From Oncomelania hupensis (taxonomy: Eukaryota; Mollusca; Gastropoda; Littorinimorpha; Pomatiopsidae), in assembly GCA_036898135.1 (NCBI GenBank), contig CM072522.1, positions 7,372,186 to 7,436,185 on the forward strand: a stretch of 64,000 nucleotides of DNA. Direction: 5' to 3'. A model generated the notes under the pieces. It was not told the origin of the DNA. It ran no database searches and worked only from the letters and a program-made list of their open reading frames with translations. The translations under genes were made by a program, and so were the position numbers. How positions within the stretch are numbered: the first letter of the stretch is position 1; the number at the start of each line of letters is the position of its first letter. Below, piece after piece: positions 1-64,000 of this stretch.

Positions 1-2046
1 ATTCTACATCCTACAGACCCCCTTGACACCGAAACACACGTATTTGATAATAATAGTTTAAATGCTGATATTACACAAGAGGAGGTGTTAAAATCTATTA
101 GAAAATTAAAAAATAATAAAGCTTGTGGTATTGATTATATTCTGAACGAGTTCTTAAAGGCTTCTTCTCCAAAGTTGTTAAATACTATCACAATGTTGTT
201 TAATCTTGTTTTAAGCAGTGGTAAAATTCCAGATGACTGGTCAGTTGGCATAATTTGCCCGTTGTATAAAGGTAAAGGGGATAGGTTAAATGTAGATAAT
301 TATAGAGGTATAACGGTGCTTAGCTGTATGGGTAAACTTTTCACCAGCGTAATTAATGACAGGATTAACATATTTCTAGACTCAAATAATTTGTTAGGCA
401 ATGAACAAGCAGGTTTTAGGAAAGGATATTCAACCACTGACCACGTTTTTACTCTTTATTGCTTAATTGACATTTATTTGCAGCAAAGAAAAAAATTGTT
501 TTGTACGTTTATTGATTATAAAAAAGCATTTGACAATGTACAGCGTAGTATGCTTTGGGAGAAGCTAATTAAAACTGGTATTACTGGAAGAGTTTTGACA
601 GTGATTAAGGATATGTATGAGAAAGCCAAGTCATGTGTTAGAACCCATGATGGTCTGTCATCTACTTTTTTTACGTGTAACGCTGGAGTGAGGCAAGGAG
701 AAAATCTGTCACCTGTATTATTTTCTTTGTTTTTGAATGATTTAAGGTCTTTCCTTGCAGAACATATCGACGGGTTATCATTGCCACAGAATTTGGCGAA
801 TGGCCTCGGCTTTTCTGATATTGAACAGTATTTTCATTTGTTTTTGTTACTCTATGCTGATGATACTGTCATTTTATCAGAGTCTGCTGAAGACATGCAG
901 AAGGCCTTAGATATTTTAGATCTATACTGTACAAAATTTGGATTGTGTTTAAATATTGCAAAAACGAAAGTGATGATTTTTTCCCGCGGTAAAGTTAGAA
1001 GGTTGCCTGTTTTTAAGTTTAAAAATGTAATTCTTGAAATTGTTTGGGAATATAAATATCTGGGTACCCTTTTTCAATATAATAACAAATTTCAAAAAAA
1101 TATCAGATCCATGAGTGTATCAGCTGAACGTGCTATGTTTGCGCTTTTAAAAAAATGTAGAAAACTGGATTTGCCCCTTGATATTCAGTTAGATCTTTTT
1201 GATAAATGTGTAAAACCGATTTTATTGTATAACTGCGAGGTATGGGCTCATGAAAAAATGATAATATGTGATCGATTACAACTAAAATTTTTGAAATTGA
1301 TTCTTAATGTTAAAACTAGTACGCCGACCTGTATGGTTTTAGGTGAAGTTGGCTGTTTTCCTGTTTCCTTAGATGCTAAATGCAGGCTACTCTGTTTCTG
1401 GTATAAACTTTGTATTGATTGTTGCAATGATTCTGTTAGAATGTCAGTACTTATGTTTCGACTATGCTCTTATTTATTTTTTAATTCTGAGTATAAACTA
1501 TCCTGGCTATGTACTGTTCGCTCTCTGCTAAATGATCTTGGTCTGTCTTTCATTTGGTTAAACGGCTGTAAATACTCTTTGAATTGTTTTAAGACCATGG
1601 TCAAACAACGCTTGAGAGACCAGTTCTTGCAAACCTGGCATCAGGATGTATTCGCTCATAATGCTTGTATTACGTATAGAATTTTTAAGAGTACGTTCGG
1701 TTTTGAAGATTATTTAGTTTCCTTGTCACCTCTATCGAGAAGAAACTTATTGAAATTTAGGCTCAGCTGTCACAAACTGCCAATTCAATCACTTAGATAT
1801 TTGAATATTCAGAGAGAAGATAGAATGTGTACTCTGTGTGATCTGGATGAACTAGGTGATGAATTTCATTATCTGTTTAGATGTACAAATTCTGTGTTGG
1901 TTATTAACAGACTTTCTTTAATACCTCAATACTTCAGGAATCACCCGAATGCCTATAAGTTAAATCAGTTATTGAACTCTAAATCTAAACGCAGATTGTC
2001 TGATTTGAGCCGCTTTATAGGGATTATTTTTTCACTTTTTCAGTAG
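1..2046 (+). CDS. LINE reverse transcriptase, 5' end outside window
   Basis: This is the reverse transcriptase part of a non-LTR retrotransposon, which copies element RNA into DNA at a nicked target. The frame is open from the first base of the window, so the N-terminal endonuclease lies off the left edge and no start can be assigned. Seen in order: the pre-RT stretch KNNKACGID, motif A FIDYKKAFDNV (near base 505), motif B GVRQGENLSPVLFSLF, catalytic motif C LLYADDTVIL (near base 850), the YKYLGTLF block, and a C-terminal Cys/His knuckle CTLC followed by HYLFRC (near base 1830). No stop interrupts about 680 codons, so this copy is young or still intact in this part. The DNA is AT-rich, unlike the calpain exons. 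The clade is not assigned. The RT identity is secure. Confidence 0.95.
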   Translation: MLHPTDPLDTETHVFDNNSLNADITQEEVLKSIRKLKNNKACGIDYILNEFLKASSPKLLNTITMLFNLVLSSGKIPDDWSVGIICPLYKGKGDRLNVDNYRGITVLSCMGKLFTSVINDRINIFLDSNNLLGNEQAGFRKGYSTTDHVFTLYCLIDIYLQQRKKLFCTFIDYKKAFDNVQRSMLWEKLIKTGITGRVLTVIKDMYEKAKSCVRTHDGLSSTFFTCNAGVRQGENLSPVLFSLFLNDLRSFLAEHIDGLSLPQNLANGLGFSDIEQYFHLFLLLYADDTVILSESAEDMQKALDILDLYCTKFGLCLNIAKTKVMIFSRGKVRRLPVFKFKNVILEIVWEYKYLGTLFQYNNKFQKNIRSMSVSAERAMFALLKKCRKLDLPLDIQLDLFDKCVKPILLYNCEVWAHEKMIICDRLQLKFLKLILNVKTSTPTCMVLGEVGCFPVSLDAKCRLLCFWYKLCIDCCNDSVRMSVLMFRLCSYLFFNSEYKLSWLCTVRSLLNDLGLSFIWLNGCKYSLNCFKTMVKQRLRDQFLQTWHQDVFAHNACITYRIFKSTFGFEDYLVSLSPLSRRNLLKFRLSCHKLPIQSLRYLNIQREDRMCTLCDLDELGDEFHYLFRCTNSVLVINRLSLIPQYFRNHPNAYKLNQLLNSKSKRRLSDLSRFIGIIFSLFQ

Positions 2047-2462
2047 TGACGCACAGTTCTCTTTTAATTTTATGTCACACTTCTATTTTCATGTTTGGAC
2101 GAATATAATCAAAGAGTAGGTTGCTAAATTTAAGCCGCTTTATTGCAGTTTGAGTTATGTCACTATTTATATATTGTGCATTCCCTTTTGTCTTATTTTG
2201 TGAACCATGCAATGCTGTACATTTTTCTTTCCATGTTGACTCAATATAAAACTTTACACGGATGTTTGAAATTTCAGAGGTTTATCTTGTGATACCTATG
2301 GAGCAGCTTTTTTTGTGCCGTTCATTGTTTTTTAATGTAATTCCCCATCCCCCCTTTTCCCCTTTTTTGGCTAAAATGCCCCCTGGGCTATGAGCCTTGT
2401 TTGATGATTTAATTATATGTGATTTTGTTAATAAAAGGACAAAGTTCCAAAGTTCAAAGTTC
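2047..2462 (+). mobile_element. 3' UTR and tail of the LINE
   Basis: Non-coding AT-rich sequence follows the stop codon. It ends in AATAAAAGG and then about three copies of a CAAAGTT heptamer near 2440-2462. A short tandem tail of this kind is typical of LINE 3' ends made by target-primed reverse transcription. The exact 3' boundary is inferred from the heptamers. Confidence 0.6.
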
Positions 2463-3544
2463 ATTCACACCATAGCGATTCATCTCAATCACACCTCCAT
2501 CTCCGTCACCACTCTTCACGTTTATACTAAGTCATTATCTTTTTCCATTCACAATTGTTTCTATCACACTATACTACAAACACGCTTCCCTCATATTCAT
2601 CCCCTACATCACCCCTCTCCAACGTAGTACATTGTCTCCCTTTCATCACATCCATCACCTCTCTCTCTCTCTCTCTCTCTCTCTAACATGCACTGCCCTT
2701 TGACCCACTCGGCAACAACAGCAACGACATTATTTACACACACACAATAAACCAAGAAAATCATATAAAAATCGTATAAAAACGATAAACAACTATTTAC
2801 CAAAATACACCCCTCTCCCCCTCATTCACCATCATTCATTCACGTACGCAGACTCGAAGTGCAAATGCCACTGAGGAAATGAATTACAGGTTTCAACTCA
2901 CCTTAGGTCCCCGCTTGTGAATACAGAACAGCACTGCACAATACAACACTGAACAACACTCCACAATACAGTTCTTGTTAGTCTGAGAGTTCAAATCCGT
3001 TTATGGCTAATGCTGGCTATGGCTGGGGCATCTCTACACTGACGAAGTGCTAGAGCATTAGCAGGCACCCAATAGAGGGTCACACAGCTTCAGAAACAGG
3101 ACTCTACAACTATATTACACAATAGATGGCAGTCACAGTTCTCCTACTACAGACTTTTTAGCATTCTTGTCCCGACAAGGGCAACAAGACCTTGGGTGGT
3201 TCGAAACACTTCGAAATAACCCTTACAGAATACGTGGTCTAGCCTGACACACAGTCACAATGTTACTCTGTCAAAAAGCTGTCTGCTCGCATAAACAACC
3301 AAAGTGACTCTGCCAGCTACATCACAAACCAGCACACAGGAAAACGATCGAGTTGAGTTCAACCCCTTTAACCTCGTTTTTGCATAAGCTCATACTGCGT
3401 TTAACACGAGAAATACGCGTTCTAACCTTTCATGCGCAATAAAAGAAAACTGCCGATCTATCTATATACACTGCATAGTAGAGATGTGCAACTCTGCACG
3501 AAATATAACTATCTCTAATATGTGCTGGAAACTCGTGTCGTCAC
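2463..3544. other. Intergenic stretch, no gene recognised
   Basis: It holds a CT dinucleotide run near 2659-2685, and on the minus strand one good splice-donor-like site (CCTAAG, then GTGAGT) at 2901/2902 without a recognisable coding exon beside it. Last exons of the calpain gene could lie here or beyond the left edge, but none was recognised. Confidence 0.5.
2659..2685. repeat. CT microsatellite
   Basis: About 13 uninterrupted CT dinucleotides. Confidence 0.95.
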
Positions 3545-3648
3545 ATTGACCACCTGGCAGAAAGCGTCCAATATTCCCAAGCTGATCCAACAGACCTCAT
3601 ACACAAACAAGGAGTCTTGTCCCGGAAGAGTTTTCAAGAAAAAAGGTA
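3545..3648 (-). mobile_element. HP retroposon, internal fragment
   Basis: About 104 bp nearly identical to 4553-4656 in the neighbouring HP copy (the section with GACCACCTGGCAGAAAGCG and TTTTCAAGAAAAAAGG). It stops abruptly where the next HP copy begins. Confidence 0.8.
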
Positions 3649-4831
3649 GGTTACATTACATTACATAATTGTTGCTTTAGGTCCAGCGGACTCTTCCGTC
3701 CCAAATCAGGACCGGACTGTGATTGATTGATTGTTGCTTTAGGTCCAGCGGACTCTTCCGAGCCAAATCAAGACCGGACAACCCCCGATCCGCATAAAAG
3801 ATCTGCTGAAACAACCCTAGTAGGAAAACTGAAGCCCTCCACCGGCCAGTCACTTTACAATAAAGACATCCCACGCAGGGGACGGCTGAGGCTTTACCCC
3901 AACTAATCGAACCCCCGGTTACAAAAACAAAATAGAATACAAACATCATTATAAATTATCAACAAAACACATACATATAAAATGCCTATATTGCTAAATA
4001 ATAACATCATAGGAAGCCCTAGTGACCACCCGGCAGAAAGCGTCTAATACTCCCAAGCTGATCCAACAGACCTCATACACAAACAAGGAGTCTTGTCCAG
4101 GAAGAGTTTTCAAGAAAAAAGGTAGGTCATTGATCTAGCGAAGAAGAAGATAGTATAGCAGAGTGATAGGACAGAGCAGGAATGGGAAAGAGCAAATGAG
4201 GAAGACAGCGACAGTGGGAATTTAAAGCACTAAATTTCCAGAAAGTGGGGATACTATTTATACTGAAACCCCCGGCACCACAACGGGGGTAATCAGGACC
4301 GGACAACCCCCAATCTGCATAAAAGATCTGCTGAAACAACCCCAGTGGGAAAACTGAATGCCCTCCACTGGCCAGTCACTTTACAATAAAGACATCCCAC
4401 GCAGGGGATGGCTGAGGCTTCACCCCAACTTATCGAACCCCCGTTTACAAAAACAAAATAGAATACAAACATCATTATAAATTATCAACAAAACACATAC
4501 ATAGAAAATGCCTACATTGCTAAATAATAACATCATAGGAAGCGGCAAGCCCTAGTGACCACCTGGCAGAAAGCGTCCAATATTCCCAAGCTGATCCAAC
4601 AGACCTCATACACAAACAAGGAGTCTTGTCCCGGAAGAGTTTTCAAGAAAAAAGGTAGGAGACTGGGCTAGCAAAGAAGACGATAGTATAGCAGATTGAT
4701 AGAACAGAGCAGAAATGAGAAAGAGCAAATGAGAAAGACAGCGACAGTGGGAATTTAAAGCCCTAAATTTCCAGAAAGTGGGGATACTATTTATACTGAA
4801 ACCCCCGGCACTCCAACGGGGGTAACTCCGA
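3649..4831 (-). mobile_element. HP retroposon, interrupted host copy
   Basis: One HP copy in two pieces, 3649-3717 and 4291-4831, split by a second HP copy. Its 3' end, at the left in this orientation, carries an (ATTAC)n tail near 3650-3665. Its 5' end is the G-rich hairpin at 4810-4831, directly beside a LINE 3' end. The two pieces share the 14-bp AATCAGGACCGGAC at the break. Confidence 0.85.
3718..4290 (-). mobile_element. HP retroposon, short form (573 bp), nested, with 14-bp TSD
   Basis: A complete short-form HP element inserted into another HP copy. It is flanked by the 14-bp direct repeat AATCAGGACCGGAC at 3704-3717 and 4291-4304. Read on the minus strand, it starts with a hairpin (CCCCCG, loop, CGGGGG), then GTATAAATAGTATCCCC with a TATA-like box, then about 500 bp without a convincing gene, and it ends in a (CAAT)n tail. 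Long TSDs and a short-repeat 3' tail indicate target-primed retroposition. It encodes no reverse transcriptase, so it must move with the help of another element. A family name is not known to me. Confidence 0.85.
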
Positions 4832-5056
4832 GGTCGTAGGGGCACCACAGATGCTCGTTTAACCAGCATACTCCATCTTTCTCTGTCCTCAGCAATTCTG
4901 ATGGCTTCGCTCAGTGTCAAACCAGTCCATTCTCGAATGTTGTCCTCCCACCTCTTTTTCGGTCTCCCTCTTCTTCTACCTCCTTGCACTGTGCCTTGCA
5001 GAATGGTCTTTGCAAGGCCTGATGATATGGTGACATGGCCATACCATCAGAGTTTA
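4832..5056 (-). pseudogene. RTE-like LINE, extreme C-terminus, 5' truncated
   Basis: The minus strand encodes the conserved C-terminal tail of an endonuclease/RT-type [24 protein letters not shown], then [19 protein letters not shown] and SVVP. The same tail occurs at 18735, 36870, 48920 and 60660. This copy holds only about 225 bp, the usual result of incomplete reverse transcription. Clade RTE is tentative. Confidence 0.85.
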
Positions 5057-5454
5057 GGATAGGATTTTTTTTAGTTATTTCCCTTGTTAGTTTCACGTGA
5101 CTTTGGTCTGCGCATTTTGACGCATATTTGAAATGCGTTCACTAGTAATTATCACTCTTCCATGGTATTTTGTTGGTAACGGATGTATCTTTGCCAAGCT
5201 CACAGTTTGTGCAACCGTTTTGTGTTTTTGAAAATATTTTGTAAACCCCTCATCTAGACTGACGAGAGGCTTTTCTTATTTTTCCTCGATTTGGAGGATT
5301 TGGGTTACTTCAATAGTGAACCATTGCAACCTACCGACATTGCCTTGTGGTTTTGTTTATTTCCATCTTCATCTCCATCCTTCCTCATCTCACCTGTCAC
5401 TCTACTACGCACCCAAACCCACGAGGGGTTCCTTCTTACCCCAAACCTTCAACA
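5057..5454. other. No gene recognised
   Basis: Mixed AT-rich sequence without a recognisable coding segment or repeat family. Confidence 0.4.
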
Positions 5455-5640
5455 CTAGTACTTGGCCATTTTCAGTTTTTTGCACAGACGTCGGACGGAC
5501 AGACGGAGGGACATTAATTTTCAATGTCATTTTTGGACTATTTAGGACTCATTTCGCACACATTTGGAAAAATAAGAAAATTTTTTGGGGGTTGGCGAGT
5601 ACATAAGCCTAACATTGCTATGCATGCCAGTCAAAAAAAA
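5455..5640 (+). mobile_element. TGACC element, 3'-end fragment
   Basis: It shows the usual end of the TGACC family: a GACGGACGGACAGACGG tract, TTTGGACTATTTAGGACTCAT, then ACATTGCTATGCATGCCAGTC. The 5' two thirds are missing. Confidence 0.8.
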
Positions 5641-6138
5641 TGATTTGGGACTCGCCTTAACAACTCATGGGGTATGAGATTTTTTGCTATATATGCGAGT
5701 TAAAAAAAAAAGCCTAAAGAGAGAGTACGACATGCCAGCCAAAGATAATGTCAAACCTTTTTTCTTTTCACATAAACGTTGAGCATGTTAAAGCAGCATA
5801 AACGTGTCTTTATTTATTCCATACTGATTCTGACAGTAATAAAACAGTTTTAAGCACACAAAATACTTCTGTTGAGATTAATAATGAAAATGATGTAAAC
5901 CAAAATGGAAAAGAAATTCATCAACCAAGGAATATTTCTATTATTGGTTGTTTTGTCTTGTGATAATATTTCACATAGGCTACTTGGGAGGGAAAAGCGT
6001 TTAGAAATAATAAAATAATCACAAAATATACAATGTACGACAAATAATTACGTTTGTGTATATAAAAAAATATTCTGTATTTAAATATTCACTGTAAAGG
6101 CTCCATATACACACATACAAATGTTGCAAAAAGATTAC
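5641..6138. other. AT-rich stretch, no gene recognised
   Basis: Low-complexity AT-rich DNA leading into the satellite array. No open frame with a recognisable product. Confidence 0.4.
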
Positions 6139-9100
6139 AGACAAAAAAATTCTAACTTAAATATCACAGACTAAGAATGAGACGTACAAATATTAAAATC
6201 AAAATATCACTGACTAATTTGCCCAATTGCAACTTAAAGAAAATAGTCACAGGTTGTAAGATGTACAAAATAATAAAAGTAAAATATCACAGACTGATTT
6301 GACCCATTTTAATTGCACCATAAAGAAAATAGCCAGCTAGAAGGGCAAGGCCCATTTGACTCACATGCCGCTCATGGAACTCGCAATAGTTAACAGGAAA
6401 ATTAGTGCCCAGAAAAAAACATAATGAAAAGGTGGCCAAAATGCAAAGTAATATCGACTTTGATCTTTCTATGCTCTTGACTTTGAGATGATCTTGACCT
6501 CCGGCTCCAAATACACACGTACTATTAAAAAACTACACAACAGTTGCAATATACTATTTTTAAAAAAAAACACAAAAACGGTGACCTTAAGATGACCTTG
6601 ACCTTGACGTGATCTCTCATGCATCTATGATAAAATAACCCAATGTTGTTGCATACTATGGGTTAAATTAACAGCCATTCCACTGTACGATGACCAATTT
6701 TTTAAACTGTTTTTGCCAGGCTTAAAATTACCTTGGCCTTCAAGATCAACGCAGAAACTGAACATATATGAAAGATCAATCTATTATCTCTAAATACAAC
6801 AGGTTTATATAGTTTGGGGTCTAACATTTGACGAACCTTGACCTTGAAGTGAAGTCATTCATTCATTGATCATTTTGAAGGTCTCATGTAAATACACCAT
6901 CTTACCAAGTTTGGTTGTGATAGTTGCAATTGGCTCCGACTACTTAGCCACCTTGAAGTTTTTGTACAGACAGACGGCGGACTGACAGACGGACAGACAG
7001 ACATTTTTGTTCGATATCATGTTTGGACTATTTAGGACTCATCTGATACAAGTTTGCAAATTTTGTTTTATTTTTTAATTTTTTTTTTTTTTTTTTTTTT
7101 TTGGGGGGGGGGGGGGGGTTGTGGTGGGGGTGAGTACATAGATATTGCTATGCATGCGTGTCAAAATTCTGAAGACATATAAAATATTAACAATAAAAAT
7201 ATCGCAGACTAATATCACTAATTGCACCATAAAGAAAATAGTCTCAGGTTGATAGATGTAAACAAACAATGTAAATAAAAATATCACAGACTGATCTGAC
7301 TATTTCCACCATAAAGAAAATAGTATAAATTGGAAGACATACAAAATAGTAATTAATTAAAATATCACAGGCCGATTTCATCAATTGCACCATAGCAAAA
7401 ATAGTAACAGGTTTAAGATGTAAAAAAGTTAAATAATAAATTATCACAGACAGATTTAAAGAATTATACCATATGGTAAATAGTCGTGGTTGTATGATGT
7501 ACAAAATATTAACATTTAAATATCACAGACTGATTTCACCAACTGCACCATACAGATAATAGTTACAGTTTGAGAGATGTTCAAAATATAAATGTCAAAT
7601 ATCACAGACTGATTTCATCACATGCATTATAAAGAATAAAATAAAAAATTGGAAGACATACACAATATTACAATTAAAATATAATCTGATTTCATCAATT
7701 GCACCATAAAGAAAATAGCCACAGGTTGTAAGACGTTAAAAAGTATTAAAAATAAAATATCACAGACTTATTTCACCAACTGCAACGTAAAAAAAAAAGA
7801 CCCAGGTTGTAAGATGTACAACATATTAAAATTAAAATATCACAGAGAGATTTCACCAATTGTATCATAAAGAATATAGTCCAAAATTGGAAGATGAACA
7901 CAAAATATAAAAATTTAAATATCACAGGCTGATTTCACCAATTGCACCATAATAAAAAAAATAGTCACAGGTTGTAAGATGTACAAAATATTAAAATAAA
8001 AATATCACAGACTGATTTCATTGCACCATAAAGAAAAACGTCACAAGTTGTAAGATATACAAAATATTAAAATTAAAATATCACAGACTTATTTTATTGC
8101 ACTATAAAGAAAATAGTCACAAGTTGTAAGATATACAAAATATTAAAATTAAAATATCACAGACTTATTTTATTGCACTATAAAGAAAATAGTCACAAGT
8201 TGTAAGATATACAAAATATTAAAATTAAAATATCACAGACTTATTTTATTGCACTATAAAGAAAAAAGTCACAAGTTGTAAGATGTACAAAATATTAAAA
8301 TAAAAATATCACAGACTGATTTTACCAAATAACCATAAAGAAAATAATCACAGGTTGTAAGATGTACAAAATATTAAAATAAAACTATCACAGACTGATT
8401 TCATTGCACCATAAAGAAAATAGTCACAGGTTGTAAGATATACTAAATATTAATATTAAAATATCACAGACTAATTTCAACAATTGCACCATTAAAAAAA
8501 TAGTAACAGGTTGTAAGATATACAAAATATTAAAATAAAAATATCACAGACTGAGTTTATTGCACCATAAAGAAAAAAGTCACAAGTTGTAAGATATACA
8601 AAATATTAATATTAAAATATCACAGACTGATTTCACCAATTGTACCATTAAAAAAATAGTCACAGGTTCTAAGATGTACAAAATATTAAAATAAAAATAT
8701 CACAGATTGATTTCATTGCACCATAAAGAAAAAAGTCACAAGTTGTAAGATATACAAAATATTATTATTAAAATATCACAGACTGATTTCACCAATTGCA
8801 CCATAATAAAAATAGTCACAGGTTGTAAGATTTACAAAATATTAAATAAAAATATCACAGACTGATTTCATTGCATCATAAAGAAAATAGTCACAGGTTG
8901 TAAGAAGTACAACATGTTAATATTAAAATATCACAGACTGATTTCACCAATTGCATCATAAAAAATATAGTAAAAAATTGGAAGACGGACAAAATACAAA
9001 AATTAAAATATCACAGATTGATTTCACTAATTGCACCATAATAAAAATAGTCACAGGTTGTAAGATGTACAAAATATTAAAATAAAAATATCACAGACTG

Positions 9101-10240
9101 ATTTCATTGCACCATAAAGTAAAAAGTCACAAGTTGTAAGATATACAAAATATTATTATTAAAATATCACAGACTGATTTCACCAATTGCACCATAATAA
9201 AAATAGTCACAGGTTGTAAGATTTACAAAATATTAAAATAAAAATATCACAGACTGATTTCACCAATTGCACCATAAAGAAAATAATCACAGGTTGTAAG
9301 ATGTACAAAATATTAAATAAAAATATCACAGACTGCTTTCATTGCACCATAAAGAAAATAGTCACAGGTTGTAAGAAGTACAACATGTTAATATTAAAAT
9401 ATCACAGACTGATTTCACCAATTGCATCATAAAGAATATAGTAAAAAATTGGAAGACGGACAAAATACAAAAATTAAAATATCACAGATTGATTTCACTA
9501 ATTGCACCATAATGAAAATAGTCACAGGTTGTAAGAAGTACAACATATTAAAATTAAAATATCACAGACTGATTTCACCAATTGCATCATAAAGAATAAA
9601 GTAAAAAATTAGAAGACGGACAAAATATAAAAATTAAAATATCACAGGCTGATTTCACCAATTGCACCATAATGAAAATAGTCACAGGTTGTAAGATGTA
9701 CAAAATATTAAAATAAAAATATCACAGACTGATTTCATTGCACCATAAAGTAAATAGTCACAGGTTGTAAGATGTACAACATATTAAAATAAAAATATCA
9801 CAGACTGATTTCACCAATTGCATCATAAAGAATACAGTAAAAAATTGGAAGACGGACAAAACATAAAAATAAAAATATCACAGATTGATTTCACCAATTG
9901 CACCATAATGAAAATAGTCACAGGTTGTAAGATGTACAAAATATTAAAATAAAAATATCACAGACTGATTTCATTGCACCATAAAGAATATTGTCAAAAA
10001 CTGGAAGACGGACAAAATATAAAAAATAAAATATCACAGACTGATTTCACCCATTGCACCATAAAGAAAATAGTCCCAGGTTGTAAGATATACAAAATGT
10101 TAACAATTAAAATATCGCAGACCTCTTTCACCACTTGCATTATAAAGAAAATAGTCAAACATTGTAAGATGTACAAAATATTAAAAATAAAATAGTCACA
10201 AATTGTAAGATGTACAAAATATTTAAAAAACATGTCTAAA
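6139..10240. repeat. Satellite array, about 80-bp unit, more than 40 units
   Basis: Head-to-tail units containing TATCACAGACTGATTTCACC, AATTGCACCATAAAGAAAAT and AGTCACAGGTTGTAAGATGT, with AT-rich linkers. A shorter variant of about 72 bp lacks ACCAATTG. A third variant carries GTAAAAAATTGGAAGACGGAC. The three types alternate in recurring order between about 8900 and 10000, a higher-order pattern. The array is interrupted at 6335-7170 by a TGACC element. Short frames through the array are by-products of the unit length. Confidence 0.95.
6335..7170 (+). mobile_element. TGACC element inserted in the satellite array
   Basis: It begins with GAAGGGCAAGGCCCATTTGACTCACATGC in altered form and ends with ATTGCTATGCATGCGTGTC. 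Satellite units lie on both sides. It carries repeated TGACCTTGACC motifs, GACAGACGGACAGACAGAC and a T-run followed by a G-run near 7080-7120. It encodes no protein. Confidence 0.85.
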
Positions 10241-11195
10241 AAGGATCATTATATGTTTTGTTTCGAAAGCGAAGGCACTCATTAACGTTGAAATATGCAC
10301 TGGACAATATCGGTAATTAAAGTTGAACTATTATATCATTTAAAGTTCAACTATACACTCAATAACGTCAAAGGCACATAATACTTGGCAAGATGTGTCC
10401 TCTCCATGTGACCCAAGAGCTCAAAGCACATCCCCTGCTTTTGCTGGACTTGACCTGATGAAACTAAATGAAGAAACAAACAAAAAAAAATCACATTTTA
10501 ATTATTCATCTAATTATTTAATGTAATGACATGTTTAGTTACATAGTTCTTTGGTAGCAAGTTAGGTATTCAGTTATTGTGTTGTTCATCATTTGATCCT
10601 ATTCTCTTTCACTGTTTTTCCCATTAGTTCTCAAAGCAATAGAAGTATTGTTTTGGACTGTCTGGTGTCTGGCTGTCACGTCTGCGCACTTTTCTCTGAA
10701 ATTAATGGAAGCATTTCTTTGAAACTTAGTATGTAGTTCAATGTTCAATTTCTCTTTTAGTTTCCTTATTTATTATTGTTTCCCCATAGAATATTATGTA
10801 GCCTATTTTAATGGTTTTAAATTTCATCATGACTTTACCTTTAGAATTATTTGGTATATTAGTATATGTTGATTGAAAAGCTGTTTTATATGCATTAAAG
10901 CAGTGGAGCTGTAAAGTTAGAAGTTAGTTTTCATTTGAAATTAAACATATGATACAATGTGTGATTTAATGGGGAGGGCAGGGAAAAGTGATAATGGAAG
11001 GTGTTTGATTTTCCAAATACTACAACATGCATCCTGTGCTTCAGGGAAAAAGTGTTTATTACACACGCACAAGTACACACAAGTACACAAACACAAATCA
11101 AAGAGCAGCGAAATGATGGCCATTTTCAACCCATATGTTTGCTCTTGTGGCAATGGAAAGGGCTAAGGGGGAAAAAAAGGCAAGTTTGGACTTTT
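10241..11195. other. No gene recognised
   Basis: Single-copy-looking AT-rich DNA. The minus strand near 10370-10470 has a short open stretch after an AG, but it shows no domain or homology I can name. Confidence 0.4.
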
Positions 11196-11412
11196 TATCT
11201 CTCATAGTTTAGGGTTAAGGTCACTTCAAAGTGTCCACTAACCGACTTTGGGCAGTTCCTGTGACCTTGACCTTGGAGTAAAGTTGACCAAATTTGTATT
11301 TGGATATCTATCATCCATCAAAGAATCACAAGTTCAATATTAATAACTTAGATAAAAAGTGGGGGCATGGGGTGAACACATAGATACGTATCTATGCACG
11401 CGAGTCAATAAA
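11196..11412 (+). mobile_element. TGACC element, middle and 3' fragment
   Basis: It has TTTAGGGTTAAGGTCACTTC, TGACCTTGACCTTGGAGT and a terminus TCTATGCACGCGAGTC, joined with the central part deleted. Confidence 0.75.
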
Positions 11413-11725
11413 ATCACAGTGTGGCCAGTCCATAGGCGCTTTTAACCCACACAGATATACGTGCAGCATGGAAAGGGTTAAACGCTAAAAATACTGAAAG
11501 CACGGTCAGGCCTTGAGCGCTTAATTTCACCTACATGGTCACGTGGCCTGGGACCTTTTGATAATTTTCCTTCTTCCTTCCCTTCAGCTCCAACACAAAC
11601 TTGCCCCCCGTTGCTTCCGCCTCCTGGTGGCATTCGGCAAGCCCGTAGAACGTGTCCCACACGCGTTGATGGTTCCAAATCTGCCGCCAACCAATCATCA
11701 ACGAATAAGGCGATCAAATGACCGT
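11413..11725. other. No gene recognised
   Basis: A GC-richer island between two TGACC pieces. Overlapping open frames on both strands have no recognisable domain. Confidence 0.4.
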
Positions 11726-12365
11726 AACGAGAAGGACAAAATCCATATGACTCACATGCTCCCTATCAAACTTGCAATATTTAACATTAAAATCAGCGCC
11801 CAGAAACAAAATAAAAATAAATAAAACTGACATTAAGAAATGCCAAGTAATACCGATCTTTTGAAGCTCTTGACCTGGAGATGATCTTGACTTCCACTTA
11901 TAAATACACTCACAGGCAATCAAAGAAACTACAGCAAAATGCCTTGGGATGAATTTGAATTTCAGTGACCTTGACCTTCATGACATTGACCTTCACGTGA
12001 CCTCTGATCAAATGACCCAATGTTGTATACTATGGGTTAAATATAGAGCCATTTCAGTGTATGAGACTTTTTTTAACGTTTTTGTAAAATCTAAAATGAC
12101 CTTGACCTTCAAGATCAACGCAAAAAGGAACCTACATGAAAGATCAATATATTATCTCTAAATCCAACACGTTTGGACTTTCCTATTTTGGCGTCATAGT
12201 CATATCAAAGTACCTACACCAACAGAATTTGGACAGCTCCAGCTCTAGTGACCTTGACCTTGAGCGTGGTTGACCAAATTTGCAAAGTATGTGTGTCTCA
12301 TTGATATCTAATATGCATAAAAGAATCATAAGTTCATTATTGCTAACTTTAAAAAAAATATATAT
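11726..12365 (+). mobile_element. TGACC element, 5' and central part
   Basis: It starts with CATATGACTCACATGCTCC and runs through the TGACCTTGACC-rich middle. Its 3' end is replaced by the start of another copy at 12366. Confidence 0.8.
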
Positions 12366-12482
12366 AAGGGCAAAGCTTATGTGACTCACATGCTCCTTGT
12401 GGAACCTGCAAAATTTAACATCACAATGACTGTCCAGAAAAAAAATCCCCAAAGAAACAGTGGCATTAATACATGTATGCAA

Positions 12483-12533
<51 letters not shown>

Positions 12534-13430
12534 GAGGATTTTTATAGCGCACTTATCTCGCCGTACTTGACCAGACTCTAGGCGCTGGCCGATATAGGAT
12601 CTAACTCAAACCGCCCGAGATGCTTCAGACCATGCAGCCTTTGGGCGCATGGTCTGAAGCTCGGACAACTGAGCACTATCCTGGCCAGCCAGGGATGGGG
12701 GAGAAGGACCAAGTGCTTGCTGGGTGTGTTCTTGTTACCGGCACTCACCCGTCTAGAACGTGAGCGTCAGGATCTTTAAAGTCCGTTATGATGGAATGTA
12801 TGCGACAGACCTCGGTTTATACTCTCATCCAAAGGAGTAAAAAACGGGAGCAAAGTGTCTTTCCCAGGGACACAACACAATGCCCCGGACAGGGCTCAAA
12901 CCCGGGACATTCAGATCCGCAAGCCAAAGCACTACCATTAGACCACCGTGCCTAATACATGTACCGACTTTGATCTTTCTATGCACTTGACCTTGAGATG
13001 GCCAAACACGCTCATGTAATATTAAATAAATAACAGCAAAAGTTGTATTATGCACACACAAAAACAAAAAAACAGCGAGCTTGGGATGACCTTGACCTTC
13101 GGTGACCTTGACCTTGGGATGACCTTGACGTTCACTTGACCTCTTATGTTGATGTCTGATCAAATAACTCAAAGTTGTTGCATACTATGGGTTAAATAGA
13201 ACCATTCCACTGTACAATGACTTATTTTGTGTATTTTTTTGCAAGGCCTAAAATGACCTTGATCTTCAAGATCAACGCAAAAACGGAACATATATGAAAG
13301 GTCAATCTATCATCTCTAAATACAACATAGTTTAGGGTCAAGGTCACTTCAAATGACCTATACTGACATCTCAAGAACCACAGAACGGATTTTGACTACA
13401 ATTCATTGGAGCATTACCTAGATGAGTGGC
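12366..13430 (+). mobile_element. TGACC element interrupted by a SINE
   Basis: The 5' part is 12366-12477 and the continuation is 12953-13430, with a tRNA-SINE between. The two parts join at an 11-bp duplicated target (TAATACATGTA). Confidence 0.8.
12478..12952 (-). mobile_element. tRNA-derived SINE, full length, 11-bp TSD
   Basis: Read on the minus strand, it starts with a tRNA-like head: box A GTGGTCTAATGG-like and box B GGTTTGAGCCC-like, the internal RNA polymerase III promoter. A body of about 350 bp follows (CCTAGACGGGTGAGTGCCGG and similar), then a 3' part ending in an (AAT)n tail. TAATACATGTA at 12467-12477 and 12953-12963 is the TSD. Its 3' 45 bp resemble the end of the LINE at 49651, which suggests that LINE supplied the transposition machinery. 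Confidence 0.9.
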
Positions 13431-13608
13431 CTGCCTCTCGTGCCAGCATATTTGCTCTACCTCAACGGTCAATGTCGCTGGAGTCTTATTTGTTGCTAAA
13501 TACGTTTTGCTCACAATCTTAAAAACAGTTCAAGCGATTTTGTTGGAATTTTGGTTTACAGACTGTTGAGGGCCATCCTTCAGTAGCAGTGCAGTTGTCG
13601 GTTGGTCC
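13390..13608 (+). repeat. Dispersed repeat D, fragment
   Basis: It shares CAAATTTGCTCTAC-type sequence, a GGTTGGTCCGTC block and a 'calm' AT-rich body with 35990-36226, 37085-37330 and 44938-46150. It has no coding content. The family is defined here only by these copies. Confidence 0.6.
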
Positions 13609-14617
13609 GTCTATCCCAATTTGACGTTTTTTCTGGTTAAAAACACACTTTTGGTCTTATCTCAACAATAGGTAAAGGTAAAGGTATCAGTACAACTTAT
13701 GTTAATCTGATGAATAAAATTTGATACAACAACGTCTATCCCAATTTGAGGTTTTTTCTGGTTAAAAACACACTTTTTGTCTTATCTCAACAATAGGTAA
13801 AGGTAAATGTAAAGGTAAAGGTATCAGTACAACTTATGTTAATCTGATGAATAAAATTTGATACAACAACGTCTATCCCAATTTGAGGTTTTTTCTGGTT
13901 AAAAACACACTTTTTGTCTTATCTCAACAATAGGTAAAGGTAAATGTAAAGGTAAAGGTATCAGTACAACTTATGTTAATCTGATGAATAAAATTTGATA
14001 CAACAACGTCTATCCCAATTTGAGGTTTTTTCTGGTTAAAAACACACTTTTGGTCTTATCTCAACAATAGGTAAAGGTAAATGTAAAGGTAAAGGTATCA
14101 GTACAACTTATGTTAATCTGATGAATAAAATTTGATACAACAACGTCTATCCCAATTTGACGTTTTTTCTGGTTAAAAACACACTTTTTGTCTTATCTCA
14201 ACAATAGGTAAAGGTAAATGTAAAGGTAAAGGTATCAGTACAACTTATGTTAATCTGATGAATAAAATTTGATACAACAACGTCTATCCCAATTTGACGT
14301 TTTTTCTGGTTAAAAACACACTTTTTGTCTTATCTCAACAATAGGTAAAGGTAAATGTAAAGGTAAAGGTATCAGTACAACTCATGTTAATCTGATGAAT
14401 AAAATTTGATACAACAACGTCTATCCCAATTTGAGGTTTTTTCTGGTTAAAAACACACTTTTTGTCTTATCTCAACAATAGGTAAAGGTAAATGTAAAGG
14501 TAAAGGTATCAGTACAACTCATGTTAATCTGATGAATAAAATTTGATACAACAACGTCTATCCCAATTTGACGTTTTTTCTGGTTAAAAACACACTTTTG
14601 GTCTTATCTCAACAATA
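13609..14617 (+). repeat. 137-bp tandem array, 8 units
   Basis: Unit starts fall at 13609, 13734, 13871, 14008, 14145, 14282, 14419 and 14556. The first spacing is 125 bp and the others are exactly 137 bp. Units are nearly identical apart from single-base changes (TTGAGG or TTGACG, CTTTTTG or CTTTTGG, CTTATG or CTCATG). Each unit carries a GGTAAAGGTAAATGTAAAGG block that matches the tail of the SINE ending the array. The first half of the unit resembles repeat D. Confidence 0.95.
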
Positions 14618-14923
14618 GGTAAAGGTAAATGTAAAGGTAAAGGTAGTCCCATAGCCTTGTGGCCGTAGGGGAGAGTGATGTCGGAGATCACACTTATCTT
14701 GGGCCAGCGTAATGAGGGTGATGCCCATCTCTCTCCCTCGCTGCTTTACCTTCCCCACCCTTAAGAGAGTAGGTACTCAGTCACAGTTGAGTCAACTGGG
14801 GGCGTTGTTATTTGTCGCTTCACGTTTTGCGGTCACCCATCCAAGTGCTAACCGCATTGGACGGTGCTTAACTTGCGACACAGTAGCGAGTGCTCCAACC
14901 ACTGCGCTATCCGACACCCCTTC
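14618..14923 (-). mobile_element. Composite tRNA / 5S rRNA SINE, 11-bp TSD
   Basis: A second copy of the element at 39444-39741. Read on the minus strand it has a tRNA-like box A region, altered here, then a 5S-rRNA-like stretch GTTAAGCACCGTC and GATGGGTGACCGC (the 5S A box and C box), a unique body, and a (CCTTTA)n-like tail. TSD TCTCAACAATA at 14607-14617 and 14924-14934. Confidence 0.85.
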
Positions 14924-14961
14924 TCTCAACAATAACAGAACCCAAATTGGCCATTTGGTTT

Positions 14962-15392
14962 CGTCATATTATTATTATTATTTGTTAGGCGCCTTAGCCT
15001 AAGGATCAAGGCGCTGGACGATACAGGATCTAACTCAAACCGCCCGAGACGCCCACCCGCAGCCTTTGGGCGCATGGTTTGACGTCCGAACAACCGAGCA
15101 CAATCCTGAGCAGCCAGGGATGGGAGAGAAGGACCAAGTGCATGCTGGGTGTGTTCTTGTTACCGGCACTCACCCGTCTAGGACATGAGCGTCAGGATCT
15201 TTAAAGTCCGTTATGATGGAATGTATGCGACACACAGACTAGACCTCGGTTTATACTCTCATCCGAAGGAGTAGGAAAACAGGAGTAAAGTGTCTTTCCC
15301 AGGGACACAACACAATGGCCCGGCCAGGGCTCGAACCCGGGAACTTCAGATCCGCAAGCCGAAGCACTACCATTAGACCACAGTGCCTCCTT
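14962..15392 (-). mobile_element. tRNA-derived SINE, full length, 9-bp TSD
   Basis: Same family as 12478-12952 and 37688-38130. The tRNA-like head lies at the right (box B GGTTCGAGCCC on the minus strand near 15330) and the (AAT)n tail at the left. TSD ATTTGGTTT at 14953-14961 and 15393-15401. Confidence 0.9.
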
Positions 15393-15401
15393 ATTTGGTT
15401 T

Positions 15402-15544
15402 ACTTTGCGGACACCTGAACTACTGCTAAGCATGGTAAATCATTCTTATCTGTACTTTCTCAAAGGTCAGGGTCATTGTGCCTCACCATTTTCTGAACAC
15501 GTTTTGCGCTGTTCGTAAACGTGGGCTGAGCCCATTTTGTTGAT
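15402..15544 (+). repeat. Dispersed repeat D, continued
   Basis: It resembles 46090-46140 (TTTTCTGAACACGTTTTGCGC). It continues repeat D across the SINE insertion. Confidence 0.5.
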
Positions 15545-15856
15545 GTTTATTTATTATTTATTTATTGAATCGTTCTTATATAGCGCTTTTCCAGCTCAAG
15601 AGCTGCTCAAGGCGCTGGCCGATACAGGATCTAACTCAAGCCGCCCGAGGCGCCAACTTGCAGCCTTTGGGCGCATTTTGTAATAACGCTCCAGACAACT
15701 GAGCACAATCCTGGGCAGCCAGGGATGGGGGTGAAGGACCTAGGTGCATGCTGGGTGTGTTCTTGTTACCGGCACTCACCCGTCTAGGACACAAGCGTCC
15801 GGATTTATAAAGTCCGTTATGATGGAATGTAAGCCTATGCGACACAGACTAGACCT
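15545..15856 (-). mobile_element. tRNA-derived SINE, head missing
   Basis: 3' two thirds of the SINE family: ATATAGCGCTTTTCCAGCTC, GGCGCTGGCCGATACAGG and GGACTTTATAAATCC on the minus strand. The tRNA head is lost at 15856 (5' truncation). Confidence 0.85.
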
Positions 15857-16356
15857 TTGGAAATGCGTACGTGTGGGAATGTCTACAAAATACATTTGAA
15901 TGGCTTGCCATCTTGTTCCCTTTTCTTTTATTCTACCGTTTTTCCGTGTATTACTTTGTCCTTCCTTCATTCTCTCCACCCTTGTTCAATTCCTCCCTCC
16001 TCCCTCCCTTCTTCGCCGTGCCCGACAGCGTTTGGTATCACAGACCAGCCTACCCATAAAACCACACCGATACTTACCTTACGCAATATAAACCCAAGTC
16101 TAGTCTGTGTGTGCATGCATGGCTCGTGTTTCCCCCCCCCCCCCCTTTCCCAGTCCCCTATTCGCTATATGTGACGTGGGACTTTAATCTATCTACCTAA
16201 CCTAACCTGTGTGCATGCTTTGCCCTAAGGATCGACAGATGTAATGGTGCTTGGCTTTTTCACGAGGGGGATTGCAAAGGTCTCTCTTTCCCGGCCGGTG
16301 GTTTTAACTGCATTTGACTTATGCCTCAACCAGGCGGGCCAAACTCGGGGCTGCCT
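15857..16356. other. No gene recognised
   Basis: It contains a pyrimidine-rich stretch and a C-run near 16130-16145. No coding exon was recognised. Confidence 0.4.
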
Positions 16357-16655
16357 TTATTTATTTTATTACTTTTATATAGCGCTTTTTCCAGCTCAAG
16401 AGCTGCTCAAGGCGCTGGTCGATACTGGTCCTAACTCAATTCGCCCCAGGCGCCCACCTGCAACCTTTTGGTGCATAATCTCATGCCCAGATGACTGAGC
16501 ACAATCCTGAGCGACGGGTGATGGGGAGGAAGCTAGTGCGTGCTGGGTGTAATTGTGTAGCTGACACTCACCCGTCTAGGACATGAGCGTCAGGATCCTT
16601 AAAGTCCATGCGATGGAATGCGTGCGTGCACAGACTAGATCTCGGTTTGCTTGAG
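16357..16655 (-). mobile_element. tRNA-derived SINE, head missing, diverged
   Basis: Same body as the copy at 15545 but with more substitutions. The 3' tail is at the left (TTTATTTATTTTATTAC). Confidence 0.8.
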
Positions 16656-16802
16656 CGCTGATGTCTTGTTATGTAGTACATTGTATATGTTTGGTCACGC
16701 TCTTTGGCTTATTTAGTTGTATATTCTTGCTTGCAGTCGCTGAGTTTTCATTTGCTATGTGTTTTGCATGTATGACTATGTTGTCTACTCTTTAGTCTGC
16801 GA

Positions 16803-17385
16803 GCACCCCCCCTTTGGGGTGCCGGGGGTTTCAGTATAAATAGTATCCCCACTTTCTGGAAAATTTAGTGCTTTAAATTCCCACTGTCGTTGTCTTTCTC
16901 ATTTGTTCTTTCTCATTCCTGCTCTGTTCTATCAATCTGCTATACTATCTTCTTCTTCGCTAGACCAGTCACCTACCTTTTTTCTTGAAAATTCTTCCGG
17001 GACAAGACTCCTTATTTGTGTGTGAGGTCTGTTGGATCAGCTTGGGAATATTGGACGCTTTTTGCCAGGTGGTCACTAGGGCTTCTTATGATGTTATTAT
17101 TTAGCAATGTAGGCATTTTATATGTATGTGTTTTGTTGATAATTAATAATTATGTTTGTATTCTATTTTGTTTTTGTAAACGGGGGTTCGATAAGTTGGG
17201 GTGAAGCCTCAGCCGTCCCCTGCGTGGGATGTCTTTATTGTAAAGTGACTGGCTGGTGGAGAGCTTTCGGTTTTACCACTAGGGTTGTTTCAGCAGATCT
17301 TTTATGCGGATCAGGGGTTATCCGGTCCTGATTTGGCTCGGAGGAGTCCGCTGGACCTAAAGCAATAATCATGTAATGTAATGTA
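16803..17385 (+). mobile_element. HP retroposon, short form
   Basis: It starts exactly at the G/C hairpin (CACCCCCCC, then GGGGTGCCGGGGG), then the TATAAATAG box, and ends with an ATGTAATGTAATG tail. TAGTCTG lies on both sides (about 16795 and 17384) as a probable short TSD. An open frame of about 60 codons recurring in other copies is present, broken here. Confidence 0.85.
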
Positions 17386-17880
17386 GTCTGTGTGCGGAAG
17401 TATGTATTGTCTTGCCTGGAGTATTGTGTTACTTGTGTGCTGATCCCATGTATGTTTGATGATCTTTGCTCTGTATTTAAGATTTGTTGTTAAACATGAG
17501 CATGTCTTGCTGGTGTTCTGTTTGTGTATCATGCTGTATGTATGGCTATGTGTTGACTGTAAATTGTAATGTCTTGCTTGGGTTCGTTTTTGCTGGTTTG
17601 CTGATGTCTTGATTTTAATGTCTAGCTTCGAGTTTGCTTCCCTGGTTTGCTGATGCCCTGTATGCACTTGTACTATGATTTGCTTGAATGGTTTTAGTGT
17701 TTTTGTCTTTATGACCAGTTGTTTGTACTGCCGGGGTTTAACTGTGTGCTTGTTTGTCCTTTCGCGCTTTGTATGTATGGCTATGTTGTCGATGTCTTGC
17801 TTTGGGTATGCTTTGCTTGTTTGCTGATGTTGGCTTTAATTATTGTGCTTTCTATGTGTTGCACGTTTGTGTAACTGGAT
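17386..17880. other. T/G-rich stretch, no gene recognised
   Basis: Loosely repeated 'TGTCTTGCTTG' and 'GTATGTATGGCTATGT' phrases suggest a degenerate tandem origin. No coding exon. Confidence 0.4.
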
Positions 17881-17884
17881 GTAA

Positions 17885-17936
17885 TTGTAAAGCGCCTTGA
17901 GCATTTGTATGAAAACGCGCTATATCAAGTATACAC

Positions 17937-18002
<66 letters not shown>
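17885..18002 (+). mobile_element. LINE/SINE 3' end with (ATT)n tail
   Basis: AAAGCGCCTTGAGCATTTG followed by AACGCGCTATATCAAG and about 22 ATT triplets. This is the common 3' end of the SINE and LINE group in this window; the rest of the element is absent. Confidence 0.75.
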
Positions 18003-18003
<1 letters not shown>

Positions 18004-18110
18004 CTCTCATCTGAAAGAGTAAAAACCTTTTCAGCTAAAGCGCGACAGCCTCAGCGCCAGCCATGATTTTAGGCAATCATTGTATAATATGAAGAGTAAT
18101 GCTATGTTAC

Positions 18111-18247
18111 CTCAATAATGATGGCTAAGTTGGGGTTCTTTCGGTAGAAGGTGCCAGAGACGTTGAACGAAGGGTTTGACGTGTTCTCCTGAAATCCAGA
18201 CTTCACCACCTCTCCCTCGCATCTAATGACGATTAGGGGGTTCAGCG
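18111..18247 (-). CDS. CAPN5-like: Calpain-like exon: C2 domain
   Basis: It encodes [20 protein letters not shown], then [20 protein letters not shown] and AIIIE. The C2 strand pattern (VIxCEGxxVxS, NPxFxVxGxFYRK) fits the CAPN5/6 tail. Acceptor TTTCAG at 18248, donor GAG then GTAACA at 18110. It ends in phase 0 with a donor, so at least one more exon follows; I did not recognise it in 1-18110. Confidence 0.9.
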
Positions 18248-21200
18248 CTGAAACAACCCAACTCTTCTATTACCAACTACCTATCTCATCCCTCAGCCTG
18301 TCGGGAAGTTGGTTCGCACCAGGAGATTTGCAGCTAGTGTAAAAGTGTGAACAAGGGAGCTGAAATTTAAACTACAAATACGAAAAGTAAGTATCTAATT
18401 TTGAATTTGTTTTTATACAGGGACATCGTCAGGAAGTGGATTGAACCCTATAATAAGGTGTTATAGCAAGAGGAAGCATTAGTGTCAATTGGAAGACTTT
18501 TATGCAGCAGAACCCCAGCACTCAAAACTGCAAAGATTCGAGTGTCATTCTACCTCTCGTGTGCAAAATGGTTTTTTGAATCACTTGATCGTTATTATAT
18601 GGCGCTTTTTGCAGCAGCTGCTCAAGGTGCTGAACGATACAAGATCTAACACACCGCGCCTCCCCTCCCCCCTCTCCTTCCCCCCTCAAGCGCCCACTTG
18701 CAGCCTTTGAGCGCATGTCTGACGCCCAGACAACTATCCTATCCCTAAACTCCAATGTCGTTGGGCCACCACAGATATTATCGCTTAACCAGCATACTCC
18801 ATCTTTCTCTGTAGTCCTCATGGCTTTACTCAAGCCAGTCCATTCTCGAATGTTGTCTTCCCACATCTTTTCATGCAGGATGGTCTTTGCAAGGCCTGAT
18901 GCTCTGGTGACGTGTCCATATCATCGGAGTTTTCGTTTCTTCACCGCTGTGAGCAAGTCATCGTGTTCTCCAATGGCTTGTGTGATGGTCTGTCGGACTT
19001 CGTCGTTGGTGATGTACTGGGTATAGGAAATGCTCAGAAGTCTTCTGTAGCACCTCATGTCCATTCTTTGTCTTCTTCGTTGTAGGTCTGCTGTGAGTGT
19101 CCATGTTTCGCAAGAGTATAGGAAGATGGAGATGACAAGGGAGCGCAGCAACCTTACCTTGGAGTGTAGACTGGTGGTCCTTTCTTTACAAAATGATGGG
19201 CTTCAACCTTGTCAGGGCAGCAGTTGTTTGCGCTATCCGGGAGATGACTTTTTGTCGGGACGCACTGTCTGATACAATTGCTTCTAAATATTTGAAGCTG
19301 TGCACTGTGTTGAGAGACTGGCCTTGGACTTCGATGTCCGTGTTGAAGAACAGAAGAATGTGATTTCTTAATTGTTAGTAGGCCTAGTAGTAGTTGTAGT
19401 AGTAGTAGCAATGGTAGCAGTAGTAGTAGTAGTAGCAGTAGTAGTAGTAGTAGCAGTAGTAGTTGTAGTAGTAGTAGCAATGGTAGCAGTAGTAGTAGTA
19501 GTAGCAGTAGTAGTTGTAGTAGTAGTAGCAATGGTAGCAGTAGTAGTAGTAGTAACAGTAGTATAGTAGTACAGTAGTAATATAGGGTGGCTTGCGAGTC
19601 GATGTATAGCGCCTGTGTCCAATGTCCAAGTTTCCAGTGACGCAAGAGGAAAACAGGAGTAGGGGGTGGTGGGATGGAGTGAGTGAGGGTGGGGAGGGAG
19701 AGGGAGAGAGAGGAGGCGAAATGTTTAATTTAGGTAATGAGGCTTATCAGGTAACCGAGGGTTTTCCCTGGTACTCCGGTTTACACCTTTTAAAAAAATA
19801 ATAATGTTGGATGCAGTCAGTCTATAGAACTTTACAAAACTACAACACACATTTCCATCTTTTAATAGCGATCTCCCCGCCTGTACACCTTTTGTTGGAG
19901 TGATGGATACCTGTGCCTTTGTTATGTATGTAGGAGTGTATATAAACATGTTAGCGTGTATGGTGGTTACAGATCGCCGCACTTTACAGTCTCCGTCCAG
20001 CACCCAGTATGATTATTATGATCATTCTTTTGCCATGCTCACTTCCTGTTGCGCCGTGCGGCAGGTCAAGATTGCGGCAGTTGATCACCCGAATGGTGGT
20101 CACCATTTTGAATGGAGGTCCACAGCACCCGGGTTTGGGACAATCCTCCGTCAATTCCCTGTCAATCAATCATCAATCAATAAATCAATAACAACAATAA
20201 AATATATTTTTAAAAAATATCAAGTAGAAGTGCAAAGCTCATGTGACTGGGTTTGGGACAATCCTCCGTCAATTCCCTGTCAATCAAAAATAAATCAATC
20301 AATAACAACAATAAAATATATTTTAAAAAAATACTAAGTGGAAGGGCAAAGCCCATATGACTCACATGCTCCTTATGAAACTTGCATTATTTAATATGAA
20401 AATGAATGCCCAGAAAAAAACAAAATGAAACAGTGGCATAAATATGCAAAGTACTACTGACTTTCATATTTCTATTCTCTTGACCTTGAGATGATCTTGA
20501 CCTTTGGCTCCAAATCCACTCATGTACTATCAATCAAACTACAGTCAAAATTATATTATGCCAAAAACAACAGTGACCTTGGGATGACTTTGACCTTCAG
20601 TGACCTTGACCTTGGGATGATCTTGACCTTCACATGATATCTCATGCTCATGTATGATAAAATAGCTCAATGTTGTTGCATACTATGGGTAATATAAAGC
20701 CATTCCTCTGTGTGATTACCCATTTTTGGTATACTTTTGCAAGGCCTATAATGATCTTGACCTTCAAGATCAACGCAAAAACTGAACATATATAAAAGAT
20801 CAATCTATCATCTCTAAACACACGTTTGGACTTTATATCAAAGTACCTATATTAACCGACTTTGGACAGCTCCAGTTATCTTGATCTTGCAGTGAGGTCG
20901 ACCAAATTTGCACAGGATGAGTGCCTCATTGATTTCTATCGTGCATTTAGGAATCGTAAGTTCAATATTAATAACTTAGAAAAATACTGAAATTTTGTGA
21001 AACATTGTAATCTTTTTAATTAACATTTGTTGACCGTGACCTTAACCTTGAAGTGAAGTCATTCCTTAACTGATCGTTTATGAGGTCTCATGAATATACA
21101 CCATCTTACCAAGTTTGGTTATGATAGTTGAAATAGGATCTTAGCTATTAATCCACATTACAGTTTTGCACAGACAGACGGCGGATGGCGGACACCGGAC

Positions 21201-24200
21201 ACCGGACGGCGGACGGAAAGACGGACGCAGTTATTTTTTTAAAGAGTTCATTTTGAACTATTTAGAACTCATCTCGCACAGATTTACCAAAATCTTGATT
21301 TATTTTCGGGGTAGGGGAAAAAGGGGTGAGGAGGTAGGGGGAGTAACATAGACTCACATTGCTATGCCTGTCAGTCAATAATAACAATCCTAACAATCCT
21401 CCCTCAATACTATCAATCAATAATAATAACTACAACAAAATAATAACAACAACAATTAACACAAGCAAAAATATTAGCAATAATAAAATAAGGAGAAGTA
21501 GAAGAAGGTTTGTGCATATCACCAATCTAGCTACCACAGCTTACCTAGACACACTTCTATACTTTGGCAACACACACGCACGCGCGCACACACACACACA
21601 CCCACACACACACGCACACACACACGCTCACGAGGTCCATTCCTTCTGTTCCACAGAAATATCAGCCGTGTGCAGTACTTGTCCACCGTCTATATATTTA
21701 TAATACAAAATAACAATGTCCGCGTCAGGCAACAACTGGCAGGTCTTGTTCCAATCTATCTGAGCACCCCTTGGGGTCATGAGCAATCTTGACACTGTAG
21801 ATTGTTCTAACCTATGAAGGGAAAAGTGAAAGCCCCAGTTGAAAATCTGTCTTTCCTTTATAGGAATGACCGATTCACTGCGGCAACAGTACCCCCGTTG
21901 GAGTGCCGGGGGTTTCAGTATAAATAGTGTCCCCACTTTCTGGAAATTTAGTGCTTTAAATTCCACTGTCGCTGTCTTCCTCATTTACTCTTTCCCATTC
22001 CTGCTCTGTCCTATCACTCTGCTATACTATCTTCTTCTTCGCTAGATCAATGACCTACCTTTTTTTCTTGAAAACTCTTCCTGGACAAGACTCCTTGTTT
22101 GTGTATGAGGTCTGTTGGATCAGCTTGGGAGTGTTGGACGCTTTCTGCCGGGTGGTCACTAGGGCTTCCTATGATGTTATTATTTAGCAATATAGGCATT
22201 TTATATGTATATGTTTTGTTGATAATTTATAATGATGTTTGTATTCTATTTTGTTTTTGTAACCGGGGGTTCGAGTAGTTGGGGTAAAGCCTCAGCCGTC
22301 CCCTGCGTGGGATGTCTTTATTGTAAAGTGACTGGCCGGTGGAGGGCATTCAATTTTCCCACTAGGGTTGTTTCAGCAGATCTTTTATGCGGATCGGGGG
22401 TTGTCCGGTCCTGATTTGGCTCGGATGAGTCCGCTGGACCTAAAGCAACAATCAATCAATCAATCAATCTATCTGAGCAAACTACAATACCTCTCCCGGA
22501 AGAAGTCAGCTCAATCGATTCCTCAGACATTAGTGCAAACACCCCAAGTAAATATGCGCAGTCTTCTATGGGACCCGTTACATATTTTTGGAGTAGAATT
22601 TTAAAAAAATACATATTAATAAAACTAGAATGGCAAATCCCATATGACTCACATGCTCCTTATGGAACTCGCAATATTTGATATAAAAACGAGTACTCAG
22701 AAAAAACCCACAAATGAAACGGTGGCATTAAAATGCAAAGTAATATCGACTTCGATCTTTCTATGCTCTTGACTTCGAGATGACCTTTGTCTCCAGCTCC
22801 AAATACACTCATGTACTAGCAAAGAAATTACAGCAAAAGTTGTATTATTCTCACACATAAAAAACGGTGACCTTGGGATGACCTTAACCTTCAGTGACCT
22901 TGACATTGAGGTGACCTTGACTCTCACGTGACCTCTCATGCATGTCTGATCAAATAGCCCAATGTTGTTGCGTTCTATGGGTTAAATAAACAGCCATTCC
23001 ACTGTACGATGACCCTTTTTATGTTTTTGCAAAGTCTAAAATGACCCGGACATTCAAGATCAACGCAAAAACAAACCCACTTATGAAAGATCAATCCATC
23101 ATCTCTAATACAACAAGTTCGGACTTTATATCTCTCATGGTTTAGGGTCAAGGTCATTCAAAGTACCTAAACTAACTTTGGACAGCTCCAGTGACCTTGA
23201 CCTTGGAGTGAGATTGACCAAACTTTGCCTAGTATGTGTGTCTCATCGATATTTATCATACACCAAAGTCATCAGAAGTTCAATATTACTAACCTAGAAA
23301 AATTGTGAAATTTTGTGAAAAATTGTCATTTTTGAACCAAATTCATAAAAATGTGGGTCTATATATCCACCCCATGATAGATATTAATGAGACACACATC
23401 CTATGCACATTTCGTCAACCTCAATCCAAGGTCAAGGTCAATAGAGCTGTGCAAGGAAAGTATAGGTATTTTGACGTGACCTTGACCCTAAACTATGAGA
23501 GCTATAAAGTTCGAGCTTGTTGTATTAAAGATGATAGATTGACCTTTCACATGTGTTCCGTTTTTGTGTTGATCTTGAAGGTCAAGTTCATTTTATGCCT
23601 TGCAAAAACATACAAAAAATATTTAATCGTACAGTGGACTGGCTCTATTTCACCCATAGTATGCAACAACATTGAGTTATTTGATCATATGTGAGCAAGA
23701 GAGGTCACGTGAATGTCAAGGTCATCCCAAGGTCAAGATCAGCAAGGGTCACGGTCTCCCTAGGTCACTCTTTTTGGGGTATACTACAACTTTTGCTGTA
23801 GTTTATTTGATATTACACAGGTGTATTTGCAGCCGGACAGTATTAAAACTCAGCACCTTTGCTTGATAGTTAGTTAGTTAGTCATTGTTTATAGGGTCCA
23901 CCGGACTGCGAAGAGCCGAATCAGGACCACGATTTGGTTGAAAGAAGGCTCACCTCTGATCCTGCTGAAACAACCCTAATGGTAAAACTGAAGGCACTCC
24001 ACCAGCCGGCCACTTTACAATAAAGGCATTCCATGAAGGGGACTTTGAGGCTGATCTCTAATTTATCTAACCCCCGTTTACAAAAACAAAATAGAATATA
24101 AACATAATTATTAAATAGAAACAAAACACATACATATAAAAGGCCTACATTGTGAAAGAATAATACCATAGAAAACCCTAGTGACCATTTGGCAGAAAGC

Positions 24201-27200
24201 GTCCCATATCCCCAAGCTGACCCAACAGACCCCATGTGCAAATGAGGAGTTTGGGGAGAGTTTTGAAGAAAAAAGTTAGGTGAGTGACTGGTCTAGAGAA
24301 AAAGACAGTAGATTGATAGAACAGATCATGAACGAGAAAGAACAAATGAGAATGACGACAGTTGGAATTTAAAGCACTAAATTTCCAGAAAGTGGGGATA
24401 CTATTTATACAGAAAACCCCGGCTGCCCAAAGGGGGTATGAAGCCGGAGGTCAAGGTCATCTTAAGGACAAGAACATAGAAAGATCAAAGTCGGTAATAC
24501 TTTGCATTTTAATCCCACGGTTTCATTTTAGTTTTGGTTTTTGTGTTCTTTTCTGGGCAGTCATTTTCATGTTAAACATTGTAAGGCGGATTTGAGTCAT
24601 GGGCTTTGCCCTTGTAGTTTGACTAACATTTGATGACCCTGTGACCTTGACGTGAAGTCATTCATTGACTGATCATTTATGAGGTCTCACGGATATTCAC
24701 CATGTTACCAAGTTTGGTCGTGATAATTAAAACAGGTTATGAGATATCAATCCATTTCCAAGTTTTGTAGACAGACGGCGGACAGACAGATGGACGGGCG
24801 GACACTTTTTTAGATATCAGTTTTGGACTATTTAGGACTCTCATCTCATACAGATTTGCAAAAATCTGGAACACTTTTATTTATTTTATTTTTTATATAT
24901 TTTATTTTGTATTTTTTGGGAGGAGGGTGAAGGGGGTGGGGGGAGTGGATGGGCGTAAGTACATAGATGACAATGACGGTTACATTAACTGATGGAAACA
25001 ACCTTTGCCCTTGTCGGTGGCATGCGCAGGAAAGCCAAAATTTCAGTGTCTCCTTGAGAACGGGCAGAAGGAGTGTAGTTTGCTGAGAGGGATTGGGACA
25101 AAAAGCGGCGACACCAGTTGCCTAACGCGGACATTGTTACCTTGCATCCTAGCACAGCACTCCGCTCACATCCCGACATGGGGCGCCAGGGGAACAGAGA
25201 GGGCAGACCTCGTCAATGCTACAACAACGCGGTGTGAGCGGTAGGTGGGTGTACTGACGTTGCCGGGCTGCCATCGGTGGTGTAAATCCGGCACAGAAAA
25301 TATCCGGTGGTGGCGGGCTCCAAGGTGGTGGGCACGACGACGTAGCGACCATGCGGCAGCTTGACCGAGCCGAAAGCGGAGCGCAGTGCCCGGTATTCGG
25401 ACGAAAACATTCTGTCCCCTTGGATGTGCATGCGGTACTTTCGGTTCTCCTCCACCTGTTACCACACACACAAACACACACACCCACACACGCACACACA
25501 CAAACCCACACACATATTTATGAGAACACGAAATGAATGATACATTTACAGGACACTTAGAAAGTCCAAGAGCTACTAAAGGTGTTGCATGAAAACAGGA
25601 TTTCACTCACCACCCAAAACGCTAACTGGCAGCACGACCCTAAACGATCTTAACATGTGAAGATGTGTGTGTGTGTGTGTCTGTGTGTGTGATGGGTGGG
25701 GGTCTGGTAGTGTGAAAGCTTTGAATGAGACAAACGCAACGTTTGATGTGGGATTTCTATTTTATGTGCATGTACAATCATATGCAGGTGTTATTCACAA
25801 CTTTCCGGCACCTCTCATAAAAACACGTGGGTATCGCCATTATAAATTAAAACGAGGTTATATGAAACCAAGTTCCGGTTTGGCTTGTTTTGCTTTTATT
25901 AAAGCTTGATGCGTGACTTTTAAATATGGCAAATTGCCGAAAACGACGATTGTTAGAGCCAGAAAACGAGTGGGATAAGTATAAAAACGGTGGAGGAAGT
26001 ACATGCTCAGTGAAAGAATGCAAAAAACAATCGTAGAGGCCTGTATTTGTGGCGACTTCGGAGGTGCGTCGATCATCGACAGAAAGTGAAACATGACCTG
26101 AAAACTCTTGTAGTTTTCCATAGCTTCGCCGTCGCAACCTTCACAAAACACGAAGTAACTGACTATGTTAGGCTAGCGTTGTGGCCAAGTGGTCGGGACT
26201 AACTTGCCTTCACAAAACACGAAGTAACTGACTATGTTAGGCTAGCGTTGTGGCCAAGTGGTCGGGACTAACTTGCCTTGTCTACAAGCCAGAAACCAAT
26301 GGCGCCTGACAGGTGTGGGTTCGAGCCAGCACCTGGGCGTTATATTTTTCCGAATATTTTTCAAAAATTCACAAATAATGTTATGTAGGTAGGGTTTAGG
26401 CGCGCCACTGGCGATAGAAAGGGATAATAAACTGCAGCAAAAAAAATAAAAATATGTGAGGGTACGATACAGGTAGCCAGTGACACATGTTATTATTCCT
26501 GAATATTTGGAAATAACTCACTAAAACACGCGGATAAAAAAAACCGGAAGTATTTTTCATAGAGGGGATTCCCGTTGGTGCATAGGATAGCATTAAAGTG
26601 TGAATAGTTTGGGTTTTTCTGTCGGTGGAAACTATTTTTTACTTTGTCTATTATACATTCTCCGTCGCATACAAATTGTCATTGATCTTAAATTAATTAT
26701 GTGTATTCGGTTTAGCTATGTGTATGATCATGTGTGTGTGAGCGCGTACGTGCGCGCGTGTGTTTCGGAAGTGTAGGGGTGGGCCTAGGTAAGCTATGCT
26801 GCCTAGATTGGGTGATAAGCACCCATCTTCTTACAACTTACAAGCGTGCGTGCTTGTGTGTTGCTATGGCATATTTTTTCCAATATCAATGTTCTGTGAA
26901 TAAAGATTTGTGACTTAAAGCCAACAGGCAGACCAACCCACACACCTTCATGATATGGAGCCCAATGCTGTGAAATACCCCATGAAGCGCCTCTCTGCCC
27001 TTCATGTCGTGCTGCTCAATGGACACCATGGCACGACCCGATTCGCCAGGGACGTCAAACATGAACTGCAACAGTTCATTATATTCTTATACTCCCTCAG
27101 GTATTATTATATTCTGTAAATTTTACTATCAGATGCATGTATTGATTTCTTGTCATGCGTTTATTCCATTCAGTTAATATACTTTTCCTCTCAAACATTT

Positions 27201-30200
27201 CTTCCCAAACCCCAAAAATATATTTTAAGTACCGCTTAGAATAATTTTCCTCCCAAACGTCTTTGCTATGAGAACAAGGAAAGTGGCAGTTAGAATACTT
27301 TACATCTGAGTGGATTTTTCCATTAGGAGTCCTGCGTGAGAAGTGTGCTCAATATTTTAAGCAATTTTAGTATGAACACTCACAGGGTGTACTTTCTGCT
27401 CTTTAGCAGAGCTGGTGTGTGTGTTTCTAACAATGTTGTGGCGATTCTAGCCCAAGACAATATTGATAAGGTGAGTTTACATCTTACACAGACGTGTGTC
27501 GGTTTGGGTATGTGTATCTTTATATGCATGGGGATGGTGAGAAAGAAATGACAGAGACGACACACTATTTAGTATGCCACCAAAATGTCATTAGGCTAGC
27601 CTATGCCGTAATGCTAAAGAATAGTACTAGCAGCGTGTTGCTGTTTGCAAATAACCTAGATCTATGCTGCTTTATTTTCAGATGTTTGTTCGCTTGCTTG
27701 TTTCTTTCTTTCTTGCTTGCTTGTTGTTTTTGTCTGATGTCATCATTGTTTCTTTCTTGCTTGCTTGCTTGTTGTTTTTGTCTGATGATGATTGTTTGTC
27801 TGATGATGATGACATCAGACAAAAACAACAAGCAAGCAAGAAAGAAAGAAACAAGTCTGCATCAGCCGTTGGAAAGTGGCGGGGGCCGAGATGAGACCCA
27901 TTGGCATCCGGGTGTACTCATAGAGGCCCATAGGAGTGACGAAGGCTGTTTTGTGTTGATCTCGTGGGTCCATGGCGATTTGGTGATATTCACTGGCCAG
28001 GTCCAACGTGGAGAAGTATTGGGCCCCAACCAGCGCGTCAAAGGACTCCTGAATGCGAGGAAGCGGATACGCATCACCAACCTTCTTGGCGTTTAGGCGG
28101 CGATAGTCGACACATAGCCGCACGGTCCCATCTTTCTTTCGCACAACGACAATTAGTGCCGCGTATGGACTGTGGCTCTCGACGATTTTGGTCTTCTCCA
28201 GGAGTCCTCTGATGTGGTCTTGGATTTCCTTCAGCTGGTGAGGTGGGATGCGCCTGTAGGGTTGGGCGACGGGCACTTCGTCTCTCGTCCGCAGTTGATG
28301 TTGGACGATGTCCGTGTAGCCCAAATCCAACTCGTTTTGTACAAAGGCTTCTCTGTTCTTGTCCAGGACTTGTTGAAGTTCTCACTGTCTGGTTGTGCCA
28401 TCGAACGTGGGGCAGGGAATGGTGTTCTTGGTGGTCTGTTCTGATGGTGTTCCGATGGTGACCACCAGTTCATTTACAGTGGCGGTGAATGCCACCTCGT
28501 CCTTTCCTTGGACATCCTCTACTGTCTGCAGTGACGCCAGTGGAGTCCGGGCTGGAAGGATGACGTCCACCTCTGAGAGATTGGCCACTCACACGTATCG
28601 CTGTGAAGCGTCATCGCTGATGAGGGTCGGAACGATTAGCAGACCTCCAGGCAGGGGTTGTGTTAAAGGTGACGCCAGTAGCTGTGGCGTAGGCCGCTGC
28701 GTTGAGGTCACTCGCACAGTGGCCATGGCGAAGGGTGGGACCACTGTTTGTACTGCTGTCTTGGCGATGCCTTGGACCAAGGTGTTGTCATGTCGCACTT
28801 CTTGGATGGACGCAAACAAGCCTTGAGGTAAGCTGGTCGGACTGGCTGTCATCCACTCTACCAGGACGTTCATCCCGACCAACAACGGCAGGCGCTTCTT
28901 GCGTTCCCTCATGACCGGTTCCGTGGGCTCCCTGACGACCAGGATGGGAATACCAGAAAACGTGGTCCCGTCCAACTGCAGCTCAGCGACCAGGATACCG
29001 AAGTAGGGTACCTCTGCGCCGTTTACTGCCCGCTGCTTGAGGTGGGACGACTGAAGGAAAGCGTCACCAAGATTTTCGGTGACCCAGGTCTGCGTCACAG
29101 TCGTTACCTCGCTGCCCGTGTCGAGGAGAGCTTGCACAGCTCGGCCATTGATGCGTGCGGTTGTCGTGGGGCATTCGCCAATCAGCCTTTTACTGCCCTT
29201 GCCCCCCCCCCCCCCCTCCTCCCGTTGCCTGTGTTTCGACAACGGGGCTAGCAGTTTCTCTGCTGCCCTCGTGGTGATTGTTGTCCTCGTGGTGGTTGGA
29301 CGTGGGGTTGTCTTTGAGGACAGCTCCTCTGGAGGTGGCCCCTTTGGCCGCAAACCCAGCAGACGGCAGTTCTGGTGTCACGTTGAGGAGCCGACTGTGG
29401 ACGTTGATTTAGCTGCTGCAGCTGCTCCTTCAGCTCCGCTAGTTGACTCTGTGGAGCCGCCATTCCTTGGGGGTCGGGCACCGGCGTTGCTGTCTGTTGT
29501 TGGGTTGTCACGCTGTCGCCGTCACGGTCCTCCTCCTTCAGCCAACACTGGGCTTCCGCTCTGGCCCGCAGGTAGGAGACATCCTCTCCCCTAATAATGC
29601 GGCGGAGCTCCCGTCGAAGGTCTTGTGATTTGAGCCACTCAACGAATTTATCACGCAGCATTTTGTCAGGGATGCTGCCAACCTTTCTTGTATTGGACCG
29701 CAGGGCCAGCTGCTGAAGTTGTTGGCCGTACTGCAGCACGGTCTCTCCTGCTCCCTGCTGCCGGCTGTGGAACCTGCTTAAAGTGCTGGTGACTCCCCTC
29801 TGTTCGGCGAACGTCTCCTCCAGGACACCCAGGGCCTCCTCTGCCGTTTTCACGTCTGCCCGCTGGATGATCTCCTGTCGGGCACAGCCGCGGAGCGATT
29901 GAAGCAGCCACTCCATAGCTGTACCCCCATCCAGCTGGCAGTGGCCCAGGATTCGCCGTGCCCCCTGTGTGAAGTCCTCGACCTCATCGCCATCCCCCGT
30001 GAAGGTTGGAAGTTTGGAGGGTGGCATCATCCACAACTTCTGCATGGTCGAAGAGGGTGCGTGGGTGGAAGAAATGTCATCTTGCGCCGCCTCTGATGTC
30101 CTCTCGTGACTGGATGGGCGATGAAGTGTGGTGTCGCCTCTGTGGGCCCCTCCCTGGATGAGGGCAGTCTCTCTCGCTTTCCACTGGTCGGTTCCTCAGC

Positions 30201-33200
30201 TGCCTTGCCTTCTTATATGCCTTCCTTGGGTTTGTCATCTTTCTTGATCCTGCTCGCAGTGCCAAAATTTTTGTAGTGGTGTTGGATGTTGGAGAGAAGA
30301 TGATAAAGTGATGGAGGCTAGGGTGATGAAGAATTCTCACACATTCTCTCTCTCTCTCTCTCTCTCTCTCCCCCAAGCCAGTTCGTTGATGACCGTTGAA
30401 AGTTTTATTCTCGAAGTGCATCATACTAAGAGAGCGCAACAGGCAATGCTCCATTTGTATTAGATCGTAATAAAAGTCTGTTTGTGTATTAATGCAGTGT
30501 AATTTGACCAGTCTTGTTCACTTTATCAATGCTGTTTCATTTTGGTAGCTGCATAACACGTTGTCATTATTTTATTAGTGCACCAATAAAATACATGAGT
30601 AGTAGTGGTACAAGAGTAGTACATAACGACTTATGTCTAATATGATTTTAGTTATTTTATGTTAATGGTACTTTGGAAAATGAAGATAAGGTTACGGTTT
30701 TGTATTTGGTTTGAATAAAATTGGGAACTCGTTTTTGAGGATGAATATACAGTGTTGCTTTCCCGTTCTTTTATTTGTTACAGAAAACTATTGTAAGTGT
30801 ATCATGTGTAAGTTGTTTTTTGTGTTTTTTTCCCCTCAGTTTTCATAATTTTTCGAGAGGAAAAGTATGCTATTTGACTCTTACAATAATTATCTTTTCT
30901 TTACTTTTCTCAGCAATGGAGGAAAACTATTCTTTCTGACACATAAAATAGTTTTCCATTAAATTTTCAACATTTTCAATGGAAAACTATTCTATGTGGC
31001 AGATAGAGTAGTTTTACTCATACTATTTTACAGAAGGAAAATATTCTAAGTGGCATTTTGTTTATTTTAACAAGATAGGAAAATTTTTTTGAGAAAAGCA
31101 TTGTCAAAAACAGACCACGATCCATTTATCTCCTACATATATAGGTTTCAGACCATAACATTACTTTTTATTGAAATAGGAAGATTTTTTGCTTCTCCTG
31201 TAAAATTTCAAAAAAGTCACTTAGAATAGTTTTCCTCTAGACCCGCGAGTTGTATTATGCCCCCACCCCCCACCCCCCACCCCCCACCCCCCAAAAAAAA
31301 ATAGTGACCTTGTAATGACCTTGACCGTTAGTGACCTTGACCTTGGGATGATCTTGATCTTCTCGTGACTTCTCATGCGTATGTATGCTCAAAAACCCCA
31401 ATGTTGTTGCATGCCATGGGTTAAATATACAGCCATTCCACTGTACGGTGACCAATTAATTTTTGTCATGTTTGTGCATGGCCTAAAATGGCCTTGACCT
31501 TCAAGATCAACGCAAAAACGGAAAATAAATGAAAGATCGTTATATCATCTTTAAACACAACAAGCTTGGACTTTATATCTCTTATAGTTTAGGGTCAATG
31601 TCACGTCAAAATACCTCTATGAACCAAATTTGTCCAGCTCCAATGAGTCCATTGACCTTGAAGCGAGGTTGACCAAATGTGCATAGTATGTGTGAACAAT
31701 TGTCATTTTTTTCCTGACATTTTTCTGGCCGTGACCTTGACCTTGAAGTGAAGTCATTCGGACGGACGGACGGACAACACATTGTTTTTTTAATGTAATT
31801 TTTGGACATTTTTAGGACTCATCTCGAATGTGCACAAAAAAGGAGGGGGGGTGGGGAAGGGAACAAAATGGGGTGGTGGTGGGTGGGGTGAGTACAAAGA
31901 CTAATATTGCTATGCATGTCAGCCAATAAAGACTAACATTGCTATGCATGTCAGCCCATAAAGACTAACATTGCTATGCATGTCAGCCCATAAAGACTAA
32001 CATTGCTATGCATGTCAGCCCATAAAGACTAACATTGCTATGTATGTCAGCCCATAAAGACTAACATTGCTATGTATGTCAGCCCATAAAGACTAATATT
32101 GCTATGCATGTGAGCCAATAAAGACTAACACTGCTATGCATGTCAGCCAATAAAGACTAACACTGCTATGCATGTCAGCCAATAAAGACTAACACTGCTA
32201 TGCATGTCAGCCAATAAAGACTAACACTGCTATGCATGTCAGCCAATAAAGACTAACACTGCTATGCATGTGAGCCCATAAAGACTAACATTGCTATGCA
32301 TGTCAGCCAATAAAGACTAATATTGCTATGCATGTGAGCCAATAAAGACTAACACTGCTATGCATGTCAGCCAATAAAGACTAACACTGCTATGCATGTG
32401 AGCCAATAAAGACTAACATTGCTATGCATGTCAGCCAATAAAGACTAACATTGCTATGCATGTGAGCCAATAAAGACTAACATTGCTATGCATGTCAGCC
32501 ATTAAGGGCGGGGTGGGGTTGGAGTTGGAGATGTGTTGGGACTATGGGGGATAGGAGGGATCTTCTATAGGCGTAACGAGCCATTGATGGTAAATCTGCG
32601 TCACCTGCGGATTGCTAAGGACCATGGGAGAGTCGTAGTTACTGCCTCCACTTCGGCCAGCCAAGTGCCACTGGGAGTGGAATATCGTTTCGTGCCAGGT
32701 CTTTTTGGCAGAGAAGAAGACGGTGTTGATAAAGTGAAGGATGTCCAGGTGGGTGAAGAGCTTGAGGAAGTTGTCGAAATTCATCCTGCAATATACCGCA
32801 AGCCTGCACTTGTTGGTTTTCTCCTCCATATCGTCCTTATCCGCTGTTTGGTTATTGGCACATTACACAACACTTCACCCACCCACCACCCACCAGCTCT
32901 AGTCACGCTACCACACTAGGGTCATACAGGAGTCAACTGTTTCCACAAAACCATAGTGGGCGACAGTAGAGAAGGCAGCTTTCAGCAACTGTGTACCTTA
33001 CACGCCAGTAGAGGTAAATCCCATGACGCATACGAGGTCTATCACCCCCCTCTCCACCACCCAACAACCTATCCCACCCCCCATTTCACCCTTTAAAAGG
33101 GCAAAGCCCATATCACTCACGTGCACCTTAAGGAACTTGTCATATTTAACATACAAATGAGTGTCCAGAAGTCAAAAACTAGAAGGGCAAAGCCCATATG

Positions 33201-36200
33201 ACTCACATGCTCCTTATGGAACTCGCAAATTTTAATATGGAAATGAATGCCAAGAAAAACAAAATGAAACGGTGGGGTGGCATTAAAATGCAAAGTATTA
33301 CCTATATTGATCTTTCTATGCTCTTGACCTTGACTTCCGGCTCCAAATGCACTCATGCACTATCAAATAAACGAAGGGCACAAGTTATATTATGCCAAAA
33401 CCTGAGACCTTGGGCTGACCTTGGCCTTGGAATGACCTTGACCCTCGAATGACCTTGATCCTCGCGTGACCTCTCATGCATGTCCGAACAAATAACCCAA
33501 TATTTTTGCATACTGTGGGTTAAATAAACTGCCATTCTACTGTACGATGACTTATTGTTGTATGTTTTGCAAGGCTTAAAATGACCTTGACTTTCAAGTT
33601 TGGTCGTGATAGTTAAAATAGGTTTTGACAGACTTTTTTTCGATTTTACTTTTGGACTATTTAGGCCTCATCTCGCACAAATTTGCATAAAATACGGAAT
33701 TTTTTAATTTTTTTCCTTGGGGGGGTGGAATGGGGGGAGGGTGGGAGGGGGGGAAGAGGGCAGGAGGAGGAAGTGTGGTGGTGATGGGGGGAGTGAAAAA
33801 GTACATAGACTTACATTGCTATGCATATGAGTCAAAATCTAAATTAAACTAACATTGCTATGCATGTGAGTCAAAATCTAAATTAAACTAACATTGCTAC
33901 GCATGTGAGTCAAAATCTAAATTAAACTATTATTGCTATGCGTGTGAGTCAAAATCTAAATTCAACTAACATTGCTATGCATGTGAGTCAAAATCTAAAT
34001 TAAACTAACATTGCTATGCATGTGAGTCAAAAATCTAAATTAAACTTACATTGCTATGCATGCGAGTCAAAATCTAAATCAAACGGTTGCATTGCTTTGC
34101 ATGTGAGTCAAAATCTAAATTAAACGGTTGCATTAAAATACAAAGCAATACCGATTTTGAACTTTCTATGCTCTTGATCTTGAGATGACCTTGAGCTCCG
34201 GCTCCAAATACACTCATCACGTACTATGAAATAAACTACAACAAAAGTTGTATTATGCACACAAAAAAACAGTGACCTTGAAATGACATCGACCTTCAGT
34301 GACCTTGACCTTGGGATGACCTTGACCTTCACAGACCTCTCATGCTCATGTATGATCAAATAACCCAATGTTGTTGTATGCTAACCCCCGTGGGGGTGCC
34401 TGGGGTTTCAGTATAAATAGTATCCCAACTTTCTGGAAATTTAGTGCTTTAAATTCCCACTGTCGCTGTCACAGGAATGGAGCAATCAAAATAACCTTGA
34501 ATTTACACACCAGAACTCTCTTTCCCTCTGGAATTTGAGGCCAAGATTTTCCCAGGTTGTTGTATCGGCGTGTGTCCATTCCACAGCACTGTGGATGAAA
34601 CCAAATATTTATCTATGTATTGCTCTGACGTTAGACAAGACGTATAGCGTTGGCTAACTCGGTATCAAAACTCTTCAGTCGTCATCACCATCAAAATCAT
34701 CACCTTCATCGTCGTTGACATCATTATACTGATCATCGCCATCATCATCAACAGAACCCAACGCCCTTATTAACATAATCGTCATTACACCACCTTCACC
34801 GACACTGAAACCAACACCGCCATCACCATCATCATCAATGTCATCATCATCACTAACATCATCAGCATTACCAAGCCCATCATCATCATGAACATCATCA
34901 TCGCCATCCCCATCATTATCACCACCGAATCCACCACTGTCACCATTATCATCATCGCCATCATCATTACCGAGCCCTTTATCATCATCACCACCATCAC
35001 CATTATCTTCCTCCTCATCCTCATGAATAAAAGAGTGACCGACCCAGTATGCCAGGGGCCGGTGTAGTTGTGGCGATCCCCCCACAAATTGAACAAACGG
35101 ATCATCTTGAGGTGTCGTGTGCCTACTTGCGGCTCCATGGCCGGGGTAATGTTAGCCCCAACGACACCCGTCACGCAGTACCACTGGTTTGTTACCAGGC
35201 CCTGTGAACCCCCATGGCTCCGCTCTTCCTCCAGTACCTGTCCACATCACAAGCAATCCACGGAGCCTCAGGGTTTACGTTCAACTTACCTTGTTGCACA
35301 CTCGCTTGATCACAAACAACTACGGACGAATGCGCGTGCAGGCTGGTAGCCAGTAAAGGCATCTCTGATTACGTGTGCGCGTGAATGTCCGGCAAATCTG
35401 CTCAGATTCCACAGGGAAAGAGAGTTCAGTTGAAGGTTGGTTCAGTGATGAAAAACAATTCTGACGTCGGAATGGCATGACGTAAAATGACTCTGCATGA
35501 CCCAATTTATTTATTCTGACGTCAGCCTCTCTTCTTACGTCCTTCTTGCTGCTATTCTTATAGTTCAACTCCTAAGTAAGAAAACAATTGCAACAGTTTG
35601 TTTATTGTTATTATTCATTAATACACATGTTGCCTAAAATGAACACATCCAAAGTATAAATGCCTTTTCTGCAATGGTAAATGTCAAGGTTAAAGTTCAG
35701 TAACAATAATTAGTAACATCAGCATAAAATGCGCACACTGTCATTCATTTAGGACCGTGTGTGGGCAGTTTGGAGATGAATACAAGTTTGTTTACTTTAG
35801 CCGTTAGGGAACTCTCTTTCCTTCATAGAATAACAGCTGGCATGACCCTCGGGAATCCAAAAGTCCCGTCAAGCATCTTCCAAATTAAATGGATAAGCAA
35901 TTTAGGAGGGGAGGGAATCCATTGTTTCCAGAATGGAAGATATATTTGAATTTCCAGACGTATCTGGAAACTTAAGTATAATAATGGGGAATGAGAACAA
36001 GCCAATGCGGGTCTGTCCGTCGGTCCGTTGCTCCCCATCTCAAGCACCACTGACCAAATTTCATTGAAAACATTACCCAGATTAGCGGGCAGCTCCTAGG
36101 CAATCAAATTTGCTCTACTGCAAAGGTCAAGCTCGTTGGATTAACTTTGTTACTAAACACGGATTACTCTATATCTCAAAGACTGCTAAACCGATTTTGC

Positions 36201-39200
36201 TGAAATTTAGTATACTGGTATTTCAACAGTCTTCAACGTCTTCCTGGAGCGCATCATGTCAGATGCCCTTGCAGATCACGAAGGCACAGTCAGCATAGTG
36301 GGTAGAGCAATCTCCAACCTCCATTTTGCGGATGACATTGATGGATTGGCTGGAGAAGAACGCGAACTTGAACAGCTGGTACAGAGGCTTGACACCACCT
36401 CCAGAGCCTTTGGAATGGAAATAAGTGCAGAAAAGACCAAAATGATGACCAACACCAATGGCATCAACATGGACATCAAAGTCAAAGGCCAATCCCTCAA
36501 CACGGTGCATAGCTTCAAATATTTAGGAGCCATTGTATCAGACAATGGGTCCCGACAGGAAATTCTCTCCAGGATCGCACAAACAACTGCTGCCCTAACA
36601 AGGTTGAAGCCCATTTGGAAAGACAGGATCATCAGTCTCACATCTTCCTATAAGCTTGCGAAACATGGAACTCACAGCAGACCTACAACGAAGAATACAA
36701 AGCATGGAGATGAGGTGCTACAGAAGACTTCTGGGCATTTCCTATACCCAGCACATCACCAATGACAGTCCGACAGACCATCACACAAGCCATTGGACAA
36801 CACGATGAAATGCTCACAGTAGTGAAGAAACGGAAACTCCAATGGTATGGCCACATCACCAGAGCATCAGTTCTTGCAAAGAATATCCTGCAAGGCACGG
36901 TGCAACGAGGCAGAAGAAGAGGAAGACTGAAAAAGAGTTGGGAGGACAACCTTCGAGAATGGACTGGCGAAGCCATGATTGTTGCTGAGGACAGAGAAAG
37001 ATGGAGCACGCTGGTTAAACGATCATCTGTTGTGCCCCAACGACTTTTATGTTACGGGATAGGATAGGATAGGATAGGATAGATTCTTCAACTCATGACC
37101 AATCATTTAGTAGCAGTCTGGTTGGTGGATCGGTTGGTCCGTGGCATCGAATTTCTTTTTGTTGTTAAAAAAAACATTTTTACCCTATCTCCAGAATGAT
37201 AGGACCGATTTTGATTATTTTTACTATGCAGCAGATATTTTCACTACTGCTAAGCATTTTTCGTCCGATTCTAGAACCGAACAAAAAATAAAGTAAGGAA
37301 ATAATTGCAACAGTGATATTTTTGTGTGCTATTATTGGTTGGTAAACATGCTGCCTAAGAACATAATCAAAGTATAGGTTGAAATGCCTTTTCTGCAATA
37401 ATAAACTTCACGGTTAAAGTTCAATCACTATAACTGGTAAAAATCACAAATAAAATTTGCAAACTATTATTAAATTACCTTCTTAACTTGGCAGTTTGAA
37501 TTTGAATACTATTAACCGCACACTAGCCGTTGTGGAAATATCTTTCCTTAGTAATATAAAGTGGGCATGACCCTCGGAAATAAAAAAATCCCATCAAACA
37601 TCTTGATCCTCGTTCGGCTCTTTGCAGTCCGCTGGACTTTATAAACAATGACTAACTAACTATCAAGCAAAGGCGCTAAGTTTCAATTATGGGAGGCACT
37701 GTGGTCTAATGGTAGTGCTTCGGCTTGAGGATCTGAAGGTCCCGGGTTCGAGCCCTGGCCGGGCCATTGTGTTGTGTCCCTGGGAAAGACACTTTACTCC
37801 TGTTTTCCTACTCCTTCGGATGAGAGTATAAACCGAGGTCTAGTCTGTGTGTCGCATACATTACATCATAACGGACTTTAAAGATCCTGACGCTCATGTC
37901 CTAGACGGGTGAGTGCCGGTAACAAGAACACACCCAGCATGCACTTGGTCCTTCTCTCCCATCCCTGGCTGCCCAGGATTGTGCTCAGTTGTCCGGGCGT
38001 CAAACCATGCGCCAAAGGCTGCGGGTGGGCGTCTCGGGCGGTTTGAGTTAGATCCTGTATCGGCCAGCGCCTTGATCCTTCGGCTAAGGCGCCTTATAAA
38101 TGACGAACATTATTATTATTATTATGTTGCAATTATTCCCTTGCGAACATGCAGATTTCCTGGACTATTACGTCAGATTCCAGCACGCCAATCTTGGCCA
38201 TCATGAGGGCGTTGTTTTCGGAGGCATCTTCCAGCTTGTCGAAGAACCGATTGTAGGTGTACTCGTCTTCGACATCGTAGAGCTGCGTTTCCATCCGCTC
38301 AGCCACTCCGCCCGTGAAGTCCACCAAAGCGTCAATGGCGTGAAGGTGTATCAGCGACTCGTAGTCCCCGTACACTCTGAAATACGACTCTTTTCTATGG
38401 AGGACTTTTAACCTCACTATTCATGCTTACTAAAAATTTTGTCAGGAACATCCGGTGCTCCAAAACAAGATATTATTGCGTTTCTGGCCTAACCCAACGA
38501 CAGATGAATCGCATATAATATATTATAACAAGATTTGATTGCTTGATTCGAGAGAGAATATTATTGCACAGATATTGCTTATAATTTGATTGATTGATTG
38601 ATTAATTGTTGCTTTAGGTCCAGCGGACTCTTCCGAGCCAAATCAGGACCGGACAACCCCTGATCCGCATAAAAGATCTGCTGAAACAACCCTAGTGGGA
38701 AAACTGAATGCCCTCCACCAGCCAGTCACTTTACAATAAAGACATCCCACGCAGGGGACGGCTGAGGCTTTACCCCAACTACTCGAACCCCCGGTTACAA
38801 AAACAAAATAGAATACAAACATCATTATAATTTATCAACAAAACACGTACATATAAAATGCCCACATAGCTAAATAATAACATCATAGGAAGCCCTAGTG
38901 ACCACCCGGCAGAAAGCGTCCAATACTCCCAAGCTGATCCAACAGACCTCATACACAAACAAGGAGTCTTGTCCAGGAAGAGTTTTCAAGAAAAAAGGTA
39001 GGTCATTGATCTAGCGAAGAAGAGCAAATGAGGAAGACAGCGACAGTGGGAATTTAAAGCACTAAATTTCCAGAAAGTGGGAATACTATTTATACTGAAA
39101 CCCCCGGCACTCCAACGGGGGTATTGTTGCCGCAGTGAATCGGTCTTGCCTATAAAGGAAAGACAGGTTTTCAACTGGGGCTTTCACTTTTCCCTTTATA

Positions 39201-42200
39201 GGTTAGAACAATCTACAGTGGCAAGATTGCTCATGACCCCAAGGGGTAATTGCTTATAATAAAAGTATACTCAAAAGCTAAGGAAGAAAAACGTCCCCAA
39301 ACATGGACTGTCGACACCACACCACACTTGCCTAACACTCTTGCTTGGCGGCTGACTCCTTTGGCTAAATCAAGCAATCCGGGTGTCAGCCCAGAGGAAA
39401 CCAAATATTTTAACCCAAATCCAAAGACCCAATACAAATCCAATACAAAAAAGGGTGTCAGATAGCTCAGTGGTAGGAGCACTCGCTACTGTGTCGCAAG
39501 ACGTTAAGCACCGTCTAGTGCGGTTAGCACTTGGATGGGTGACCGCAAAACGTGAAGCGACAAATAACAACTCCCCCAGTTGACTCAACTGTGACTGAGT
39601 ACCTACTCTCTTAAGGGTGGGGAAGTAAAGCAGCGATGGAGAGAGATGGGCATCACCCTCATTACGCTGGCCCAAGATAAGTGTGATCTCCAACATCACG
39701 CTCCCCTACGGCCACAACGCTATGGGACTACCTTTAACTTTAATACAAATCCAACCCTACCCTATTAATCCACGGATAAATACGCATTCCATCGACTGTT
39801 TGTAATTCAATATAATTCAATTCAATTCAAAAAATATTTATTGCCATCAAAGAGATTAATCACAGCCATCTATGTCGCATTTGAATAAATAAAAGCATGC
39901 AAAATAACAGTGTTCCCTCCACACACAAAAAATGAGAGTCCTTGGGACTCCCAGGTATAAAATGTTAAGAGTCCTTGTGCAAATTTTGAGAGTCCCCAAA
40001 TCGGAAAAAAAATGTAAAAACAAGTCCAAGCCTCACTTTTTTTCTTTTTTTTTTTTAAATCTGTTAAAGCGTCACATTAATTATCATAATCATATAAAAC
40101 CAAAAAATTAAAACACCACAACTCCCGACACAATCTTTAATCGTCTGCAATGGCAATCTCAGTTGGGTTCTGATTCTGCTTATGCCGTGAATTAGTTCGC
40201 CACTCGTTGGTCGTATTTTTGACTTCAGCGATTCGAAAAAAATGTTTGCGTCCACAGGACGCACACATGCAAATTTTTCTGCGTCATTTTTCATATTTTG
40301 TGCGTAATTGACGCACTACTGTGCGTAATCGGGAACACTGAAATAAGCACAATTCTTAACTAGCAGTGCAACGCCGATATGACTCACATGCTCCTTGCGG
40401 AATTTGCAATATGAAAATGACTGTCCACAAAGAAAAAAAAGAAACAGTGGCATTAAAATGCAAAGTAGTACCTACTTTGATCTTTCTATGATCTTCACCT
40501 TGAGATGACCGTGACCTCCGACTCCAAATACACTCATGTAATATCAAATAAACTACAGCAAAAGTTGTGTTATGCACACAAAAAACTGTGACCTTAGGAT
40601 AACCTTGACCTTCGGTGACCACGACCTTGGGATGACCTTGATCTTTATGTAACCGCTCATGCTCATGTATGATCAAATAACCCAATGTTGTAGCACACTA
40701 TGGGTTAAATAGAGCCATTCCACTGTACGATGACTTATTGCAAGGCATAAAATGACCTTGACATCAACGCAAAAATGGAACACGTATGAAAGATCAATCT
40801 ATCATCTCTCAATACAACAAGTTTGAACTTTATATCTCATAGTTTAGGGTCAAAGTCACTTCAAAGTACCTATACTAACATGCATCAAAGAATCATAAGT
40901 TCAATTTTATTAAAATAGAAGAAAAAAATGAAATTTTGTCAACATTTTCATTTTTTGACTAACATATGTCGACCCTGTGACCTTGACCTTGAAGTGAAGT
41001 CATTCATTTACTGATAATTTATGAGGTCTCATGGATATACCCCACCTTACCTTATACATCCCTATCACACATGTATACCATAACCAAAAAACATATCTAG
41101 AAGGGCACAGCCCATATGACTCATTGCTCCTTACGGAAATTTGCAATATTTAACATGAAAATGACTGCCAAGAAAAAAAAACCAAAATGAAACGGTGGTA
41201 TTAAAATGCAAAGTAATACCGACTTTTATTTTTCTATGCCCTTCATCTTGAGATGACCTTGACCTCCGGCTCCAAATGCACATGTAATATCAAATAAATT
41301 ACAACAAAAGTTGCTTACAAAAACAAAAAGCTGTGATTTCGGGATGATCTTGACCTTCACGTGACCCTTCACGCTCATAACGCAATGTTGTTGCATACTA
41401 TGGGTTAAATAGAGCCATTCTACTGTACGATGACCTATTTTTTGGTATATTTTTGAAAGGTTTAAAATTACCTTGACCTTCAAGATCAACGCAAAAACGG
41501 AACGCATATGAAAGATCAATCTATCATCTCTCAAATACAACAAGTTTGGACTTTATATAATATCTCTCATAGTTTAGGGTCAAGGTCATTCAAAGTACCT
41601 AAACTAACTTTGGACAGCTCTTGTGACCCTGACCTTGGAGTGAGGTTGACGAAATGTGCAAAGGGTGTGTGTCTCATTGATATCTACAATGCACCAAAGA
41701 ATCATAAATTCAAAATTAATAACCTAGGGAAAAAAAGTGAAATTTATCATTTTATTAACTAACATTTGTTGATCCTGTGACCTTGACCTGCAAGTCATTC
41801 ATTCACTGATTATTTATGACGTTCTCTTCGATATACACTATCTTACCAAGTTTGGTTGTGATAATTGAAATACGTTCTGAGATATTAATCCACATGCAAG
41901 TTTTGGACATGCAGACGGCGGACAGCGAACAGAAAGACGGACGGACGGACAAAACTTTGTTTGTTTTTTTGGTGTTTTATTTTTTTTAAATGTCATTTTT
42001 GGACTATTTAGGCCTCCTCTCGTACAGATTTTCAAAACTCTTTTTTTTCTTCTTTTTTTGTTGGGATGGGGGGTGGGGAGGGAGGTTAAGGGGGGGGGGT
42101 AGGGATTAGGGTGTGTACGTAGACTCACACTGCTATGCATGTCAGTCAAATATAACATTTAAAAAGTAAAATTTAGAGATGTTTTCCACATGCACACACA

Positions 42201-42405
42201 TCTTATACATCCGCATTACACATGTATAGCATAATAAAAACATAAAAACAAACCTCGCTGTTAATAAATTCAACAAACTACAACATCAGAAATACAGTAG
42301 AGTAACTAGCCTACTTCACAACAAAGTATTAAAACAGCATCAGTAGCTAAAATATCACAATCGCAGCAATTCAGTATAAAACGCAGACCAGCCCAAGGGA
42401 GGCAA

Positions 42406-42451
<46 letters not shown>

Positions 42452-44189
42452 ACACACGCACACACACACACACGGTCCCTTATCTCCCATCCCTAGTCGC
42501 CCAAGATTGTCCGGAGCGTTAGCCAAGGTACCTATACGGCTGCAAGTTGGCGCCTCAAGAGACTTGATCGAGTTAGATCTACAATACAATACAATACAAT
42601 ACAATACAATACAATACAACTTTATTCATCCCAAAGGGCAATTACATTATAAGTTTATGAGGCAGCATAAAGAAACTCAAAAAATGTATCATAAACCAAT
42701 TTTTGAAAAAAAAAATAAATAAAAAAATAAAAAAAAAAACCAAAAAACTACAACAACATAAATTTAACAAACATCACACAAGCACACACACGCGAATCAA
42801 GATCACAAGTGATATCACAAAAGTCAACAAAATTCAACAAGTTGATTAAAAAGTTCAGCCAGTACACATAGACACTAAAGGGAGACTCTCACTATATCAC
42901 AAATAAGATCCCCAAAGTGCAGAAAACTAAAAGCGGTTAGTACTATTAAGCAGTCGGATTGCACTGGGAATAAAAGATTTAGAACGCCGATTTCCCTTAC
43001 AGATGGGCATAGCATATCGGCGTCTGGATGGCAACAGTGTGAACTCGGGTTTCAAACAATGTTCCTGAGGACTATGAAGGATGCTCCCGGTTTTCCGTAA
43101 GATCTGCTGATCACAGAAAGAAGAAAGATCTCTCTGCCTAACACCAATAATCTTTGAGCAGACATTGACTATGCTATTCAGGCTGTTCCTATCCTTCACA
43201 GTCAGACCGTGAAACCAACAGATAAAAGAAAAAGTCAGCAAACTTTCTATAAAAGACTGGTAAAACAAACTGAGGATCTTTGTGTTTACAGAGAAGGATT
43301 TTAGATTCCTAAGAAGATACATTCTTTGCTGACCACGTTTGACAAGACTGTGGGTGTTGACATCAAATTTCAGCTGACTATCAAAAACTGTACCCAAATA
43401 ATTATATGTGTCAACAACGTCCACATCTTCACCATGAATAACACATGGACGGACATCATCCTTCACTGTCCTAAAATCAAAAAGCATTTCTTTTGTTTTA
43501 GACACGTTCACCATCTAGCACCTAATGTTGATTTGTACCTTGCTGCATACTCACCTGATCGGAATACCCACAACTCGATGACTGCGCGTGCAGGTGCTAT
43601 AGCAAATAAATGAAACCCCTGTGCGCGCGAATGTCCGGCAAACAAATGTAACATAATTCGGCCAAACATCAACAACAACACGTTTTCCAAATCTATTCAT
43701 CGTAAAACTTGGTCCGTTTAATTGTACGGTTCAAATTTGCTGTGACCTCAAAGACGTACATTGAAAAAGCATGACGGAATCTGTACTCCACGCTATATTC
43801 CAGCGAAGTCACAGGTGGAATAGGGAGGCTTAACAAATGATGGAAGCGTCCATTTTGTTTTGAGCGAAGTTATAAGAGGGACCTGGTGGGCGGTTTTAGC
43901 ATCATAACCACTTACTTGGCATACGCTTTCTCCAGAAGAGAGCACCAGAACTCGTGCTTGTCTCTGGCGTGAACGAAGATGAGCTTGCCGTCTCTGCAGG
44001 GCAACCTGTCGTCCACCACAACGCTGTACCATTGTCCAAATCTGCATAACGGTGGACACGTTCAAGATTCAATGAATGAAATGTGGAATTGTAGAAAGGT
44101 GGTAGAATGTTTGCTTAGCGTCCAGAACAACTTGGCTCTGCATAACGATGGTGACCAGAGATTGTTGTTGTTGTTGTTGTTGTTGTTGT

Positions 44190-44234
<45 letters not shown>

Positions 44235-47200
44235 CTTCTTCTTCTTCTTCTTCTTCTTCTTCTTCTTCTTCTTCTTCTTCTTCTTCTTCTTCTTCGTCGT
44301 CGTCGTCGTCGTCGTCCTTCTTCTTCTTCTTCGTCTTTCTGAAAGACTTACCACCATCCTAAACGTCTCCCTCCCCAGCCCCCTCTACCCCAAACCCATC
44401 CCACAAACAGCAGCCTCACTCCCACTACCTCCTGAGCGCGTGTTACTGCTGCGCAACGTTAAAGAACCCGGTCAATGTGTCAAACGTCAGATGCCAATGA
44501 CAATGTATATTAATGTATTGTACTACAATTGTACTGTACTGCAGTTGTATATCTATTGTATTGTGGTGTATTGTATTGTATTGCAATGCAGTTGTAGCGT
44601 AGCGTAGTGTAGTATAGTATAGCATAGTATAGTATAGTATAGTATAGTATAGTATAGTATAGTATAGTATAGTATAGTATAGTATAGTATAGTATAGTGT
44701 AGTGTAGTGTAGTGTAGAATAGTTTCGTCACTACTAGTGTAGTGTATGGCAAAAAATAGCGTAGTGTGGTGTGTGCAGTGCATTGTGTATTATACATTTG
44801 TTGACTTGACTAGTGTAGTGTCGTGTCGTGTCGTGCATACTAACCTGAAAAAGTTGAAATGGAAGATGCCGGCATACTGAGGGTTCTTACCTAATCCAAA
44901 GTCCTGCTTATTGGGGATCACCTGTGGAAAATAACTTATGGCCAGTCATTCAGTCGCAGTCCGCTCGTCGGTCCGTCGCTCTGAATCTCGCCTTTTGTTC
45001 AAAGCACATTGTCTCAGAGCTTATTCTAGGGCGCGGGATGCGCGGGATCACGCACAAAAAGTTTTTTTCCCGCAAAGAAATTCGATGAGCGCGTTCGCGA
45101 TCCCGCGGAGATTGGAAAAATCCCGCTACATGTCTTGATCGAAGCGGGCTTTACTGTGACGTTTCTGTCGTCTGCTAGGGCGTAGCGGAAACTGGAGTTA
45201 AACGGAAGTTGCTCTCTTGTATATGCGATGTGTCTCAACTTTTCATTGGCTGATGCTTAATTTTTTTTGACCAATCACCTTTCTTCTGAGTGTGGCATCG
45301 ATGAACCTGACCAGTTGGAACTGGTTTACAATCAGAATCAGAATGGCTTCGAAAAAGCGCACGCTTTTCGACTTCGAATTCAGTGGAGGAACTGTGAAGA
45401 AAACAGTCACACTGTTTTCCCATGACTGATCTTCTAAAATAGCAGAGCTTTTATGCAACAGTTGTGAAAGCAAGGTTACAGATACCAGTTTGTGATATAT
45501 TTTGTCTGCGATTTGTGTGTACTTCCTGTTTGGAGAGAATGCGACACTTGAATGTTTCACAGTTTATCCGGGAACATCACGGGAGAAAACAGATATGGAT
45601 ATTTGTTTGTGTGTACACCCTATATATGCCGAGAAGACGCCCCCACTGTTTTGGTCAGAGGGGGGCCTAATCCCCCCCTTTTTTTCAAGGAAGGGGGGCC
45701 TGCCCCCACTTCTTCAAAATCCTAGAATAAGCTCTGTTGTCTGCCTTATCTCAAGAATAATTGAACCGAATTTGAATTATCTTATGCAGATACTGTAATG
45801 CAGATAATGCTACGCATTTTTAATAATTCGTACTTTGACCTTGTCAAAGGTCAACGCGGTAGCTCAGTGGTAGAGCGTCAAACTGGCAAACCCTGACCCA
45901 GGTTCCAATCCCTTGGTGGGCGAGATACAAAAAAATGGCCATCTTCACTGTCCATCTTAGCAGTATGATTGCTCTGGGGGTTCAGTGTTGATTTAGGTTC
46001 CTTAACCCCTTTTTCCTGAGATGGTTATCCCCGTCTGCCGTATCGCCAATGGTGGGTGTAGACGTTAAACTTCAACGTTCATTCATTCAAGGTCAAGGTC
46101 GCTGTGGTTCATCATTTTCTAAACACGTTTTGCGCTTTATTTCAAAATTGGCTAAAACAGATTTTGATTCTAATTTGCTTGCAAATACTTCAGACAGCGA
46201 CCCATCATTCCGAGCTTTTATTTCGCTTCCTCGGAATCAAGCAGAGGAGTCACAATATCGCCACGAAAAGCAATACATTTGAAAATACAGATTTTTCGGG
46301 TATGCGTGTGGTGTCTTCAAATATGTTGGAATAGCTTGCCAGCTTGTTTAGTCTTCGGTGTACGTATGTTGACAAATTTCGTTTTGATTTATTTATTTTT
46401 TTTTTAAATCGAACTATATCAGTGCATGCTTCTGCACGTCTGGGTCAACTGGGTTTCTTTTGCGTAATTTGTCATCAGTTTGCTTTGCTAGTTCAAAGTC
46501 TGGTTTGTGCCTGGCCGCCATTGATACGTATTTATAGTGCATGCAGTAGCTCTCAAACGCCCCCAAATTGGGGCAAAAGCTTGGTTAACACAAACAGCCA
46601 AACGGACGCAATGAAGAAACGAACTAACGAGGGAAGGAAACACAATTACATGACGCAAGGAATTTTTTTTAAAGGAAAAAAGGAAGGAAAAGGGACTGAA
46701 TCGAAGCAAGGAATACAGAAAAAGAAGGAAGCGGAACAAGGGAAGAAGAGGAAAGAAAAAGAATGAACCTATGCAAGGAATACAGAAAATAATGAAGGAA
46801 AACGCTTGGGAGAAGAAGAAGAAGAAAAGGAATGAACTGATACAAGGAAAACAGAAAAAGAAGGAGAAAACGGGAAGAAGAAGAACAAGAAGAAAAGGAA
46901 TGAAGTGACGTAAGGAATGCACAAAAAGAAGGAAGAATAAAACAGGAAGAAGAAAAGGAATGAACTGACGCAAGTAATACAGAAAAAGAAAAAAGGGGAC
47001 AACAGGAAGATGAAGAAGAAAGCAGAATGAAGGAATGGGCGCAATGAATAACGGCAAAGCAGGTAGCGGGGGAGAGAGGAGAAAGAGGAGGAATGAATTG
47101 ACGCGAGGAATAAAGACAAAGAAGGAAGGATGGGGGTGAGGTGAATGGAAAAGGAATGCATTGGCGCAAGGAAGAAGGGGGGAAGGAAAGAAATAAAAAA

Positions 47201-49587
47201 GGAATTAACTGATGCACGGTTTAAGGAAAGAAAAAGGAATGAACTGACGCAAGGAAGATGGAAGAAAGGAAAGAAAAAGAATGAATTGACGCAAGGAAGG
47301 AAGGAAGCACGCACCTTTGTCCATACAGACTTCTGAAGCGAGAAACAGACACATGCGGAGACAAACCAGTGGTTGTGGAGTTCTCCCTCGTCCAGCTCCT
47401 CAATGCTCACTCCCTCATCCATGAGCACCGGTACTTTACAAAACTCCTGGAACGGTAGCACTATAGTAAGCATCGAACACGATCTAACTACGAAGCTCCA
47501 CCACAAACAAAAGCATACCACTACCACCATCACCACAATACCACAACAACAACAACACCAACCACTGCCTCGGTCAGCTTGAGTTAGAGCCTGTATCAAC
47601 CAGCTCCGTGAGCTGCTCCTCAGCTGGAAAAGCGCTACGTAAGAATGATCAAATAAAATTAATGTCTCGCTATGCCTAGTATGGCATCTTGGATGTCCAT
47701 TTCAGAAACATCTTGAAAAAAAAGGATTTTCCGTTTTGCTTTCGTGTTTTTACATATTGGTTTCGCTGTACCAGTGTAGGAAATCGAATCCTGAAGCAAA
47801 ACGGTTTCCCGTTTCCTTTCGTGTGATCGTGCTTGTTTAGCTGTGGCTTCTCGTGTGACTGTTACAAACATCTTTGTTTCGTGTTTCAGAACATGCTCTG
47901 AACACTGGCTGCTTTGGGATGTGAAACACTTTTTAACTTGAAAGAGGCTAATTAAATACATACATCTGAACGGATACAGCTCTGGCACGAGTGCAGAATT
48001 AGAGTGCATGGGTAAAAAAATAAAACGACGAAAGCGCCGGGTCTGTTGTAAATATGTCTCGGCAAGAAACGCAAATATAGGTATCGATTTCCGCAAGTGT
48101 CTTCTAGGATTTTCATTGGCCTAAAACTGATATTGCATGGCATTTGACCAATCACATATGGCCATGTGTCTAGCTAAGCTTGGAATATCAAAGTCGTAAG
48201 AATTCTTACACGGACTACTTACACCTGTTGTCCTGATAAAAGAAAAAAAAAAATCTCTCCTCTACGTATTGAAGACGAGCTTATAGATCTAGACTATTAG
48301 TCCCAGGAAACCATTGAGGAGGGTGCATATTTAATTCCCGACAAGGCTTACTAGAAGGCGCTTAATAGCACACACAAAATGTAACATATCTGTTTCGTCG
48401 TCAAACGAAAGCAAAAGTGCACGACTACAGCTCAAGTCATTGTTTGAACCGCACGAGCCTGCATTCGATTCAATTCACAGTTAGTGCACAGTATAGGCCT
48501 GTCTTCTTGCAGCTGTTTACTTTACCTTAACGATAAAGCCAACGAAATGTCAAAATTCTTACTTCTGTGCGGGATGCTAACAAAAACCTTCATAAGTGCC
48601 GCCATTTTTTTGTTATAGTTACGTAGGAAACGTCATCAATTTCCATCCGTATAACACTATAGGCCTATTGCCAAAGTGACGTGTAATGCTGCTTTTAATC
48701 AAATTGATTGTATCGGCCAAGAATATTTCAATGTTTTTATAATGACAAGGGCGAAAGCGTGAAACGTGACAGTTTGTTGAGAATTAAAATGTGCTGCAAA
48801 CTTGTCCAATGCGTGAACTACTTTGTTGTGGTGCATTCTTTGGAATGTGTTGTGTGAAGTGGTCTATGACATAGGCCTATGAACAACTTTGGTGTGTTTA
48901 TTCCTAAACTATCCCAATCCTATCCCGTAACTCAAAGGTCGTTGGGACACCTCGTTTAACCAGCGTACTCCATCTTTCTCTGTTCTCAGCAAACCTCATG
49001 GCTTCGTTCAGTGTCAAACCAGTCCATTCTCGAATGTTGTCCTCCCAACTCTTTTTCTATCTCGCTCTTCTTCTGCCTCCTTGCACCGTTCCTTGCAGGA
49101 CGGTTTTTGCAAGGCCTGATGCTCTGGTGACGTGGCCATACCATCGGAGTTTCCGTTTCTTCACCACTGCTGGCATGTCATCGTGTTGTCCAATGTCTTG
49201 TCTACCGGACTTCGCCCTTAGTGATGTGCTTGCTGGGTATAGGAAATGCCCAGAAGTCTTCTGTAGCACCTCATCTCCATGCTTTGTATTCTTCGTTGTA
49301 GATCTGCTGTGAGAGTCCATGTTTCGCATGCGTATAGGAAAATGGAGATGACAAGGGAGCGCAGCAGCTTTACCTTGGAATGTAAACTGATGGTCCTATC
49401 TTTCCAAATGTCGAGACCCATTGTCTGATACAATGGCTCCTAACTATTTGAAGCTATGCACTGTGTTGAGGGATTGGCCTTGGACTTTGATGTCCATGTT
49501 GATTGATGGTTTTGGTGTTGTTGGTAATCATTTTGGTCTTCTCTGCACTTATTTTCATTCCATAGGCTCTAATAATAATAATAATAA

Positions 49588-49618
<31 letters not shown>

Positions 49619-51673
49619 AAGAAGAAGAAGAAGAAGAAGAAGAAGAAGAACGGATTTTTATATAGCGGGTACTCCAGCCTATGACCAGACTCACCACGCT
49701 TTACATAGTCATTACATCTAAATACATGCACATGATAAAACATCGCTTTTGCTACAATACACCAAAAGACGGAACAGTAAAGGTACAAACTATTTACAAC
49801 TATGTACACAAATTACAAAAAAGACAGAAATAGACTATTTACAACTATGTACACAAATGACAAAAAAGACAGAAATAGAATAGCAAAAACCTATTCACAG
49901 CTATTTATATGCCCGGTTAGGCCCAGGAGGAAAAACAGTATAAATATTTACAGCCGTGTATACACTTACGGATCAGACAGAGACAAAAGAGGAGAGAATG
50001 GCAGCGTAATACAAATCAGTCTGAATAATGCAGTTTGAAGAGGTGGGTTTTGAGGGCCTTTTTGAATGCTTGTGTTGATTGTATGTTGCGGATATGGGAG
50101 GGAAGGGAATTCCACTGCTTAGGTGCGGAGTAAGCGAATGCACGTTGGCCGTATGTCTTAGTGCGGGTGACGAGAACCTTGAGTGTGCGAGTGTCAGCAG
50201 AAGATCTTAAAGTGCGTGAAGGGGAGTAGACAGACAGTAGATCAACAAGGTAGGAAGGACAAGAATCTGTGAAGAAGTTGTGACAGAGAACAGAGAGTTT
50301 GTACTCTATGCGTGCTTGCACAGGAAGCCAGTGAAGGGAATGTAGTAGAGGTGTGATGTGATCGCGTTTCTTAGCTCGGAATACTAGTCTAGCTGCTGAG
50401 TTCTGGACCTTTTGTAGTTTGTCAATGATGTGTTTTGGGGAGCCAGCGAGGAGAGAGTTGCAATAGTCAAGACGAGAAAGGACGAGAGCGCAGACTAGGG
50501 TTTTGGTGGCAGTGACTATAAGATAGTGGCGAAAGGAGCTGATTTGGCGTATGGCCGTGTATGCAGAGCGACAGACGTTGGAGATGTGGTTGTTGAGGGA
50601 CAGGTCATCGGAGAGAATGTAGCCGAGATTTCTTGCTGAGGACGAGAACTGAATGTTTGTTGTCCCTACTGTAAGCGATGTTGGGAGAGGCGAGAGTGAG
50701 GAGGAGGTGTTGTGCTTGTGAATGAGGAGGGCTTCGGTTTTATCGTCATTAAGCTTAAGCTTGTTGATGGTCATCCATGACTTAATGTCTGTGATGCAGT
50801 TCTCCAAAGTCTTAACAGTGGAATTTATGAGAGAGGGGGCAGTGGATTTATAAAGTTCTAAAGGTGGTGTCAAGCCTCTGTACAAGCTGTTCAAGTTCTT
50901 GTTCCTCTCCAGCCAATGTATCAATGTCATCCGCAAAACGGAGGCTGGAGATTGCTCTACCCCCTATGCTGACTGTGCCTTCGTGATCTGCAAGGGCATC
51001 TGACATGATGCGCTCTAGGAAGATGTTGAAGAGTGTTGGAGAGAGTAGGCATCCTTGACGCACACCGATTGTTGTTCTGAACCAGTTCCCGATGGCTCTG
51101 TTGTGGAGGACTGCACTGGTAGTCTTATCATACAGGTTTTTGTGTGTTTATTGCTTTTGGCAAATATCTCATTTTATAGTTTGATTTGATGAAATCGAGA
51201 CATAAATGTTATCGGCATCTTCGGCTCTTGGGAACATTGAATATATCTCGTTGGACATATCTCATATTCTATGCCAAGATGCCGATAAGGTATAATATAC
51301 CTCACCACCTGGAAATGAACACTGCTGCAACTCAATCAAAATGTATGAATATTATAGGCATTATTGCCGGGTGCCTTTATAGAGCTGACTCATAGTCATG
51401 ATGTAGATTAGAGAGTCAAGGGTAGCCAATCACCACTTCGTCCGCATCAGTATCACTGTTAGTAGGCTTAGTGTCGGCCATGTTTGCAACATGAAGACCT
51501 CCACTTCCCTCTTACCTTAGGCCTCTTCCATTCAATGGTGTTGTCCACTTTGGTGAAGAACAAGGATTTGCTGTTGGCCGGGAACTCTTCGTCCTCGAAC
51601 AGCTTCCCCATTGTCAACAGCTTCTTCTTGATATGGTGGTAGTTTTGGTTCCGAAAGTCCTTGACCGCTTTGC
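18111..51673 (-). CDS. CAPN5-like: Calpain-5/6-like pseudoprotease gene (12 exons placed)
   Basis: Calpains are cytosolic Ca-dependent cysteine proteases; the CAPN5/CAPN6/TRA-3 group ends in a C2 domain instead of a penta-EF hand. Twelve exons of 1700 coding bases (about 566 residues) read in order: PC1, PC2, domain III, C2. All introns are GT-AG, every junction keeps phase and no exon has a stop, which argues for a living gene. Family length is about 640 residues, so a few N-terminal residues and roughly 60-70 C-terminal residues are missing from my reconstruction. The catalytic Cys is His and the catalytic His is Gln; the Asn remains. By analogy with vertebrate CAPN6 the product may be structural or regulatory, which is inference. 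Introns are filled with mobile elements. It resembles CAPN5 more than classical calpains by its C2 tail. Confidence 0.9.
18248..18589. other. Intron sequence, nothing recognised
   Basis: Single-copy-looking intron DNA of the calpain gene between the C2 exon and the SINE at 18590. Confidence 0.5.
18590..18733 (-). mobile_element. tRNA-derived SINE, 3' fragment
   Basis: It has ATATGGCGCTTTTTGCAGC and GCTCAAGGTGCTGAACGATAC on the plus strand. It is heavily diverged and cut at the LINE 3' end. Confidence 0.7.
18735..19340 (-). pseudogene. RTE-like LINE, 3' portion, frameshifted
   Basis: Minus-strand pieces read [60 protein letters not shown] and [13 protein letters not shown] in different frames. 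It ends in the (GGATA)-type tail near 18735. It is 5' truncated at 19340, beside a GTA repeat. Confidence 0.85.
19378..19566. repeat. GTA microsatellite with internal period
   Basis: GTA/GTAGCA/GCAATG triplets in a second-level repeat of about 60 bp. Long frames across it are artefacts. Confidence 0.9.
19567..20042. other. Intron sequence, nothing recognised
   Basis: No repeat family and no exon recognised before the linker/C2 exon at 20043. Confidence 0.5.
20043..20158 (-). CDS. CAPN5-like: Calpain-like exon: linker and start of C2 domain
   Basis: It encodes [20 protein letters not shown] then [18 protein letters not shown], the first beta strand of a C2 domain. Acceptor ATTGACAG at 20159, donor AGGAA then GTGAGC at 20042. 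One base completes the previous codon and one carries over. The first 28 bases of the exon and its acceptor are duplicated 118 bp away at 20249-20276, so a decoy acceptor lies in the intron. Confidence 0.9.
20131..20340. repeat. 118-bp direct duplication spanning an exon edge
   Basis: GGGTTTGGGACAATCCTCCG starts at 20131 and again at 20249. The unit covers 28 bases of the linker/C2 exon, its splice acceptor, an (A/T)CAAT-rich intron stretch and the first bases of the adjacent TGACC element. Confidence 0.9.
20336..21380 (+). mobile_element. TGACC element, near full length
   Basis: About 1045 bp, from GGAAGGGCAAAGCCCATATG to TTGCTATGCCTGTCAGTC. It has a GGGCAAAGCCC palindrome at the start, GACTCACATGC near the start, about nine TGACCTTGACC-like motifs, a GACGGCGGAC tract and a G-rich stretch near the end. 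It encodes no protein. Confidence 0.88.
21571..21632. repeat. CA microsatellite
   Basis: Impure CA/CG run (ACACGCACGCGCGCACACAC and continuing). Confidence 0.9.
21767..22465 (+). mobile_element. HP retroposon, long form (699 bp), 14-bp TSD
   Basis: Flanked by AATCTATCTGAGCA at 21753-21766 and 22466-22479. It starts with CCCCTTGGGG, then a 130-bp leader containing an inverted pair (CCTATGAAGGG and TTTCCTTTATAGG), then the G/C hairpin, the TATAAATAG box, the common body, and a (CAAT)n tail. A 60-codon frame ([13 protein letters not shown]...) is open at 22232-22414. No polymerase is encoded. Confidence 0.9.
22628..23365 (+). mobile_element. TGACC element, 5' and central part
   Basis: It starts at AGAATGGCAAATCCCATATG and runs to TTGAACCAAATTC, where an inverted copy begins. 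Its own 3' third continues at 24629. Confidence 0.85.
23366..24628 (-). mobile_element. TGACC element, inverted copy, split by HP
   Basis: Reverse-oriented TGACC sequence (CCAAGGTCAAGGTCAATAG and similar) at 23366-23842 and 24441-24628. It ends with GTCATGGGCTTTGCCCTTG, the inverted start of the family. An HP variant separates the two parts. Confidence 0.85.
23860..24440 (-). mobile_element. HP retroposon, variant B, short form
   Basis: Same structure as HP but diverged, with a (CTAA)n tail (TAGTTAGTTAGTTAGTC on the plus strand) instead of (CAAT)n. The 5' end is the hairpin at about 24420-24438. Confidence 0.85.
24629..24970 (+). mobile_element. TGACC element, 3' third
   Basis: GACTAACATTTGATGACCC to GTACATAGATGACAATG, continuing the copy begun at 22628. 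Confidence 0.8.
24971..25258. other. Intron beside the domain III exon
   Basis: GC-richer intron DNA. An open stretch after TTGTTGTAG near 25220 has a possible donor (GTGAGC) but its phase does not fit and no homology is visible, so it is not called. Confidence 0.5.
25259..25455 (-). CDS. CAPN5-like: Calpain-like exon: domain III part 2
   Basis: It encodes [20 protein letters not shown], then [20 protein letters not shown] and [13 protein letters not shown]. ENRxYRMH and GRYVxxPTTxEP are close to CAPN5. Acceptor GGTAACAG at 25456, donor GCAAC then GTCAGT at 25258. It ends after two bases of a codon. A (CA)n run lies about 10 bp upstream of the acceptor. Confidence 0.92.
25461..25520. repeat. 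CA microsatellite
   Basis: CACACACAAACACACACACC-type run just upstream of the domain III exon acceptor (minus strand). Confidence 0.9.
25656..25692. repeat. GT microsatellite
   Basis: About 14 GT units with one CT interruption. Confidence 0.9.
25693..26137. other. Intron sequence, nothing recognised
   Basis: Single-copy-looking intron DNA; open frames on the minus strand show no domain. Confidence 0.4.
26138..26275. repeat. 69-bp tandem duplication
   Basis: Two copies of a 69-bp unit beginning CCTTCACAAAACACGAAG at 26138 and 26207. The unit contains the first part of a tRNA-like sequence. Confidence 0.95.
26245..26340 (+). mobile_element. tRNA-like sequence (SINE head or tRNA pseudogene)
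   Basis: Box A GTGGCCAAGTGGTC and box B GGTTCGAGCC are present, spaced with a longer variable region as in tRNA-Leu/Ser-like heads. The acceptor arms pair poorly, so it is not called a functional tRNA. Confidence 0.6.
26341..26945. other. Intron sequence, nothing recognised
   Basis: AT-rich intron; a GT/GC-rich patch near 26730-26765. Confidence 0.4.
26946..27065 (-). CDS. CAPN5-like: Calpain-like exon: domain III (CBSW) part 1
   Basis: It encodes [20 protein letters not shown], then [16 protein letters not shown]. Compared with family members the order NPQ-FxFDV and IGxxIxKVE is kept. Acceptor GTTGCAG at 27066, donor ATGAAG then GTGTGT at 26945. 40 whole codons, phase 0 at both ends. Confidence 0.9.
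27066..27696. other. Intron sequence, nothing recognised
   Basis: AT-rich intron between the domain III exon and the inverted repeat; no exon recognised. Confidence 0.4.
27697..27855. repeat. 50-bp perfect inverted repeat
   Basis: Arms 27697-27746 and 27806-27855 are exact reverse complements (CTTGTTTCTTTCTTTCTTGC outward), with a 59-bp spacer that holds another copy of the same GCTTGCTTGTTGTTTTTGTC phrase. The right arm ends exactly where the gypsy RT reading frame is cut. Confidence 0.97.
27856..28588 (-). pseudogene. Ty3/gypsy pol: start of reverse transcriptase, truncated
   Basis: The minus strand encodes [39 protein letters not shown] and [16 protein letters not shown], then [15 protein letters not shown] and [10 protein letters not shown], typical gypsy RT blocks 1-4. 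The catalytic YxDD block, RNase H, integrase and 3' LTR are gone because the frame stops at the inverted repeat at 27855. An in-frame TGA at 28382-28384 breaks the linker before the RT. It lies in sense orientation inside a calpain intron. Confidence 0.93.
28589..29353 (-). pseudogene. Ty3/gypsy aspartic protease region
   Basis: It encodes a retropepsin-type segment with the active-site motif [12 protein letters not shown], then GIPILVVRE and LLVGMNVL, the usual order for gypsy protease. It is in the same frame as the RT, separated by a TGA at 28589-28591, and in the -1 frame relative to gag, with 106 bp overlap. That fits a gag-pol frameshift, although mutation cannot be excluded. A C-run on the plus strand lies at 29203-29217. 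Confidence 0.9.
29248..30045 (-). CDS. Ty3/gypsy gag with zinc knuckle
   Basis: 265 residues beginning [20 protein letters not shown]. It has a capsid-like retrotransposon gag region ([33 protein letters not shown]), a Gln-rich linker and a CCHC knuckle [14 protein letters not shown] near the C-terminus, which binds element RNA. The first Met is chosen because it precedes the conserved LPTFTGDG; the true start may be upstream. The frame is intact although pol is broken. Confidence 0.92.
   Translation of the reverse strand: MQKLWMMPPSKLPTFTGDGDEVEDFTQGARRILGHCQLDGGTAMEWLLQSLRGCARQEIIQRADVKTAEEALGVLEETFAEQRGVTSTLSRFHSRQQGAGETVLQYGQQLQQLALRSNTRKVGSIPDKMLRDKFVEWLKSQDLRRELRRIIRGEDVSYLRARAEAQCWLKEEDRDGDSVTTQQQTATPVPDPQGMAAPQSQLAELKEQLQQLNQRPQSAPQRDTRTAVCWVCGQRGHLQRSCPQRQPHVQPPRGQQSPRGQQRNC
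30046..30480 (-). mobile_element. Gypsy leader, primer-binding site and probable part of 5' LTR
   Basis: On the minus strand a likely tRNA primer-binding site TGGCACTGCGAGCAGGAT lies at 30247-30264, a few bases after CACTACA, a possible LTR end. Further right lie an AATAAA near 30401 and a CT run (30348-30372). The left LTR border is not fixed because the 3' LTR is missing. Confidence 0.6.
30481..31244. repeat. AT-rich stretch with repeated GGAAAACTATTCT motif
   Basis: At least five versions of GGAAAACTATTCTAAGTGGC occur in both orientations between about 30780 and 31235, some as inverted pairs (GGAAAACTATT and AATAGTTTTCC at 30921-30958). No gene. Confidence 0.7.
31245..31896 (+). mobile_element. 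TGACC element, 5' truncated
   Basis: It starts within the family at GTTGTATTATGC, followed by a C-run, and runs to GTACAAAGACTAATATTGC where the terminal tandem array begins. Confidence 0.85.
31890..32505 (+). repeat. 32-bp tandem array of the TGACC terminus, about 19 units
   Basis: Unit AATAAAGACTAACATTGCTA plus TGCATGTCAGCC. It is the last part of the TGACC element, repeated head-to-tail. Variants (CCCATAAAG or CCAATAAAG, CACTGCT or CATTGCT, GTGAGCC or GTCAGCC) cluster in blocks, a sign of stepwise expansion. Confidence 0.97.
32605..32785 (-). CDS. CAPN5-like: Calpain-like exon: end of PC2 into domain III
   Basis: It encodes [20 protein letters not shown], then [17 protein letters not shown] and [18 protein letters not shown]. 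It corresponds to the calpain MxFxDFxxxFTxxxxC segment, the HGxW strand and the Gly-rich loop ending NPQ. Acceptor TTGCAG at 32786, donor CGCAG then GTGACG at 32604. The first base completes the previous codon; it ends in phase 0 so that NPQ joins FMFDV. Confidence 0.93.
32786..33099. other. Intron sequence, nothing recognised
   Basis: Includes C-rich and CAC-rich patches; no repeat family or exon recognised. Confidence 0.4.
33100..33800 (+). mobile_element. TGACC elements, a 5' stub then an internally deleted copy
   Basis: A start (AAGGGCAAAGCCCATATCAC) at 33100-33180 is followed by a new start at 33181. The second copy jumps from the TGACCTTGACTTTCAAG region to the 3' end and finishes in a G-rich stretch. 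Confidence 0.8.
33797..34130 (+). repeat. 39-bp tandem array of the TGACC terminus, about 8 units
   Basis: Unit AACTAACATTGCTATGCATG plus TGAGTCAAAATCTAAATTA. It has the same terminal core as the array at 31890 but a different linker, so it expanded independently. Confidence 0.95.
34131..34380 (+). mobile_element. TGACC element, central fragment
   Basis: GCATTAAAATACAAAGCAATACC to CCCAATGTTGTTG, ended by an HP fragment. Confidence 0.8.
34383..34470 (+). mobile_element. HP retroposon, 5' fragment
   Basis: Hairpin start (ACCCCCGTGGGGGTGCC), GTATAAATAG box and the first 88 bp only; it ends 25 bp before the donor side of the exon at 34496. Confidence 0.85.
34496..34588 (-). CDS. CAPN5-like: Calpain-like exon: PC2
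   Basis: A short exon encoding [19 protein letters not shown] then [11 protein letters not shown], equivalent to the calpain EW and DGEFW segment. Acceptor CATCCACAG at 34589, donor TCAAG then GTTATT at 34495. Both split codons match neighbours (1 + 90 + 2 bases). A truncated HP retroposon ends 25 bp past the donor. Confidence 0.85.
34675..35025. repeat. CAT-rich imperfect triplet tract
   Basis: CAT/CAC/CATCAT triplets, GAT on the minus strand. The Asp-rich frame across it is a repeat artefact. It lies directly after the PC2 exon donor. Confidence 0.9.
35044..35201 (-). CDS. CAPN5-like: Calpain-like exon: PC2 core, His replaced by Gln
   Basis: It encodes [20 protein letters not shown], then [20 protein letters not shown] and GPWHTG. 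Active calpains have GLVxGHAYxVT with the catalytic His and (R)NPWG with the catalytic Asn. Here GHAY reads NQWY, so His is Gln, while the Asn in FNLWG is kept. Acceptor TTCACAG at 35202, donor ACTGG then GTCGGT at 35043. Starts in phase 0 and ends after two bases. A (CAT)n-rich tract begins about 20 bp after the donor. Confidence 0.93.
35285..35425 (+). repeat. Short dispersed repeat, copy 1
   Basis: It shares GCGCGTGCAGG and GCGCGTGAATGTCCGGCAAA with 43525-43655. Confidence 0.7.
35575..35885 (+). repeat. About 310-bp repeat, copy 1
   Basis: It resembles 37285-37612 along its length: AATTGCAACAG, AATGCCTTTTCTGCAAT, GGTTAAAGTTCA, GGCATGACCCTCGG. Confidence 0.8.
35990..36226 (+). repeat. Dispersed repeat D, copy
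   Basis: It has GTCTGTCCGTCGGTCCGTTGC, AAATTTGCTCTACTGCAAAGG and ATATCTCAAAGACTGCTAAACC, as in other D copies. Confidence 0.65.
36227..37083 (+). pseudogene. RTE-like LINE, 3' half, frameshifted
   Basis: It encodes [20 protein letters not shown] (RT motif C region) then [27 protein letters not shown] and [19 protein letters not shown]. An internal deletion and frame change near 36640-36760 follow, then [20 protein letters not shown] and [18 protein letters not shown]. It ends in a (GGATA)n tail at 37057-37083. It is 5' truncated at motif B. Confidence 0.9.
37057..37083 (+). repeat. GGATA tail of the LINE
   Basis: Five GGATA pentamers; the same pentamer ends the copies at 18735, 48905 and 60644, so it is the family's 3' tail. 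Confidence 0.9.
37085..37330 (+). repeat. Dispersed repeat D, copy
   Basis: TGGTTGGTGGATCGGTTGGTCC, then CCTATCTCCAGAATGATAGG and ACTACTGCTAAGCATTTTTC, similar to 44938-45800. Confidence 0.6.
37285..37612 (+). repeat. About 310-bp repeat, copy 2
   Basis: Paralogue of 35575-35885, diverged with small gaps. Confidence 0.8.
37612..37672 (+). mobile_element. HP retroposon variant B, 3' end fragment
   Basis: CGGCTCTTTGCAGTCCGCTGG, ATAAACAATGACTAACTAAC: the (CTAA)n-tailed variant. Confidence 0.75.
37688..38130 (+). mobile_element. tRNA-derived SINE, full length
   Basis: Best-preserved head: GGCACTGTGGTCTAATGG (box A) and CCCGGGTTCGAGCCC (box B), then the common body, GGCGCCTTATAAATGACG and an (ATT)n tail. 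CAATTAT on both sides is a probable TSD. It lies in the calpain intron just past the exon at 38172. Confidence 0.92.
38172..38376 (-). CDS. CAPN5-like: Calpain-like exon: end of PC1, linker to PC2
   Basis: It encodes [37 protein letters not shown], then [20 protein letters not shown]. VYGxYEAL and ALVDFTGGV are calpain hallmarks. Acceptor TTTCAG at 38377. I place the donor at GAC then GTAATA at 38171, because that keeps phase 0 and joins ESD to GLV of the next exon; an alternative GTGCTG lies slightly upstream. A tRNA-SINE ends about 40 bp from the donor. Confidence 0.93.
38586..39248 (-). mobile_element. HP retroposon, long form, 12-bp TSD
   Basis: TSD ATTGCTTATAAT at 38574-38585 and 39249-39260. 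It has the leader with inverted pair CCTATAAAGG and CCTTTATAGG, hairpin, TATA box, body (with a 50-bp internal deletion near 39025) and (CAAT)n tail. The 60-codon frame is open. Confidence 0.92.
39444..39741 (+). mobile_element. Composite tRNA / 5S rRNA SINE, 13-bp TSD
   Basis: TSD AATACAAATCCAA at 39431-39443 and 39742-39754. The head reads GATAGCTCAGTGGTAGGAGC (tRNA box A), then GTTAAGCACCGTC and GGTTAGCACTTGGATGGGTG with ACCGC, matching 5S rRNA A box, intermediate element and C box. A body of about 170 bp and a CCTTTAACTTTAA tail follow. A head that joins tRNA-like and 5S-like parts is unusual. Confidence 0.92.
39755..40364. other. AT-rich stretch, no gene recognised
   Basis: It includes a few ATTCA repeats near 39815 and 'gagagtcc' phrases; no exon or element identified. 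Confidence 0.4.
40365..41050 (+). mobile_element. TGACC element, 3' end missing
   Basis: CGATATGACTCACATGCTCC to GAGGTCTCATGGATATACCC. Confidence 0.85.
41097..42150 (+). mobile_element. TGACC element, near full length
   Basis: AGAAGGGCACAGCCCATATG to CACTGCTATGCATGTCAGTC, about 1054 bp, with all family landmarks including the GACGGACGGACGGAC tract. Confidence 0.9.
42412..42473. repeat. CA microsatellite
   Basis: About 28 CA units with few interruptions. Confidence 0.95.
42579..43517 (-). pseudogene. LINE reverse transcriptase C-terminus, Rex1-like
   Basis: The minus strand encodes [72 protein letters not shown] and [20 protein letters not shown] to the stop at 42927. The 3' UTR ends with AATAAAGTTG and a (TTGTA)n tail at 42581-42618. 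The sequence is like the Rex1/Babar type; the clade is tentative. 5' truncated at about 43517; the remaining frame is intact. Confidence 0.88.
43525..43655 (+). repeat. Short dispersed repeat, copy 2
   Basis: It shares TACCTTGCTGCATACTC and GCGCGCGAATGTCCGGCAAA with 35285-35425. Confidence 0.7.
43916..44041 (-). CDS. CAPN5-like: Calpain-like exon: PC1 beta-sheet region
   Basis: It encodes [14 protein letters not shown], then [20 protein letters not shown] and EKAYAK, a textbook calpain segment (VVxDDRLP, [13 protein letters not shown]). Acceptor TGCAG at 44042, donor CAA then GTAAGTG at 43915. One base completes the previous codon and two bases carry over to the next exon. Confidence 0.95.
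44163..44335. repeat. Compound triplet microsatellite
   Basis: (TTG)n, then (TTC)n, then (GTC)n, then (TTC)n, each block uninterrupted for several units, in the intron between calpain exons at 43916 and 44845. Confidence 0.97.
44600..44735. repeat. AGTAT/AGTGT pentamer repeat
   Basis: About 20 AGTAT pentamers grading into AGTGT, with looser pentamer sequence on both sides. Confidence 0.95.
44845..44921 (-). CDS. CAPN5-like: Calpain-like exon: PC1
   Basis: It encodes [20 protein letters not shown] then HFNFF, matching the calpain VIP and AGIFHFxFWR segment. Acceptor CCACAG at 44922, donor TCAG then GTTAGT at 44844. Starts in phase 0 and ends after two bases of an Arg codon completed by the next exon (RFGQW). 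Confidence 0.92.
45015..45736 (+). mobile_element. hAT-like non-autonomous DNA transposon (722 bp)
   Basis: Perfect 16-bp terminal inverted repeats CAGAGCTTATTCTAGG at 45015-45030 and 45721-45736, flanked by the 6-bp direct repeat TTGTCT at 45009-45014 and 45737-45742. CAG-starting ends fit hAT; the TSD is 6 bp rather than the usual 8, as reported for some hAT groups. Inside, ATGGCTTCGAAAAAGCGCAC opens a 28-codon frame ([13 protein letters not shown]...) that may be a remnant of a transposase start. No transposase is present. Confidence 0.85.
45855..46088 (+). mobile_element. tRNA-derived SINE, second family
   Basis: Head GCGGTAGCTCAGTGGTAGAGC (box A within) and GGTTCCAATCC (box B), body with CCTTAACCCCTTTTTCCTGAG, tail TTCATTCATTC. 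AAGGTCAA at 45847-45854 and 46089-46096 is a probable TSD. Confidence 0.85.
46151..46589. other. Intron sequence, nothing recognised
   Basis: No exon or repeat family recognised. Confidence 0.4.
46590..47312. repeat. Purine-rich minisatellite
   Basis: Imperfect units built from GGAATGAACTGACGCAAGGAA and GAA-rich linkers, about 14 times; nearly all purine on the plus strand. Long pyrimidine-encoded frames on the minus strand are artefacts. It ends at the donor of the calpain exon at 47315. Confidence 0.93.
47315..47446 (-). CDS. CAPN5-like: Calpain-like exon: PC1 active-site loop, Cys replaced by His
   Basis: It encodes [29 protein letters not shown] and SLQKSVWTK. In active calpains this loop reads GELGNCWF with the nucleophile Cys; here it reads GELHNHWF, so Cys is His (TGY to CAC needs two base changes) and the Gly is His too. 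Acceptor CCAG at 47447, donor AAAG then GTGCGT at 47314. Phase 0 at both ends. A purine-rich minisatellite begins just after the donor; long pyrimidine-encoded frames continuing from this exon are not part of the gene. Confidence 0.93.
47578..47662 (+). mobile_element. tRNA-SINE, 3' fragment
   Basis: CTTGAGTTAGAGCCTGTATC, AGCTGGAAAAGCGCTACGTAAG. Confidence 0.75.
47663..48903. other. Intron sequence, no gene recognised
   Basis: About 1.2 kb of single-copy-looking DNA. A minus-strand frame at 47659-48096 has no recognisable domain. Confidence 0.4.
48905..51139 (-). pseudogene. RTE-like LINE interrupted by another LINE
   Basis: Upstream part 50856-51139 encodes [20 protein letters not shown] and [19 protein letters not shown] up to RLDTT. 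The downstream part 48905-49570 continues from [11 protein letters not shown] to the C-terminal [20 protein letters not shown] region and the GGATA-type tail, with frameshifts. The gap is filled by the LINE at 49571-50855. Confidence 0.9.
49571..50855 (-). mobile_element. CR1/jockey-like LINE, 5' truncated, nested
   Basis: An uninterrupted minus-strand frame (50016 to about 50850) encodes the C-terminal [85 protein letters not shown] and [14 protein letters not shown] 3' UTR and a (TTC)n(TTA)n tail (49571-49650) follow. It sits inside the RTE-like LINE; a short TCT-containing target repeat is visible at both borders. The frame is intact, so the insertion is fairly recent. Confidence 0.92.
51140..51515. 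other. Intron sequence, nothing recognised
   Basis: No exon or repeat family recognised. Confidence 0.4.
51516..51673 (-). CDS. CAPN5-like: Calpain-like exon: N-terminal anchor and start of PC1
   Basis: It encodes [19 protein letters not shown], then [11 protein letters not shown] and IEWKRPK, matching the calpain start (NQxY, LFED-x-FPA, WKRPK). Acceptor TTTGCAG at 51674-51680, donor AAG then GTAAGAG at 51515. It starts with two bases of a split codon, so an upstream exon with the ATG and a few codons must exist; it was not found. It ends in phase 0. Confidence 0.93.
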
Positions 51674-51699
51674 CTGCAAACACAGCACATCATCTGTAC

Positions 51700-52010
51700 A
51701 GTGGCTGTTCTTTATCCGCGCTCTTATCCCAGATACTTAGCTGTTCAAGGCGCTGGTCTCAACCACAATCGAACGGACGTGCAACTCACAAGCCTGATTT
51801 CAAAAAGTCTTCGGGTACTTCGCCTCACAGCACACCAAAGCATTCAACTTTTGTAGGTAAAGCAATTGCTCTTTACACGCACTGATCAGACCGAACTACT
51901 TGACGGCTCAGCGGGCTGTAATCACAATCGAACTCAAATGGCCCGAAATGTTAACGCCCAAAGCGCTACTCAAGGCGCTGGCCGAAATCAGGAGCACAAC
52001 AACAACACCA
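51700..52010 (-). mobile_element. tRNA-SINE fragments, diverged
   Basis: GTTCAAGGCGCTGGTCTC and CTCAAGGCGCTGGCCGAAATC with ACAATCGAAC phrases twice; a decayed, possibly duplicated SINE body. Confidence 0.5.
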
Positions 52011-52708
52011 ACAGTTATAGTATACTCAATACAAGCTATTGCCAGGTGCTTTCCTCTTTCAATGTTATTTAAAGGGACACAATTTCACCACGCCCCGTCC
52101 ACAGATCCCTTTAAAATTCACAGTAAGAGTTGCTCCACTGGGGAAAAAAAAAAAACAAAAAAAAACGCTAACAACTAACAATAACTCTTTCGAAAATATA
52201 GTGTGTGTTGTTTTGTTTTTTTAAAATGAATAAATGCTGTAGTTGTTGTGCCTATTAATAGCAACAGCCGTTGGCTAGCCACCCACCATTCTGCAGCTTA
52301 AAATAGCATCTACCAAAGCCGGAAAGAGACAGAGCCCGTTAAAAAAAATTGCTCGTAAGGTTATTAGTTTTAGATTGATAAAATAGACCCTACCTTATCC
52401 CACACACCAAAGACCCATTTTTCAAGCCGCGTGTTTACACCAAATTAGGCTTTGGTATAGTTGTACCGTTAATCATAGAAAATCACTCTCTCTCTCAAAA
52501 CGGAAATGGAAAATTCCAACCTTAGCGGTTGGTCTGAGCAAGGAAAGTCCACTTTATCATTGTGTAGTGTAATAGCAAAGCCAATTTTAGGGTAAACCCC
52601 ATTTTGCCAAAAGTAAACAACGCCTTGGAATTTGGGCCTTTTAATGTATTAGAATTGTGAGCAGCCAGAACAGCAACAACAAAGCTGCCTCATTGTCCCA
52701 TTTCTACA
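52011..52708. other. No gene recognised
   Basis: Upstream flank or first intron of the calpain gene; a start exon was searched for by eye and not found. Confidence 0.4.
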
Positions 52709-52719
52709 AACGTAGTTAT

Positions 52720-53420
52720 TGATTGATTGATTTATTGTTGCTTTAGGTCCAGCGGACTCCTCCGAGCCAAATCAGGACCGGACAACCCCCGATCCGCATA
52801 AAAGATCTGCTGAAACAACCCTAGTGGGAAAATTGAACGCCCTCCACCGGCCAGTCACTTTACAATAAAGACATCCCACGCGGGGGACGGCTGAGGGTTT
52901 ACCTCAACTACGCGAACCCCCGGTTACAAAAACAAAATAGAATACAACCATCATTACAAATCATCAACGAAACATATACATATAAAATGCCTATATTGCT
53001 AAATACTAACATCATAGGAAGCCCTAGTGACCACCCAGCAGAAAGCGTCCAACACTCCCAAGCTGATCCAACAGACCTCATACACAAACAAGGAGTCTTG
53101 TCCAGGAAGAGTTTTCAAGAAAAAAGGTAGGTCATTGATCTAGCGAAGAAGAAGATAGTATAGCAGAGTGATAGGACAGAGCAGGAATGGGAAAGAGTAT
53201 ATGAGGAAGATAGCAACAGTGGGAATTTAAAGCACTAAATTTCCATAAAGTGGGGATACTATTTATACTGAAACCCCCGGCACTCCAACGGGGGTACTGT
53301 TGCCGCAGTGAATCTGTCATGCCTACAAAGGCAAGACAGGTTTTTAACTGGGGCTTTCACTGTTCCCTTTATAGGTTAGAACAATCTACAGTGGCAAGAT
53401 TGCTCATGACCCCAAGGGGT
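52720..53420 (-). mobile_element. HP retroposon, long form (701 bp), 11-bp TSD
   Basis: TSD AACGTAGTTAT at 52709-52719 and 53421-53431. Same layout as 21767-22465; ends in ACCCCAAGGGGT palindrome at the 5' side. Confidence 0.93.
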
Positions 53421-53494
53421 AACGTAGTTATGAGAAGAACAACAAGAGCAAGAAGAACAACAAGAGCAAGAGGAGGAGGAGAAACGACAACATT

Positions 53495-53878
53495 TTTATT
53501 TATTTTTTTAATCGTTTTATATAGCGCTTTTCCAGCTCAAGAGCTGCTCAAGGCGCTGGCCGATACAGGATCTAACTCAAGCCGCCCGAGACGCCCACCC
53601 GCAGCCTTTGGGCGCATGGTCTGACGCCCGTACAACTGAGCACAATTCTGGGCAGCCAGGGATGGGGGAGAAGGACATAAGTGCATGCTGGGTGTGTTCT
53701 TGTCACCTGCACTCACCCGTCTAGGACATGAGCGTCAGGATCTTTAAAGTCCGTTATGATGGAATGTATGCGACACAGACTAGACCTCGGTTTATACTCT
53801 CATCCGAAGGAGTAGGAAACGGGAGTAAAGTGTCTTTCCCAAGGACACAACACAATGCCCTGGCCTGGGCTCGAACCT
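53495..53878 (-). mobile_element. tRNA-derived SINE, cut inside the head
   Basis: Body and 3' end complete (ATATAGCGCTTTTCCAGCTC), head cut right after box B (GGGCTCGAACC on the plus strand). Confidence 0.88.
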
Positions 53879-53984
53879 TACATTATATTACACTAGTGGT
53901 TTTTGTACCCTGGCAAGCCAGGGTACACAGGTTGCTGTTTAAAATGTAGACAGAGAGACAACTGTTGTGTGCGAGTTTCATTTG

Positions 53985-54190
53985 GACGATGATACCTCCC
54001 CATATCCCCCTTGATACCTCACCATACCCCCCCCCCCTCTGATATCTCCCCGTCCCCCCCATGATGCCTCATCATACCCCCTTGATACCTCCCCGAACCC
54101 ACTTGATACCTCCCCCATAACACCTTGATACCTTTCGTACCCCCCTTGTAACCTACCTGTACCCTCCTTGATACTTCCCCGTTGATCGTT
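53985..54190. repeat. Minisatellite, about 22-bp unit
   Basis: Imperfect CTTGATACCTCCCCATACCC units, about nine; a looser version resumes at 54430-54535. Confidence 0.85.
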
Positions 54191-54340
54191 TCGCAGGTAT
54201 GGATGAAAGGAATCGACTGTTTGTTGTTTTTGTAGATTATAGTCACACGACACTTTCGCATATAGGTGACTACTGGACCGATTTATACTGACACCAGCGG
54301 GCCAGTTGTTGGTAAAGGGGAAAATAATATGATCACACGT

Positions 54341-54416
54341 TGACCAATCCGGGATTCGAACCAGCGACCTTTCGGTTACTAGCAAGACGCTCTTACCAAC
54401 TGAGCTACCCGGCCCC
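54341..54416 (-). mobile_element. tRNA-like sequence
   Basis: Minus strand GGGTAGCTCAGTTGGTAAGA (box A) and CTGGTTCGAATCCCGG (box B). The anticodon stem does not pair, so it is a tRNA-derived SINE head or pseudogene rather than a tRNA gene. Confidence 0.65.
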
Positions 54417-54519
54417 ACAGGAATCGACCATCACCATACCCCCTTATATATACCCGTATCCCCGTTATGCCTACCCATGCCCCTTTAAACCTACCCGTAG
54501 CCCCCTTTTACCTACACGT

Positions 54520-54540
54520 ACCACCCCATCCCGATCCTTG

Positions 54541-54591
<51 letters not shown>

Positions 54592-54699
54592 TTGAATAAT
54601 ACAAATAGAAATCTTAAAAAACACCAAGGTTTTAAAATAAAATTTGATATAAGATATAATAATAATAATAATAATAATTATTATTATTATTAGTTTATA

Positions 54700-54764
<65 letters not shown>

Positions 54765-54885
54765 CGTACCACCCCATCCCGATCCTTGGTAATAATAATA
54801 ATAATATTGAATATAGAATAATACAAATAGAAATCATAAACACCAAGGTTTTAAAAGAAAATTTGATATCAGATATACTATTATA

Positions 54886-54984
<99 letters not shown>

Positions 54985-55000
54985 GGTAAAAAGACTAAAT
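54520..55000. repeat. Duplicated AAT-microsatellite block
   Basis: The sequence CACCCCATCCCGATCCTTG, (AAT)n, ACAAATAGAAATC, CACCAAGGTTTTAAAA and (AAT)n occurs twice, at 54520-54760 and 54765-55000. (AAT)n meets (ATT)n near 54680, a palindromic joint. Confidence 0.85.
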
Positions 55001-55051
55001 TAAAAAGAAAAATATCCATATTGTAGTGGAAAAAAAAACATAAAAAAAATA

Positions 55052-55126
55052 TGGCCCGCGTCGGATTCGAACTTGGGTCGCCCTAAACGGCAGGCGAAAG
55101 TAATACCAACTGAGCTATCAATGCTT
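55052..55126 (-). mobile_element. tRNA-like sequence
   Basis: Minus strand GATAGCTCAGTTGGTATTAC (box A) and AAGTTCGAATCC (box B). Arms pair imperfectly; likely SINE head or pseudogene. Confidence 0.65.
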
Positions 55127-55427
55127 CGTACAAAAACAATAAATTTTTTGGTCTATATGGGAAAACATGCTGAAACCTCAATTTGATTTTTAATGGAAGC
55201 GCACGGAATGAGGCTATTGCAGTTTGTGGACATTTTGTTTATTTATTTATCTCAGAAACGGTTACATGTTCGGTAAGGAAATGTCGGCTATAACGATTTG
55301 GTGGGTTTTGAGCACACAGCAGGCCGATCAGCGGCCTCCAGCACCTGCCCAGATCAGCGTCCATAGGAGACAAACTTTATAGTAGAGGCGAAGAAGGACT
55401 TCCGGCTAAGCAATTTATATATATAGA

Positions 55428-55992
55428 TGATTATTGCTTTAGGTCCAGCCGGACTCTTCCGAGCCAAATCAGGACCGGACAACCCCCGATCCGCATAAAA
55501 GATCTGCTGAAACAACCCTAGTGGTAAAACTGAAAGCTCTCCACCAGCCAGTCACTTTACAAGAAAAACATCCCACGCAATGGTCGCTGAGGCTGTACTC
55601 TAATTTATCGAACCCCTGTTTACAAAAACAAAATAGAATATAAACATCACTATAAATTATCAACAAAACATATACATATAAAATGCCTACATTGTTAAAT
55701 AATAACATCATAGGAAGCCCTAGTGACCACCCGGCAAAAAGCGTCCAATATTCCCAAGCTGATCCAACAGACCTCATACACAAACAAGGACTCTTCTCCC
55801 GGAACAGTTTTCAAGAAAAAAGGTAGATGACTGGTCTAGCGAAGAAGAAGATAGTATAGCAGATTGATAGAACAGAGCAGGAATGAGAAAGAACAAATGA
55901 GAAAGACAGCGACAGTGGGAATTTAAAGCACTAAATTTCCAGAAAGTGGGGATACTATTTATACTGAAACCCCCGGCACCCCAACGGGGGTA
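55428..55992 (-). mobile_element. HP retroposon, short form
   Basis: Hairpin 5' end at 55970-55992, TATA box, body, short tail at the left (GATGATTATTGC). Confidence 0.88.
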
Positions 55993-56002
55993 CAATAACA
56001 AC

Positions 56003-56003
<1 letters not shown>

Positions 56004-56056
<53 letters not shown>
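56004..56056. repeat. ATG microsatellite
   Basis: About 17 ATG triplets between two HP copies. Confidence 0.95.
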
Positions 56057-56057
<1 letters not shown>

Positions 56058-56059
56058 GT

Positions 56060-56610
56060 TTTAGTTCGTTAGTCATTGTTTATAGGGCCCAGCGAACTGC
56101 AAAGAGCCGAATCAGGACCACAACTTGGTTCAAAGAGGACTCGTCCCCGATCGGTATAAAAGATCTGCTGAAACAACCCTAATGGTAACACTGAAGGCAC
56201 TCCACCAGCCGGTCATTTTACTATAAAGGCTTCCAACGCAAGGGATGCTGAGGCTGTACTATAACTTATCGAACCCCGGTTTACAAAAAAACAAAATAGA
56301 ATATTAACATCATTATAAAATATTAAAACACATACATATACAATGCCTGAATTGTTAATAATACCATAGAAAGCCATAGTGACCATTTGGCAGAAAGCGT
56401 CCAATATCCTCAAACTGATCAAACAGACCCCATACACACATGAGGAGTTTTGTGAAAGTTTTCAAGAAAAAAAGGTAGGTGATAGACGATAGTAGATTAA
56501 TAGAACATATTAGGAACGAGAATGACAGAAACAGTGGTAATTTAAAGCACTAAATTTCCACAAAGTGGGGATACTACTTATGCAGAAAACCGGCACCCCA
56601 ACGGGGGTGA
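56060..56610 (-). mobile_element. HP retroposon, variant B, short form
   Basis: Diverged (CTAA)-tailed variant; 5' end at the hairpin (GGCACCCCAACGGGGGTGATG). The GATGATG-rich flanks may be its target. Confidence 0.85.
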
Positions 56611-58685
56611 TGACGATGATGATAATGATGAGGAGGATGAGGATGAGGAGGAGGATGATGATGGCGATCACATAAATTGACTAAATGGCTCTTGTTGAGT
56701 TGTGAGCGTTTGAAGAAGAGCAGTGTCGAGAAATCATCTTCATCATCCTGATTCAGTGATTATGGTGGCTGTAATGTAATGACATTAATGTGTCAAAGTA
56801 ATACGAAGGTAATGCAAAAACAAACTTGTCTTCTCCTCCAGATCCATCTTGAGGAAGTTCGCTTTTCACCAAAACGACGAAAATTGCTGCGTACATCAAA
56901 AAATAAAACTGTGGCAGGATATTTTGAAATTAGCGAAATAGGATGAAAACAGTCTGTGTCTCAAACATCCCACCCTCTGCCCCATGTTGTACAAAAATCC
57001 AACACCACTACAATGATGACGTCAGTATTACGTTATACTGCTTTTGTGCGTCATGCACCTAGAAATGGAACTGGGAGGAGACTTCCGACATTATCCGAAA
57101 ACAACACGAAGAGGTTGTCACGTGGGGTTTGGTTGTTGCTGGGCTCTGCACAATGGAATGCTGTAACCCTCACGCTTTATTCTATGGGACCCGCTAGTGA
57201 GGCACCCTGTGAATTACTTTAACACATTTATTTATTTAGCTCGGTCTGTGTTAAGGCTGGGGTACAGAGATAGATAGAAAAATGGTAAAAGATCACTGTC
57301 ACACTAGCTTTCACACGGCTATGAATCATATGTAGTCCAGCCACTTGATAACAGTTAAAATCACACATTTATTTCTTCTACTCTATACAAGATTTTCGAT
57401 GTACTAATCTACCTTAAAAAGTCAAGAGTCGATGCAAATGGTTCGATCGCTGATAGTCTAGGCAGCTATTGTCTCATCCTAGGGCACTGGCTACTAACGT
57501 TCTTGAAGATTGGACTACTGTGGTCCTTTTTACTATAGTTTCTGAAGAGTGGACTACTGTGGTCCTTTTGCTATCAGTTTTAGTGCTCTTTTTCCTATGC
57601 ACTTAACTTCAGGTTGTGTGCTTGAAGCCCTTCGTTGAGGTAGCTTCTGGTACACGCTGGGTCGTCGTGTAGTTTGGTTCCTTGACAAGCTGTGTTGTCT
57701 TGGAGAGTGTTTTCCAGGGGAGCTCTCTCAGTCCTGTGCTGTAGAGGCTAAACAGCCAAATCGTCTTTTCTGTGGAGTTGGGCGCACGGTATATCTCGCC
57801 TGCTCGTTTGTAATATAAGAGACGAAATTCTGCACAACCCTGAATGATAGGTCTGTGCAGAGCGTCTCACGGAAAGCCAAAGTAGCCCTCAGTGATAGCT
57901 CCACATCTCTATACATAAGCGACGAACATTCTGCTACGTCCGTGGTCCACTGGAATCTCAACTCTAATTTCCTATACATACATAAATATAACTCGTGGCT
58001 AACTATACACATAAAGAATTAATAATATTATAAACATTCACTGGTACAGCCACTGGTCTGCAAACATACATATAGGTTAAACAACAGTGGTTCCGTCAGG
58101 TATACAACATGGCGGCGCAACCGGTCGTGTTTCGCCACGTGGTCACGCAACGTTGGACGAACAATTCAATTCTATGCATAGCAAATTCAACAAACATAAT
58201 TTCAACAATAATATAAATATATCACGATGAAACAGAAGTATGTTCATTTACCTGTTTGACAAAGTCAGGCTTGTGGCTACTTGATTGAATTCAAAGATTC
58301 TCAAGTCCTGCTTCCTGGTCTATGAGTGGAGAGATTTCTGCTAACTGTGTAGCTGTTTACTGCTCCTCGTTTTCCTCTCGACTGCCGTTCTATCTCTCTA
58401 TTTGAATCAGCCAGACCTGGTTGATTCCATTCTAAACTGTGTTCCCATTGGCTGGTAATCGACTCGCCTAACGTAGCTACGATGATGTCATTGCCTTTGC
58501 TCCTACCGTCAGCTACCACTGTGTGTAAACAGCAGTATATCATTGCTACGCTTGATTATTTCCATCGTCTGCTGCAGCCTAACATTAACATTCTAAGATT
58601 ACAATGACTAAACAAGGCTAAATAGTAAAGTAAGCAGGGTAAAACTGGTCCGTTCGTAACAGAGGTTGTAACCGCAGTAGTAGTA
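56611..58685. other. No gene recognised
   Basis: It begins with a GATGAG-rich patch (to 56660). A 37-bp near-tandem duplication (GGACTACTGTGGTCCTTTT) lies at 57508-57572. The stretch from 57247 (TGTTAAGG) to about 58660 (CGTAACA) could be an LTR, but no second copy or TSD was seen. Confidence 0.4.
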
Positions 58686-58738
58686 CTGATTTGGCACTTT
58701 GCAGTCCGCAGGACCCTATAAACAATGGCTAAATCTAG
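58686..58738 (+). mobile_element. HP variant B, 3' fragment
   Basis: CACTTTGCAGTCCGCAGGACC, ATAAACAATGGCTAAATC, directly beside the Harbinger end. Confidence 0.65.
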
Positions 58739-58959
58739 TCTTACATCCCGTCGTACGTGGGGCTACGAGTGGTTTGCGTGCTAAAAATGGACCAAGTCGT
58801 GAGATGCACGCAAGTGGAAAGTACGTTTTTTCGTGGTCGCAGACACGACGCAGAGCACGCAGCCTGGAAACTGGCCGGCCAGTTTTTCGCTGCGACTTGT
58901 TTGCGACAATTAGGACGCCTGGAGCACGCACGGGGTACGCAAGACAGAAGTACGGAGTA

Positions 58960-59278
58960 AGTTCGATAGGCGTGCGTGGCAGGCTTCTTTATCTGTATGT
59001 GTTTTCCGTCTATGGCCCCAACGCAGTAATGAAAGTTCCACTTGGTAGAGAACTCACTGGCCAAAGCTCGCCATCTCTTGACATCCTGTGGTAAACCAAA
59101 GAGTTCCTCCCTGTACTCTTCATAAATTGCAGCACAAACTTGTGGGATGAATTGAGACATGGTACTGTTGGACACGCGGAACGAATACTCGAGACTCTTG
59201 TAACTGTTCCCAGTGGCAAGGTACCGCAGTGTAACGACCAGCTTCAGGCCAGGCTCCAGAGGGGTTCTGCTCCTACAC
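58960..59278 (-). pseudogene. Harbinger transposase, exon 2 (DDE_4 start), truncated
   Basis: After the acceptor TTTGTGTAG it reads SRTPLEPGLKLVVTLRYLA, SYKSLEYSFRVSNSTMSQFI, LFGLPQDVKRWRALASEF and NFHYCVGAIDGKHIQIKKPA. AIDGKH holds the first catalytic Asp of the DDE triad. The frame then runs into sub-terminal repeat sequence, so the other two acidic residues are missing. Confidence 0.92.
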
Positions 59279-59389
59279 AAACATATGTCAAAACGAATAC
59301 AAATATTTAACTGATTTATCTCATCTGATATATATCAGATTAATAAACCTCGAAAATTTGAAATTGGATTTATAAAAAGGTGTTTTATA

Positions 59390-59390
<1 letters not shown>

Positions 59391-59420
<30 letters not shown>

Positions 59421-59505
59421 CATACATTATACATACATACATACATACAAATAGATAGATATACATAGATAGATATATAGACCTATACACACACACACAC
59501 ACACA
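59391..59505. repeat. CATA/GATA/CA microsatellite in the transposon intron
   Basis: (CATA)n, (GATA)-like and (CA)n stretches between the two transposase exons. Confidence 0.95.
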
Positions 59506-59773
59506 AAGATATCTTATATAATATTTGATATATCTGTTAAAATAAATAAGCTATCTATATTCAATATTGAATAGTGAAATGGCTTGCCATAAATATATGT
59601 TGCCATAGATACATTGTTGTACTACAAACTTGTAATAATAAAGTCGCGAGTTCAATAAATCCTTGTTAATCTTTGTTAATCCTTATCATTCACTTGAAGG
59701 ATTCCTGAATGTAGATACATGTATATCCTACAAATACTGATATACACATTGTTGGTGAATATTGCTCTTACCT

Positions 59774-60076
59774 TGGACTCTTGGAGATCCGGGGAGCTAC
59801 ACGTTGAAGCACTTCAGCAAACAGGTTCCTATCCATACGGATGAACCCAAGGTAGTCTCCAGCAGACTGTTTGTCAAGCTCCTGGAACAACGTCTCATAC
59901 TGGCCAAACAGAGGTCTTCTTGTCAGCCATGGCTTCACCCAATAACGCCTCCTTCTTCTTTGCCTCTCTTGCAGCCGATCCAGAGCAACTACTGCGAGCA
60001 CTGCATCACGGTCTTCCGCTTCCTCTTGCAACAACAACCACAGAAGACGATGGCGCATCCTTCTTGATATTGCCAT
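59774..60076 (-). pseudogene. Harbinger transposase, exon 1
   Basis: It encodes MAISRRMRHRLLWLLLQEEA, a Arg-rich stretch and RRRYWVKPWLTRRPLFGQYE, LDKQSAGDYLGFIRMDRNLF, then RVAPRISKSP. RRYWVxPW and FxxFxRM are typical of HARBI1-like transposases. The Met at 60076 is the first in frame. The donor is AAG then GTAAGAGC near 59771. Confidence 0.9.
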
Positions 60077-60643
60077 ATTGGATGCTGAACCAGGGAATGA
60101 TGAAGAGATTCAGTGCACCCTTTTATATTATCGTGCGTTCTTTCAATTTGACGCACGATTGTCTTGCTTAACACTTCCGTGTTTCTTACGTTTCTCTTAC
60201 GTTTCTCTTACTTCGTAAGTAGGATTTCAGAAAACGTAGGCTTCACTTGCAACTCACGTACGATTATCCCACTCATTGCGTGCGACAGAAGTACAAATCG
60301 TACGTGCTTCTTACTTCTTCCTACTTACAGAAAGGCGTACGGACCACTTGCGTGCCTCACGTTTAGAGCAAGACGCACTCACTTATCAAGTACTTACGAC
60401 GTACTTTCTCTCTGATTTGATTTTCATCGTGCGAGAACTCTACGACTAACAGGAACTCCGAGGACGCACGATCTATAACCACGTACGACGGGATGTAAGA
60501 GAGCCTTTACTAACTATTAGTAGGAGGAGGACTGGATCAGTTATTCCTTAAGCCTTGAGGCTTATTTAGTGTCCCATCTTTGTGTGACTCATTTGTAGTC
60601 AGGTCTAGCTGGTTCAAGACAATCAATTATGAATCATAACCTA

Positions 60644-61315
60644 TCCTATCCTATCTTATCCCGTAACTCGGAAGTCGTTGGGGCACCACAGATGATCGTT
60701 TAACCAGCGTACGCCATCTTTCTCTGTCCTCAGCAACCCTGATGGCTTCGTTCAGTGTCAAGCCAGTCCATTCTCGAATGTTGTCCTCCCACCTCTTTTT
60801 TGGTCTCCCTCTTCTTCTACCTCCTTGCAATGTGCCTTGCAGGATGGTTTTTGCAAGGCCTGATGATCTGGTGACGTGGCCATACCATCGGAGTTTCTGT
60901 TTTTACACCACTGTGAGCAGGTCATCGTGTTGTCCAATGGCTTTGTGATGGTCTGTCGGACTTCGTCGTTGGTGATGTGCTGGGTTTAGGAAATGCCCTG
61001 AAATCTTCTGTAGCACCTCATCTCCATGCTTTGTATTCTTCGTTGTAGCCCTGCTGTGAGGGTCCATGTTTCGCAAGCGTATAGGAAGATGGAGATGAAA
61101 AGGGAGCGCAGTAGTCTTACCTTGGAATGTAGACTGAGGGTCCTGTCTTTCCAAATGGGCTTCAACCGTGCCAGGGCAGCAGTTGTTTGTGCGATCCTGG
61201 AGAGAACTTCTTGTCGGGACCCATTGTCTGATACAATGGCTCCTAAATATTTGAAGCTATGCACTGTGTTGAGGGATTGGCCTTGAACTTTGATGTCGGT
61301 GTTGATGCCATTGAT
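60644..61315 (-). pseudogene. RTE-like LINE, 3' portion
   Basis: Minus-strand pieces: [60 protein letters not shown] and EMRCYRRFQGIS, then a frame change and the C-terminal tail. The (TAGGA)-type tail is at 60644-60660. Confidence 0.9.
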
Positions 61316-62649
61316 GCCAATGAATCATAACACCTACATACATTCACACAAGATGCAGAAGGTACCACATACAAACATTTCAATAACTCGATACATATCT
61401 ACAACGTGCTGATCAGCGGTGGTGATGTTGCGTAGACTAGGTTACGTTACGGCAGCGAAAATGTGACGGTTCCAGTGAAGAAGAGGCCTACATGGTCAAT
61501 TAGGAGTTTTCAAAACAAACAACAACAAAAAACTACTTATTGGAAATAAATTGGCTGGATTGATCTTGAGTTGGTAGCGTTTACAAAACGGCAGTGTCCG
61601 AGACATGACGAAACAGCACAATGTGGGCAAAGTCAACAAAACTAAGGATGAACAGTGTATTTCTCATTCACCTGCACACACGAGTGAAAATAGTTGGCAA
61701 TGAACACCATTAATAATTAGCATTAAATGGATTTTCATATAACGTCAGGAACTGTACAGCTTACACACAGGGGCATAACCTAAGTAGAATGGATGTGCAA
61801 TAGCAAAATAAAAAAAAGAAGAAATTAAAAATAAAATAAAAAACAAAAAAAAAAACAACGAAAGTGGATCCTCGATCGCGCAGCTGTCGATAAAACACGG
61901 CCATTATACATGTATTATAAAATAAAAAATAAATAGGAAGGGTGGGATCACAATCACACTGCGTCTTTGGCGAAAGGAATCGGTCGCTCAAACCATTTTA
62001 TTCTCAAACCAGGTTAAGAACAAATATGTAATCTTCCCTGAAATGGAAACGATATAGGCCTACGATATGCCAAAGTTCCGCATATAACAAAGTAGGCTTA
62101 CATCAATGTCTTCCCAGTTAGAAGACTGTATTTTACGATGAAGATGATGACAGGTTGGTTGGTACGCCGTTTGGGAATACACCGTTTGAGCTGCCCATTC
62201 CTTTGGCCAAAGACGCACACTGACCCACCCTTCTATCTACGATACATGGGCTGTAGTACTACGTTGCTATTGCATCCGCTATGCTATCGACGATCCTCTT
62301 TCTTCTTGCTATCGCGGATCCATTCTACTTGGTTAATGCCCCTGTGGATTACAAAAACCACATTAACAAGAAGAAAAAAATATGCCTTTGATTTTGTTGT
62401 TGCATCGAGTTTTATTCCTCAGATTAATCCAAGTTGTACCGCCATGTGCTTTTAAGAGCTACGTAAAAATTGTGGCCAAGGATTACAGTAAACAAATATC
62501 AAATATAAACAATATACTATTTTATCAAAATACAACACAAATAGTACCCAATGTAAAACACAAGCGGTTCATACTCCACTCAAGTTTTACTACACATGTT
62601 TGTGATAGTGTTTGCTTGTGTGTACGTAGGCCTATTTGTATGTGATAGT
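61316..62649. other. No gene recognised
   Basis: Single-copy-looking DNA with A-rich patches. Open frames at 62138-62645 (+) have no domain I recognise. Confidence 0.4.
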
Positions 62650-64000
62650 ATGTATGTTCTTGTATGCGTGTGTGTGTGTGTGTCAAACAGAACAGAACAG
62701 AAAATGCATTGCCATTTCAATCTGTTACACCACAACAGCTTGTTGGACGTTATCTAGTACATAATAAGTAATTCAATATCAGTGGTGTGTGTATGTAGGT
62801 GTGTGTGTGGGTGTGTGTGTGTGTGTATGTGTGTGTGTGTGAACAGAACAGAACAGAAAATGCATTGCCATTTCAACCTGTAAAACCACAACAGCTTGTT
62901 GGACGCTATCTAGTACATAATAAGTAATTCAATATCAGTGGTGTGTGTGTGTGTGGGGGGGGGGGTGTGTATGTGTATGTGTGAACAGAACAGAACAGAA
63001 AATGCATTGCCATTTCAATCTGTAAAACCACAACAGCTTGTTGTACGCTATCTAGTACATAATAAGTAATTCAATATCAGTGGTGTGTGTGTGTGGGGGG
63101 GGGGGGGTGTATGTGTATGTGTGAACAGAACAGAACAGAAAATGCATTGCCATTTCAATCTGTAAAACCACAACAGCTTGTTGTACGCTATCTAGTACAT
63201 AATAAGTAATTCAATATCAGTGGTGTGTGTGTGTGGGGGGGGGGTGTGTGTGTGTGTATGTGTATGTGTGAACAGAACAGAACAGAAAATGCATTGCCAT
63301 TTCAATCTGTAAAACCACAACAGCTTGTTGTACGCTATCTAGTACATAATAAGTAATTCAATATCAGTGTTGTGTGTGTGTGTGTGGGGGGGTGTGTGTG
63401 TGTATGTGTATGTGTGAACAGAACAGAACAGAAAATGCATTGCCATTTCAATCTGTAAAACCACAACAGCTTGTTGTACGCTATCTAGTACATAATAAGT
63501 AATTCAATATCAGTGTTGTGTGTGTGTGTGGGGGGGGGGGGTGTGTATGTGTATGTGTGAACAGAACAGAACAGAAAATGCATTGCCATTTCAATCTGTA
63601 AAACCACAACAGCTTGTTGTACGCTATCTAGTACATAATAAGTAATTCAATATCAGTGGTGTGTGTGTGTGGGGGGGGGGGGTGTATGTGTATGTGTGAA
63701 CAGAACAGAACAGAAAATGCATTGCCATTTCAATCTGTAAAACCACAAACAGCTTGTTGTACGCTATCTAGTACATAATAAGTAACTCAATATCAGTGGT
63801 GTGTGTGTGGGGGGGGGGGGTGTGGGTGTGTGTATGTGTATGTGTGAACAGAACAGAACAGAAAATGCATTGCCATTTCAATCTGTAAAACCACAACAGC
63901 TTGTTGTACGCTATCTAGTACATAATAAGTAATTCAATATCAGTGTTGTGTGTGTGTGTGGGGGGGGGTGTGTGTGTATGTGTATGTGTGAACAGAACAG
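62650..64000 (+). repeat. Tandem array, 139-154-bp unit, runs off the edge
   Basis: The marker GAACAGAACAGAACAG recurs at 62687, 62841, 62983, 63123, 63270, 63416, 63559, 63698, 63846 and 63990. Each unit has a constant part of about 100 bp (GCATTGCCATTTCAATCTG, AACAGCTTGTTGTACGC, TAAGTAATTCAATATCAGTG) and a variable (TG)n-G(7-12)-(TG)n part that causes the length change. Confidence 0.97.

Follow-up and report, generated by a model that had tools for sequence, protein, structure and literature searches.

A calpain gene of the snail Oncomelania hupensis has other residues where active members of its family carry their catalytic cysteine and histidine. This raises the question of whether the gene abandoned catalysis by itself, is decaying, or belongs to a larger set of calpains that do without cleavage. 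It lies on contig CM072522.1 of assembly GCA_036898135.1, in a stretch of 64,000 nt (7,372,186-7,436,185) that is called the window here. In our judgement it is likely to be a fast-evolving gene of an ancient, predicted non-proteolytic clade of calpain-5 proteins in a caenogastropod snail, the active site having been remodelled near the base of that clade.

Gene structure and surroundings

The gene is encoded on the minus strand by 13 coding exons, running from 51673 down to 11531, all in phase. Most exons were located by tblastn with a human calpain-5 query, the splice sites were read from the sequence flanking each match, and exon I came from a scan of open AG-to-GT segments. The exons, each matched by tblastn, are as follows.

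Exon A, 51516..51673, minus strand: N-terminal helix and start of the protease core, ending in WKRPK (E 3e-15 to 5e-14 with three snail proteins)
Exon B, 47315..47446, minus strand: GELHNHWF, with the catalytic Cys replaced by His and the oxyanion Gln by Glu
Exon C, 44845..44921, minus strand: protease core PC1 (weak match, E 0.0004 to 0.015)
Exon D, 43916..44041, minus strand: protease core PC1, VVVDDRLP, bearing the Glu of Ca2+ site 1
Exon E, 38187..38376, minus strand: protease core PC2, DALVDFTGG, donor at 38187 or 38172
Exon F, 35044..35237, minus strand: GLVTNQWY (His replaced by Gln) and FNLWG (Asn kept), two Ca2+ site 2 ligands gone
Exon G, 34511..34588, minus strand: protease core PC2 (weak match, E 0.003 to 0.006)
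Exon H, 32605..32785, minus strand: end of the protease core and start of domain III
Exon I, 26946..27065, minus strand: domain III (Calpain_III)
Exon J, 25259..25455, minus strand: domain III
Exon K, 20043..20158, minus strand: linker and start of the C2 domain
Exon L, 18111..18247, minus strand: C2 domain
Exon M, 11531..11680, minus strand: end of the C2 domain and TAG stop

AG precedes each of the 13 exons and GT follows the first twelve, but because the borders were picked as AG and GT these dinucleotides are weak proof alone. Firmer evidence comes from three snail proteins, each of which matches all 13 exons in tblastn (the best E-value elsewhere is 0.37). The preliminary description had counted twelve exons within 18111..51673, open, in phase and bordered by GT-AG. 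These properties hold, but the terminal exon at 11680-11531, outside that span, had been missed, and the start of exon F has moved. The acceptor of exon F is probably 35237, because the 12 residues that it adds match CAEEDRGSEVEH of a relative; an acceptor at 35201 was rejected, as it would drop a stretch found in relatives. Exon E has two candidate donors, both in frame: 38187 has a poor consensus and gives the length seen in relatives, while 38172 has a better consensus and adds five residues. A first model of 610 aa was used for Pfam, the first protein search, the solved-structure search and the first tree. A second model of 617 aa, in which exon E ends at 38187, was used for the residue counts, the later trees and the selection tests.

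Both ends of the gene deserve mention. The TAG in exon M comes about 12 codons early, since the tblastn match to all three snail relatives extends beyond it to 11498. A search of the 12,327 bases upstream of exon A with five narrow patterns did not reveal the exon that holds the start codon. A processed pseudogene is ruled out by the introns.

The exons are set among repeats and retroelements.

1-2046, plus strand: 681-codon frame, open at the window edge, with a reverse transcriptase match
13672-14645: tandem array of a 137-base unit (7.1 copies, 99% matches)
20131-20362: 114-base unit, tandemly doubled (88% matches), which includes the exon K acceptor and the very start of that exon
27818-30195, minus strand: gag-pol type retroelement within the H-I intron, with matches to a zinc knuckle, an aspartyl protease and a reverse transcriptase spread over three frames
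31896-32505: tandem array of a 32-base unit (19.1 copies, 95% matches)
42930-43514, minus strand: 195-codon frame with a Pfam ALKBH8_N match, probably repeat-derived
50851-51147, minus strand: RVT_1 fragment between exons A and B

The doubled unit at exon K provides a second possible acceptor upstream. As for the ALKBH8_N model, we take it to match reverse-transcriptase-linked repeats as well.

Active site, calcium ligands and fold

The three motifs on which the preliminary description rested, GELHNHWF, GLVTNQWY and FNLWG, are indeed present on the minus strand, from 47386, 35201 and 35093, and they align with GQVGNCWF, GLVKGHAY and RLRNPWG of calpain-5. This alignment bears out the replacement of both catalytic residues: in calpain-5 numbering, Cys81 is His and His252 is Gln, with Asn284 kept. 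Gln75 of the oxyanion hole is Glu, and Gly79, Gly251 and Pro285 are also replaced. Where an active peptidase of family C2 has Cys-His-Asn and the oxyanion Gln, the window protein thus has His, Gln, Asn and Glu. Sequencing error was rejected as an explanation, as the codon at the Cys81 site (CAC) is at least two base changes away from any Cys codon and the change from His to Gln sits in a different exon. From these residues, the window protein is almost certainly without proteolytic activity. That its fold still cleaves peptides by way of other residues is hardly credible. Asn284 and Trp82 are kept, and several bivalve relatives combine a kept His with Ser or Thr, which are possible nucleophiles in principle. 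However, at the known sites the window protein offers neither a nucleophile nor a general base, its oxyanion Gln is missing as well, and in relatives the Cys site is occupied by Ala, Met, Pro, Val, Gly or Arg, all unable to attack.

The Ca2+ ligand positions of CAPN1 and CAPN2, as listed in the accessible part of PMC4057710, were transferred to the window protein and its relatives through alignment. Gly67, Glu157 and Glu322 are kept and Asp72 is Glu, but in site 2 Glu290 has become His and Asp297 Thr, so that the window protein departs from the retention of ligands that is usual, though not universal, among its relatives.

Over its whole length the window protein has the domain order of the C2-tailed (CAPN5/TRA) calpains, with Peptidase_C2 followed by domain III and a C-terminal C2. 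The Pfam scores of the 610-aa model (268.5 bits for Peptidase_C2, 72.6 for Calpain_III and 35.7 for C2) mean that the similarity is not due to chance. Among solved structures the best sequence match is the calpain-5 protease core 6p3q (239 bits), with calpain-2 chains near it at 234 bits. The fold was considered on a relative from Babylonia areolata, which has Ser at the Cys site and Gln at the His site. Its predicted model (pLDDT 89.3, pTM 0.87) superposes on 6p3q with a TM of 0.92 by target length and an rmsd of 1.8 A, and on m-calpain over 523-550 columns with a TM of 0.59-0.67 by query length. This relative is therefore predicted to keep the CAPN5 fold despite the change from Cys to Ser. 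The position of the window TAG maps within the last C2 strand of this model (609-621). NCBIfam profiles gave no match to two relatives, and the precomputed Pfam annotation has no C2 for the Nucella lapillus and Babylonia relatives (P0001, P0002), though their C-terminal part aligns.

Relatives and the pattern of loss

Among the matches listed, the closest proteins come from Nucella lapillus (ACOMHN_040903) and Babylonia areolata (calpain-5-like), 53% and 52% identical along their full length, and from Batillaria attramentaria (50%). All three are also without the catalytic Cys and His. Three protein searches with lophotrochozoan queries were used, and the best 120 of 388, of 7899 and of 7900 matches were pooled, the second and third searches having scored 8000 candidates each. 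Of the resulting 235 proteins, 46 depart from Q-C-H-N and 43 have no Cys; those with names among the 46 are from molluscs, annelids, a nemertean and a brachiopod. Because the queries were lophotrochozoan, inactive calpains of other groups would not surface, and the 235 proteins are no census. Every gastropod protein in the residue table is without Cys. In three species the first and second copies are on contigs of equal length and so probably on one contig per species (P0020/P0068 in Mytilus trossulus, P0003/P0028 in Batillaria and P0004/P0026 in Gigantopelta).

The main trees hold 58 hand-chosen proteins of the 235 plus the window protein. Of the 43 Cys-less proteins they include 34; the nine left out (P0017, P0031, P0068, P0087, P0092, P0114, P0116, P0120 and P0190) would only raise the count of losses. 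An earlier tree had 61 proteins and the window protein, after 10 rows were dropped beforehand. In that tree P0116, from Dimorphilus, has an end branch of 1.6 and falls among the snails, which was taken for an artefact; P0120 is in no tree. The main tree was built without the catalytic-motif columns. It places the window protein with the caenogastropods (support 100/99), the gastropods (100/94), the molluscs (100/99) and finally a 41-row clade of lophotrochozoans (100/100), whose phyla and mollusc classes are mostly recovered as groups. The LG+C20 tree places it alike, with SH-aLRT values of 99 for caenogastropods, 99 for molluscs and 100 for the lophotrochozoan clade; some inner branches are weaker, at 84 for molluscs without the chiton and 85 for gastropods. 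The rows are all of CAPN5/6 type, with no classical calpains as rivals, and among them the window protein is within the CAPN5-type clade. On these sequence trees, then, the window gene is a member of a well-supported lophotrochozoan group, for which our working name is the second CAPN5 clade.

This placement changes what the gene had been taken for. The preliminary description saw a separately evolved pseudoprotease of the C2-tailed group. The protein is C2-tailed, has no triad and stands apart from vertebrate CAPN6 on the tree, but the loss is not its own: 34 of the 40 other sampled clade members are without Cys, and a loss private to the window gene is ruled out because relatives share it. 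The Cys-less vertebrate CAPN6 that served as its parallel is a mammalian case, as gecko and chicken CAPN6 keep Q-C-H-N in the residue table. In the main tree gecko CAPN6 groups with vertebrate CAPN5, and the trees that include CAPN6 (gecko and chicken in the first tree) give no orthology between it and the window protein.

Across the 40 other members, catalytic and structural sites have fared very differently. Cys81 is kept in 6, Gln75 in 18 and His252 in 21, as opposed to Trp82 in 40, Asn284 in 39 and Trp286 in 39. At the Cys81 site ten different residues occur across the clade, Cys among them, and Gln stands at the His252 site in 9 of the 40. The tree requires 7 changes at Cys81 by parsimony, or 9 losses if regain is barred; for His252, with regain barred, there are 11 losses. 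The 101 columns that are invariant in 19 canonical rows have a median retention of 97.5% in the clade, and Cys81 (15%), Gln75 (45%), His252 (53%), Ala85 (5%) and Ala253 (0%) are all among the nine least-kept columns. Ala85 and Ala253 are near the active-site residues. All 19 canonical rows read A/A/C/R at positions 85/253/377/411, which none of the clade's 41 rows does; the window protein has S/W/S/K, its Trp253 contrasting with Gly in 38 of the 40 others. Ala85 is found in 2 of the 40 and Ala253 in none, and both are replaced even in members that have Cys and His, such as the chiton. This suggests that remodelling of the site preceded the loss of the nucleophile, which then occurred repeatedly. 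As His is kept in 21 members and Cys in 6, some may still be active. P0022, from the clam Mactra antiquata, has an intact Q-C-H-N and is nested among Cys-less clams; this nesting could reflect either a regain of Cys or several losses of it close by on the tree.

The Ca2+ ligands are better preserved. Site 1 is well kept (Gly67 in 36/40, Asp72 in 38/40, Glu157 in 37/39). Site 2 is partly relaxed across the clade, with Glu290 at 80% (32/40), Asp297 in 33/40 and Glu322 in 37/40, so it is still largely retained (at least 80%). This retention is what allows the clade to be read as a putative Ca2+-responsive module.

The reading we favour can thus be set out as a model. In a second C2-tailed (CAPN5/TRA) lineage of lophotrochozoans, the active site would have been remodelled at or near the base. 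The nucleophilic Cys would then have been lost repeatedly in proteins that retained their fold, Trp and Asn of the active site, and the majority of Ca2+-ligand positions. By analogy with mammalian CAPN6 on microtubules, such proteins may serve as Ca2+-responsive binding modules, holding partners without cleavage. The window copy is a probable duplicate that is two ligands short at Ca2+ site 2 and has a truncated last C2 strand, and it may work independently of Ca2+ or be relaxing.

One sequence bears on the age of the clade. P0223, from the mussel Potamilus, retains the full triad and splits off immediately outside the lophotrochozoan clade as a whole. The idea that it is an ordinary orthologue was rejected, since forcing it with bivalves gives an AU p of 1.6e-34 and with all molluscs 7.5e-5. 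Its position suggests an old duplication, as judged from a single sequence with long branches involved. A wider reading builds on such an event, and we hold the case for and against it to be about evenly balanced. The C2-tailed calpain would have duplicated before the lophotrochozoan phyla diverged, one copy remaining a protease. The other, remodelled copy would no longer rely on catalysis, losing Cys and His independently many times while retaining the Ca2+-driven closing of the two core halves, as a counterpart of CAPN6 in four phyla. Snails would later have produced fast second copies, the window gene also shedding Ca2+ site 2. A triad-bearing paralogue in molluscs, together with the two TRA calpains of Aplysia described in the open portion of PMC5650170, also lends something to the idea of a decoy, in which the window protein restrains the same animal's active C2-tailed calpain by occupying its substrates or partners. 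This is very unlikely: among the matches listed (the best 120 per search) there is no triad-bearing snail copy, although this does not prove its absence.

Constraint, decay and known calpains

No other snail copy on the tree is as diverged as the window gene. Its end branch in the main tree is 0.74, about six times those of Nucella (0.11) and Babylonia copy a (0.13), and the second copies of Babylonia (0.41), Batillaria (0.55) and Gigantopelta (0.59) also have long ones. No special tie of the window protein to Babylonia copy b emerges, as LG+C20 joins them with a support of 17. Of the 101 canonical invariants the window protein keeps 77, whereas the slow copies from snails keep 89 or 90.

The columns on which three snail copies agree were binned by their conservation in the other 35 clade rows, excluding motif columns. 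From the most to the least conserved bin, the window protein departs in 7/90, 27/102, 46/97 and 46/82 columns (Fisher p 2e-12 between the ends). Its departures track conservation, which neutral change would not do, and this argues for purifying selection over most of the gene's history. The 617 codons are free of stops and frameshifts. Under simulated neutral change the mean number of stops is 3.6 at 90% identity, 6.2 at 80%, 9.8 at 70% and 12.0 at 60%, although among the 60 runs made per identity level the minimum at 90% is 0. GC3 of the gene is 0.703 versus a GC of 0.424 for the whole locus. Mismatches to the snail relatives have a mean BLOSUM62 score of -0.17, compared with -0.08 to 0.13 for pairs of like identity and -0.62 under neutral simulation; by these scores, constraint on the gene is not tight.

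The same data bear on a decaying duplicate, a gene that would have worked as a pseudoprotease up to the recent past and whose C-terminus, splice donor and Ca2+ sites would now be eroding. We regard this as rather unlikely. It would account for the stop about 12 codons early with similarity running on past it, the poor donor of exon E, the start exon missing from the upstream search, the changes at Glu290 and Asp297, the long end branch, and the fast second copies in three other snails. Against it stand the intact frame, the strong dependence of the changes on column conservation, and the presence of all 13 exons in phase. The early stop, the poor donor and the lost ligands do mean that relaxation may be recent, and a short recent neutral phase is possible. 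The earlier view that the gene is "still under selection" therefore applies to the branch as a whole and perhaps not to its latest part.

A fast member of a predicted non-proteolytic clade remains our preferred reading, and as such the single gene is less surprising than first held; the interest shifts to the clade. In the accessible parts of the literature inactive calpains are known singly (CAPN6, CalpC, CLPR) and by count. Calpains with incomplete triads are retained, with 344 calpain-like proteins in PMC3315469 and 337 non-peptidase homologues in PMC4631099. No description of the lophotrochozoan clade was found in the open-licence texts as far as these are accessible, and their supplementary tables may contain members. 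Over four phyla, the clade has lost the same nucleophile repeatedly in an otherwise conserved calpain, and its members with Cys beside those without form a natural series for studying the roles of calpains without cleavage. Its sequences also suggest that the mollusc and annelid entries named calpain-5 in it are often not proteases.

The nearest comparison is with the Nucella and Babylonia relatives, in which, as in the window protein, Cys is replaced (by Ser), His is replaced (by Phe and Gln) and Asn is kept. They differ from it in that Ca2+ site 2 still has its Glu and Asp, the last C2 strand is complete and the branches are short; the window protein differs further in its His at the Cys site, its Trp at 253 and a Leu in place of the Pro of NPW. 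Aplysia also has molluscan C2-tailed (TRA) calpains, AplTra1 and AplTra2, a likeness drawn from their description in what is available of PMC5650170. CalpC, one of the inactive calpains named above, is placed in the classical family by the same text, as far as it is open, and is outside the rows of the trees. The human calpain-5 core 6p3q shares family and fold with the window protein and has Cys81-His252-Asn284, of which the latter keeps only Asn. Vertebrate calpain-6 is C2-tailed and, in mammals, without the catalytic Cys, as the window protein is, although the two are not orthologous; according to the accessible parts of PMC3179291 and PMC13413365 it promotes microtubule stability. If the wider reading is true, four phyla would possess a CAPN6 counterpart in the lophotrochozoan clade, concealed by the calpain-5 label.
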